NCBI GenBank assembly: GCA_023622545.1
Contig: JAMNZA010000125.1
Location: 1-35,882, forward strand
Direction of reading: 5' to 3'
Origin: Methanobacteriota archaeon
GTDB lineage: Archaea; Methanobacteriota_B; Thermococci; Methanofastidiosales; Methanofastidiosaceae
Length of the DNA stretch: 35,882 nucleotides
Shown: positions 1 through 35,882 of the stretch, in pieces
How positions within the stretch are numbered: the first letter of the stretch is position 1
How the letters are laid out: each line of letters begins with the position of its first letter
Translations under genes and position numbers: made by a program
The notes under the pieces: generated by a model
Seen by the model: only the letters and a program-made list of their open reading frames with translations
Database searches by the model: none
Told to the model about the DNA's origin: nothing

Positions 1-303
1 AAGATTTTGCAAAACATTCAGGACAACTGTGTCATTTTGACTAAAGAGCTTCTCAAATATTGCTAAAGCCTTTTCATAAAAAACCTCAGCTTCTGCATAT
101 TCGGCTTTATACTGAGATATAAGGCCAAGTAAAAATAGGCTCATGCCAGAGGCAGAATGTGACGGCCCATAGACATCAATTGCTTCGTTCAAAGATTTTC
201 TTGCAAGCCTTTTAGCTTCTATGTACTTTTCCATCTTCAATAGCCTAACTGAAGCGTTATAGAACTCTTCCCAAAGTGTAAAACTTCCGCTGTCAATGTC
301 CAT
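1..303 (-). CDS. TPR-repeat protein, N-terminal part (runs off the window)
   Basis: An open frame begins at an ATG (301-303, minus strand) and continues to base 1 without a stop, so only the first 101 residues are present. The segment from SASGMSLFLLGLISQYKAEY to about residue 90 fits a helix-turn-helix tetratricopeptide repeat (G, Y, A and A at the usual spacing) of the kinesin-light-chain-like kind. TPR proteins are protein-interaction scaffolds; no partner can be named. A TATA-like TTTAAATA lies on the minus strand at about 344-353, and GTGATGG just before the ATG can serve as ribosome binding site. It is transcribed divergently from the tungstate operon. Assignment to a TPR class is fairly safe, function is unknown. 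Confidence 0.7.
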   Translation of the reverse strand, partial: MDIDSGSFTLWEEFYNASVRLLKMEKYIEAKRLARKSLNEAIDVYGPSHSASGMSLFLLGLISQYKAEYAEAEVFYEKALAIFEKLFSQNDTVVLNVLQNL

Positions 304-422
304 TATCCATCACAATCCATTCTAATTTTTACTATACCAAGAATCTATTTAAATTTTATGGACTTTAAAAATAAAGAATCCGCTATTTTTTCATATTTTT
401 TGAAATCTGAATTATAATTCAG

Positions 423-470
423 TTAGATTTAAATATCGTTATTTCTAAAAAAACATAACGAGGTGGTATT
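423..470 (+). promoter_or_regulatory. Promoter and leader of the tungstate/molybdopterin operon
   Basis: GATTTAAATATC (426-437) is a strong archaeal TATA box. The leader that follows (CATAACG, then GAGGTGG at 460-466) closely resembles the leader of the secreted-protein gene at 30399 (CATAACGGTGATTTATTATG), with ATA in the place of ATG. This alignment is the main argument for the start chosen for wtpA. Confidence 0.65.
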
Positions 471-1490
471 ATAAATAAAAGAAAAAGTTATCTTAAGATA
501 TCAGCATTGTTCCTTATTGGAATAATGGTAGCATTGACAGCAGGATGCGCCTCTGAGCCAAAAACGGTAAGTGTATACCACGCCGGAAGTTTGGCCCAGC
601 CATTTCAAGCTGTTGAAAAGAATTTTGAAGCCGCTAACAGGAATACTGACGTACAGTTAGAAGCCGCAGGTAGCGTAGACACAATAAGAAAAGTTACGGA
701 ATTGGGAAAGCAAGCAGATGTCATCGGTTCAGCTGATTACAGGCTTATACCCCAGATGATGTATCCAAACTATGCTGACTGGTACATTGTTTTTGCCACA
801 AATGAGATAGTTCTTTGTTACACTGATCAGAGTAAATACGCTAGCGAGATTAATGCTGACAACTGGTATGAAATATTACAAAGACCTGATGTCCTATGGG
901 CATTCGGTAGCCCAAATATTGACCCATGTGGTTACAGGACAGTAATGACCATAAAACTCGCAGACCTTGCATACAACAAGCCGGTATTCAACAATCTACT
1001 TGCCGCACATACTGCAATCACACAGAAGGAAGTAAATGGCAGCTATCTAATAACAACTCCTGAAAATTTAAACCCAGATACTAAATACGTTACAATAAGA
1101 GATAAGTCAGAAGATCTTGTATCTATGACAATAGCCGGTGGAATCGATTATGCCTTCGAGTACAGATCAGTTGCAGAACAGAATAAGCTTAAGTATGTTG
1201 AACTACCCCCTTCAATAAATCTAAAAGACGTAAGATACGAGGATACTTACGCCAAAGTAAAAGTAAAAATATCAAACGGTACAACACAGACAGCAGCCCC
1301 TATAGCATACGGAATAACCGTACCAAAGAATGCAGTAAACAAAGACCTTGGAATCAAATACGTAGAACAAGTTATAAACGAAAATGGTCAGAAGATCTTC
1401 AGAGACATGGGGCAGCCACCAACTGTACCTGCACTAGGTTCAGGGGCCATCCCAGAGCAATTGAAAAAATACGTTGAAATGATAGATTAA
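471..1490 (+). CDS. wtpA: Tungstate/molybdate ABC transporter substrate-binding lipoprotein WtpA
   Basis: This is the extracytoplasmic tungstate/molybdate receptor of an ABC importer. VYHAGSLAQPF near the mature N-terminus is the oxyanion-binding signature of the WtpA/ModA family, and the total length (about 339 residues) fits. With a start at ATA 471 the protein has a classical lipoprotein signal: basic NKRK, a hydrophobic stretch, then LTAGC with the lipidated Cys at residue 26. The first conventional start, TTG at 507, would remove the basic residues. The SD GAGGTGG (460-466) is correctly placed for ATA 471 (or ATT 468) and far too distant for 507. It is the first gene of a ten-gene operon. 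Family assignment is secure; the non-standard start is inferred from context. Confidence 0.93.
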   Translation: MNKRKSYLKISALFLIGIMVALTAGCASEPKTVSVYHAGSLAQPFQAVEKNFEAANRNTDVQLEAAGSVDTIRKVTELGKQADVIGSADYRLIPQMMYPNYADWYIVFATNEIVLCYTDQSKYASEINADNWYEILQRPDVLWAFGSPNIDPCGYRTVMTIKLADLAYNKPVFNNLLAAHTAITQKEVNGSYLITTPENLNPDTKYVTIRDKSEDLVSMTIAGGIDYAFEYRSVAEQNKLKYVELPPSINLKDVRYEDTYAKVKVKISNGTTQTAAPIAYGITVPKNAVNKDLGIKYVEQVINENGQKIFRDMGQPPTVPALGSGAIPEQLKKYVEMID

Positions 1491-1504
1491 TGGAGGAATG
1501 AAAA

Positions 1505-2305
1505 ATGTTTTCTGAAATTAGAAGAAATCCTCTTCTAATTCTTTTTTTTATTTTAGGAATGGTCATAGTAGGATATATCATAGCTGCATTATCGCACATG
1601 CTTTATAGCCAGCTAGTTCTCCATCCCGGAGAGTTTATCGCTGTAATAAAAGATCCTGTAGTGTTACAGTCAATTTGGTTAACATTATACACATCATTTA
1701 TTGGAACAGTCATAGCTGTAATTTTGGGTATACCGCTTGCTTATATCCTTGCGCGATACGAGTTTCATGGAAAGGATATCATCGAAGCAATAGTGGATAT
1801 ACCAATTATCATCCCACACACGGTAGCTGGAATAGCTCTTTTCTCTCTACTTATGAGGAGGGGTGCTGTAGGAATGGCCTTCTCCAAATTAGGGATAGTA
1901 TTCCAAGACAACATGTGGGGGATTGTAATGGCAATGTTCTTTGTAAGCTGCCCGTTCTTTGTAGGAACTGCTAGAGAAGGGTTCAAGAGCGTTAATCCTA
2001 ATCTCGAACGGGTCGCAAGGACACTTGGCGCTTCCCATTGGGAATCCTTTTACCAGATTGCCCTTCCCTTGACCTTCAGGCATATATTCTCTGGAGCAAT
2101 CATGTCCTGGGCTAGAGGTATCAGCGAATTTGGTGCCATTATTATTATAGCATACTACCCGATGATTGCCTCAACTTTGATCCTGGCAAGATTCAACACA
2201 AACGGCCTTCAGGGCTCACAGCCTATAGCAGTGCTTCTGATAATGGTATGCTTCGTGACATTTGTCGTCTTACGATTAATTTCAAAGAGGGGTGGGAAAA
2301 GATGA
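1505..2305 (+). CDS. wtpB: Tungstate/molybdate ABC transporter permease WtpB
   Basis: This is the membrane permease of the WtpABC importer, 266 residues with about six hydrophobic helices. The cytoplasmic EAA loop that docks on the ATPase is visible at residues 169-189 (RVARTLGASHWESFYQIALP). SEFGAIIII, further on, is typical of molybdate/tungstate/sulfate permeases. It starts 14 bases after wtpA with SD GGAGG, and its stop overlaps the wtpC start (ATGA at 2302-2305), so the two are translationally coupled. Confidence 0.95.
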   Translation: MFSEIRRNPLLILFFILGMVIVGYIIAALSHMLYSQLVLHPGEFIAVIKDPVVLQSIWLTLYTSFIGTVIAVILGIPLAYILARYEFHGKDIIEAIVDIPIIIPHTVAGIALFSLLMRRGAVGMAFSKLGIVFQDNMWGIVMAMFFVSCPFFVGTAREGFKSVNPNLERVARTLGASHWESFYQIALPLTFRHIFSGAIMSWARGISEFGAIIIIAYYPMIASTLILARFNTNGLQGSQPIAVLLIMVCFVTFVVLRLISKRGGKR

Positions 2306-3357
2306 TCAGAGTAGAAAACGTTAGCAACAACTGGGGAGAATTCTCTCTTAAAGATATTTCATTGAACATCAAGGAAGACGAGTACTTCATAATCTTGGGG
2401 CCAACAGGCGCTGGAAAAACACTCTTACTTGAAATAATAGCAGGACTGCACTTTCCAAAAGAAGGAAAGGTCTTGATTAAAGGCAACGATGTTACTTTTT
2501 TAAATCCAGAGAAGAGAGGTCTTGGATTTGTCTACCAGGATTTCGCTCTTTTCCCGCACCTGAATGTGAAGAAAAACATCGAATACGGATTAAAGCTTAG
2601 AAAAGTTCCAGAGGAAGAACGAGAGAAAAAGGTCACAGAACTTGTGAATCTCCTTAAAATAAAGCACCTCTTGTCAAGAAATACTACAACTTTGAGCGGC
2701 GGTGAAAAACAGAAGGTTGCTCTCGCAAGGGCTCTTGCAATAAATCCAAAGATTATCCTAATGGATGAGCCATTTTCAGCACTTGATGAAAACACAAAGT
2801 CAAAGCTCATATCGGATATGAAAGAGCTTCACAATAAAGGCGGGATAACATTCGTACATGTCACTCACAGCCAGGAGGAGGCTATACTTCTTGCCGATAG
2901 AATTGGAATAATGATGGGCGGAACTATTGTTCAGGTAGGAACACCTGACGATATCTTCTATAAACCAATAACTAGAGAAATCGCTAAATTTGTCAAGATT
3001 GAAAATATCTGGGAAGGCAAAGTCCTAGATAAAAATCAAGATGAGATGACAATTGACGTTAATGGTAAGAAGATTGTTGCCCTACCCGACCACTTCAAAG
3101 TTGGAGATGGAGTTAGGCTTATCATAAGGCCAGAGGATATCCTATTAGGTAAAGGTAACACTAGCGCCAGGAACGAATTCAATGGAAAGGTATTGTCTGT
3201 AGTAAAGCATGGCTTCTATTATATTGTAAGAATAGACTGTGGATTTGAAGTTGAGGCTGCAGTGACAAAACAATCAATAGAAAACCTTTGTATCAAAGAA
3301 GGCAAGGACATCAATATATTTTTTAAAGCCACCGCACTTCAAGTAATTAAGAGATGA
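2302..3357 (+). CDS. wtpC: Tungstate/molybdate ABC transporter ATP-binding protein WtpC
   Basis: This is the ATPase that drives tungstate/molybdate import, 351 residues. Walker A GPTGAGKT is at 33-40, the Q-loop Gln at 79, the signature LSGGEKQ at 131-137, Walker B ILMDEP at 152-157 and the switch His at 189. The C-terminal 120 residues form a TOBE/MOP-like oxyanion-sensing domain. The frame is open upstream to 2248, but the ATG at 2302 gives the proper family N-terminus (MIRVENVS) and a 4-base ATGA overlap with wtpB. Confidence 0.95.
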   Translation: MIRVENVSNNWGEFSLKDISLNIKEDEYFIILGPTGAGKTLLLEIIAGLHFPKEGKVLIKGNDVTFLNPEKRGLGFVYQDFALFPHLNVKKNIEYGLKLRKVPEEEREKKVTELVNLLKIKHLLSRNTTTLSGGEKQKVALARALAINPKIILMDEPFSALDENTKSKLISDMKELHNKGGITFVHVTHSQEEAILLADRIGIMMGGTIVQVGTPDDIFYKPITREIAKFVKIENIWEGKVLDKNQDEMTIDVNGKKIVALPDHFKVGDGVRLIIRPEDILLGKGNTSARNEFNGKVLSVVKHGFYYIVRIDCGFEVEAAVTKQSIENLCIKEGKDINIFFKATALQVIKR

Positions 3358-3380
3358 GAGTAATCTCAAGCGGGGGTTTT

Positions 3381-4586
3381 GTGAAATACCTGAAACTTGA
3401 TACATATGAAGAGGTCATTGAAAAGATCAATGATTCTCTATCCTTTAATCCAAAGAAGGAAAAGGTTGCCTTGGCCGATTGCCTGGGACGGGTAACGGCT
3501 GAGGATATTATTTCGCCTATTGATGTGCCAGACTTTCCCAAATCACAGATGGACGGCTACGCCGTTAGATCAGATGATACCTTCAATGCTAGCGAAAGTT
3601 CTCCAGTGAAACTAAAGATTATAGAGAAAATTGACGCCGGCAGCTCCCCAAAACTTTCAATTGAGAGGGGGTTATGCTCTTATGTTGCAACAGGTGCTCC
3701 AGTGCCAAACGGTGCAGATTCAGTTGTCATGATAGAAAACACCCAACTTGAAGATGGTGCCATCGTTATAACAAGAGGACTAGCCCCTGGCGAAAATGTG
3801 ATGAAAAAAGGATTTGACATAAAAAAAGAAAATCCAGTTCTATCAAAAAATACCATCATTTCACCGAGGATGGTAGGACTGCTCTCAGGCCTCGGTATCG
3901 AGATTGTCTCAGTCTATAAAAAGCCAAAGATTGGCATCTTCTCAACAGGCAATGAAATTATCTTACCGGGGGATGCCTTAGAATATGGAAAAACTTATGA
4001 TGTGAACTCTTTTTACATTTCATCAAAACTTAGGAAAATTGGCTGCGACACACTCTTGCTTGGTATAGCAAGGGACACTAAGGATGACATATTCTCTAAA
4101 TTAAATGAGGCAAAGGATTGCGATATGATAATCCTCTCTGCCGGTGCATCTAAGGGCGAGAGGGATTTCGTTGAAGAGGCCATCAAGAGTTTTGGAGAGC
4201 TTATAATCCATGGAATCAGCATAAAACCTGGTAAGCCAACATTGGTCGGCCTAAAAGAAGAAAAGCTGATCTTTGGCCTCCCTGGACATCCAACTTCCTC
4301 ATTCGTTATATTCAATGTTCTGGTGATGCCTTTCATTTACAGGATACTTGGATTAGAAAAGTATCTAGAGATTAAAAAGCTAGTTTCAGGGGAGAGGATA
4401 TATTCAACTAAAGGAAGGAAGGATTTCCTGCCTGTAATAATAAATGGTAATACGGTGAATTCAGTGTTTAGAGGTAGCGGCGCCATATCAAGTTTTTTAA
4501 AAGCCGAAGGTGTCGCCATAATTAGCGAAACGACAGAATATGTTGACAAGGGAGAGGAGCTAGAAGTAATAATTTTGGAAGATTAA
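3381..4586 (+). CDS. moeA: Molybdopterin molybdotransferase MoeA, first copy
   Basis: MoeA inserts molybdate or tungstate into adenylylated molybdopterin. Diagnostic blocks are QMDGYAVR, TGAPVPNGADSVVM, STGNEI, AGASKGERDFV, KPGKPT and GLPGHPTSSF; the C-terminal domain IV is present. The GTG at 3381 is chosen because GGGGG (3372-3376) lies directly before it and the protein then starts MKYLKLDTYEEV, as usual for the family. An ATG at 3354 overlapping the wtpC stop would add nine residues and cannot be excluded. A second, divergent MoeA (7085) ends the same operon. Confidence 0.93.
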   Translation: MKYLKLDTYEEVIEKINDSLSFNPKKEKVALADCLGRVTAEDIISPIDVPDFPKSQMDGYAVRSDDTFNASESSPVKLKIIEKIDAGSSPKLSIERGLCSYVATGAPVPNGADSVVMIENTQLEDGAIVITRGLAPGENVMKKGFDIKKENPVLSKNTIISPRMVGLLSGLGIEIVSVYKKPKIGIFSTGNEIILPGDALEYGKTYDVNSFYISSKLRKIGCDTLLLGIARDTKDDIFSKLNEAKDCDMIILSAGASKGERDFVEEAIKSFGELIIHGISIKPGKPTLVGLKEEKLIFGLPGHPTSSFVIFNVLVMPFIYRILGLEKYLEIKKLVSGERIYSTKGRKDFLPVIINGNTVNSVFRGSGAISSFLKAEGVAIISETTEYVDKGEELEVIILED

Positions 4587-5477
4587 ATGTCTGAAATACC
4601 GATAAAAGTCCTAAGAGTGGCATTAACCCAGAGGTGCAACTTGAACTGCATCTACTGCCACCACGAGGGGGAGTGCTCCCAAGCCAATAACGGTAGGAAG
4701 GAGATAAGCAAAGATGATGTAGAAGACCTCCTCAAAGTTTCGAAAGGCCTTGGGATCAAAAAAGTACGTTTCACTGGTGGGGAGCCGCTTGTCCGAAAGG
4801 ATGTCGTTGACATCGTTGATATAGCATCTAGATATATGGACGATGTATCAATTTCCACAAACGGCACTTTGCTGAGTGAAAAGATTTCAGACCTAAAAGA
4901 GGCCGGAATTTCACGATTCAACATTACCCTAAATACACTAAACGAAGATACGTTCAAGAGCATAACTGGAAAGAACAAACTCCAAGAAGTTCTTGAAGGT
5001 ATTGAAAAGTCCTATGAGGAGGGCGTGTTCCCGATTAAGTTAAACGTGGTAGTCATGAAAAGAAACTACCCCGAGATAATGGATATGATAAAGTTCACAA
5101 AGGAGGGCATGGTCCTGCAGTTGATCGAACTCATCTCCTCAAAGGACGAAATTGATTCTGATTTCTATAAGGAGAACTACGTAAGCCTCTCACCTATAGA
5201 AAAGTATCTAGAGAAAAAGGCAGAAAGAGTAGTTCAAAGGGAGAAGCACAGAAGGAAAAAGTACTTCGTCCCACAAGAGGTTGAGATTGTTCGCTCAATG
5301 CACAACACCGTATTCTGTAAGAACTGCATGAGCATCAGGATGACTAGCGAAGGAGAGATAAAGAACTGTATCTTTAGAAACGACAATCTGATAAAGGTTG
5401 ATGACTTCTCTGACCTTGAGAAGTTAAAGGATCTGCTTGTAGAATCAATAAGGTCAAAAACCCCTTACTGGTGCTAG
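4587..5477 (+). CDS. moaA: GTP 3',8-cyclase MoaA (radical SAM)
   Basis: MoaA catalyses the first step of molybdopterin synthesis, radical-SAM rearrangement of GTP. The N-terminal cluster motif CNLNCIYC has Cys17, Cys21 and Cys24 (CX3CX2C). The second cluster is the C-terminal CX2CX13C (CKNC ... NC), which holds the substrate-binding [4Fe-4S]. GGEP of the SAM site is also present. At 296 residues it is at the short end of the family. The gene begins directly after the moeA stop codon. Confidence 0.95.
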   Translation: MSEIPIKVLRVALTQRCNLNCIYCHHEGECSQANNGRKEISKDDVEDLLKVSKGLGIKKVRFTGGEPLVRKDVVDIVDIASRYMDDVSISTNGTLLSEKISDLKEAGISRFNITLNTLNEDTFKSITGKNKLQEVLEGIEKSYEEGVFPIKLNVVVMKRNYPEIMDMIKFTKEGMVLQLIELISSKDEIDSDFYKENYVSLSPIEKYLEKKAERVVQREKHRRKKYFVPQEVEIVRSMHNTVFCKNCMSIRMTSEGEIKNCIFRNDNLIKVDDFSDLEKLKDLLVESIRSKTPYWC

Positions 5478-5478
5478 A

Positions 5479-5718
5479 ATGAAAGTTATTGTGAAGTATT
5501 TTGCAATCTATAAGGAAACAACAGGCGTTCCCGAGGAGGCCTTTGAGTTGGATAGGGGCAAATCTATAAATGAGCTTCTCAGTATAATTATTAAAAAATA
5601 CAACTTCAAAGATCAGGATAGCATGGTAGTTTCATTAAATCACGATTATATCAAGACAGATGTAAAATTAAAAGACGGGGACGAAGTGGCCATAATGATG
5701 CCAACAAGCGGTGGATGA
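5479..5718 (+). CDS. moaD: Molybdopterin synthase sulfur carrier MoaD
   Basis: This ubiquitin-like 79-residue protein ends in SGG, the Gly-Gly tail that carries the thiocarboxylate used by molybdopterin synthase. DGDEVAIMMPTSGG is the family C-terminal block. It sits one base after moaA and overlaps the frame of moaE, its partner in the synthase. No MoeB/ThiF-type activating enzyme lies in the window. Confidence 0.93.
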   Translation: MKVIVKYFAIYKETTGVPEEAFELDRGKSINELLSIIIKKYNFKDQDSMVVSLNHDYIKTDVKLKDGDEVAIMMPTSGG

Positions 5719-5719
5719 A

Positions 5720-6127
5720 ATGATCAAGATTCAAAAAGATGACTTTAGCGTTGATGTGGAGCTAAAGAAGATAAAAAACGACGAGTGCGGTGCTTCGGTC
5801 ATCTTTGTAGGGACTGTGAAATCCCCGATGAGAGGAAAGAAGGTAGTAAAACTAGAGCTTGACGCTTATATCGAGATGGCAGAAGAGAGGCTTAGAGAGA
5901 TTGAAGAGGATGCGAAAGAAAAGTATTCAATCAAGGAGAGCACAATAGTCCACAGGTATGGGGAGCTTTCTGTTGGCGACAACATAGTCCTCATAATAGT
6001 AAAATCAATTGACAGGACAAAATCCTTTGAAGGGGCAAAGTACATCCTTGAAAGGTTGAAGGAAGAGGTACCAATATTCAAGAAGGAGTATTTGGAGAAT
6101 AATGTATTCTGGCATGGAGGAATATAG
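5720..6127 (+). CDS. moaE: Molybdopterin synthase catalytic subunit MoaE
   Basis: This is the large subunit of molybdopterin synthase, 135 residues. [11 protein letters not shown] near the N-terminus and [20 protein letters not shown] near the C-terminus are the MoaE signatures, the latter containing the active-site Lys residues. The ATG at 5720 is preferred over the GTG at 5711, since GGTGG of the moaD 3' end (5710-5714) is then an SD at correct spacing. Confidence 0.93.
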
Positions 6128-6128
6128 T

Positions 6129-6584
6129 ATGTTTTCACATTTATCTGAAAAAGGGGTGAAGATGGTCGACATCACCAAAAAAGAGGCGTCTGTTAGAACT
6201 GCAGTTGCCGAAGGTAAGATAGAGCTAAAAAAGGAAACTATCAGTTTGATAAAGGAGAATAAGGTAACTAAAGGGAACGTCTTAACGACGGCGCAGATCG
6301 CAGCAATCCATGCTGTGAAGAGGACTTCCGACCTAATCCCGCTCTGCCACCCGCTCCCGATAAATAAGGTCGATATCGATTTTGAAGTATATGATGATTC
6401 TATAAAGGCAATATGCATGGTCAAAACTGATTCGAAGACCGGAGTCGAGATGGAAGCCCTAACAGGAGTTTCTGTGGCGCTTCTTACAATATGGGACATG
6501 GTGAAATCAAACGAAAAGGACGCTTCCGGCCAGTACCCATCAACTGAGATCTATGGCATAAGAGTCCTAAAAAAGGAGAAGTGA
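6129..6584 (+). CDS. moaC: Cyclic pyranopterin monophosphate synthase MoaC
   Basis: MoaC converts the MoaA product to cyclic pyranopterin monophosphate. [10 protein letters not shown] and [20 protein letters not shown] are its hallmark blocks. The ATG at 6129 is selected because GGAGGA (6117-6122, inside the end of moaE) lies six bases upstream. The frame is open to 6102, but that extension would overlap moaE. The length, 151 residues, is standard. Confidence 0.95.
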
Positions 6585-6586
6585 AC

Positions 6587-7084
6587 ATGTCATCAGAAAA
6601 ACACAAGAGCAGTGCCCCAAAGAGCTTGAACTATGGGATAATCACCGTATCAGACTCCTGCTATAAAGGCGTAGCCGAGGACAAATCTGGTAGCTACATA
6701 AAAGAGAAACTATCAAAGAACAACATAGTGGTAAAGACCATTATCGTCCCGGACGAGAAGGACCTCATAGAGAAGGCATTGTATGATATCCTCCCTGATG
6801 TTGATTGCGTTGTCACAACAGGCGGCACCGGCATAACAAAAAGGGACGTTACCATACAGACCATTAGGCCGCATTTTGACAAAGAGATACCTGGGTTTGG
6901 CGAGATATTTAGGTACTTGAGCTTTAGAGAGATAAGTTACCCTGGCATAATCTCAGGGGCTACAGCCGGAACAATAGGCGATAGGATAGTATTCTGCCTA
7001 CCGGGAAGCCTGAACGCCGCAAAACTTGGTACAGATATAATCGCCTCTGAAGCGGCCCATATGATTAAGCACCTGAGGGAATAG
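6587..7084 (+). CDS. moaB: Molybdopterin adenylyltransferase MoaB (MogA-type)
   Basis: This protein adenylylates molybdopterin before metal insertion by MoeA. The nucleotide-binding TTGGTGITKRDVT is at about residues 77-89, and PGFGEIFR follows as in the MoaB/MogA family. The ATG at 6587 is chosen over GTG 6581, since AAGGAG (6573-6578) is then about eight bases away. It overlaps no other gene and is followed immediately by the second moeA. Confidence 0.92.
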   Translation: MSSEKHKSSAPKSLNYGIITVSDSCYKGVAEDKSGSYIKEKLSKNNIVVKTIIVPDEKDLIEKALYDILPDVDCVVTTGGTGITKRDVTIQTIRPHFDKEIPGFGEIFRYLSFREISYPGIISGATAGTIGDRIVFCLPGSLNAAKLGTDIIASEAAHMIKHLRE

Positions 7085-8278
7085 ATGAAAGAGTTCAAAT
7101 CACTAATGTCATACGAGAAGGCGCTTGAGATTGTCATAAAGAATTCAAGTGAGTTTGATTCAGAGAGCTTAAGCCTTTCAGACTCTCTTGGCAGGGTGCT
7201 CTCAGAGGACTTATTTTCTAAGATTGATTCCCCCTCGTTTGATAGGTCTGCCATGGATGGATTTGCTATACAAGCAAAGGACAGCTTTTCTATATCAGAG
7301 GGCTCGCATATTGCCCTTGAAATTATAGATTCAATTACTGCAGGAAAAGTTTCTGATAAAAAGGTAACTAGTGGCACAGCCATAGAGATAATGACAGGGG
7401 CGATGATGCCTGAGGGTGCAGATTCTGTTGTCATGCAGGAGTTTACCGAACGGGACGGGGAAAAAGTCAGGATTTACAAAAAGGTATTCCCTTACCTCCA
7501 CGTTTCAAGAAGAGGCGAGGACATAAAGGAGGGAGACCTCCTGGTAAAGAAAGGGGCCATCCTTTCAGCACAGCACCTATCACTATTGAAATCACAAGGT
7601 GTAGAAAATGTGCGAGTAAAGAAAACTCCAAGGGTCGCTATAATAGTGACAGGTGATGAGCTAGTCGATAGAATCGATGAGAAGGACCCGGGAAAGATCC
7701 TTGATTCAAACTCGATAATGCTATCGTCACTGTCAAAGAAGGCTCTCTGCAAAGTTACATACCGAGCAATGGTAAATGACGATCAGAATGAAATCCTAAA
7801 TGCCATCTCAAATGCAAAGAAGGACTCTGACATCATTTTGATAACAGGCGGTAGCTCCTTCGGTAAGAAGGACATGCTCCCTAAGATTGTAGGCAATATG
7901 CTATTCCACGGAGTGACAATAAAACCAGGAAAACCAATAGGATTCTCAATCCAGGAAAAACCTATATTTATCATGTCAGGATACCCTGTTGCTTCATTTG
8001 TTCAGTTTTATCTATTTGTGATCCCTTACCTAGAGAGCATACTGAAGACAAAAATAATAAAGGATGTCAAATTACCATTTTCTGTAAGCATAGCTTCTGA
8101 GGTCGGTAGATTGGAATTTGTGAGATGCAGAATCGAGGACGATGAAATTGTGCCATTGAGGATCTTTGGCTCAGGCATAATTTCTTCAATCTCAAATTCA
8201 ACAGGTTATGTCCTAATAGATGAAAAAACAGAGGGTATAAATAAAGGAGAAAAGATCAGATTTTACTACTATATTTAA
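7085..8278 (+). CDS. moeA: Molybdopterin molybdotransferase MoeA, second copy
   Basis: A second MoeA-like protein of 397 residues with the same domain order as the first: FDRSAMDGFAIQ, TGAMMPEGADSVVMQ, VTGDELV, TGGSSFGKKDM, KPGKPIGF and SGYPVASFVQF. The motifs differ clearly from the copy at 3381 (PVAS for PTSS, GSSFGKKD for GASKGERD), so it is an old paralog rather than a recent duplicate. In archaea two MoeA types are commonly kept and have been proposed to differ in metal (Mo or W); which is which here cannot be read. It is the last gene of the operon. Confidence 0.92.
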   Translation: MKEFKSLMSYEKALEIVIKNSSEFDSESLSLSDSLGRVLSEDLFSKIDSPSFDRSAMDGFAIQAKDSFSISEGSHIALEIIDSITAGKVSDKKVTSGTAIEIMTGAMMPEGADSVVMQEFTERDGEKVRIYKKVFPYLHVSRRGEDIKEGDLLVKKGAILSAQHLSLLKSQGVENVRVKKTPRVAIIVTGDELVDRIDEKDPGKILDSNSIMLSSLSKKALCKVTYRAMVNDDQNEILNAISNAKKDSDIILITGGSSFGKKDMLPKIVGNMLFHGVTIKPGKPIGFSIQEKPIFIMSGYPVASFVQFYLFVIPYLESILKTKIIKDVKLPFSVSIASEVGRLEFVRCRIEDDEIVPLRIFGSGIISSISNSTGYVLIDEKTEGINKGEKIRFYYYI

Positions 8279-8523
8279 TCTGATGGGTCTATCATCTTTT
8301 TTAGCTCTTCTTTAAACTGATCGATTGACAACGTGTGGCCAAGCATCTGGAGTATTGTGGATAGATTTGACAGTATGGAGAGGTAGTAAGGCTTTACATT
8401 TTCCTCGTCCTTTACTTCATTTAGCATCTTTATTGATTCCTTAACTATCATATCGCAGTCTTCAAGTTTATCGCAATGCAGGAGACCGTCAAATATCATT
8501 TTTTCAAATTCTGTTAGTTCCAT
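8275..8523 (-). CDS. Small helical protein of unknown function
   Basis: An 82-residue acidic, mostly helical protein with no family I recognise. It contains two Cys (HCDKLEDCD), a long central helix and no membrane segment. The start is supported by GGTGA five bases before the ATG. Its stop codon overlaps the last bases of the convergent second moeA by four bases, so both genes end in the same place. The good SD and composition argue that it is real. Confidence 0.6.
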   Translation of the reverse strand: MELTEFEKMIFDGLLHCDKLEDCDMIVKESIKMLNEVKDEENVKPYYLSILSNLSTILQMLGHTLSIDQFKEELKKMIDPSD

Positions 8524-8619
8524 TTTTTCACCGTACTTTATTTAGTAGCCGAGATAAAATATTCCTATACTTAAGGGTATTGGATGGCTTAAATTGAATA
8601 ATGAATATATATTATTAAA

Positions 8620-8751
8620 TACCAAAAATATATAAAGTTTGAATCAATAATAATAATTAAGGGAAAGGGGAAGAATTGGTTAATTGTAATATTCATTGGG
8701 ATGATAAAAGTGAACTTTAGTTTACTTTCCCCTTATAATAAAGGTGATTTA
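8620..8751 (+). promoter_or_regulatory. Promoter and possible structured leader of the small coiled-coil gene
   Basis: AAAAATATATAAAG (8625-8638) is a TATA box, placing transcription start near 8658-8662. TAAGGGAAAG (8658-8667) can pair with CTTTCCCCTTA (8725-8735), ten pairs with one bulged C, closing just before the SD GGTGAT (8743-8748). The rest of the gap 8524-8751 shows nothing beyond the minus-strand SD near 8530. Confidence 0.4.
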
Positions 8752-8904
8752 ATGGCAAGAGAAAAGGATGTTAAGATAATAAGAAAGGAAATTGAAAAAA
8801 TTAAAAAGAGCCTAGAGGAAGTAGAGAAGAGATTGGACAACATCGAGAAGGTAAAGACGACGGACTCCCAGATATACGGAGGCCCAGTTTCTGAAGCCCC
8901 TTAA
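8752..8904 (+). CDS. Small coiled-coil protein of unknown function
   Basis: Fifty residues, almost all in one charged heptad-like helix (KEIEKIKKSLEEVEKRLDNI), followed by a short flexible tail ending in GGPVSEAP. The ATG at 8752 is chosen because GGTGAT lies four bases before it; the frame is open to 8701 but the extra 17 residues lack an SD. A T-rich terminator follows at once. I recognise no family; oligomerisation through the coiled coil is likely. Confidence 0.6.
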   Translation: MAREKDVKIIRKEIEKIKKSLEEVEKRLDNIEKVKTTDSQIYGGPVSEAP

Positions 8905-8930
8905 TTTTATTTTTTATTTCGACTTTTTTG
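8905..8930 (+). terminator. U-rich terminator
   Basis: T-rich run (TTTTATTTTTTATTTC then CTTTTTT) directly after the stop codon, the usual archaeal termination signal. The same arrangement follows most plus-strand secreted-protein genes in the window. Confidence 0.6.
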
Positions 8931-8988
8931 ACATCGTAAAGCTATTTATATTATAAAGATCTATTTGTGCTTGATAAAAGTTGAGTTT

Positions 8989-9369
8989 ATGAAGGAAAAA
9001 TTTACCCAGTATGTTCTATTCACAAACGGAGTTGTCGATCTTTTTGCATCCCTTGCCCTGTTCTTCCCTCTGCTAGGCATCCCATTGCCGGGCTACTCAA
9101 GCTACACGAGTGAATTGGTATTTGTCTCGGGCGGCTGGGCTATTGCTGCGCTTACTTTCGGGATTGGTAGGATCTGGACCTCTTACAGACCTGAGTTCTA
9201 CCGGGTCATGGTAGCCCTAGGATTGTTTGAGGGGATTACGCTAAGTTTCTTCTGCCTGATAAACATATACCTTTTTGAGGTAAGTTTCCTACAGGCAATG
9301 CTACCTTTGTCTATTGGTAGTGTTTACGGCATCCTTTATTTTATTGCTTTAATGACTGATTCAATTTGA
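8989..9369 (+). CDS. Four-helix integral membrane protein of unknown function
   Basis: A 126-residue protein with four hydrophobic segments (about residues 10-30, 40-60, 68-92 and 98-120) separated by short loops. I recognise no family. The ATG at 8989 is preferred over the TTG at 8965: the TATA box ATTTATATTATAAA (8943-8956) predicts a transcript start near 8980, and the upstream residues add nothing. The gene stands alone between a small coiled-coil gene and a secreted-protein gene. Confidence 0.6.
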   Translation: MKEKFTQYVLFTNGVVDLFASLALFFPLLGIPLPGYSSYTSELVFVSGGWAIAALTFGIGRIWTSYRPEFYRVMVALGLFEGITLSFFCLINIYLFEVSFLQAMLPLSIGSVYGILYFIALMTDSI

Positions 9370-9423
9370 TTTGGTAACCTATTTGGAAACTCCAGTTGAA
9401 ACAATGGGGTAGAGATAATCCAT

Positions 9424-9476
9424 AAGCTTAAATATTTATCAACACTCATTTTTGGTTAATATATAGGAGATTTATT
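9424..9476 (+). promoter_or_regulatory. Secreted-family promoter/leader module
   Basis: TATA box AAGCTTAAATATTT (9424-9437) and SD GGAGATTTATT directly before the ATG. It matches the modules at 30348, 31527, 34281 and, on the minus strand, 13929 and 14527. Confidence 0.6.
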
Positions 9477-9908
9477 ATGAAGAAGATATTTGCTGTTTTA
9501 ATATCAATGATATTTATTCTAAGTACCTTAGGAGTTGCGGCAGCAAACGGTGGGTGCAACTGTGATAGACCGAATGTTATCGCACCAAAAACAGTGACTG
9601 TTGGTCAGGAGTTTGTTTTTTTATACAAGGTGGAATGCGGAAGTAGAATTTTTACTGATTCTGGCTCACCGAACGTAAGTGAATATATCCAAAATATTTC
9701 AGTATATGGTGAGAGTGGGTATATGGCGTTCAAATTTAAAGCCTTGAAGCCTGGAACAATTTATTTCTGTGACGATCAATGCTCTGCCTGCGATCCAAGC
9801 ATCTACGAGTTCAGGTGCTATACCAATTGCTTGACCATTAATATACTCAAGAAATCGCTCCCAATTGACTGGATCATGAAGAAGTTCGGTCTTGGTAAGG
9901 AAGATTAA
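9477..9908 (+). CDS. Secreted Cys-rich Ig-like protein with the C-terminal LPM/GLGKKD tail
   Basis: 143 residues. MKK plus a hydrophobic stretch ending near AAANG is a Sec signal peptide. The mature part has eight Cys and a beta-sandwich-like pattern: VTVGQEFVF early and FKFKALKPGTIYF late, which recalls chagasin-like or other Ig-fold domains. It ends in SLPIDWIMKKFGLGKED, the tail shared with the proteins at 13467, 14026, 31579 and 34333 and, in decayed form, 30399 and 30964. No C-terminal membrane helix is present, so it is exported and either released or held by protein contacts. The function is unknown; the grouping is seen directly in the sequence. Confidence 0.8.
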   Translation: MKKIFAVLISMIFILSTLGVAAANGGCNCDRPNVIAPKTVTVGQEFVFLYKVECGSRIFTDSGSPNVSEYIQNISVYGESGYMAFKFKALKPGTIYFCDDQCSACDPSIYEFRCYTNCLTINILKKSLPIDWIMKKFGLGKED

Positions 9909-9931
9909 CTGGGAAATCAGAAATGAAGTGA

Positions 9932-10006
9932 AGCCGTTGGGGGGATTCGAACCCCCGTCGAACTAGATTACGAGTCTAGCGCATGGCCGAGCTTTGCTAC
10001 AACGGC
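9932..10006 (-). tRNA. tRNA-Thr (anticodon CGT)
   Basis: On the minus strand a full cloverleaf is visible: acceptor stem GCCGTTG/CAACGGC, anticodon stem CTAGA/TCTAG with loop CTCGTAA (anticodon CGT, codon ACG), and T arm GGGGG-TTCGAAT-CCCCC. The discriminator base is U, as in archaeal tRNA-Thr, and CCA is not encoded. No intron is seen. Confidence 0.95.
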
Positions 10007-10054
10007 ATTATAAATAGTATAAAATTAGGTCGTTTTAAAACTTTTACCGTAAAT

Positions 10055-10843
10055 CTAGATCAGTGACGGGTAAAAATATTTGCTGTTCTTCTTTTCCTTG
10101 AGCTTGTCCCAACCAGATAATATCTTTATCGATTCAAGTGTTGCTTTGGCAGCTTCTTTTTCACCCTTGACTTCAAACTCCTGAGTTTTTCTATTCCCAA
10201 AGACAGCAAGCACTGCCCCAGCCCTGAGGCCGAATAGACTTGAAAGTGTGAAGACCGTGGATGCCTCCATCTCTAGATTTAGGACCTTGGCCTTTTCAAG
10301 GTCATCGACAGTATTGTCCATGAAGGACTGGTGGTAATCCCCAAACGATGGCCTCTCCTGGCCTCCATAAAAAGTGTCCTTGCTTGCGCCTATCCCGACA
10401 TGATACCTGTATTTGAGTTTCTCACATGCCTCGATTAGGGCTAGCGTCACCTCATAAGATGCAATCGCCGGATAATATGGATTGACATAATCCTTTGTTG
10501 CGCCGTCAAATCTAACTGAGGCTGTGTTTATTATCATGTCCCCGCATTTGATTTTTTCATCAAGAGCTCCTGTGCTCCCGACCCTTATCAATGTCTTTGC
10601 GCCGACCCTTGCAAGCTCTTCGATAGCAATGGACGTGGAGGGCGCCCCGATCCCAGTTGAAGTGACACTAATACCAACACCCTTGTAAAACCCAGATATT
10701 GTGGTGTACTCCCTGTTTGATGCAATCTCCTTAACATCCTCCATGAGGCTTCCTATTAGCTGAACCCTCTTCGGATCCCCAGGAATAATAACGAAAGGGA
10801 ATATATCCCCTTCTTTGCATTTAATATGATATTGAAGTTCCAT
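10055..10843 (-). CDS. udp: Uridine phosphorylase-type nucleoside phosphorylase
   Basis: A PNP/UDP-family enzyme that splits (deoxy)nucleosides with phosphate, for pyrimidine salvage. PGDPKRV is the phosphate-binding loop, TGIGAPSTSIAIEEL and RVGSTGAL are active-site segments, and VLNLEMEASTVFTL carries the family's ribose-binding Glu-Met-Glu. The start at 10843 (MELQYHIKC) is chosen over 10867: the TATA box TTTAAATG at 10865-10874 is about 27 bases upstream, giving a leaderless mRNA, and the ATG at 10867 lies within that box. Specificity for uridine over other nucleosides is inferred. Confidence 0.87.
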   Translation of the reverse strand: MELQYHIKCKEGDIFPFVIIPGDPKRVQLIGSLMEDVKEIASNREYTTISGFYKGVGISVTSTGIGAPSTSIAIEELARVGAKTLIRVGSTGALDEKIKCGDMIINTASVRFDGATKDYVNPYYPAIASYEVTLALIEACEKLKYRYHVGIGASKDTFYGGQERPSFGDYHQSFMDNTVDDLEKAKVLNLEMEASTVFTLSSLFGLRAGAVLAVFGNRKTQEFEVKGEKEAAKATLESIKILSGWDKLKEKKNSKYFYPSLI

Positions 10844-10863
10844 GATACTTATTTTTGGGTAAA

Positions 10864-10875
10864 ACATTTAAAGAT
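10864..10875. promoter_or_regulatory. Shared TATA element of two divergent leaderless genes
   Basis: CATTTAAAGA reads as a TATA box on both strands. Its centre is about 27 bases from the phosphorylase ATG (10843, minus) and about 24 bases from the nuclease ATG (10894, plus), the spacing expected if both transcripts begin at their start codons. Confidence 0.45.
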
Positions 10876-10893
10876 TGTTACTTTTGAACGGCC

Positions 10894-12720
10894 ATGAAAG
10901 TGAGATGGCTTGGTTCGGCGGGCGAGGTCGGGAGATCTTGCGTTGAAATTAATATTGATGGAAGACTTTTCATTCTTGATTGTGGGATAAAGTTATCCGG
11001 TGAAGGAACCTACCCTGATTTTTCAGATGTGGACATATCAGCTATTGAAGCTGTGATAATTTCTCACGCACATCTAGACCACTCTGGGTACGCACCCTAT
11101 CTCTACCACATAGGCTACAACGGACCGATATACTTCACAAAACCTACATTCGAGCTTGCACTTTTGCTCCAGAAGGACTATATCAAGGTCCAGGGGCTTG
11201 AGGGTGTGACACCTCCGTTCTTTAATGAGGATATAAGGAAGGAGATCAATAGGGCTGTGACCCTGAACTACGAAGAGAAAGTTTACATAAATGACGAGGT
11301 TGCACTTACGTTCTTTAATGCCGGGCATATACTTGGTTCCGCCCAGGTCTGTCTTGATACGCCTTATGGAAGATTGGTATACACAGGTGACATAGGTTCT
11401 GATGTAAAGACCCTTGACCCGATAAAGAAGAACATACCTGGCGTAGACTATCTGATAATCGAATCGACTTACGGTATGAAAAAGGACATCCACAGACCGA
11501 TGGAAGAGAGGGAAAAAGAGTTAATTCGGGTAATCAAGGAGACCAAGAAGAAGAAGGGTAACGTCTTGATCCCGGTGTTTGCAATAGATAGGGCACAGAA
11601 CATAATGATACTTCTGAAAGAGGCCAGGGAAAGAGGGGAGATATCCCAGCCCATATTCATAGAAGGGATGCTAGTTAAGGCCAATGACATCTACAGCAAC
11701 TACCCCGACTGGATGAACAAAAAAATGTTCGACATGTTCAAGAAGGAGGATCCATTTAACCATCCAATGTTCAGAGAGGTCTGGAACAGGAAAAAGATAA
11801 TCCAGATGGCTGAGCCTATAATCGTTGTTACAACTTCAGGTATGATGTCCGGGGGACCTGTAATCGACTATTTCAATTCTTGGGCCCCAGATGAGAGGAA
11901 CACTTTAGTGCTTGTAGGGTACCAGGTTGAGGATACATTTGGCAGGCAGATCTTAGAGGGTGTGAGGGAGTTCAAGGACGAGGAAGGAAAAATGAAAAAA
12001 ATCAAAGCAAGGGTAGAGTCAATTGAGTTCTCCGCCCATGCTGACCACCCCTCAATAGTAGAGTATGTAAACGCCTTTAGAGTGCCGCCGAAAAAGGTAT
12101 TCTTGGACCACGGAGAGGGAGAAAAACTTACTGAGCTTTGCACAGAAATTTCTAAGATAACAGAGTGTGTGATAGCTGAGCCAAAGATTTCTTACCAGCT
12201 AGGCGCAGAAGAAGTTGTAAAGGAAGCAAAGGCACGCCCAGAAGTAGTTTATGAGGAAAAACTACCCCCAATTGAATGCCCATTTGAATTCATAGTGACC
12301 ACACCCCAGGACAAGTACTTCAAGGACAGGGCAGTGTCAATGATCGAAAACAGCAGAGAGGTTCTCCTTATTTCAGGTTACCTGGATGATTCCATTGTTT
12401 CATTCATCATAGACGCTGTGAAGAAAGGTGTAAAGGTCAAGGCGATATTCAGGCACATCACAAGACCGGGAAACAAGAAGGCGTTCAAGATACTAAGGAA
12501 CAATGGGGCACAGGTCAGGGTCAACAGAGACTGCCACGCGAGATTCATCATATCCGATGAGAGGGAAGCCATAATCTCATCAGGGGACCTAACACGGGAC
12601 AGCTTTTACGACCACTACGAGGCAGGGATACTAACTACCGATCAAGCCACAATAAAGAAGGCGACCGCGTTCTTCTACCAGATGTGGGACCAGAGCATCG
12701 AGGGTTACATAAAAGAATAA
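10894..12720 (+). CDS. Metallo-beta-lactamase/beta-CASP nuclease fused to a PLD-like domain
   Basis: 608 residues in two parts. Residues 1 to about 430 form a metallo-beta-lactamase fold with beta-CASP insert, as in archaeal CPSF2/RNase J-type RNA nucleases: HAHLDH (58-63), GHILGSAQ (His145), YTGDIG (Asp166), IESTYG (190-195), then SAHADH and LDHGE. There are no KH domains at the start, so it is not aCPSF1. Residues from about 465 to the end form a phospholipase D-like domain with one HxR(x)4D motif (HARFIISD, His548) followed by SSGDL, a Lys-to-Arg variant of HKD. The fusion suggests two hydrolytic or nucleic-acid-binding activities in RNA processing or decay. It is probably leaderless. Confidence 0.9.
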   Translation: MKVRWLGSAGEVGRSCVEINIDGRLFILDCGIKLSGEGTYPDFSDVDISAIEAVIISHAHLDHSGYAPYLYHIGYNGPIYFTKPTFELALLLQKDYIKVQGLEGVTPPFFNEDIRKEINRAVTLNYEEKVYINDEVALTFFNAGHILGSAQVCLDTPYGRLVYTGDIGSDVKTLDPIKKNIPGVDYLIIESTYGMKKDIHRPMEEREKELIRVIKETKKKKGNVLIPVFAIDRAQNIMILLKEARERGEISQPIFIEGMLVKANDIYSNYPDWMNKKMFDMFKKEDPFNHPMFREVWNRKKIIQMAEPIIVVTTSGMMSGGPVIDYFNSWAPDERNTLVLVGYQVEDTFGRQILEGVREFKDEEGKMKKIKARVESIEFSAHADHPSIVEYVNAFRVPPKKVFLDHGEGEKLTELCTEISKITECVIAEPKISYQLGAEEVVKEAKARPEVVYEEKLPPIECPFEFIVTTPQDKYFKDRAVSMIENSREVLLISGYLDDSIVSFIIDAVKKGVKVKAIFRHITRPGNKKAFKILRNNGAQVRVNRDCHARFIISDEREAIISSGDLTRDSFYDHYEAGILTTDQATIKKATAFFYQMWDQSIEGYIKE

Positions 12721-12746
12721 TTCTATAATATTTTATTTTATCTTTC
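12721..12746 (+). terminator. U-rich terminator of the nuclease gene
   Basis: TTTTATTTTATCTTTCC follows the stop codon directly, between two convergent genes. Confidence 0.5.
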
Positions 12747-12760
12747 CTATTCTAAATTTT

Positions 12761-12788
12761 AAATTTAAAAAAGTAATTAAAAAATAAA
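12761..12788 (-). repeat. 28-bp direct repeat, copy 1, at the 3' end of the DUF6448 gene
   Basis: This 28-base A-rich stretch (a T-rich terminator on the minus strand) is repeated exactly at 13438-13465, in both cases immediately beyond the stop codon of a minus-strand gene. Confidence 0.7.
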
Positions 12789-12789
12789 T

Positions 12790-13311
12790 TTACTCTTCAC
12801 TGCCATGGTTGCTTTCCTTTATAAATTTATAAAGATGATGCGAGTAGAGTGTAAGGCCAAGGAAAGCATGGACAAAATGTCTTCCAGCATCTACGTTGTT
12901 GACATCATACTCCTTTTTCTCCATCACTAAATCGAATTTATTTGTTATTTCTTGATTAACTGCCTCGCTTAGGAATTCAATGAGTGCTGAAGGCGATTTC
13001 ACCTTGATTGCCTCATCTACCAGAGGTATAACTGGCCCCTCGTCTAAACCGGCTGGTTTTAATCCTGTATAAGGCGCTTTTTCACCTGCCCTATGGAGCC
13101 TAACGACTGTTTCAAAGAACCAAAGATCAGCAACTTCTTTTGCTTCGCCGCCTTTCTTCCCTGCAGCTAGGGATTTTTGAAAAGCAGCAATGACCTCTCT
13201 TTCCGATTCCTTTGGCACCCATGGTAGGATATAGTTCACATTTCCTCTTTCTAGCGCCATCCTGGCAGCAACTACTACAGGCCCATCCATTGTATCACAA
13301 TGTGGTGGCAT
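12790..13311 (-). CDS. DUF6448 family protein
   Basis: A 173-residue soluble protein. It opens with MPPHCDTMDGPVV and contains FFETVVRLHRAGEKAPYTGL, blocks I recall as characteristic of the DUF6448 family, which is widespread in bacteria. There are many His, Cys, Asp and Glu in conserved positions (HCDTMDG, HRAGE, HFVHAFL), which could bind metal. No enzymatic role is established. The start has a strong SD (GGAGGGG) and a TATA box at about 13335-13347. It is isolated, with no operon partner. Confidence 0.7.
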   Translation of the reverse strand: MPPHCDTMDGPVVVAARMALERGNVNYILPWVPKESEREVIAAFQKSLAAGKKGGEAKEVADLWFFETVVRLHRAGEKAPYTGLKPAGLDEGPVIPLVDEAIKVKSPSALIEFLSEAVNQEITNKFDLVMEKKEYDVNNVDAGRHFVHAFLGLTLYSHHLYKFIKESNHGSEE

Positions 13312-13437
13312 ATATTATCCCCTCCTTAGATTTTCAATTATAAATTTCAGGATTGGTAATAATATAGTTTTTAAAATATTTATATTTATCCTTGATTCGG
13401 ATTATTGTTAGTCTGGCAATGTCTTTTCTATAAGTTG

Positions 13438-13465
13438 AAATTTAAAAAAGTAATTAAAAAATAAA
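13438..13465 (-). repeat. 28-bp direct repeat, copy 2, at the 3' end of the secreted gene
   Basis: Exact copy of 12761-12788, placed directly after the stop of the gene at 13467. On the minus strand it reads as a U-rich terminator. Confidence 0.7.
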
Positions 13466-13466
13466 A

Positions 13467-13928
13467 TTAATCCTTCTTTCCAAGTCCAAAGAACTTCATG
13501 AACTTGTCCATTGGGAGTGCTTTTGAAGATATTGTGACTGTTTCCTTGCATGTCTTTGATGTAACGAAATCTACTTTGCCGGGTTTAACTGCCTTATATG
13601 TCCAATCCCACCATATATCAGGACCACCAGGAAGTGCTGGCCAATCTTCATCATCTATTCTTGGGTCGAAATTCTCTATTATATTCCCATTCGAATCATA
13701 AATCTTGAAATTAATTTTTTCGATAAATTCTTCCTGATCTTCATCCTTAATTTGGGGTATGCAAAACGAATTAAATGAAACAGTAAATGTTTCCCCTACT
13801 TTAACTGACGTTTTGTCTATATCAAAATTAGCTGGGTCACAACAATTATACCCTCCATTTGCAGAGGCAAAACTCAAAGTGCTCGCAACAAATAACAAGC
13901 TTATCAATATTGATATTATTTTCTTCAT
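13467..13928 (-). CDS. Secreted Ig-like protein with the C-terminal LPM/GLGKKD tail
   Basis: 153 residues with signal peptide MKKIISILISLLFVASTLSF, cleaved near ASANG. The mature domain has VKVGETFTVSF and WTYKAVKPGKVDF, the same early and late strands as the protein at 9477, and four Cys. It ends in KALPMDKFMKFFGLGKKD. The N-terminus ANGGYNCCDPAN parallels ANGGCNCDRPN of the 9477 protein, so these two are true paralogs over their whole length. It shares the promoter module with its neighbour at 14026. Confidence 0.8.
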   Translation of the reverse strand: MKKIISILISLLFVASTLSFASANGGYNCCDPANFDIDKTSVKVGETFTVSFNSFCIPQIKDEDQEEFIEKINFKIYDSNGNIIENFDPRIDDEDWPALPGGPDIWWDWTYKAVKPGKVDFVTSKTCKETVTISSKALPMDKFMKFFGLGKKD

Positions 13929-13980
13929 TATTAATCACCGTTATAATTGTGAAAAATAAAATATTCAAATATTTAAACTT
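13929..13980 (-). promoter_or_regulatory. Secreted-family promoter/leader module
   Basis: Minus strand: TATA box AAGTTTAAATATTT (13980-13967), an AT-rich spacer containing ATTATAAC, then GGTGATTAATAATG. It is nearly identical to the module at 14527-14580. Confidence 0.65.
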
Positions 13981-13990
13981 ATGCTTAAAA

Positions 13991-14025
13991 TAAATTTAAA
14001 AAAAGAGTGCAAATATAAAATAAAA
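13991..14025 (-). terminator. U-rich terminator
   Basis: Minus strand T-rich run (ATTTTATTTTATATTTG, later CTTTTTTTAAATTTA) directly after the stop codon of the gene at 14026. Confidence 0.5.
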
Positions 14026-14526
14026 TTAATCCTTCTTTCCTAATCCTAGCATCTTCATGAACTGTTGCATTGGGAGTGAATTGTTTGCCGTTGGGTAATC
14101 TAGTGTTACTATATTGATGTTATTGCTACAAACATCACAATTTACATCCCAGTCTTGTTCTAATGTAACTTCTATTTTGCCATCGGCTGACCATTGAACC
14201 AATTGATTTTTAGTAACAGTATATGTTTTTGTGACAGTACTGCATCGTCCTCCAGGAAACCACTGGCCTAAAGATGTGCCTTCGACTATTACATAAATAT
14301 CTTCAGCACCTATCCAATCATAATCCCCCCTTACACTAACGGTTAAAGTACCGTCTCCACTAGGCCTTGGAGTTTGGGTGAATTCAAATACAGTGTCATA
14401 TGCATAAGACGGATTTCCCTCACACTGATTTTTTGATATTGTCTGATTGTAATTTGCACTTGCACTTGCCATGAAAACAAATGAAAGCATTAAGAATCCT
14501 ATTAATATAATCGATTTTTTCTTCAT
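14026..14526 (-). CDS. Secreted beta-sandwich protein (type 2 domain) with the LPM/GLGKKD tail
   Basis: 166 residues with signal peptide MKKKSIILIGFLMLSFVFMA, then ASASANYNQT. The domain is unlike the Ig-like group: TLTVSVRGDYD, DIYVIVEGTSLG and ADGKIEVTLEQDWDV suggest a jelly-roll type sandwich. It is a full-length paralog of the protein at 31579 (TLTVSIKGDYN, SDGQIVVTLEQGFDV). It ends in NSLPMQQFMKMLGLGKKD, the same tail as the Ig-like members. Function unknown; exported. Confidence 0.8.
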   Translation of the reverse strand: MKKKSIILIGFLMLSFVFMASASANYNQTISKNQCEGNPSYAYDTVFEFTQTPRPSGDGTLTVSVRGDYDWIGAEDIYVIVEGTSLGQWFPGGRCSTVTKTYTVTKNQLVQWSADGKIEVTLEQDWDVNCDVCSNNINIVTLDYPTANNSLPMQQFMKMLGLGKKD

Positions 14527-14580
14527 AATTAATCACCATTATAATTGTGAAAAATGAAATTATTAGATATTTAAACTTTT
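14527..14580 (-). promoter_or_regulatory. Secreted-family promoter/leader module
   Basis: Minus strand: AAAAGTTTAAATAT (14580-14567), then CAATTATAATGGTGATTAATT before the ATG, i.e. TATA box, conserved leader and SD GGTGAT. Confidence 0.65.
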
Positions 14581-14608
14581 CTAGCCTTAAGGACAGAATA
14601 GACTTCTC

Positions 14609-16048
14609 TTATCCCTTTGCAACGCCTATCGGCTTCAATTTTGCGACCTTGCCTACTAATCCCGCTTTTGCGCACACATCGACGACGTTGTGTATATCCT
14701 TGTAGACCTCGGGCGCCTCTTCAGCAACAACCTTGGGCGATGCAGCCTTCACGTAGATCTTCTCCTTCTCTAGCCTCTTTATTATGTCCTCGCCCCTAAA
14801 CTTCTTGATCGCTGCACTCCTTGATAGCACTCTGCCCGCACCGTGGCATGTGGACCCAAATGTCTCCTTGGAAGATTTTATCCCGACCATTATGTAAGAG
14901 GCTGTCCCCATGTCCCCGGGTATTATGACTGGCTGCCCAATGTCCTCATAATCCTTAGAGAGTTCCTCTCTCCCTTTCCAAAAGGCACGTGTTGCGCCCT
15001 TCCTGTGGACGCAGTATTTTTTCCCGTTGTGCTTTTCAATTTTAGCTATGTTGTGCGCGACGTCATACAGGACATCAAGACCAAGGTCCTCCTGATCCTC
15101 GCCGATGACTTTTGATACCGACTCCCTTATCCAGTGAGTTATCATCTGCCTGTTAGCCCACGCGAAGTTTGCCCCTGAGCACATCGCCTTGTAGTAGTCC
15201 TCTCCTTCTCTAGAATGGATGGGCGCACACACTAACTCCCTGTCTGGGATCTTGATGTTGTATTTCTTGTAGGCGCCATCCATCGTCTGGATGTAGTCTG
15301 AGCATATCTGGTGGCCGCACCCTCTGGAGCCTGTGTGCATCATAAAGCAAATCTGGCCTTCCTTCAATCCAAACGCCTGTGCCGTCTTCTCATCGTATAT
15401 CTCATCAATGACCTGCATCTCTAAAAAGTGGTTCCCGCTGCCAAGGCTTCCTAGCTGTGGAGCACCCCTCTTCTTTGCGTTGCTGCTGACCTTCGATGGA
15501 TCACCATCCATGCTACCCCCGCTCTCTAGGTGCTTTAGATCCTTATCCCAGCCGTACCCTTCCTCAACAGCCCATTTGGCACCGACCATCAGCACTTCAT
15601 CCAAGTCCTTTGAAGAGAGTTTAACCTTCCCTTGCGAGCCTAGCCCCGAAGGAACGTTCTTGAACATCGAGTCGATTAGCTCTACCCTCTTGTCAAAGAC
15701 GTCATCCTTTGTTAGATTGGACTTCAGAAGACGGACGCCGCAGTTAATATCGTACCCTACGCCGCCAGGCGATATGATACCGTTCTCGTAATCAATCGCT
15801 GCGACCCCACCTATAGGAAATCCATAACCCTGGTGGCCGTCAGGCATGACAAACGCATAACCCTCAATCCCAGGAAGGCACGACACATTCTCGGCCTGCT
15901 TTAGAGTAAGGTCCTCCTTCATCTTAACGATCAGCTTATCATCAGCATAAACTCTTCCAGGGACCCTCATCTCACCCTTCTTTTCAATCTCATAAATGAC
16001 TTCAGAAACCTTCTTTAGCTCGCCCATTCTCTCAATCCTTATTTCCAT
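14609..16048 (-). CDS. rtcB: RNA-splicing ligase RtcB
   Basis: RtcB joins RNA 2',3'-cyclic phosphate (or 3'-phosphate) to 5'-OH ends, using GTP and Mn2+. In archaea it seals tRNA exons after intron excision. MRVPGRVYAD, MPDGHQGYGFPIGG, GYDINCGVRLL (metal-binding Cys), GSGNHFLE, MMHTGSRGCGHQ and VHRKGATRAF (guanylylated His) are all present, about 479 residues, with no intein. The ATG at 16048 is chosen; a TTG at 16057 overlapping the rtcA stop (TTGA) would add three residues. It is cotranscribed with rtcA upstream. Confidence 0.96.
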   Translation of the reverse strand: MEIRIERMGELKKVSEVIYEIEKKGEMRVPGRVYADDKLIVKMKEDLTLKQAENVSCLPGIEGYAFVMPDGHQGYGFPIGGVAAIDYENGIISPGGVGYDINCGVRLLKSNLTKDDVFDKRVELIDSMFKNVPSGLGSQGKVKLSSKDLDEVLMVGAKWAVEEGYGWDKDLKHLESGGSMDGDPSKVSSNAKKRGAPQLGSLGSGNHFLEMQVIDEIYDEKTAQAFGLKEGQICFMMHTGSRGCGHQICSDYIQTMDGAYKKYNIKIPDRELVCAPIHSREGEDYYKAMCSGANFAWANRQMITHWIRESVSKVIGEDQEDLGLDVLYDVAHNIAKIEKHNGKKYCVHRKGATRAFWKGREELSKDYEDIGQPVIIPGDMGTASYIMVGIKSSKETFGSTCHGAGRVLSRSAAIKKFRGEDIIKRLEKEKIYVKAASPKVVAEEAPEVYKDIHNVVDVCAKAGLVGKVAKLKPIGVAKG

Positions 16049-16053
16049 AGCCT

Positions 16054-17088
16054 TCAATCTATATAAGTATTTTCAAAAGAGGCGCCGGAAACTGAGAGGT
16101 AGTCACCCTCCCATCTGAACTTTAAATCAAAGAACATTTCAAGGACAGAGATGTTCGTTTCAAGGTGCGATGTATTCCTTGTGAAGATGGAAGACTCACC
16201 ATCGGCTAGCGCCATGTAAGGGACGAGCTGGTCTGAGAGGTGAAAATCAAATCCTGCCCTATACTTTTCTAAAAATGTTTGTGCCGCTTCTTCTCCCACT
16301 TCCTCTGCACGCTTACCCCTTGCACCTAGTGCCCCATCCCCTATGATTGAGCTGCCATCACTAGAGAAGAGAAATACGCCGGAGCCTATCCGCTCACTTC
16401 CGTCCTTTTCTAGGTCTATATCTATGCTTGGCATTATGCCGCCCCTGAACAGTATCGACCTTGCTGATTTCTTTTGGCGCTCGGTGACATTCTCAGGAAG
16501 GTTTGTCGAGAACGATATGCCTTCTATTTTTTCCTGTTTTTCATATTTGTCGATCGTTATGGCTTTGAGCTTCCTTACAGGCGTTGCCTCAATTTCAATA
16601 TGGCCGTTCCCTTCCGGGTAGTAACCCCTTGAGGATTTTTTGATTTCAATCTTGTACCCCATCTTTTCGAGAGTCGGGATTGTGACATATTTCAGATAAT
16701 CAAGCTGGGGGCTCCAGGGGACGTTTGTGCCGCCGTGAACGCTTACTGTTGTTTTATTTTCCAAAAATGGTAGGAGTATCATAAGTGACTGCAATAGAAG
16801 CGTAATGCTGCCGGCTGTCCCGATGTTGATTGTTACCCTTCTCTTAAAATCGCTCTTTGGATTAAATTCAATTTCTGTAGAATGGAGCGAGTTCCCTTTT
16901 ACTTCAGAACCAGTTAGCTCTGCCATAGCGGATATCGTCTTCATGTGCTGGTGGGACAATCCCTCTTTTGGCCTGTTCTTCCTGATGTTATAGATGTGGA
17001 GCGGTTTTTGCGTCAAGACTGAAAGTGCAAGTGAGCTCCTTAATATCTGGCCCCCACCCTCGCCGAAACTACCGTCTATCTCGATCAT
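16054..17088 (-). CDS. rtcA: RNA 3'-terminal phosphate cyclase RtcA
   Basis: RtcA converts RNA 3'-phosphate ends to 2',3'-cyclic phosphates with ATP. IDGSFGEGGGQILRSSLALS is the family N-terminus, RPKEGLSHQH follows, and HLSDQLVPYMALA near the end holds the adenylylated catalytic His. The length, 344 residues, is typical. A TATA-like CTTTTATAG lies about 25 bases before the ATG, so the transcript is short-led or leaderless. The stop overlaps the first bases of the rtcB region, so the two act as one RNA-repair operon. Confidence 0.95.
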   Translation of the reverse strand: MIEIDGSFGEGGGQILRSSLALSVLTQKPLHIYNIRKNRPKEGLSHQHMKTISAMAELTGSEVKGNSLHSTEIEFNPKSDFKRRVTINIGTAGSITLLLQSLMILLPFLENKTTVSVHGGTNVPWSPQLDYLKYVTIPTLEKMGYKIEIKKSSRGYYPEGNGHIEIEATPVRKLKAITIDKYEKQEKIEGISFSTNLPENVTERQKKSARSILFRGGIMPSIDIDLEKDGSERIGSGVFLFSSDGSSIIGDGALGARGKRAEEVGEEAAQTFLEKYRAGFDFHLSDQLVPYMALADGESSIFTRNTSHLETNISVLEMFFDLKFRWEGDYLSVSGASFENTYID

Positions 17089-17120
17089 ATCATATCTTTG
17101 ATTTTACTACTATAAAAGTT

Positions 17121-17792
17121 TTAGATATACTGGCTGAAATACGGCACCGTCGCGTAGAGGAAGTTTATGCCAAGATATAAGAGAAAAGCCCCGCATACCA
17201 AGAGGATAACTTCATAGACCTTCGGGCTTATGAACTTCTTTCCCTTCGATACCGAGAATGACAGGAAGGAGTACCAGGACAGATCTGCAAACCAGTGCCC
17301 GATGAATAAGAGCAATACCCCGATAAACCCTATGGCCAATCCCCTCATCACAAGGCTGTTGCCTATCGTTGCCCACCAGATGAATATGGCGGGGTTAAAG
17401 ACTGTGAAGATGAAACCTGTCTTTAGTGGCGACAGTAGGTCGTGCTTTAACTTTTTCTTATCTGTTGCAATGCTCTTTAGAGTGGCCTCAGACACCTTCT
17501 CAAACTTCTTCCTTTCCTTAATGATCTGTATGCCCATGTAGAATAGACCTACCCCGCCCATAAGTCCTATCAATGCTCTGACCAAAGGGATGTTGATTAT
17601 GTAGGAAACACCAAGAGCAAGCCCGATGACTATGGGCACTTCAATCAAAAGGTGGCCTATGCAGATCATTGGGCCAGAAAGCGGGCCGTGCTTCAAAGAA
17701 TCCTTTATGGTGGCGGTGAAAAGCGGACCTGGCGCTATCGCCCCCGACATCCCGACGCCAAATCCAATTGATAGAAGTAGAAGCTCTTCCAT
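17121..17792 (-). CDS. LysE/RhtB family exporter
   Basis: A 223-residue membrane protein with about six helices. The start (FGVGMSGAIAPGPLFTATIKDSLKHG) carries the GPLF signature of LysE/RhtB amino-acid exporters, and FNPAIFIWWATIGN is the corresponding motif of the second half. The substrate, probably an amino acid or related metabolite, cannot be told. It lies close upstream of rtcA on the same strand, but rtcA has its own TATA box. Confidence 0.85.
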   Translation of the reverse strand: MEELLLLSIGFGVGMSGAIAPGPLFTATIKDSLKHGPLSGPMICIGHLLIEVPIVIGLALGVSYIINIPLVRALIGLMGGVGLFYMGIQIIKERKKFEKVSEATLKSIATDKKKLKHDLLSPLKTGFIFTVFNPAIFIWWATIGNSLVMRGLAIGFIGVLLLFIGHWFADLSWYSFLSFSVSKGKKFISPKVYEVILLVCGAFLLYLGINFLYATVPYFSQYI

Positions 17793-17887
17793 TGAAGAGG
17801 AGAATAAAAGATTCTTAATATGCCTTTCGATTTTTTACGCATACTCATATTTATAAACAAAGGTAACAGTATCAGTATGGTGAAAAA

Positions 17888-18211
17888 ATGAAGTATGAGG
17901 TATTTTACGGTAAGGGTATGGGGAAGGTCAAGAAGGAATACCCCGACATCTATGAGGCCATAAAGAAGCTAAATGAGGTGGTATACACAGGGAAGGCCCT
18001 GGACTATAAGACCCAGAAGCTCATCGCCCTTGGTATCGCCGCAAGCAGCTGTGACGAGACGGCGACTGAAAAGCAGATGAGGTCTGCAATACATGAGCTT
18101 AAAATAACGCCTGAAGAGATTGCTGATGTTTTGAGGGTCGTTTTACTGACTTCAGGCCAGCCAGCCTTCACAAAGGGCATGAGGATACTGGACGAGATCA
18201 CTAAAAAATAG
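17888..18211 (+). CDS. AhpD/carboxymuconolactone decarboxylase-like protein lacking the CxxC motif
   Basis: A 107-residue all-helical protein of the CMD superfamily: TQKLIALGIAASS, ITPEEIADVLRVVLLTSGQPAFTKGM. The usual redox motif ExxCxxC with following His is absent; only SSCDETATEKQM with one Cys stands in its place, so classical AhpD peroxidase chemistry is unlikely. It is a close paralog of the protein at 20980. TATA box CATATTTATAAAC (17846-17858) and SD GGTGAA precede it. Confidence 0.8.
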   Translation: MKYEVFYGKGMGKVKKEYPDIYEAIKKLNEVVYTGKALDYKTQKLIALGIAASSCDETATEKQMRSAIHELKITPEEIADVLRVVLLTSGQPAFTKGMRILDEITKK

Positions 18212-18263
18212 GCCAATCAATTTACAAAAAGGTTTATAAACGGGGTTTTAGATTAGAGGAAAC

Positions 18264-18848
18264 ATGAAGAAGGTGATTTCAACGAAAAAGATTGGAATTG
18301 CACTGCTATCAATAGCAGTTATTTCACTTATCGTCGCCATCCCGGTATTCAGCGACAACTACACCTACAACTTTGAGAAGGGTAGTGAGGGCTGGGAGGC
18401 TAGCGGTATGTGGCACATAGTCGGCGAGACGTCCCAGTACAGAAACGCCAACAGCGGTGTTTCAAGCTTCTGGTACGGAAACGACACAACTGGAAATTAT
18501 GACTCAGGGACAGCAAACAGCGGAAGGCTCATCTCCCCACCAATAAACCTAAAGGGTGCTGAGAAGGCCACAATGACAGCCTGGTACTGGTACCAGACGG
18601 AGAGCGCAGGAAAGCTTTACGACCAGAGGTTTGTCCTGGTTAGGGAAATAGGAAAACTAGACTGGGTGGAGCTAGAGCAGCTAAACGGCGACCCGATGCA
18701 GGTATGGACACAAAAGACATTTGACCTCTCATCTTACAAGGGCAAGGTAATTGAGGTAAGCTTCTACTTTGACATGAGCGATGAGCTTGCAAATGACTAC
18801 CGCGGCTGGTACATTGATGACGTCGAGATCCAGATAGAAAAGAAATAA
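18264..18848 (+). CDS. Secreted or membrane-anchored jelly-roll domain protein
   Basis: 194 residues with a basic N-terminus and one hydrophobic segment (about 10-28), a signal peptide or anchor. The rest is rich in aromatic residues and beta strands (YNFEKGSEGWEASGMWHI at the start, GWYIDDVEIQI at the end), the pattern of MAM-like/carbohydrate-binding jelly-roll modules attached to secreted peptidases and glycosidases. There is no catalytic domain and no LPM/GLGKKD tail. TATA box TTTATAAAC lies at about 18231 and SD AGAGGA precedes the ATG. Confidence 0.65.
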   Translation: MKKVISTKKIGIALLSIAVISLIVAIPVFSDNYTYNFEKGSEGWEASGMWHIVGETSQYRNANSGVSSFWYGNDTTGNYDSGTANSGRLISPPINLKGAEKATMTAWYWYQTESAGKLYDQRFVLVREIGKLDWVELEQLNGDPMQVWTQKTFDLSSYKGKVIEVSFYFDMSDELANDYRGWYIDDVEIQIEKK

Positions 18849-18879
18849 ATTTTTTATTAATTCTATTTTATTGCGATTA
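18849..18879. terminator. U-rich intergenic terminator between convergent genes
   Basis: TTTTTTATTAATTCTATTTT after the plus-strand stop serves the jelly-roll gene. The minus strand here is A-rich with short T runs, less clear as a terminator for the Hsp20 gene. Confidence 0.4.
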
Positions 18880-19236
18880 TTATTTTATTTCAACCTTAAA
18901 GTGCTTTATCTTCTTTGGTATCTCAAGGACCAAAACGCCCTTCTTGAATGTGGCGGCAACGTTCTGAGGTTCAGTCGCAAAGGGCAGGTTTATCACCTTC
19001 TTAAAGCAGATGCCTCTTGTTGTCGGGGCGCAGACGCGGATGCAGTACTCCTCTGAGGACACTTCGATGTTCTCCTTCTCTACACAAGGCAGGTCCAGAG
19101 TTGCGACAAGCATTTCGCCAGTCTCCTTGTATTCTATTAGGGGCTCTACATTGTTTGCAGTGCAGTAGTCAATGTGCCAGTAATCCTTGCTAGGGGAATT
19201 GTTCGCATCCCTGATTATGTAGTACCTTCTTATCAT
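18880..19236 (-). CDS. Cys-rich small heat-shock protein (Hsp20/alpha-crystallin fold)
   Basis: 118 residues forming one alpha-crystallin domain: EYKETGEMLVATLDLPCVEK, then INLPFATEPQNVAATFKKGV and LVLEIPKK, which match the A-xx-xxGxLxLxIPK core. It lacks the long N-terminal arm and the C-terminal IxI motif of oligomeric sHsps. Five Cys (YC, PC, EYC, VC, IC) are unusual for this family. It follows the PAC2 gene by five bases, so both probably belong to one protein-quality-control operon. Confidence 0.75.
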   Translation of the reverse strand: MIRRYYIIRDANNSPSKDYWHIDYCTANNVEPLIEYKETGEMLVATLDLPCVEKENIEVSSEEYCIRVCAPTTRGICFKKVINLPFATEPQNVAATFKKGVLVLEIPKKIKHFKVEIK

Positions 19237-19241
19237 AATAC

Positions 19242-19988
19242 CTACCTGTACATTGTTGGCACTTCAACCTTATTTTCCTTCTGCATCGAGGCGTTTGTCT
19301 GCTCCATGAGGGTCCTATAGTTTATCTTCACATCCTCCGCCTGCTCCAAAAGCGCCTTGACATCAACGTCTAACTCAATCATCTTGTTCAGTATCTTTAG
19401 GATTGACGCCGCAGCCCCTGGATCTGGGTAGCTCGGGTAGCTCTGTGCTAAGAGCACGGCAGAGTTCAATCCTAATTCCATCGAGTTCTTTAGGACTAGC
19501 GCATAGAAGCCTGAGAGGAAACCTTCTTCTAGGATCTGTACGCCAGAGCCTTCCATCCTCTTTAGTGACTCCTCCCTGTTTGATGTACCAAAGACAGCCG
19601 GCTCCTCGATATTGATCCTCTCCTCTACCGGCGCCCCGCTTAAGGATATTACTAGCTCTGCGTTCTTCGCTTTGTACCACTCGACTAGCTTCCTTGACAG
19701 GAGTGTCCCGAGCTTTGGGTCGACCGGGATTTCGCACAGCACCGCGAGTATCCTTCCTTTCCTGAAAAGCCTTATTGGATTTAGGACCTTCTTCTCGTGG
19801 ACGACCATAACTGGCGGCAGCAGGTCGGATGTTACATACCCTATCTCCTCAAACTTCTGCTCTATGACCATGTGGCTAACTGCAATCGAGCCAACAAGCC
19901 CCACGTCAGGGACGCCCTCGATTATAATTGGATTCTCCACATCAATATCCTTTGTTTCAATAATTATTATATCATCAGAAAGGGCCAT
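19242..19988 (-). CDS. PAC2 family proteasome assembly chaperone (PbaB-type)
   Basis: 248 residues of the PAC2 family, which in archaea includes the PbaA/PbaB proteasome-related chaperones. NPIIIEGVPDVGLVGSIAVS is the family N-terminus, and YPSYPDPGAAASILKILNKM near the C-terminus is also typical. A TATA box (CTATATAAATAA) and SD GGTGAT three bases before the ATG define the start. It is followed by the Hsp20 gene, which fits a role in protein folding or assembly. Binding partner not shown by sequence. Confidence 0.85.
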   Translation of the reverse strand: MALSDDIIIIETKDIDVENPIIIEGVPDVGLVGSIAVSHMVIEQKFEEIGYVTSDLLPPVMVVHEKKVLNPIRLFRKGRILAVLCEIPVDPKLGTLLSRKLVEWYKAKNAELVISLSGAPVEERINIEEPAVFGTSNREESLKRMEGSGVQILEEGFLSGFYALVLKNSMELGLNSAVLLAQSYPSYPDPGAAASILKILNKMIELDVDVKALLEQAEDVKINYRTLMEQTNASMQKENKVEVPTMYR

Positions 19989-20053
19989 TTTATCACCTTT
20001 AGTCAGTAAGACTGTGATTATTTATATAGATTTTTCTAATAAAAAATAAAAAA

Positions 20054-20401
20054 TTAATTTGTTTTCTCTAAGGCTTTATCTTTTTCTATTGGCGCATCAG
20101 CCTTCTCAACTACTATCTTGCATTTCACAACTAGCGCCGCTATGGCACCAAGGGCCGCAAGCCAAGGCGCTATTAAAGCCCCGACAAGCCCCGCAACGGC
20201 AGGAATGTCTAGGAGCGTTTTATCGTTCTCATCCTTCACAATGATCCTTGTCGCCACACCTTCGTCTATGAGCTTCTTTATCTCCTCAACGAGGTGATCG
20301 CCATCGACAAAGAACTCTTCCCTAGGTGCGGTGGACGCACCGCAGTTGGAGCAGAATTTCACGCCCTCTGCGAGCTCGGCATTACAATTCTTACATATCA
20401 T
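20054..20401 (-). CDS. Zinc-ribbon plus DUF4342 domain protein
   Basis: 115 residues. Residues 1-22 form a zinc ribbon (MICKNCNAELAEGVKFCSNC, two CxxC pairs). Residues about 33-105 match DUF4342: VEEIKKLIDEGVATRIIVKD, KTLLDIP and a hydrophobic Gly/Ala-rich stretch (VAGLVGALIAPWLAALGAI) that may enter the membrane, then a beta strand CKIVVEKA. DUF4342 proteins occur in bacteria and archaea, function unknown; the N-terminal ribbon is an added module. Confidence 0.75.
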   Translation of the reverse strand: MICKNCNAELAEGVKFCSNCGASTAPREEFFVDGDHLVEEIKKLIDEGVATRIIVKDENDKTLLDIPAVAGLVGALIAPWLAALGAIAALVVKCKIVVEKADAPIEKDKALEKTN

Positions 20402-20487
20402 GTTTATCGCCAGGCACTACTAAAGAGGCGTAACTATAAATCATTTACTGAAAATTTTATTTTTTAATATAAAAAAGAAAAGACTTG

Positions 20488-20904
20488 TTAAAGCATCTGA
20501 TTTTTCTTAGGTCTGCCGAGCCTATTTTCTATTATAGCTATCTCCTGTTGGAGCTTCTTTAACTCCTGGAGTAGCACTGACCTCTCCTTCTGGATCTGAA
20601 ACATTTCATCATCCTTTACCCTGGACTTCATGATCTTAGAGAGATTTATCTGGTTCCTCTCTAATCGTGACTTGATTTCAGCGAGCTTTACCTCCCTTAT
20701 CTTGAGCTCACCTTCTAGGTCGTCTGCGACTTGAATTACTTGAGGCTTTTCTATAACTTCTGGCTGTTGTTCTTCTACCTCGGGTTCAGGCGGCTTTTCT
20801 ATACCTTTGCTCTTCTGGTACTTCTCGAGGATCTCGCCCAGCATGTACTCGGGGATGACGATCTTCTTGTTGCAGTGCGGGCAGTATAGTTCTACACCTT
20901 TCAT
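20488..20904 (-). CDS. CPxC-containing coiled-coil protein, unknown function
   Basis: 138 residues. It begins with MKGVELYCPHCNKK, half of a zinc ribbon (one CxxC pair), passes through a Pro/Glu-rich linker (about 35-60) and ends in a long charged coiled coil (about 64-130). With a single CxxC, metal binding would need a dimer, which the coiled coil could supply. SD GAGTGAT precedes the ATG. I recognise no named family. Confidence 0.6.
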   Translation of the reverse strand: MKGVELYCPHCNKKIVIPEYMLGEILEKYQKSKGIEKPPEPEVEEQQPEVIEKPQVIQVADDLEGELKIREVKLAEIKSRLERNQINLSKIMKSRVKDDEMFQIQKERSVLLQELKKLQQEIAIIENRLGRPKKNQML

Positions 20905-20979
20905 TTTGAATCACTCTCTTAACATGATAATGATTTTCCATATATAAGAATTGGGGATTAAAAAAGGGAAAAAAATAGA

Positions 20980-21303
20980 TTACTGCTTTTCTAGCTCCTC
21001 TAGGATCCTCATCCCCTTGTTGAACGCCGGCATCCCTGATGTTAGGAGGACGACCCTGAGCACATCGACTATCTCGTCCTTAGTGATGTTGAACTCGTTC
21101 ATGCCTGATAGCATCTGCCTCTTTGTAGCGCTCTCATCGCCCCTAGAGGCTGTGATGCCTAGAGCCACAAGCTTCTGTGTCCTGTATTCTAAAGCTCTGC
21201 CTGTGAAGACCGCTTCGTCTAGCTTTACTAGAGCTTCATATATCTCTGGGTAATCAGCTTTTACCTTGTTTACCCCTTTACCGTAAAATACGCCGTTTTT
21301 CAT
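20980..21303 (-). CDS. CMD/AhpD-like protein without any cysteine
   Basis: 107 residues, a close paralog of the protein at 17888 (same length, same GVFYGKG start and VLRVVLLTSGMPAFNKGMRIL block). It has no Cys at all: SRGDESATKRQM stands where redox CMD proteins have the CxxC. The superfamily fold is clear, but the peroxidase or disulfide activity of AhpD is excluded. The role is unknown; a binding or non-redox catalytic role shared with its paralog is likely. Confidence 0.8.
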   Translation of the reverse strand: MKNGVFYGKGVNKVKADYPEIYEALVKLDEAVFTGRALEYRTQKLVALGITASRGDESATKRQMLSGMNEFNITKDEIVDVLRVVLLTSGMPAFNKGMRILEELEKQ

Positions 21304-21360
21304 GATAACACCACGCTAGAATCGGCGGATGTAAATATAAAATATTTGCCCTAAAATTAA

Positions 21361-22170
21361 CTACTTTACCCCAGTAAAGATGAAATACCCAAATGAATCT
21401 CCTTTAAGGGCATTCTGAAACTTCTTCACAAACTTTAGCATGGGGCCCAACTTCCGTCTAAGACCCCTATTTATCGCCATATTGTAAATCACTCTAATCG
21501 ATATCATTATCTTCTCAGCAAAGGAATATTCTCTTACAAAAATATCTTCGTAGTAGTCATTTATCTTGATATCATTAAATCCAGCTTCTTTGAATATATT
21601 CTCCCATTCTTTAAGCGTTCTGATATCAGTTTCTGGTCCAATAATATTGGACATAATCATGATATTCTTCATCTCTTGATAAAATTCAGAGCCTAAAGAC
21701 TCATTCGTGAAAAGATCAAGTGTGGCAACTTTGCCACCTTTTTTTAGAACTCTTCTATACTCCTTCAAGACCATTACAGGGTCGCTGACTAATGCTGTTA
21801 TTGCCTCCCCATAGACAATATCAAAGGAATTATCGACAAATGGAAGGCTCTCAGCGTTTGCCCTCTCAAAACTAACATTGGCTAGATTTAATCTTTCCGA
21901 CTCCTCTCTTGCGAGCTCTATTAGGAGCTCAGATATGTCCGCCCCAACCATTTCACAGTCAAACTTTTGGGCCACATATCTAGTGATGTAACCTGTAGAA
22001 CACCCAACTTCCAAGATCCTTGGTCGTTCCATACCTTTGATATCCAGTAGCTCAATTAACCTATCGACCCCCTTCCACCCGCCAAATGTCGGTGATGTCA
22101 TGGCGCCGATATAGCCCTGAAACTCGTAGAGCCCAATATTTCCAATTTCCTCATTACTTAACTTTCTCAT
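21361..22170 (-). CDS. Class I SAM-dependent methyltransferase
   Basis: 269 residues of the UbiE/Methyltransferase_11 kind. Motif I is ILEVGCSTGY (52-61), motif II SDIVYG-like (NSFDIVYGEAI) and motif III LKKGGKVATLDLF follow. The C-terminal third is helical and basic and differs from ubiquinone or arsenite methyltransferases. The substrate cannot be read; small-molecule methylation is likely. It is an isolated gene with a small zinc-ribbon gene upstream on the same strand. Confidence 0.83.
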   Translation of the reverse strand: MRKLSNEEIGNIGLYEFQGYIGAMTSPTFGGWKGVDRLIELLDIKGMERPRILEVGCSTGYITRYVAQKFDCEMVGADISELLIELAREESERLNLANVSFERANAESLPFVDNSFDIVYGEAITALVSDPVMVLKEYRRVLKKGGKVATLDLFTNESLGSEFYQEMKNIMIMSNIIGPETDIRTLKEWENIFKEAGFNDIKINDYYEDIFVREYSFAEKIMISIRVIYNMAINRGLRRKLGPMLKFVKKFQNALKGDSFGYFIFTGVK

Positions 22171-22234
22171 TCCAACATAATAATGGACTTTATCATATAA
22201 ATAGATAATCTAAATTTGGCCCTAATTTAATAAA

Positions 22235-22423
22235 TTAACACTTAAACTCTCCCCAACGATTATGGCATTTCTTACAGTGCCATATTGGGCTACCATTTAC
22301 AAGAAGACACCCGCCTAAGATGACTTCCCCTCTTTTTTCCGCTTCGTTAGAAATAGGGAGGCCATATAGGATGGGTATAGTTTGATCAGATCCGCATTTT
22401 GGGCATTTCGGATTTTCTTCCAT
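22235..22423 (-). CDS. Small two-CxxC zinc-ribbon protein
   Basis: 62 residues with CPKCGSDQ near the start and CKKCHNRWGEFKC at the end; the two CxxC pairs form a zinc ribbon, with the central loop holding GLPISNEAEKRGEVILGGC. It resembles short bacterial and archaeal zinc-ribbon proteins of unknown role. A TATA-like TTATATAATTG (about 22440-22450) lies some 22 bases before the ATG, so the transcript may be leaderless. Confidence 0.65.
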   Translation of the reverse strand: MEENPKCPKCGSDQTIPILYGLPISNEAEKRGEVILGGCLLVNGSPIWHCKKCHNRWGEFKC

Positions 22424-22540
22424 GCCTCTTATTTATGTTACAATTATATAACTCGATGGAAAGATATTTTTCCATATCAAATTTCTTATTCAATAGAAGA
22501 ATAATAGTAAATACAAATTCGCTAGGATTAGCCCTTAATA

Positions 22541-22620
22541 TAGCCAAGGCCAGAACTGATTAGGTCCGGGAGTAGAGCTACACACTCCTATATACCCCTT
22601 TACCCGGGCCTTTTATTTTT
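22541..22620 (+). ncRNA. Candidate structured small RNA
   Basis: A GC-rich island in an AT-rich gap. GGTCCGGG (22563-22570) pairs with CCCGGGCC (22603-22610), enclosing a hairpin GGAGT/ACTCC with loop AGAGCTACAC. A T run (TTTTATTTTT, 22611-22620) follows directly. AAGGCC (22546-22551) could instead pair with GGCCTT (22607-22612), so two alternative folds exist. A weak TATA-like GTAAATACAAAT (22508-22519) would start a transcript near 22541. No coding frame fits. I do not recognise a known family; SRP RNA was considered and not supported. The rest of 22424-22707 shows only the promoter of the zinc-ribbon gene. Confidence 0.45.
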
Positions 22621-22707
22621 CAGTTAACAATGAAAAGTATTAATCCTTCAAATTATGCATGGGATGCATTTCTGAAGCTATTGTTAAGTTAGAATAGAAA
22701 CAAGAAG

Positions 22708-22782
22708 TGCCGCGGGCCGGATTTGAACCAGCGGAATACCAGATCTTCAGTCTGGCGCCCTCCCAGGCTAGGCGACCGCGGC
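22708..22782 (-). tRNA. tRNA-Phe (anticodon GAA)
   Basis: Minus strand cloverleaf: acceptor GCCGCGG/CCGCGGC, anticodon stem CCAGA/TCTGG with loop CTGAAGA (anticodon GAA), and T arm GCTGG-TTCAAAT-CCGGC. The discriminator is A and CCA is not encoded. A TATA box GTTTATAAATTCC lies upstream on the minus strand (about 22811-22823). Confidence 0.95.
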
Positions 22783-22910
22783 TTGCCTAATAAGATTTGA
22801 ATCTTTTAGGGAATTTATAAACTTTTCCCCAAACGTATTTTTGCCGTATTATCATCAAAAGGTTAATAAATCGCGGGAATTTAGCAGGATAGCTAAAGAG
22901 GTTGTTGAAC

Positions 22911-23045
22911 TTGAAGAACAGAGTCACCATAAACTTCCCAAAGGATGTCAGGGAGTACTGCCCGAAGTGCAAGTGCTACTTATACCCGGTTAAGAATCAC
23001 GAGTGCTACTTCTGTAAGACCAAAACAATCAAGTTCAAGGAATAG
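22911..23045 (+). CDS. Tiny zinc-ribbon protein (44 residues)
   Basis: Frame TTG AAG AAC to TAG gives a 44-residue basic protein with YCPKCKCYLYPVKNHE and CYFCKTKTIKFKE: two CxxC pairs that would hold one zinc, as in small ribosomal or RNA-binding zinc ribbons. AAAGAGG (22895-22901) is an SD about nine bases before TTG 22911; a TAG at 22889-22891 closes the frame upstream. A TATA-like GGTTAATAAA (22861-22870) fits. It ends base-to-base with the convergent ECF S-component gene. I recognise no exact family; it resembles ribosomal protein zinc ribbons only in general form. Confidence 0.6.
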   Translation: MKNRVTINFPKDVREYCPKCKCYLYPVKNHECYFCKTKTIKFKE

Positions 23046-23741
23046 CTAGATCCGCTCTATAGTAAATCTCTTCTTGTACCTTGTTAGGATCCTAATCGTC
23101 CTCTCTCCCATTATCCCCATAAACAACGCGTTGCCTATGGCATGGCTAACGTCCCAGCCGATGCTTAAGACATAAGTCCTAACAAACGTCTCAAATGTGT
23201 GAGGCTTAACAAAAAAGGCGAAGTGCCAGATGTTCATTATCCACCCGTATAAAAATCCCCAAGCTACTGCAAATACTATTATCAGTTTAAAATTGATCTC
23301 TTTTCTACCAAGATAACCGGCTGTCAAACCGGGTAATCCCCAGCCAATCATCTGAAGCGGCGTCCACGGCCCGTGGCCCAAAAAGAAGTTAGAAACAAAC
23401 GGCGTCAGTGCACCAACAAAGAATCCTGCAATCGGCCCAAACACTAATCCAGAGCAGATGATGAGGGTTGTGCACGGCTGGATCCCCTGGAAGTTTGAAA
23501 ACGGGATCCTTAGCACTGCAGAGATCCCTGATAGCATCGCAATCAATGTCAACTGCTTTGTGCTAAACTCCTTCCTCTCAAACTGGTAGACAAACGCTGC
23601 TATCACAAGCAAAAATATCCCAATTATCTCGTATGGCCACAGCTTAACAATCGTCCTTGATTCGTCAAACACTAATCCCCCGGCAAATAGCAGTATTCCA
23701 ACCCCGATGAATAGAAATGGGAAGATGTCGCTTGATTTTAT
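23046..23741 (-). CDS. ECF transporter S component (substrate-binding membrane subunit)
   Basis: This is the vitamin-binding membrane subunit of an energy-coupling-factor importer, about 231 residues with six or seven helices; TLIAMLSGISAVLRIP and VFGPIAGFFVGALTPFVSNF are typical S-component segments. No ATG is available. The GTG at 23672 would delete the first helix (FPFLFIGVGILLFAGGLVF), which is encoded in frame upstream. The frame reaches an ATA at 23741 three bases after SD GGTGAT and overlapping the ATPase stop as ATAA, just as ATGA would. The same SD spacing precedes the PAC2 ATG. The substrate is inferred to be a corrinoid from the divergent DUF4430 gene. Confidence 0.85.
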   Translation of the reverse strand: MKSSDIFPFLFIGVGILLFAGGLVFDESRTIVKLWPYEIIGIFLLVIAAFVYQFERKEFSTKQLTLIAMLSGISAVLRIPFSNFQGIQPCTTLIICSGLVFGPIAGFFVGALTPFVSNFFLGHGPWTPLQMIGWGLPGLTAGYLGRKEINFKLIIVFAVAWGFLYGWIMNIWHFAFFVKPHTFETFVRTYVLSIGWDVSHAIGNALFMGIMGERTIRILTRYKKRFTIERI

Positions 23742-25384
23742 CCGATCACCTTTAAGAGCTCGCCTACAGTGAGCGTGTCGTCTGGTATGCCATACTTAGC
23801 ATAAGGCTGCACGAGCCTATTAATTTGCGGAGAGAACAAAAGCGCTTTTGAAAGAACGTCCCGCTTGTTGCCATCTGATATGATGTTCCCCTCACTAACA
23901 AGCACTACCCTTTCTGCAAACTCTGCTGCAGTCTCGATGTCATGGGTCACCATGATAACAGTCTTTGCCTTTTCTTTCAGATATGAAATCAGCTCTTTTT
24001 TTAAGAAGTAGTCCATGCCCCTTGTTGGCTCATCAAGGATTAGCATCTCTGGTTCTGATACCAAAACAGACGCTAGTGCAACTCTCTGCCTTTCGCCTCC
24101 GGAAAGGTCGTGCGGGTAGCTCTTCCTGTACTGGTGGATCTTGAACTGCTTTAAGATCTTCTCTACCTTTTTGTCGATCAGCTCATCCTTCATCTCTAAG
24201 TTCCTTAAGACAAACGCTACCTCTTCTTCAACTGTGTCATTAAACAGGTGAAGGTTAGGGTCCTGGAAGACTATGCCAACCTTTTTGATGAGGTCGCTTA
24301 GCTCGTAGTCACCTATCTTTTTGCCAAACAAAAGGACCTTACCCTTTCGTGGCTTCACTAAACCATTCATCAGCTTCACAAGCGTTGTCTTACCGCTCGC
24401 GTTCTTTCCCATAAGGGCGATCATATCGCCCTCGTAAACGTCAAATGAAATGTTCTTCAAGACGTCCTTCTCGTGATCATAAGAAAAATAAACCTTGTCC
24501 ATTGATAGGCAGACTTTGCCACTGCTCTTTACCCGCTCCCAGCTAATCTTATTCTTTGGGTTAATCAGGACATCACTCAGGGCAGTCCTCGCCTCTTTAA
24601 CTGTCAAGGGCAATCCATTACTAAGCCTGTTTTGAAAATGAAGTGAGAGCCTTGTCACAGGCGGGAGCCCAACCTTCCAGTCCTCAAAGTGCGCGGACTT
24701 AATCTTTCTGGGGCTGCCGTCGTAGATGAGCCTCCCGTGGTCTATCATCAGCATCCTGTCCACATGGTGGATGACCCGCTCAAGCCTATGCTCCACGAGC
24801 AGTATGGTCAACCCTAGCTCATCGTTTATCTTCTCTATGACATTCAAAACACTCTCCGCACTCCTCGGGTCAAGCTCTGAAGTCGGCTCGTCTAACAGCA
24901 GGATGTCAGGGTGTGTCGCAAGCGCAGATGCGATCGCAACCTTCTGCTTCTGTCCACCGGAAAGCTCTGATGTCGTCCTGTTTCTAAGGCGCGTAATATT
25001 GACGGCATCAAGTGCCTCTTCAATCCTCTTTCTCATGAGCTCTTTAGAAAAGCAGAGGTTCTCCATGCCAAATGCAATCTCTCTCTCAACTTCATTAGAG
25101 ATCAGCTGGTTCTCCGGGTCCTGGAATACCATGCCAACAGTCTCGGACATCTCGTTTGTCGGGGTCTCTGAAGCATTCTTTCCATTAACGAGCACGGTTC
25201 CAGAGATCCTGCCGCCATAGAAGTTTGGTATCAAGCCGTTTATGGAGCGAAGGAATGTCGATTTTCCGCCGCCAGAAGGGCCTGTGATGACTAAGAACTC
25301 TCCTTCAGAGATCTTGACATTTATCCCATCAAGCGATGGCTCCGCACAATCTGGATAGTAAAATGAGAAATTGTTGAATCTAAT
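23738..25384 (-). CDS. ECF transporter ATPase, two fused ATP-binding domains
   Basis: One polypeptide of about 548 residues with two complete ABC ATPase domains, equivalent to EcfA and EcfA' fused. First domain: Walker A GPSGGGKS (35-42), LSGGQKQ (141-147), LLLDEP; second domain: GKNASGKT, LSGGERQRVALAS, LILDEP. The first conventional start, TTG at 25234, lies after Walker A and would yield a broken domain. The frame is open from 25384, where an ATT overlaps the stop of the T component (ATTAG), eight bases after SD GGTGAT. Start at ATT is therefore inferred. Confidence 0.9.
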   Translation of the reverse strand: MRFNNFSFYYPDCAEPSLDGINVKISEGEFLVITGPSGGGKSTFLRSINGLIPNFYGGRISGTVLVNGKNASETPTNEMSETVGMVFQDPENQLISNEVEREIAFGMENLCFSKELMRKRIEEALDAVNITRLRNRTTSELSGGQKQKVAIASALATHPDILLLDEPTSELDPRSAESVLNVIEKINDELGLTILLVEHRLERVIHHVDRMLMIDHGRLIYDGSPRKIKSAHFEDWKVGLPPVTRLSLHFQNRLSNGLPLTVKEARTALSDVLINPKNKISWERVKSSGKVCLSMDKVYFSYDHEKDVLKNISFDVYEGDMIALMGKNASGKTTLVKLMNGLVKPRKGKVLLFGKKIGDYELSDLIKKVGIVFQDPNLHLFNDTVEEEVAFVLRNLEMKDELIDKKVEKILKQFKIHQYRKSYPHDLSGGERQRVALASVLVSEPEMLILDEPTRGMDYFLKKELISYLKEKAKTVIMVTHDIETAAEFAERVVLVSEGNIISDGNKRDVLSKALLFSPQINRLVQPYAKYGIPDDTLTVGELLKVIG

Positions 25385-26315
25385 CGTAGGCCATCACCCC
25401 TTTAAGCTTCAGTAAAGGCAAAAGGAAGATTTCGCTAGCGAGCATCACTATGATGAAAAACGCCTCTGAGCTTGATTTTATCAGCGGGTCAATCCTCTGG
25501 TAGAACCTAAACGAACCTATACCTGAAAACGCCATGTATAGCGCTATCAAGAACGGCGCTACTGCAACTGCTATCAGCAATATATCTGAAGCTGAAAGCT
25601 TTGCATCTTTATAGAAGCTCCTCTTCTCATACCTGCCAAACCCTCTTGTCTCCATAGCCTCTGCTATCTGGACGCTTCTGTCCAGGCTTTTTGAGAGCAG
25701 AGGGAAGAATACCGCGCCGTACTTCTTTATCCTCTTCCTTAGCCCACCTTTAGAGAAGTCAACTCCTCTAGAGCGCTGCGCGTCCCTGATGTTGTTCAGG
25801 TCAGAAAAAAGCACTGGCACAAACTTCGTAGAGAGTGAAGATACAACAACAGATCTATATGGCAGCTTCAATTTGGTCACCGCTATAAGGAGCTCGTCAG
25901 GGTCAGTTGTCAAGTTCATGAGAGCAAATGCGCCCAGTATTGCGGCAAGCCTTATGCACATGGTAAGTGAGAATAGGAGCTCTTCGAGTGTTATATTGAG
26001 TATGCCGAATATTGGTATCATGAACGGCAGCTGCCACAAGACCGTCTCCCCGTTAGCGTTTACAATCATATTGAACAGTATGACAAACGGGACAAAGAAC
26101 AGGACAAGCCTCATGACGCTCAGCCAGTCCTTGAAAACATTTGATGAGAGCGCTGCAAAAAGCGATGATATGAAGAGCACTGAAAGGATGACCGGGTGCT
26201 CAAAGATCATAGAGATGAGGAGGATTGAAACTAGCCAGGTGATCTTAAGAAACGGAGAGGCGTCGTGGAATATGGACCTCTTCCTTTTATAGACGAGCTC
26301 GAGCATAATATTCAT
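25380..26315 (-). CDS. ecfT: ECF transporter transmembrane component EcfT
   Basis: This subunit couples ATP hydrolysis to the S component. It has about five to six helices and the two coupling-helix motifs ending in Arg-Gly: AQRSRGVDF and AMETRGFGRYEKRS. The length, 311 residues, is typical. Starts at 26315 or 26306 (ATG each) are both possible; the operator copy at 26314-26332 overlaps the first. It is the first gene of the T-A-S operon and divergent from the DUF4430 gene. Confidence 0.9.
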   Translation of the reverse strand: MNIMLELVYKRKRSIFHDASPFLKITWLVSILLISMIFEHPVILSVLFISSLFAALSSNVFKDWLSVMRLVLFFVPFVILFNMIVNANGETVLWQLPFMIPIFGILNITLEELLFSLTMCIRLAAILGAFALMNLTTDPDELLIAVTKLKLPYRSVVVSSLSTKFVPVLFSDLNNIRDAQRSRGVDFSKGGLRKRIKKYGAVFFPLLSKSLDRSVQIAEAMETRGFGRYEKRSFYKDAKLSASDILLIAVAVAPFLIALYMAFSGIGSFRFYQRIDPLIKSSSEAFFIIVMLASEIFLLPLLKLKGVMAYD

Positions 26316-26332
26316 GGATGGCTACACCATCC
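26314..26332. promoter_or_regulatory. Palindromic operator, copy 1 (ECF operon side)
   Basis: ATGGATGGCTACACCATCC, an inverted repeat GGATGG-N5-CCATCC. On the minus strand it lies just downstream of TATA-like GTTAAATAA (about 26336-26345), over the expected transcription start of the ECF operon. An identical 19-base copy lies at 26377. Confidence 0.65.
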
Positions 26333-26376
26333 TATTATTTAACATTTTCTGATTCATCGGTCCGAAAAGCATATAT

Positions 26377-26395
26377 ATGGATGGCTACACCATCC
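26377..26395. promoter_or_regulatory. Palindromic operator, copy 2 (DUF4430 side)
   Basis: Exact copy of 26314-26332; here the arms extend to ATGGATGG-N5-CCATCCAT (26377-26397). It overlaps or follows the TATA box CATATATATGG (about 26369-26379) of the plus-strand genes. A repressor binding here would block both divergent promoters. Confidence 0.65.
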
Positions 26396-26424
26396 ATACA
26401 GCAATTTTAATTGGAGGAAGATGG

Positions 26425-27381
26425 ATGAAACATAACAATTATAGGGATCTATTTGTTGGAATATTTTTTGTTTTAATTATGGTTTCGCTCCCACTGGCGA
26501 CAGCTGAAGTCATGGGAAGCGTACCCACATCATTTTCAAACGGGACAGTCTTTGTCACGGGCAGCACAGCAAACTCTCTAGATTTGCTTACAAGGGACAC
26601 TGTAGCAAAGAGCTTCAAGGAGAACGGTATTTTAAGCACAAATGCCATAGATAGCGAAGCCCCGCAAAACAGGCAGCTTATAGTCATAGGCGGGCCAGTA
26701 GCCAACAGCAAAACTCGAGAGCTAAACGAGCTCTTCGGCGTCAAATACGAAGAGACAAACGACAGGATCTTAATCACTGCAAAGGACCTGACCCTCTCAA
26801 AGCCAAAGCTTGGCATGGGTGAAGACATAGGTATAATCTACTTTGGCAAGGCGAACAATCAGAATGTGTTGATGCTCTGGGGTGCGTCCAGAGAAGGCAC
26901 TTTTGCAGCAGGGTTGATCTTAGAAGACGAAGCAAACTTCCAGAAGTATGCAAACTCACAGTTCCTTTTACTGAAATGGAAGGACAATAACGGCGACCAG
27001 TTTGTCCAGAAGGATGAGATATCTTTAACATCGGAAGCGCCTGCTGGTGCAGGAACAACTGTCACTGAAGATAAGGACACAGCCTCGGTCACAATCACAG
27101 CTGACTTCGGCGAAGGGTTCACCAAGGAGTGGAAGGTCAATGTCAAAAAGGATGAAACTATCTTTGATGCTATGAAGGCCACAGGGATGCAGTTTGACTA
27201 CAACATTCAATCTCTTGGCGTCTTTGTCACTTCCATCGAAGGGTTGGCAGAGAACAGGTCCACAGGCAGGTACTGGCAGTACTGGATAAACGGCGAATAC
27301 TCCCAGCTTGGTATCTCAATTGTCAACGTCACGGATGGCATGAAGATAGAGTGGAAGTACACAGATTCCTTCCAGAACTAG
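26425..27381 (+). CDS. Exported DUF4430 (transcobalamin-like) protein with S-layer-like segment
   Basis: 318 residues with a hydrophobic signal segment (FVGIFFVLIMVSLPLATA). The middle (TVFVTGSTANSLDLLTRDTV, then LIVIGGPVANSKTRELNELF and MLWGASREGTFAAGLIL) resembles the S-layer domain of methanogen surface proteins. The C-terminal 110 residues fit DUF4430, related to the cobalamin-binding C-terminal domain of transcobalamin (WKVNVKKDETIFDAMKATGM, GRYWQYWINGEYSQLGI). Lying across a shared operator from an ECF importer, it is a likely extracytoplasmic capture protein for a corrinoid or other ring compound. ATG 26425 has SD GGAGGA; the open frame upstream to 26377 runs through the operator. Confidence 0.8.
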   Translation: MKHNNYRDLFVGIFFVLIMVSLPLATAEVMGSVPTSFSNGTVFVTGSTANSLDLLTRDTVAKSFKENGILSTNAIDSEAPQNRQLIVIGGPVANSKTRELNELFGVKYEETNDRILITAKDLTLSKPKLGMGEDIGIIYFGKANNQNVLMLWGASREGTFAAGLILEDEANFQKYANSQFLLLKWKDNNGDQFVQKDEISLTSEAPAGAGTTVTEDKDTASVTITADFGEGFTKEWKVNVKKDETIFDAMKATGMQFDYNIQSLGVFVTSIEGLAENRSTGRYWQYWINGEYSQLGISIVNVTDGMKIEWKYTDSFQN

Positions 27382-27391
27382 GGTGGGCCGC

Positions 27392-30301
27392 ATGAAAAAA
27401 ATTATTTCCATTTTTTTATTATTGGCGTTTGTACTATCCCTCTTCCCTGCATCAGCACAGGAGCTACCTAACAGGGATTTCTTCATTGATGAAGAGGGAA
27501 ATCCGAAGTGCATGATAGTGTTAAGTGAAACAGCAACTGCCAAGGATATTGAAAAGGTCACTGAGATTATCACAAGGATAACAAACGAAACGGAATACTC
27601 TACAACGGGCACAACGGAGCAGATCGTCTGGGAATCAAAAAGCTTTGTTGAGGATGATTCAGATAATGTTGCTTTAGGATATACCGGGATAAAATCAAAT
27701 CCGGACTGGGTCTGGGAGATGAGGAGCTTCACAACACCTGCCTACTTCTACTCTCACGGCGCAGATCCAGCGCCCGCATGGCCGAACTGCCCCTTCTATG
27801 TTGAGAGTGTTGAAGCGCTTTTTGACGGGGATAGGAATACAAGGATAGTCGGGAGAACTGGTTACGATTTCGGAGGGCCAAGCTATGCGCCCGTTACACT
27901 TCTAGTGAAGTTCAACGACACAAAAGAGATCTCTGATGTGAACTTCACCTTTGAAAATCTCCCAGCCTCCGGGTACCAGATATATTATCTGAACTCCTAC
28001 TGCCCGAACACCCTCTACAATCCCGCTCTCTGGATGTATGGCGCCACAGGCAACTGGACGCTACTCCCAGTTTCTGGCGGATGGCCTAGGGCGGGTAGCT
28101 CTACAAAGACAACTGACAGCTTCTCTCTGACACAGAAGGTGAAGACAAACGCGCTTCTTATAGAATTAAATCCATTTTATATGACACCGCCAAATGCGGC
28201 GATGCCTTACTCTTTGTATGAAATTGAGGTCAAAGGCAGCTCGTTCTCAGTTCTTTATGGTAATACCTATTATATGGATTTCACATGGGCGGATGAAACT
28301 GGAAAGGACAAGAATGAACTAAAGCACCTCGACTACTGGATAGAGGATGTTAAGGAAACGCTGCCAGGGGATTTCATCCAGACAAGCGGGAAAAGTTACT
28401 CTACTGATACCTCCAGATACAATCTAATCACAAAGCAGGTGAACCTCCTCAGGATGTACAGGTATAACGAGGATAACTCCTTCCCTGATAAAACGGTAGG
28501 GAGGATCTTCTACGGGACGCCAAGGACATGGGAGGACGAGGAGTTTAAGGTAAACCAGACAAAGACCTACGGCAAATACAAGGTTAAGCTCGTTGATATC
28601 AACTGGGAGAAGAGCCAGACGACTGTGAACTTTGATCATAAGGGAGGTAGCGATTATCTCGGTGAGAAGAAGGTCACAGTTGAGGTAACTGACCCAGATG
28701 GCATTGTGAAGAGGCATATAATGACTATCGACTGCTGTGATAACGCATTGGCAGAGCTATTCGTCTCTACAGATGCTGAATCAAAAGCAGCAGAAAATGC
28801 AATCTGCAGGTTGAAGAGTGAAGGATACCTTTGCGACATAACTCCAGTCATATTCCACTCAGATGCTCTTGACCCTCTCTACTTAAGCCCTGCAAGCGAC
28901 CATTTAGGTGCAGGTGCAGCAGGCATCTGGCCATCCTACGCATACATCTATGGGTACGGATACGACGCTAGTGACAGCACAAATTCTCCTACATTAATCT
29001 TCAACGGGAACAAGTCAAAAGCCATACAGGAAGTTCCTCCAAACACTGAAGATGCGTACTACGAGGCGTTCAAGGCGATGTATGAGGGAAACGTCAGCGG
29101 GTGCTGCGACGCCAAGATAGTCATCAACACCAACATGGACTCTGAAAGATTCACAACTGCAAAGGATAAGGAGGCTCTTGTCACTGTCAGGTTGGAAAAG
29201 GATCTCCCGAACACTGAGCTCTACCTAAACGTCTGGGGCATAACATGCGACTGCTGCGCACCTGTTGCTACAGGCCTTGTAACTTCACAGTACTGGCAGA
29301 ACATCAACAAGTGGTCCACAGAGTGCTCTGAAAAGGTGACAGACACCTACTGGAAGGAGCTAAAGGGCGGCGATGTCTATAGGACTGAGATCAATCTCTG
29401 CGGGACAAACTACTGCGGCGTGGTCGCATTCCTCCAGGACAAGAACACCGGGAAGATCTATGGATCAGCGATTAGGCATTTTGATCCAAAACCTGGGGCA
29501 AACCTCTCTCCTGACATCGCATCATCAGACTGCCAGTGCGTCGTTGAGTACAACAAGGATCTTGACTGCGATAACTATGAGGAAGAAGTGGAGTTCGCAA
29601 TAGAAGGTGCAGATGTAGCGTTTGTCGGGATGGAGCACGATCTAGAAAAGAACATTGACGGCGAAATAAAGAAGAACATGATCGCAAGGTTCAACATCTA
29701 TTCGCTTACAGATTACGGCTGCATTGACGACTGCGACTGCAACTACATATCAAATGACGGCTCCAAGTGGAAGCTAAAGTTCTTGATGAACGACGGCAAT
29801 GTCTATAATCCTTATGTGGATAGATGCCAAGACTGCACAAAGGACCTCCGCTCAATCAAGATAGAGCTATGCGAGCCAATCACATTCGGATGCCTAAAAG
29901 AGGGGGCAGTCTTCTGGGGGCCGGACAGGTACTTCAGGGTATACGTAGAGGACTACGACGAGGAAAAGCAGTATGTCAAGTACAAAGTGCAGAGGGTAAA
30001 TCTACTTTCAGATGAGAAGCCGATAAATACAAGTGTGGATCCAAAGGCTATGATAAAGACCGATAAAGAGATCACATCAGAAGACAGGGCAAAGTACAAC
30101 ATGATCCTGATCGGTAACAGCGAAACAAATCTAGAAATAAGGAAACTCAAAGAACAGGGCGACTACACTGAATCAGATGGCATGTCATACCTAGAGGATA
30201 TTTATGGTGAAAAGGATATACTAGTGCTGAATGCAGAAAACGTCACAGACTTAAACGAGCCCATCAGGCAGCTTACATACCTTCTCGATTTAATATTTTA
30301 A
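27392..30301 (+). CDS. Large Cys-rich S-layer-like surface protein
   Basis: 969 residues. Signal peptide MKKIISIFLLLAFVLSLFPASA. The mature N-terminus (DFFIDEEGNPKCMIVLSETA, then AKDIEKVTEIITRI) and the C-terminus (YNMILIGNSETNLEIRKLKE ... GEKDILVLNAENVTDLNEPI) look like the two split halves of a methanogen S-layer protein. Between them lies a long beta-rich, sequon-rich region with Cys clusters (DCC, GCC, CDCC, CQC, CDCDC, CQDC). No C-terminal membrane anchor is seen. ATG 27392 is chosen with SD GGGTGGG (27381-27387). It starts 11 bases after the DUF4430 gene and should share its operator. Specific function unknown; surface receptor or scaffold for the uptake system is plausible. Confidence 0.75.
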   Translation: MKKIISIFLLLAFVLSLFPASAQELPNRDFFIDEEGNPKCMIVLSETATAKDIEKVTEIITRITNETEYSTTGTTEQIVWESKSFVEDDSDNVALGYTGIKSNPDWVWEMRSFTTPAYFYSHGADPAPAWPNCPFYVESVEALFDGDRNTRIVGRTGYDFGGPSYAPVTLLVKFNDTKEISDVNFTFENLPASGYQIYYLNSYCPNTLYNPALWMYGATGNWTLLPVSGGWPRAGSSTKTTDSFSLTQKVKTNALLIELNPFYMTPPNAAMPYSLYEIEVKGSSFSVLYGNTYYMDFTWADETGKDKNELKHLDYWIEDVKETLPGDFIQTSGKSYSTDTSRYNLITKQVNLLRMYRYNEDNSFPDKTVGRIFYGTPRTWEDEEFKVNQTKTYGKYKVKLVDINWEKSQTTVNFDHKGGSDYLGEKKVTVEVTDPDGIVKRHIMTIDCCDNALAELFVSTDAESKAAENAICRLKSEGYLCDITPVIFHSDALDPLYLSPASDHLGAGAAGIWPSYAYIYGYGYDASDSTNSPTLIFNGNKSKAIQEVPPNTEDAYYEAFKAMYEGNVSGCCDAKIVINTNMDSERFTTAKDKEALVTVRLEKDLPNTELYLNVWGITCDCCAPVATGLVTSQYWQNINKWSTECSEKVTDTYWKELKGGDVYRTEINLCGTNYCGVVAFLQDKNTGKIYGSAIRHFDPKPGANLSPDIASSDCQCVVEYNKDLDCDNYEEEVEFAIEGADVAFVGMEHDLEKNIDGEIKKNMIARFNIYSLTDYGCIDDCDCNYISNDGSKWKLKFLMNDGNVYNPYVDRCQDCTKDLRSIKIELCEPITFGCLKEGAVFWGPDRYFRVYVEDYDEEKQYVKYKVQRVNLLSDEKPINTSVDPKAMIKTDKEITSEDRAKYNMILIGNSETNLEIRKLKEQGDYTESDGMSYLEDIYGEKDILVLNAENVTDLNEPIRQLTYLLDLIF

Positions 30302-30335
30302 TTTTTAATTTCTTTTCTAATCTTTTCTTATATTT
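30302..30335 (+). terminator. U-rich terminator
   Basis: TTTTTAATTTCTTTTCTAAT and a further TCTTTTCTT follow the stop codon of the S-layer-like gene. Confidence 0.5.
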
Positions 30336-30347
30336 CAAGTCAGGCAT

Positions 30348-30398
30348 AAGTTTAAATATTATTATATTTTATTTTTAGCATCATAACGGTGATTTATT
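30348..30398 (+). promoter_or_regulatory. Secreted-family promoter/leader module
   Basis: TATA box AAGTTTAAATATT (30348-30360), spacer ATTTTATTTTTAG, CATAACGGTGATTTATT before the ATG. The preceding TTATATTTCAAGTCAGGC is repeated before the next gene (30892-30908). Confidence 0.65.
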
Positions 30399-30866
30399 AT
30401 GAAAAAGATATTTGCTATTTTGGTAAGCTTGTTATTTGCAGTTGCGACTTTAAGTTCTGTGAGTGGATTTTGTGAAGCTCCCGATAATGTCTGTCATGGG
30501 TATTGTTTAACGTGTATTATATCACCCTGCTCTTCAAGTACAAGCTATTGTAATATTTATGGGCCAAGTTTAGTTCATGTAGGTGACATCATTACTGTAG
30601 AAATACATGGCGTTGGTTGTAATCTACAAAACAGTGGATTTATTTTCTGCGATAATTTTGAAGTTATATCTTTTGATCTTGAGTTAACAGGTATCTCTGA
30701 AAGCGGATGCAGTGCAATTGCAGTCTATAAACTTAAGGCATTGAGTCCTGGTGCGGTGGGTGCAACTTTTGAGTGCAATGAGAACAAACTTAATATTACC
30801 ATAACCCCAAAGGAATACCCGATGCAACAGTTCATGAAGATACTTGAAAAGAACAAAAACAAGTAA
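30399..30866 (+). CDS. Secreted Cys-rich Ig-like protein with partly decayed tail
   Basis: 155 residues with signal peptide MKKIFAILVSLLFAVATLSS. About eleven Cys are in the mature part. VHVGDIITVEIHG and YKLKALSPGAVGATFE match the early and late strands of the proteins at 9477 and 13467. The tail reads EYPMQQFMKILEKNKNK: the PMQQFMK half is kept, the GLGKKD half is replaced by a basic end. It is adjacent to and upstream of a further member at 30964, with a duplicated upstream region. Confidence 0.78.
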   Translation: MKKIFAILVSLLFAVATLSSVSGFCEAPDNVCHGYCLTCIISPCSSSTSYCNIYGPSLVHVGDIITVEIHGVGCNLQNSGFIFCDNFEVISFDLELTGISESGCSAIAVYKLKALSPGAVGATFECNENKLNITITPKEYPMQQFMKILEKNKNK

Positions 30867-30895
30867 TTATTTTTTATTTCAACTTTTTTCTTATA
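30867..30895 (+). terminator. U-rich terminator
   Basis: TTATTTTTTATTTC followed by CTTTTTTCTT immediately after the stop codon. Confidence 0.5.
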
Positions 30896-30910
30896 TTTCA
30901 AGTTAGGCGA

Positions 30911-30963
30911 AAGTTTAAATATATATCAAGATTTATTTTTAGATAATTATGGTTGTGTTCACA
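30911..30963 (+). promoter_or_regulatory. Secreted-family promoter/leader module, variant
   Basis: AAGTTTAAATATAT (30911-30924), ATTTATTTTTAG, then GGTTGTG as a diverged SD before ATG 30964. The SD replaces GGTGATT of the other members. Confidence 0.55.
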
Positions 30964-31479
30964 ATGAATAAAATAATATCAATATTGTTATCCTTGTTTT
31001 TTATAACAAGTATTTTTGGTGTTGCTCAAACGACGGCTGAAGAAATTTCACTATGTGATTATTGCTATGGATCTGGACCTAACAATATTACAGTCCAAGT
31101 TGGGGATACATTGGTAGTAGATCCAGGGATTTTAGGTATCATTGAGTGGGATCCTCATTATGAGCCTAAAATTTTTCCTGCAGAAGAGATAGCCCCAGGT
31201 AAGTCTCGCCAGGTCATAGACTATGGATTTTTCATCTATGAAATGATAGTAGATCCATCAAACCCGGGCTTTCCCATCCAAGAAAAAATCAAGGTCCTCG
31301 GCCCTGGAACAATAAATTTCGCTTTTGTTTGTATCGAACTTCCCTCCTCTATTTGTATCAGAACAGATTTCACTGTTACAATAGTACCAAAGCCGCTTCC
31401 AATGGATCAGATAACAAATATACTCGAAAAGAACAGATGCAAGAATCACCCTGATGCCGAAGGATGCGAAGTTAATTAA
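30964..31479 (+). CDS. Secreted Ig-like protein with divergent, extended tail
   Basis: 171 residues from ATG 30964 (MNKIISILLSLFFITSIFGV, a signal peptide). The ATG at 30949 would put five residues before the signal and lies on the SD region, so it is not used. The mature part has VQVGDTLVVDPG and VLGPGTINFAFV, the Ig-like pattern. The tail begins PLPMDQITNILEKN as in the family, then continues into a Cys-containing end (RCKNHPDAEGCEVN) instead of GLGKKD. This is the most diverged member. Confidence 0.75.
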   Translation: MNKIISILLSLFFITSIFGVAQTTAEEISLCDYCYGSGPNNITVQVGDTLVVDPGILGIIEWDPHYEPKIFPAEEIAPGKSRQVIDYGFFIYEMIVDPSNPGFPIQEKIKVLGPGTINFAFVCIELPSSICIRTDFTVTIVPKPLPMDQITNILEKNRCKNHPDAEGCEVN

Positions 31480-31520
31480 TTTTATTTTTTATTCTCTTAT
31501 TTTCTATTAATTTATTTTCT
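31480..31520 (+). terminator. U-rich terminator
   Basis: TTTTATTTTTTATTCTCTTA and TTTATTTTCTT after the stop codon. Confidence 0.5.
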
Positions 31521-31526
31521 TAGCAA

Positions 31527-31578
31527 ATGTTTAAATATCTAAAATTATTATTCTTAACAATTATAATGGTGATTTATT
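31527..31578 (+). promoter_or_regulatory. Secreted-family promoter/leader module
   Basis: TATA box ATGTTTAAATATCT (31527-31540), then ACAATTATAATGGTGATTT to the ATG. The leader is nearly identical to that of its paralog at 14026, on the opposite strand 17 kb away. Confidence 0.65.
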
Positions 31579-32151
31579 ATGAAGAAACATGCAATAATAT
31601 TGATTGGAGTTCTTCTGATTTCATTTATCTTCATGGCAAGTGCAAGTGCAGCCTACAAACAGACGATAGTTAAGGAGCTTGAGTGTGAGGATGAGGAATA
31701 CGAAGAAGAGGCATATGATACAGAATTCATTTTTACAAACGTTCCTGCAACAGGGCCATATACTTTGACTGTCAGCATAAAAGGAGACTACAACGGATAT
31801 AATGCTGGTGAATATGTAGAGATTTTTATTGAAGGAACTTCATTCGGTGTGTTTCCAGAAGGGTATAATGGGGACTGGCAATGTTCCTGTGAATTCCTTA
31901 CAAAAACTGTTACCTTGACACAAGCACAGGTAAGTCAATGGATGTCCGATGGCCAAATCGTAGTCACTTTAGAACAGGGTTTTGATGTAGACTGTTTCTG
32001 TGGAGAAGATAGTTGGGATGATATGTGTAAGTGTGGTGACACTTCTAAATGTACTAATACAAACATGGTCACATTAGAATCTTCTGGTGCAAGTAATTCA
32101 CTTCCAATGGACTGGATAATGAAGAAGTTCGGACTTGGCAACAAAGATTAA
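31579..32151 (+). CDS. Secreted beta-sandwich protein (type 2 domain) with the LPM/GLG tail
   Basis: 190 residues with signal peptide MKKHAIILIGVLLISFIFMA. It is a full-length paralog of the protein at 14026: AYDTEFIFTNVPATGPYTLT, GDYNGYNAGEYVEIFIEGTS, SDGQIVVTLEQGFDV. It differs by an acidic insert (EDEEYEEEAYD) and extra Cys (CFCGED, CKCGD). The tail is NSLPMDWIMKKFGLGNKD, closest to that of the Ig-like protein at 9477. This pairing of one tail with two folds shows the tail is a separate module. Confidence 0.8.
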   Translation: MKKHAIILIGVLLISFIFMASASAAYKQTIVKELECEDEEYEEEAYDTEFIFTNVPATGPYTLTVSIKGDYNGYNAGEYVEIFIEGTSFGVFPEGYNGDWQCSCEFLTKTVTLTQAQVSQWMSDGQIVVTLEQGFDVDCFCGEDSWDDMCKCGDTSKCTNTNMVTLESSGASNSLPMDWIMKKFGLGNKD

Positions 32152-32185
32152 TTTTATTTTTAATTTCTTTTCTTTAATTTTTCAA
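32152..32185 (+). terminator. U-rich terminator
   Basis: TTTTATTTTTAATTTCTTTT after the stop codon, followed by more T-rich sequence. Confidence 0.5.
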
Positions 32186-32223
32186 ACAAAAAGAATATAT
32201 ATTGACACTTTAAATTTATAGAT

Positions 32224-32826
32224 ATGTTTGAAAAAAGGGCCATCCCGCAGGCAAACTTCACAAACGCGGACATCCTAATCGCTCTAAAGATTATCGAGAA
32301 TGAGGAGAGCATCGGGCGGAAGCTCCTTTCAAAGAGGATGTTCCTAAACGAGGCTAGCATCAGATCAATTCTAACAAAACTAAAAGATTCAGACTACATT
32401 AGCTCCTCAAGGCTTGGCCACAACGTCACAAGGAAAGGGAGGGATTTCATAGACAGATCAATCCAGTTCGAGGCGCCTTCTGAAATAAATGCTAAGGAGC
32501 TCACTTTGAACAGCAAGAACTTCGGCACCCTGATAAAAGGGGCGTCGTCTAAGATAAATGACGGTATGGACCAGAGGGATAACGCGGTCTTTGGCGGGGC
32601 CAGGTCTGCTATCACCTTGATTTTTAGAGACGGCCATTTTTCCCTGCCTGAAATAAAACCTGAAATCAAAATCCCGACGATAAAACTAAATCTCAGCAAA
32701 GCTCTAGAAACAGAGCTCCACGAGAAGTTCAGCCCCAAGAACAACGATGTCGTCATAATAGCAAGTGCAGAGGATGATGAGCGAGCTTTCAGGGGCATCG
32801 TCCACGTTATAGATTCTTTTATTTGA
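32224..32826 (+). CDS. Winged-helix DUF4443 family regulator
   Basis: 200 residues. The N-terminal part (about 15-80: ADILIALKIIENEESIGRKL, RSILTKLKDSDYISSSRLGH, NVTRKGRDFI) is a winged helix-turn-helix. The C-terminal part (about 90-200, with KINDGMDQRDNA and VVIIASAEDDERAFRGIVHV) matches the archaeal DUF4443 ligand-binding-like region, as I recall that family. TATA-like AATATATATTG (32191-32201) lies about 28 bases before the ATG, so a leaderless mRNA is likely. It may regulate the adjacent flavoprotein gene or the secreted genes; no site can be assigned. Confidence 0.75.
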   Translation: MFEKRAIPQANFTNADILIALKIIENEESIGRKLLSKRMFLNEASIRSILTKLKDSDYISSSRLGHNVTRKGRDFIDRSIQFEAPSEINAKELTLNSKNFGTLIKGASSKINDGMDQRDNAVFGGARSAITLIFRDGHFSLPEIKPEIKIPTIKLNLSKALETELHEKFSPKNNDVVIIASAEDDERAFRGIVHVIDSFI

Positions 32827-32889
32827 TAGCAATTAGTTTTATATTTCAAATTTTGGATATATTTTCATATTCAACACGGTGTGACTTTT

Positions 32890-34272
32890 ATGAGAAAGAG
32901 ATTAGTTGTCATAGGTGCAGGCCCAGCAGGGCTGCCAGTTGCGTCCCAAGTGAGGAAGGAGACCGACCAGTTTGATATCGATGTGATAACGGACAGGCAA
33001 TACTTTTCTTATAGCCCTTGCGGCATCCCGTTTGTGATATCCGGTATGATAAAATCATTTGACAATCTGATAATGAGGGGCAAGAAGCACTATGAGGATA
33101 TGGACATATTTGTTCACACAAACACTCTTGCAGAGTCAATAGACACCGATAAACAGATAGTTAACACAAATAGGGGCAGCTTCCCATATGACGTATTAGT
33201 TATTGCCACCGGTGTGAAGCCATTTGTCCCGCCAATAAGAGGGGTAGACCTCAAAGGCGTTTACTTCATGTATTCCCTTGAAGAAGCGATTGAACTTGAG
33301 AGGGGGTTAAAGGATTCAAATACAGTCACCATAGTGGGCGCAGGGGCGATAGGTCTAGAGATGGCATATGCTTTTCGTAAAAGACACAAAGATGTTATTG
33401 TAATAGAAAGAAGCCCGCATATTATGGGCTCAATACTGGATCCTGATATGTCATCGATAGTTGAAGACTACCTTCTATCAAGCGGGATCACGATAATCAA
33501 GGACACTGAGGTTACGGCCTTTGAGAGCGAGAATGGAAAGGTATCGGCCGTCATAACAAGCAAGGGAAAGATAAAAACTGATATGGTGCTCATGTCAATT
33601 GGTGTAAGGCCTAATGTTGAGTTAGCAGCTGAAGCCGGGATAGAAAGAGGCGTTACAGGTGGCCTTGTCACCGATTCATCACTTAGGGTCAGGAAGAACG
33701 GGAGGTTCATGTCCAATATATACGCATGCGGTAACTGCATAGAAGTGATAGGTGGCGTCACGTTTAGACCAACTTTAAGCGGCCTTGGCTCAACTGCTGT
33801 AAGACAAGCCCTCACCGTTGCCGAAAATATTCTAGGGACCAATACTGTGTTTAATCCCATAGTAAGCCCTGGTGTATCCATAATAGGGGATCTGGAGATT
33901 GGGGCTGTTGGTGTTAACTCAAAAAGGGCTATAGAAAATGGGATAATACCAAAGGAATCGATTGCAAAAGGGTTGACCCGTGCTCGCTACTTCCCGAAGG
34001 GCGAGATAATCACAGTCAAGATCCTAGTCGATAAAAACTATAGGCTGATAGGATCCCAGATAATCTCCAAGGAAGGTGTTAAGGGGAGAATCGATTCATT
34101 GTCATTTATGATATCAAGGGGTGTCACGGCCCACCAGCTCGCACTGATAGAAACATCTTATGTTCCTCCGGTGTCAAGTGTTATAGACCCAATAACAATT
34201 GCGGCCCGTAAGCTGATAGGTATCACAAGGGATAAGTTCACAATGCCAGAATCAATGGACAACTCGACCTGA
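32890..34272 (+). CDS. CoA-disulfide reductase/NADH oxidase-family flavoprotein
   Basis: 460 residues of the FAD-dependent pyridine nucleotide-disulfide oxidoreductase family. The FAD Rossmann motif is VIGAGPAGLPVA (7-18), the redox-active single Cys is in YSPCGIPFVISG (Cys44), the NAD(P)H motif is TIVGAGAIGLEMA, and the second FAD motif ends in YACGNCIEV. The single-Cys signature is that of CoA-disulfide/persulfide reductases and NADH oxidases, not of glutathione reductase. There is no rhodanese domain at the C-terminus. ATG 32890 with SD GGTGTGA is preferred over GTG 32881. Confidence 0.88.
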   Translation: MRKRLVVIGAGPAGLPVASQVRKETDQFDIDVITDRQYFSYSPCGIPFVISGMIKSFDNLIMRGKKHYEDMDIFVHTNTLAESIDTDKQIVNTNRGSFPYDVLVIATGVKPFVPPIRGVDLKGVYFMYSLEEAIELERGLKDSNTVTIVGAGAIGLEMAYAFRKRHKDVIVIERSPHIMGSILDPDMSSIVEDYLLSSGITIIKDTEVTAFESENGKVSAVITSKGKIKTDMVLMSIGVRPNVELAAEAGIERGVTGGLVTDSSLRVRKNGRFMSNIYACGNCIEVIGGVTFRPTLSGLGSTAVRQALTVAENILGTNTVFNPIVSPGVSIIGDLEIGAVGVNSKRAIENGIIPKESIAKGLTRARYFPKGEIITVKILVDKNYRLIGSQIISKEGVKGRIDSLSFMISRGVTAHQLALIETSYVPPVSSVIDPITIAARKLIGITRDKFTMPESMDNST

Positions 34273-34280
34273 TTAAGCAA

Positions 34281-34332
34281 ATCTTTAAATATCATATTAT
34301 TTTATTTTTAACAACTATAAAGGCGAGTTACT
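34281..34332 (+). promoter_or_regulatory. Secreted-family promoter/leader module
   Basis: ATCTTTAAATATC (34281-34293), ATTTTATTTTTAACAACTAT, then GGCGAGTTACT before the ATG. Confidence 0.6.
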
Positions 34333-34710
34333 ATGAAGAAGATATTTGCTATATTGATAGGATTGTTGTTTCTGGTGAGTACTTTTGCTATAGCTTCTGT
34401 TATGGCGCCACCACCACCGGGACTCCAAGCAACTTACATTAGTCCAAACAAGATGTACTATTCGATTGGTGAAAACGTTGTTGTAACAAGTGATGGAGAG
34501 TATGATGCCTTGGAAACCCCAAACGGTGTATTGTCATATATAGTCAGCGAATGGGATGACCCAAAATTAACTATGACATGGAAAGCCGAGAAGCCAGGTA
34601 CTGTAAAATTCTATAACGAGAATACCTCTGTTATCATCAAGGTTGCAATAGCCAGGCCAACGCCGATGCAACAGTTCATGAAGTTATTAGGATTCGGGAA
34701 GAAAGATTAA
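34333..34710 (+). CDS. Short secreted Ig-like protein with the PM/GFGKKD tail
   Basis: 125 residues, the smallest family member and free of Cys. Signal peptide MKKIFAILIGLLFLVSTFAI. The mature part begins with a Pro-rich stretch (APPPPGLQ), then YSIGENVVVTSDGEY and MTWKAEKPGTVKFYNE, the minimal Ig-like core of the group. The tail is TPMQQFMKLLGFGKKD. Because it lacks Cys, the fold does not need disulfides, and those of other members must be accessory. Confidence 0.8.
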   Translation: MKKIFAILIGLLFLVSTFAIASVMAPPPPGLQATYISPNKMYYSIGENVVVTSDGEYDALETPNGVLSYIVSEWDDPKLTMTWKAEKPGTVKFYNENTSVIIKVAIARPTPMQQFMKLLGFGKKD

Positions 34711-34735
34711 ATTCTCTTTTTTTTATTATTTATCT
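34711..34735 (+). terminator. U-rich terminator
   Basis: TTCTCTTTTTTTTATTATTTATC directly follows the stop codon. Confidence 0.5.
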
Positions 34736-34788
34736 TTAAGATAAATATCTTGATTAGACTATATTGATTATAAAAAATAAAATAAATT

Positions 34789-35727
34789 TTAAGGAACAAC
34801 CAAATTAAATGTTATTCTATCAAAGACACCTTGCGGAGAAAATGCCACCATAGTCACTTGATACGTGCCCGATGGAACATTAGATCCTACTGTGAATGTT
34901 CCACTATAAGTGCCTAGATTGTGTGCCTTTATAGTCTGTGTTTCCGGAGTGACATTTACTACCACCCCTACTGGAAGTCCCTCAAATCTTACTCTTGCAT
35001 CGTTCTGTGTGAAGAATCCCCTGTTCTCAACTTGCAGAGAAACCTGTTGGCTTCCAGGTAGCATTTGAAATGCTGAAAGCACCTTGCCGTCCCTTATAAC
35101 TGAAGGGCCTCCTGCAACATTGAAGCTCTCTATATCGAGCTTTGGGTAGAGAATAGCTGGAGGCAACGACTTCTTAACACAGCCCCAGCAGCACTGTCTT
35201 TCTAAAATAATCCCAAATCCTTCAGTATTAAAATCTCCATCTGCGCTTATTGTAATTGAAGATGGGATTTGTTCAAAGGTACGAGGCTCGGTGTCATATT
35301 CCTGGCTGTCGTGGAGTAAAAATGGTATAGGGGATTTGTATTCAGATGTGTCAAAATTCCTTCCGTTGACTGTTATAGTGCCGGAACCGTTATAATACAC
35401 TAAAAGCTCAAAGTTATCGTATATTAACTCGCAGTTGTAATTGGAAAGCATATATTCGCATTGTCCGAGATTGACTGCTGGCTCAACACTGGAATCATAA
35501 CATACCCCGGATAAAGAGATTGGTTTCACTATACATCTTTCTAGATTGAAGGTATATGAGGTCGAAGTTATATCACCGATATTTCTTGGCCCATATATGA
35601 GGAGCTCCCTCTGGCAAGAGAAAATACCATTGTCATAGACTTGAATATAATTTCCATTGGCAAAGACCATTCCTAGTCCTGCTAACAATAATATAAACGA
35701 TAGAATAGTAGCTATTAATTTTTTCAT
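34789..35727 (-). CDS. Secreted two-domain beta protein without the family tail
   Basis: 312 residues with signal peptide MKKLIATILSFILLLAGLGM, cleaved near VFANGN. The first 190 residues are a Cys-containing beta-rich region (CQRELLIYGPRNIGD, ERQCCWGCVKKSLPP). The last 100 form an Ig-like CARDB/NEW3-type domain (QQVSLQVENRGFFTQNDARV, then SGTYQVTMVAFSPQG). The KKSLPP stretch after the Cys cluster recalls the start of the family tail but continues into the Ig-like domain, and the C-terminus has no GLGKKD. The promoter is of the same type as the family. Function unknown. Confidence 0.7.
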   Translation of the reverse strand: MKKLIATILSFILLLAGLGMVFANGNYIQVYDNGIFSCQRELLIYGPRNIGDITSTSYTFNLERCIVKPISLSGVCYDSSVEPAVNLGQCEYMLSNYNCELIYDNFELLVYYNGSGTITVNGRNFDTSEYKSPIPFLLHDSQEYDTEPRTFEQIPSSITISADGDFNTEGFGIILERQCCWGCVKKSLPPAILYPKLDIESFNVAGGPSVIRDGKVLSAFQMLPGSQQVSLQVENRGFFTQNDARVRFEGLPVGVVVNVTPETQTIKAHNLGTYSGTFTVGSNVPSGTYQVTMVAFSPQGVFDRITFNLVVP

Positions 35728-35774
35728 AGAAACACCAAATAGTTACTTAAAATTATAATTGCAAATATTTAAGC
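35728..35774 (-). promoter_or_regulatory. Promoter/leader of the secreted two-domain protein
   Basis: Minus strand GCTTAAATATTTGC (35774-35761), then GGTGTTTCT before the ATG: same layout as the secreted-family modules with a diverged SD. Beyond it, 35775-35882 is AT-rich with a short CCCC/GGGG hairpin at about 35824-35837. The minus strand of the last 24 bases could be the end of another gene (EEIKKSQ then TAA), too short to call. Confidence 0.5.
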
Positions 35775-35882
35775 ATTTGCTATGCACCATTAAAAATCCT
35801 AAGGAAGGCAGGTAAAAACTAACACCCCAAAAATGGGGATTAAAAAACAAAAATACTTTTATTGAGATTTCTTTATTTCTTC

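Follow-up and report, generated by a model that had tools for sequence, protein, structure and literature searches.

Exported proteins of Candidatus Methanofastidiosum, a genus of uncultured methanogens, were found to carry, at their extreme C-terminal ends, a short sequence module that recurs on unrelated domains and is very probably a functional and separable tag. The module (referred to below as the tail) is about 14–17 residues long and follows the pattern [KN]-[SE]-[LYH]-P-[MI]-x-x-[FI]-[ML]-K-[I]-[LF]-[GKE]-x-[GN]-[KQN]. Pfam and NCBIfam hold no model for the tail, for the Ig-like group, or for the 14026 family described below.

The genus is the source of the window, i.e., the whole stretch of 35,882 nucleotides analysed here. 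A preliminary description of the window had listed seven genes with such a tail, and all seven were confirmed. Exported Ig-like proteins are encoded at 9477..9908 (+ strand, 143 aa; tail SLPIDWIMKKFGLGKED at 9855–9905), 13467..13928 (- strand, 153 aa; tail ALPMDKFMKFFGLGKKD at 13470–13520) and 34333..34710 (+ strand, 125 aa; tail TPMQQFMKLLGFGKKD at 34660–34707). An exported beta-sandwich protein of 166 aa is encoded at 14026..14526 on the - strand, with the tail SLPMQQFMKMLGLGKKD at 14029–14079, and its 190-aa paralogue at 31579..32151 on the + strand, with the tail SLPMDWIMKKFGLGNKD at 32098–32148. The remaining two genes, also for exported Ig-like proteins on the + strand, had been described as keeping only the first half of the tail. 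This proved incorrect. There are two sub-types of tail, one ending in G-x-G-K (G-type) and the other in K/E-x-N-[QK] (N-type), and both proteins end in a complete N-type tail: YPMQQFMKILEKNKNK at 30816–30863 for the gene at 30399..30866 (155 aa), and LPMDQITNILEKN, followed by the Cys-pair extension RCKNHPDAEGCEVN, at 31396–31476 for the gene at 30964..31479 (171 aa; alternative start 30949). Other species have N-type tails of full length (YPMHQFLKILEKNKNK, SLPIAQILKILKENQEN). The extension that follows the tail of the 30964 protein, NRCKNHPDAEGCEVN, is also present in L091 and L123.

When 89 tails were compared, the proline was invariant (89/89), the residues preceding it being mostly K-S-L. 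Counting from this proline, hydrophobic residues occupied positions +1 (Met/Ile, 83 of 89), +4 (Phe/Ile, 86), +5 (Met/Leu, 80) and +8 (Leu/Phe, 84), which fall on one side of a helix; Lys at +6 and Ile at +7 were each found in 68 tails, and Gly or Asn at +11 in 82. Gly and Asn are the usual caps at the end of a helix. The distance from the proline to the C-terminal end was 13–17 residues in 80 tails, and the other nine bore extensions, some of them recurrent. The information content was about 40 bits over 17 columns. Tails from one genome resembled each other no more closely than tails from different genomes, so that co-evolution with a species-specific receptor was not seen. Four tails of G004, which end in GGLMR(E), are an exception to this result, too small to weigh.

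The preliminary description had treated the tail as a family of seven, which is a considerable underestimate. When the tail was written as a degenerate DNA pattern, seven matches were obtained in the genome from which the window comes, including two on contigs other than that of the window; the reversed control of this pattern matched nothing there, nor anywhere across 61 genomes. A looser pattern matched 16 places, against one in the control. An earlier profile, made from 34 tails, matched every one of the ten Methanofastidiosum genomes, and in 11 other genomes of the order it gave only six weak matches (E 0.026 or worse). With a 17-column profile made from 60 distinct tails (E ≤ 1e-3), about 102 places were found, with every one of the ten Methanofastidiosum genomes represented by several to about two dozen tail proteins, and 105 genomes from elsewhere in the phylum gave no match. 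The window's own genome, which is 68% complete, has 12 of these places and the richest relative has 23; the tails of the window were themselves recovered at E values of 6.6e-8 to 9.8e-6 (E for one genome).

An exact tail pattern, which covers only the G-type with a TAA stop, was run against 84,980 species. It matched ten stretches, nine of which are records of Candidatus Methanofastidiosum; no match was obtained in viral contigs. The tenth stretch is a 4.3-kb contig (L050) filed under a Firmicutes MAG. Its genes include ones for tail-bearing members of the 14026 family, and for a MazF-like protein whose ends and length match those of a protein from a Methanofastidiosum contig, so that the two appear identical. 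On account of these two features, misbinning of the contig is likelier than spread of the tail to bacteria. Apart from this one apparently misbinned contig, the exact-pattern tail is, as judged by sequence matching, confined to Methanofastidiosum.

The tail was found on exported proteins whose domains are unrelated. Among the carriers are propellers (TIGR04275, PQQ/BamB and FG-GAP), right-handed beta-helices, a protein with LamG_3 and DUF2341, a nidogen-like protein and a subtilase, together with the Ig-like proteins and the unnamed beta-sandwich of the 14026 family. AlphaFold models were made for two window proteins of different fold. In both, the beta domain ends and a separate short amphipathic helix starts outside it, at or next to the proline (residues 129–136 after the Ig-like strands of the 9477 protein, and 153–159 in the 14026 protein); the confidence for the tails is moderate (block means about 53–73) and the alignments are shallow. 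By Foldseek, the modelled domain of the 9477 protein was placed among filamin-type Ig domains, and that of the 14026 protein, a beta-sandwich, gave weak matches only. The tail is thus predicted, on these models, to be a short capped amphipathic helix that stands off its carrier, begins at Pro and is closed by Gly or Asn. It is neither limited to the seven genes nor a strand of one fold.

Could such a module have spread by duplication and recombination with genes for exported proteins, without any function of its own? Many tail genes are clustered, and the tails of unrelated carriers share codons at a frequency of 0.49, against 0.38 predicted from codon usage, which indicates some kinship at the DNA level. 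From this modest excess, part of the likeness among tails may be due to common descent by shuffling. However, where residues are shared, roughly one codon in two is different, and every species of the genus retains the tail, on folds that are unrelated. Moreover, in 36 Ig proteins the mean identity was 53% for the tail, as for the signal peptide, but only 24% for the domain. We therefore consider a functionless relic very improbable.

A signal-peptide-like start was present in 74 of the 89 tail genes, compared to 40 of 486 other genes of the same stretches; the stretches were chosen around tails, and the contrast holds within them. Most of the 15 tail genes lacking such a start look cut, frameshifted or wrongly started. 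None of the 74 exported-like tail proteins had a hydrophobic stretch of 19 residues within the last 55, and only some 15 residues follow the proline of the tail. The earlier view that the tail is separable from the fold and has no membrane helix was thus borne out, by the unrelated carriers and the separate helix after two folds as well as by this count. A possible lipobox was seen in three tail proteins, all of one family; the idea that lipobox and tail are mutually exclusive was dropped, as the difference (3/74 vs 5/40) is too weak to use. The C-terminal position of the tail, its exported carriers and the lack of another anchor in most of them would suit a secretion signal, one that a chaperone or transport machinery would recognise in carrying proteins through the envelope and that might be removed on release. 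Because Sec-type signal peptides are already present on the carriers, this explanation appears quite improbable.

The tail might instead hold proteins without any protein receptor, lying in the plane of the cytoplasmic membrane, on its outer face, as a mostly positive amphipathic helix. Its mean hydrophobic moment is 0.46, against 0.32 for other C-terminal ends, and its mean net charge is +1.7. Furthermore, the FG-GAP proteins of Methanofastidiosum have one of two C-terminal ends, the tail or a membrane helix with RRRKR; this alternation agrees with both ends doing the same job, without proving it. On the other hand, the helix is just 8–11 residues or so, the charge ranges from -1 to +4, and the tail is limited to one genus. 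The invariant proline, the Phe/Ile at +4 and the Gly/Asn cap also represent more specificity than amphipathicity needs. It is because of this specific residue conservation that we favour a protein receptor over lipid, and rate a purely membrane-bound anchor as unlikely.

We looked for candidate partners of the tail in the genomes. No sortase (PF04203) was detected in 21 genomes, the controls being positive, and a sortase was rejected as partner. Each of the ten genomes of the genus has one orthologue of an archaeosortase-family protein (TIGR04178, 33.1 bits against a cut-off of 23) with Cys, Arg and His. It falls into no named subclass, and elsewhere in the phylum it has remote matches only (21–30% identity). 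Its gene is flanked by a glycosyltransferase-like gene and a minD-like gene, one on either side, with a giant DUF11 protein beyond. This giant protein was rejected as an obvious target of the enzyme, its C-terminal part being long and hydrophilic and without a sorting signal. Nor was a canonical signal common to several carriers found for the enzyme: the sole candidate examined, an end with Pro, a transmembrane segment and RRR, turned out to be one orthologous FG-GAP family. It may thus be asked whether the tail is an atypical signal of this single archaeosortase, cut at or near S/K-L-P-M and followed by lipid attachment. Presence of the enzyme throughout the genus would agree with this; however, a genus-wide distribution is common to many genes, and no linkage between the enzyme gene and tail genes was observed in the stretches read. 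Known signals of this kind, i.e., those of PGF-CTERM/archaeosortase, LPXTG/sortase, GlyGly-CTERM/rhombosortase and MYXO-CTERM/myxosortase, are tripartite, combining a motif with a membrane helix and a basic cluster (PMC11980579). As to a basic cluster, the tails have a positive net charge on average (+1.7), within a range of -1 to +4, and many of them end in KD, KE or NQE. The tail resembles the known signals in being a short motif at the extreme C-terminal end of many Sec-exported proteins with unrelated domains, present as a clade-wide set in each genome, but it lacks the membrane helix, which is their defining feature. The preliminary description was accordingly right to set it apart from PGF-CTERM/archaeosortase and LPXTG signals, and processing by the archaeosortase is improbable.

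Proteins of the S-layer, which the preliminary description had suggested as a possible partner, were also considered. Of 11 genomes of the same order that lack the tail, 10 encode proteins with S_layer_C (PF05124), and the S-layer-type proteins read here are without the tail. As PF05124 is also present in the tail-less relatives, an S_layer_C protein of any kind was rejected as a sufficient receptor, and a receptor in the S-layer would need a genus-specific element. The family of window gene 34789 is genus-specific, and its copy number was compared with the number of tails (rho 0.56, p 0.09); with so weak a correlation and no functional link, it was not retained as a partner. Of the earlier proposal that the tail is a tag read by a partner, the part concerning the tag is upheld by its genome-wide occurrence as a separable end on exported proteins, while no receptor was found.

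Type IX secretion C-terminal domains are likewise separable C-terminal modules, present on many exported proteins and served by a dedicated partner. They are folded and of about 60–100 residues, whereas the tail is one short helix. In the open-licence literature we found no paper describing this tail, and we know of no experiment on it. In Thermococcales, the VARTIG proteins have a C-terminal motif, D[ND]NxxxG[GD], often after a hydrophobic stretch, which is absent from other Thermococcales proteins (PMC8416519). That motif, too, is short and C-terminal on Ig-domain surface proteins, from what appears to be the same archaeal class; the tail differs from it in sequence and in its many types of carrier domain. 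The encapsulation peptides of microcompartments are amphipathic helices of 15–20 residues, and it has been argued from mutants and docking that they bind in a hydrophobic groove between tessellating shell tiles (PMC11157265). With these the tail shares a short, separable amphipathic helix at the end of unrelated cargo, with hydrophobic residues conserved on one face. Encapsulation peptides are carried by cytosolic enzymes and bind shell proteins, unlike the tail, whose carriers are Sec-exported; the likeness is one of form and not of membership.

We propose that the tail docks non-covalently on a protein receptor at the envelope, a reading to which we give about even chances. The carriers would be exported by the Sec route and lose the signal peptide, with the tail helix remaining on the protein, although the sequence is also compatible with removal of the tail by cleavage. 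The hydrophobic stripe formed by +1, +4, +5 and +8 would then dock non-covalently into a groove of a genus-specific envelope receptor, and the docked helix would retain proteins for which no other anchor is visible. One plausible receptor would be a tessellating S-layer lattice, on the analogy of encapsulation peptides lying between shell tiles. More tentatively, and with somewhat less than even confidence, we suggest by the same analogy that the tail may represent a kind of extracellular address system that is new and works without covalent attachment, in which a capped amphipathic C-terminal helix without a transmembrane segment would dock many unrelated exported proteins on the archaeal envelope, possibly between S-layer tiles.

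To our knowledge, the C-terminal tags described so far on exported prokaryotic proteins either bear a membrane helix that serves a processing enzyme or are whole folded domains. If the present reading is true, a tag as short as this (about 15 residues) and lacking a transmembrane segment would be another way of holding proteins at the cell surface, and one that an entire methanogen genus has retained on carriers as different as propellers, beta-helices, lectin-like domains, Ig domains and a protease. It would provide a simple annotation rule for many hypothetical surface proteins of Methanofastidiosum, and the tail, being a short and portable peptide, could be used as bait for its receptor.

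Some tails, the short C-terminal modules of the exported proteins, were found with additional residues at their ends. A Cys-pair extension, RCKNHPDAEGCEVN, followed certain tails in three species (window 31438–31476, and L091 and L123 from the compared genomes), and looser forms of this extension, FCKDNPSAEGC and NCIEDPEAEGC, occurred in L130 and L101. Four G-type tails of G004, a Methanofastidiosum genome, ended in GGLMR(E) (L103, L104, L105, and L107); this end was observed in none of the other nine Methanofastidiosum genomes. Two further variants are possible on contigs C74 and C117 of G004. Although the contig L050 is filed under Firmicutes bacterium ADurb.Bin080, its DNA seems to come from Methanofastidiosum and to have been misbinned.

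An S-layer-like protein was recognized at 27383–30301 of the window by a PF05124 match at the cut-off. Three tail genes lie directly downstream of its gene, and its own C-terminal end, EPIRQLTYLLDLIF, bears a loose likeness to the tail (P-I-x-x-L-x-x-L-L).

Besides the tail, another C-terminal module was observed, at 34789–35727 of the window and in L128, L138, L141, and L236. This ~125-residue domain ends in ..VVP and was carried by lipoproteins and exported proteins that differ greatly in length, with 1–11 matches per genome in Methanofastidiosum and a single weak match in the rest of the phylum.

The unassigned archaeosortase was situated in a conserved locus (L215–L220, L235–L242), in the order glycosyltransferase-like gene, archaeosortase (opposite strand), minD-like gene, and DUF11 protein gene. 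The DUF11 protein, complete in L239, has ~1,650 aa and a long, hydrophilic C-terminal part. On the other side of the locus, ~4.5 kb away, lies an S_layer_C protein of 295 aa.

When the tail-bearing Ig proteins of the window (genes 9477, 13467, 30399, 30964, and 34333) were compared together with those in L092–L147, identity was ~53% in the signal peptide and ~53% in the tail, and 24% in the Ig domain between them. Variable surface proteins likewise have a fast-changing middle between constant ends, as do these Methanofastidiosum proteins.

Follow-up and report, generated by a model that had tools for sequence, protein, structure and literature searches.

At which codon does the gene for the S component of an ECF transporter begin when its reading frame runs past the first canonical start and into the gene upstream? 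This question arises in the window analysed here, a stretch of 35,882 nt from a 1.29 Mb metagenome bin, which we compared with nine congeners (Candidatus Methanofastidiosum, an uncultured genus of methanogens). The gene lies on the minus strand (23046..23741), encodes 231 amino acids when read from an ATA codon and matches two family profiles (PF12822, E 1.3e-15; PF07155, E 9e-12). On the same strand it adjoins the gene of an ECF ATPase with two ABC_tran domains (23738..25387, read from an ACG placed by orthology; PF00005 in two stretches) and that of a T component of the CbiQ family with an ordinary ATG start (25380..26315; PF02361, E 5e-34), and profile match and neighbourhood together identify it as an ECF S component.

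The S-component frame is open from its stop at 23046 past ATA 23741-23739, as far as a stop within the ATPase region, and it holds no ATG, GTG or TTG above GTG 23672 on the minus strand. The preliminary description had claimed that the coding frame extends 23 codons above this GTG and encodes a hydrophobic helix there, and our comparison agrees: codons 2-23, the 22 that follow the ATA, yield such a helix (mean Kyte-Doolittle values reach 2.4), are conserved in eight congeners, and show 234, 103 and 472 substitutions at codon positions 1, 2 and 3, the third-position excess of coding sequence. The minus-strand letters ctcttaaaGGTGATcggATAAAATCAAGC contain a GGTGAT Shine-Dalgarno (SD) core at 23750-23745, the ATA at 23741-23739 and the TAA stop of the ATPase at 23740-23738. 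As described earlier, the core stands three bases before the ATA, in the same register as that of the PAC2 ATG at 19988; it belongs to a match of eight contiguous nucleotides to the anti-SD complement at offset 2, which is also the commonest SD spacing for ATG genes in the source genome. GTG 23672 is preceded by an SD match of only 3 nt. The described fusion of start and stop as ATAA is likewise present, such that the start overlaps the upstream stop and the SD lies inside the upstream gene; a search for structured RNA at this overlap found none.

Orthologues of the S component from eight congeners align from residue 1 or 2 with 82-92% identity. Among the nine species that hold the gene, the source genome included, eight start with ATA and one (G004) with ATG. 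The ATPase stop in G004 is TGA and the overlap ATGA, whereas the eight other species have TAA and ATAA; because stop and start overlap, a single G/A change toggles the stop (TGA/TAA) and the start (AUG/AUA) together. An in-frame TGA stands immediately 5' of the ATA in G009. The first canonical codon 3' of the ATA is 9-23 codons away in five species, and in G006, G002 and G003 the next ATG, GTG or TTG comes 50, 65 and 68 codons below, within the conserved protein. At the position of GTG 23672 the congeners have a non-canonical codon, their next canonical one being 9-13 or 50-68 codons below the ATA. Coding conservation thus reaches down to the ATA and leaves no usable canonical start, and one orthologue carries a canonical ATG at this very position. 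On comparative sequence grounds, this AUA/AUG pattern is hard to reconcile with any alternative start, and we consider it highly probable that AUA 23741 is the true start of the S component and exemplifies a relaxed rule for start codons in this genus.

Two further genes in the window appear to begin at non-standard codons. A wtpA-like binding protein (471..1490, plus strand) had been given an ATT start at 468, but the codon three nucleotides after its GGTGGT SD core is ATA 471-473, and the orthologues have TTG (three species), ATC (two) or ATT (one) at this distance. The ECF ATPase had been thought to start at AUU 25384. Eight congeners read ATG ATT where the source genome reads ACG ATT, which places the start one codon higher, at ACG 25387-25385 on the minus strand, and makes ATT 25384-25382 codon 2. 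This ACG occurs in the source assembly only; it may be a genuine start or reflect an error of assembly. The earlier count of three non-standard starts in 36 kb therefore holds, but not the claim that all are AUU or AUA: the codons are AUA, AUA and ACG.

The preliminary description had also suggested that the lineage tolerates or uses such starts, and other genes of the genus bear this out. RadB begins at the same SD register with ATA (seven species) or ATT (two; 9/9 non-canonical), with a stop codon immediately 5' of the ATA in three species. Also at this register, ScpA starts with CTG in 10/10 species, overlapping the upstream TGA as CTGA, and APRT with ACG in 5/8 species and ATG in 3/8. A sugar nucleotidyltransferase with a VILAAGKG loop from residue 4 onwards has ATT, ATA (two species), ATC (four species) or ATG three nucleotides after its SD; in G004 it has an ACG, the spacing of which differs slightly. 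The start of an ABC permease varies, at the same register, among CTG, ATG and TTG. Single species added candidate starts for a catalase (ATA), a ThiF/MoeB protein (ATA) and a HepT-like protein (CTG). In most of the near-cognate-start proteins the Pfam domains begin at residues 2-12, and for APRT, the nucleotidyltransferase and the ABC permease some species have ATG at the same position. Between species, the near-cognate codon either stays the same or is exchanged at a fixed distance from the SD. An archaeal review lists AUG, GUG and UUG as starts (PMC7531240); the start set of this genus appears, from these alignments, to be wider than AUU and AUA, taking in AUA, AUU, AUC, ACG and CUG besides AUG, UUG and GUG. 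Two genes are worth a separate remark. The heme catalase (PF00199) with its apparent AUA start (L120, minus strand, 8151; G003) was found in a genome attributed to an anaerobic methanogen. A FrhB-like ORF of G002 (L053, plus strand, 12222) has an ACG directly after a stop, behind AGGAGGGAT; its domain order looks unusual and it may be a gene fragment, and we set it aside.

An earlier screen had relied only on where homology alignments start; as conservation extends into intergenic DNA, this criterion was too permissive and gave way to a test of the SD register. From 1.27 Mb of the genus (240 kb of G000, 657 kb of G002 and 377 kb of G003) we took 1,242 long ORFs and searched for a 6-nt SD at offset 2 before those codons that lie above every canonical start. 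Near-cognate codons stood three nucleotides after the SD in 17/586 cases vs 2/3,654 for other codons (odds ratio 55, P = 2.6e-13). Some of the 17 hits are orthologues of one another, and together they represent ~14 families. AUA supplied 11 of the 17, making it the commonest non-standard start in the sample, and neither AAG nor AGG was seen as a start in the screen. At offsets 5-6 or 8-9 the genus sample showed no near-cognate enrichment. Canonical codons occupied the same register in 106 ORFs; by this reckoning near-cognates may account for about one in seven starts with the strongest SDs and for at least ~1.4% of the long ORFs sampled. In 400 kb of a Thermococcales control the corresponding counts were 1/224 vs 13/5,279, which is not significant, although the higher GC content of the control (0.55 against ~0.35 in the genus) limits the comparison; this control belongs to a family of the same class (f5), read as Thermococcales from its kinship and genome form. 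Outside the genus, the aligned start of RadB and ScpA, or a position close to it, is mostly occupied by ATG, GTG or TTG. Two cases, suggestive only, came from other families of the order: a DUF460 protein with an apparent ATA start directly after TGA, behind GGTGAT (L209, minus strand, 4566; G011), and a RACo-like protein with an apparent ATC start behind AGGAGGTAAT (L208, plus strand, 8399; G015). The RadB matches in family f2 (L282-L285; G013, G010, G018 and G016) cross one stop, perhaps past the C-terminus.

Could the S component begin after all at a downstream canonical codon, here GTG 23672, with the region above it untranslated? A standard gene-finder would choose this GTG, but it has no SD beyond the 3-nt match and is non-canonical in the congeners, and the region above it evolves like coding sequence; the nucleotidyltransferase would lose its nucleotide-binding VILAAGKG loop if it began downstream. 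We regard this explanation as improbable. Still less probable is a programmed frameshift or stop bypass that joins ATPase and S component and spares the latter a start codon of its own. The two frames do overlap at the TAA; however, an SD at optimal register precedes the ATA, the S frame has a stop directly before the ATA in G009 and an ATG in place of it in G004, and the same type of start occurs in wtpA, which opens a region of its own. Sequencing or assembly errors that turned ATG into ATA might be suspected in a window from a metagenome bin, but the identical ATA in eight separate species assemblies, with AUG in a ninth, excludes them for the S component, and other genes repeat the pattern; only the ACG of the ECF ATPase depends on one assembly. 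We give error next to no weight as a general explanation, and as little to a reassignment of AUA to methionine, as in some mitochondria. The predominance of AUA among the non-standard starts (11/17) would suit reassignment, which would leave the AUU, AUC, ACG and CUG starts unexplained and is refuted by 7761 internal AUA codons, of which 80% are aligned to Ile codons and 1.8% to ATG. Internal AUA therefore means Ile, and the genetic code is unchanged.

Two readings of the near-cognate starts carry most of the weight. Either initiation is relaxed, in that AUA, AUU, AUC, ACG and CUG have become near-normal starts through a change in the ribosome, a factor or an initiator-tRNA modification, a reading to which we give an even chance; or the machinery is not relaxed and non-AUG starts are weak, tolerated where a strong SD compensates and keeping expression low, which is quite possible, if short of an even chance. 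Tolerance of weak starts fits the optimal SD register of every case and the normal look of the known initiation components, but RadB and ScpA lack a canonical start in any of 9-10 species, and the Thermococcales genome, which also has strong SDs, lacks the pattern.

The preliminary description had pointed to initiation factors and the initiator tRNA; of these, aIF1 and the initiator tRNA revealed no defect that would explain the starts, aIF1 being present and the initiator tRNA being the standard CAU type. In archaea, aIF1 reportedly acts against non-canonical starts by discrimination (PMC6237735), and its loss was rejected as the cause, since it was found in 36/37 genomes searched, the whole genus included. 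An altered or second initiator tRNA was rejected as well: a single, nearly identical standard CAU gene occurs in 8/10 genus genomes, and none was found in the other two, which are incomplete bins. Were the initiator tRNA to carry agmatidine, this could account for the AUA starts but would leave those at AUU, AUC, ACG and CUG unexplained. Loss of KsgA/Dim1 fails too, since 9/10 genus genomes have the protein and the remaining one is an 87%-complete bin. So does an altered uS9 tail, since the tail ends RAKRQKSYR in G002, identical to a Thermococcales genome. Separately, KsgA/Dim1 (PF00398) had no match at E 1e-10 in G010, G011, G013, G014 and G016, bins that are 88-92% complete and belong to two sister families, while 14/14 control genomes have it.

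We infer from the sequences that initiation takes place at near-cognate codons with insertion of methionine, and SD-anchored initiation of this kind would be the simplest reading. Near its 3' end the ATPase gene holds a strong SD, which would set the AUA in the P site of the ribosome; there the ordinary Met-tRNAi(CAU) would read it with a third-position mismatch and insert Met. Termination at the overlapping UAA probably assists initiation of the S component; such coupling is not the whole story, because wtpA has no overlapping gene upstream.

In the open-licence literature searched, which mostly leaves out subscription journals and so may miss an earlier mention, we found no report on start codons in Methanofastidiosum and none of AUA starts in archaea. 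One practical consequence is that gene-finders restricted to ATG, GTG and TTG misplace the starts of genes that begin with AUA, AUU, AUC, ACG or CUG. Since the same gene has AUG, AUA, AUU, AUC or ACG in sister species, the genus offers a natural experiment on the requirements of start-codon inspection and a handle on the component behind archaeal stringency, be it initiator-tRNA modification, aIF1, aIF1A, aIF2 or rRNA. If initiation is truly relaxed, Methanofastidiosum would be a lineage of free-living prokaryotes that uses an enlarged set of start codons across its housekeeping genes.

Several known systems invite comparison. In E. coli, infC and pcnB start at AUU, and the infC start gives a feedback role to IF3. 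As there, the genes described here are SD-led and begin at a non-NUG codon, which the ordinary initiator tRNA would read; unlike there, where one or two genes are concerned, many unrelated genes and five codon types are involved in Methanofastidiosum. Autoregulation of the infC type finds no counterpart, the genes being those for a transporter, RadB, APRT, ScpA and others, with no initiation factors among them. The overlaps resemble ATGA coupling, with ATAA (S component) and CTGA (ScpA) in the place of the ATGA that G004 retains; what differs is that one G/A change switches stop (TGA/TAA) and start (AUG/AUA) jointly. Mitochondria use AUA and AUU starts. Non-AUG starts are also known from chloroplasts (PMC9845219). 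The genus shares with these organelles several near-cognate starts that are conserved across species, but it is a free-living archaeon with the standard code, in which AUA is Ile, and with SD-led genes. Initiation-factor mutants resemble the genus in codon choice: relaxed start selection is shown by Sui- yeast and bacterial IF3 mutants, and the near-cognate set is the same, AAG and AGG being absent from it. Here, in contrast, the set belongs to a natural lineage in which aIF1 is present and conserved.

Follow-up and report, generated by a model that had tools for sequence, protein, structure and literature searches.

The palindrome GGATGG-N5-CCATCC, present twice between two divergent operons of a Methanofastidiosaceae archaeon, is, judging from genome comparison, the operator of a corrinoid (B12) regulon shared by many archaea, since it precedes genes for B12 uptake, synthesis and use across archaea. 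The operators are probably bound by a dimer of a DUF4443 protein, with B12 switching uptake off and use on. The operator itself, its gene set, its two placements relative to the TATA box and its linkage to DUF4443 genes can be read directly from the sequences. The window (the whole stretch of DNA analysed, 35,882 nucleotides) carries the following features of the cluster.

23046..23672, minus strand: ECF transporter S component, proposed corrinoid substrate (Pfam ECF_trnsprt, E 2.9e-16)
23738..25234, minus strand: double ECF ATPase (CbiO-like), listed ORF; homology extends upstream to about 25380
25380..26306, minus strand: cbiQ-like ECF transporter T component (Pfam CbiQ, E 5e-34)
26316..26332, minus strand: operator 1, GGATGG-N5-CCATCC, between the TATA box and the start of the cbiQ/ECF operon
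26336..26343, minus strand: TATA-like box of the cbiQ operon, GTTAAATA, a few nucleotides before operator 1
26370..26377, plus strand: TATA-like box of the DUF4430 operon, CATATATA, a few nucleotides before operator 2
26379..26395, plus strand: operator 2, same core as operator 1, located between TATA box and start of the DUF4430 operon
26425..27381, plus strand: secreted DUF4430 protein with an S-layer-like part (Pfam DUF4430, E 3.5e-14)
27383..30301, plus strand: large secreted S-layer-like protein, next in the DUF4430 operon, same order in relatives
32224..32826, plus strand: candidate regulator with a PH0730-like/CggR-like winged helix and a DUF4443 domain (domain and structure matches)

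An earlier note on this DNA had described two exact copies of the palindrome 63 bases apart, each closely following one of a divergent pair of TATA boxes, and this description holds: GGATGGCTACACCATCC occurs at 26316-26332 and 26379-26395, with the starts 63 bp apart, and the boxes were located as CATATATA on the plus strand, preceded by CGAAAAG (BRE-like), and GTTAAATA on the minus strand. A scan of the window allowing up to two mismatches returned the two perfect operators and two other matches with two mismatches each; the source assembly (1.29 Mb, 68% complete) contains four perfect copies, and zero matches to the reversed-pattern control. The note had seen no cobalamin riboswitch, and Rfam likewise gave none in the window, where its matches were two tRNAs only. 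It had further proposed a dimeric repressor shutting off both the ECF operon and the DUF4430/S-layer-like genes; comparative genomics backs an operator common to both, at a repressor position; repression, binding by a dimer and a ligand are predicted.

All components of an ECF transporter (T, ATPase and S) are encoded at 23046-26306. The cbiQ start was placed at the ATG conserved in relatives; the product falls below the cut-off of model TIGR02454, and the S component matched no curated S-component model above cut-off. The listed start of the ATPase ORF is a TTG at 25234, and homology runs upstream of it (25234-25380, minus strand) to a stop at the cbiQ end, through an extension without ATG, GTG or TTG, which probably reflects a rare start codon or an error in sequencing. 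On the divergent side, an ORF finder puts the DUF4430 start at 26377, inside operator 2; translation more likely begins at the in-frame ATG at 26425, which has a GGAGG 7 nt before it. Downstream, three small secreted-protein genes (30399-32151) separate the S-layer-like gene from the DUF4443 gene in this genome; in relatives nothing of the kind intervenes and these two genes are about 55 bp apart. The profile of the archaeal DUF4430 family matches Transcobalamin-1 (E 2.6e-4) and also intrinsic factor, and a published account (PMC4350170) identifies DUF4430 with the C-terminal domain of vertebrate B12-binding proteins. Corrinoid is the proposed substrate of the ECF transporter because of the operator and the transcobalamin-like DUF4430 partner, and the natural reading is that a surface corrinoid receptor (DUF4430) would feed the ECF importer.

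Each of the ten Ca. Methanofastidiosum genomes has three to six perfect copies of the operator, and the reversed control matched in none of them. The divergent pair, 62-66 bp apart, is kept in every genome of the genus but G005, in whose assembly no pair was found. Between species the N5 centre and the flanks differ, and the arms together with the TGGATGG/CCATCCA edges are conserved. The other targets in the source genome are a 584-aa MtsA-like fusion of a URO-D-type methyltransferase with a corrinoid domain (C38) and a corrinoid protein plus URO-D methyltransferases (C37); in one further genome (G006) the operator precedes CbiMNQ. The regulon was listed from pattern searches and fetched stretches, by which degenerate sites may be missed, and matches inside ORFs in G020 (C116), G024, G043, G047 and G100 were set aside as chance.

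In six genomes of the genus the operator stands before a leaderless Cys-rich ORF of 47 aa near ECF-S or BtuF-like genes. This small ORF (47-48 aa, MDNKCIICKCEL...CEECYEKY) lies directly behind the operator, is conserved in the six genomes and is easily missed by annotation; its positions are as follows.

L026 10860, L030 4113, L033 8398, L037 13413, L043 4037, L048 1563: leaderless Cys-rich small ORF

Separately, mtsA-like promoters (L005 at about 5555-5570, and L027) contain a GGTTAGTTAACC inverted repeat about 35-40 nt after the operator, which could be a second regulatory site.

The operator extends well beyond the genus. Both Theionarchaea genomes contain four copies, with zero control matches. 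In both, the operator stands before btuF, which btuC/D-like genes follow, before cobD-cbiP, and before an ECF S gene with an AIR-synthase-like kinase gene behind it; among the neighbouring genes are CobY-like, CobS and CbiZ genes. Scanning the GTDB collection with a 16-base form of the operator gave at least 80 loci, with 26 archaeal and 54 bacterial among the matches listed. The earlier note held that many copies inside coding regions, unlinked to promoters, would refute its reading; among the matches listed, 25 of the 26 archaeal but 17 of the 54 bacterial ones lie outside ORFs. Archaeal targets include mtaBC in Methanosuratincola, mcrB in Methanomassiliicoccales, ECF S components with DUF4430 partners in Aigarchaeota and Bathyarchaeota, and further corrinoid and URO-D genes and BtuD-like ATPases. 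Perfect copies occur in 46 of 61 evenly drawn Methanomassiliicoccales genomes, part of them inside ORFs and thus due to chance, against a total of five matches for the reversed control. A link to cobalamin genes, which the note had suggested looking for, is confirmed because the other operator-bearing genes concern cobalamin. Among 94 Thermococcaceae genomes a single copy was found, inside a TetR-like gene. The Thermococcales cobS regions and the surroundings of DUF4443 genes gave one weak intergenic match (up to two mismatches) and no convincing related palindrome, and the signal there must therefore be different or lie elsewhere.

The position of the operator relative to the TATA box differs with the class of gene. 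Gene classes were assigned from annotation first, and the TATA box was located afterwards. Of 37 promoters of uptake, synthesis and small-ORF genes, 36 have a TATA box that starts 7-14 nt before the operator (the remaining one has a downstream TATA box), whereas 23 of 24 promoters of B12-use genes have it 8-12 nt behind the operator. Shuffling led us to expect 7.0 and 1.7 such placements, respectively, against the 36/37 and 23/24 observed, counts that include many orthologues and are not independent trials. The same division recurs in gene families and phyla that are unrelated; mtsA promoters have a second TATA-like stretch before the operator as well. In archaea, a protein bound between the TATA box and the start site blocks transcription, and one bound just upstream of the BRE/TATA can recruit TBP/TFB. 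Because the operator lies upstream of the TATA box at genes of B12-dependent enzymes, its protein is probably not only a repressor.

The Methanomassiliicoccales mcrB promoters also carry the operator upstream of the TATA box (L219, L206, L208, L174, L152, L357, L360, L363 and L370). mcrB is not a B12 enzyme gene, and this placement would tie methyl-CoM reductase expression to the corrinoid regulon.

Within the window cluster, 32224-32826 is the one gene annotated as a winged helix-turn-helix protein, with a PH0730-like N-terminal domain followed by DUF4443. Its product matches PDB entry 2P8T in sequence (E 1.1e-10) and, as an AlphaFold model (pLDDT 82), in fold; the winged helix of the model superposes on that of operator-bound CggR at 0.7 A over 64 columns. 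No known B12-binding domain and no MerR domain were found in the protein by Pfam. All six Methanofastidiosum genomes in which a DUF4443 gene was found have it on the same contig as the operator pair, 50-56 bp behind the DUF4430 operon in four genomes of the genus and 144 bp behind it in one. In three of the four genus genomes without a DUF4443 match the contig with the pair ends there, and the fourth is G005. The Methanofastidiosum DUF4443 gene has no operator immediately before it, and control there would therefore be through the operon.

Outside the phylum, DUF4443 was found in 16 of 18 motif-bearing genomes. One Theionarchaeon with the motif (an incomplete genome) gave no DUF4443, and neither did one Bathyarchaeon. 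A perfect operator precedes the DUF4443 gene of a Bathyarchaeon, and in Methanomassiliicoccales an operator with up to two mismatches precedes 30 of 41 long DUF4443-DUF2111 genes versus 1 of 27 short paralogs. At the long genes its position hardly ever varies and is immediately upstream of the gene (null expectation 0.019 per gene). Repressors commonly autoregulate from in front of their own gene, and it is mainly because the operator precedes DUF4443 genes in this manner that DUF4443 is named here as the candidate regulator.

The surroundings of the two Methanomassiliicoccales forms (L282-L286, L315, L317-L356) differ: the long fusion often adjoins a gene for an AtwA-like ABC protein, and the short paralog, without operator, often adjoins archaeal SAM synthetase-like genes. 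The presence or absence of DUF4443 was rejected as proof when taken alone, as all 40 Thermococcaceae genomes and all five genomes of family f4 that were searched have the protein with almost no operator, and subfamilies with other sites must therefore exist. In one Thermococcaceae genome (L125 5705-8115) a DUF4443 gene lies about 57 bp behind a gene that by eye resembles methylmalonyl-CoA mutase, hinting that DUF4443 may be tied to B12 in that lineage as well, through a different operator.

We infer the binding by DUF4443, the corrinoid ligand and the sign of each effect, and propose the following mechanism. A dimer of the winged-helix DUF4443 protein (32224-32826) would bind both palindromes. 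When B12 is sufficient, the B12-bound dimer would sit between the TATA box and the transcription start and block uptake and synthesis genes, which in the window would be the ECF transporter operon and the divergent DUF4430/S-layer-like operon, directly behind which the DUF4443 gene lies in relatives. At the MtsA-like, corrinoid/URO-D methyltransferase and Methanomassiliicoccales mcrB promoters, the same protein bound upstream of the TATA box would help to recruit TBP/TFB, so that a single signal would turn uptake off and B12 use on. The B12-bound form is taken as the DNA-bound form because the opposite would have uptake repressed during starvation, which makes little sense. The wider statement, that DUF4443 is a widespread archaeal B12-sensing family acting through one 17-21 bp palindrome, repressing uptake and synthesis and activating methyl metabolism including mcr, we regard as an even proposition.

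Other explanations agree with parts of these data. The regulon could be as described and the operator be read by another binder, such as an HTH-CBS protein or an unlinked factor, with DUF4443 a neighbour engaged in another task. An HTH-CBS gene, two genes upstream of the mtsA-like gene, is indeed close to the operator in the genus, and DUF4443 is found also in lineages without the operator; however, the HTH-CBS gene was seen near the operator in this genus alone, in a single conserved block that also holds a PRPP synthase gene, whereas DUF4443 is linked to the operator repeatedly, in archaeal phyla that are unrelated, and some DUF4443 genes have the operator immediately upstream. Another binder is thus unlikely, and HTH-CBS is retained only as a rival because its link is one synteny block. 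More doubtful still is that a metal-responsive regulator of metal uptake senses cobalt (or nickel) and not corrinoid. The operator at CbiMNQ in one genome, the CbiQ-type T component of the window operon and the mcrB target in Methanomassiliicoccales, whose enzyme has a nickel cofactor, would fit a metal signal, but most targets concern finished or salvaged corrinoid (BtuF, CobD, CbiP, CblT-type ECF S genes and corrinoid methyltransferases), and the window S component matches ECF_trnsprt and not CbiM.

That the palindrome acts as a small RNA hairpin controlling translation or termination is very improbable. The sequence could fold into a 6-bp stem with a 5-nt loop, and operator 1 abuts the start region of cbiQ; yet at the use genes the palindrome lies upstream of the TATA box and would be left out of transcripts from that promoter, on which ground this reading was rejected. 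The hairpin also matched no Rfam family, and conservation covers its symmetric arms and the flanking TGGATGG but not the N5 "loop", whose sequence is free to vary. Short as the motif is, its origin by chance, or as a repeat element without a regulatory role, hardly deserves consideration, given zero matches to control patterns against three to six operators per genus genome, the placement at promoters and the conservation over ten species with diverged flanks.

Methyl-dependent methanogenesis in Methanomassiliicoccales needs corrinoids. With the operator at corrinoid methyltransferases in Methanofastidiosum and Methanosuratincola and at mcr in Methanomassiliicoccales, B12 supply would be tied to methane formation. 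A B12 regulon in many archaea is here linked to a specific candidate protein family, of which a solved member is annotated as "hypothetical", and DUF4443, if it binds the operator, would be the regulator so far missing from the picture of archaeal B12 metabolism. A literature search gave no paper assigning a function to DUF4443 or reporting the GGATGG-N5-CCATCC motif.

The transporter side resembles the ECF-type vitamin transporters with DUF4430 surface proteins, having the same T component, double ATPase and S component beside a transcobalamin-like secreted protein, but the window S component matches no curated family above cut-off. The candidate regulator belongs with the PH0730-like/DUF4443 proteins (PF22167 and PF14544; 2P8T): it has both domains and matches in sequence and fold, and 2P8T was deposited as a hypothetical protein. 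In bacteria the same sort of genes is controlled by the cobalamin riboswitch, whose role would be taken here by a DNA palindrome, no riboswitch being found in the window. CarH is a MerR-type protein with a B12-binding domain. This bacterial repressor is a B12-responsive DNA-binding protein, as the candidate is proposed to be, but the window DUF4443 protein has neither a MerR helix-turn-helix nor a B12-binding domain. For archaea, Rodionov et al. 2003 reportedly described a "CBL-box". A cobalamin regulon "CblR" has been predicted in P. furiosus (RegPrecise), with its factor unknown (PMC10746257). Both are, like the operator described here, predicted protein-bound DNA signals for archaeal cobalamin genes, and ours is likewise a conserved palindromic DNA signal upstream of archaeal cobalamin transport and synthesis genes. 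It differs from CblR in its near absence from Pyrococcus and Thermococcus (the one Thermococcaceae copy mentioned above). CblR has no named factor, whereas DUF4443 is proposed here, and B12-use genes and a second placement are added. A regulon of this kind is known; the candidate regulator, the reach of the regulon and its two-position logic look new.
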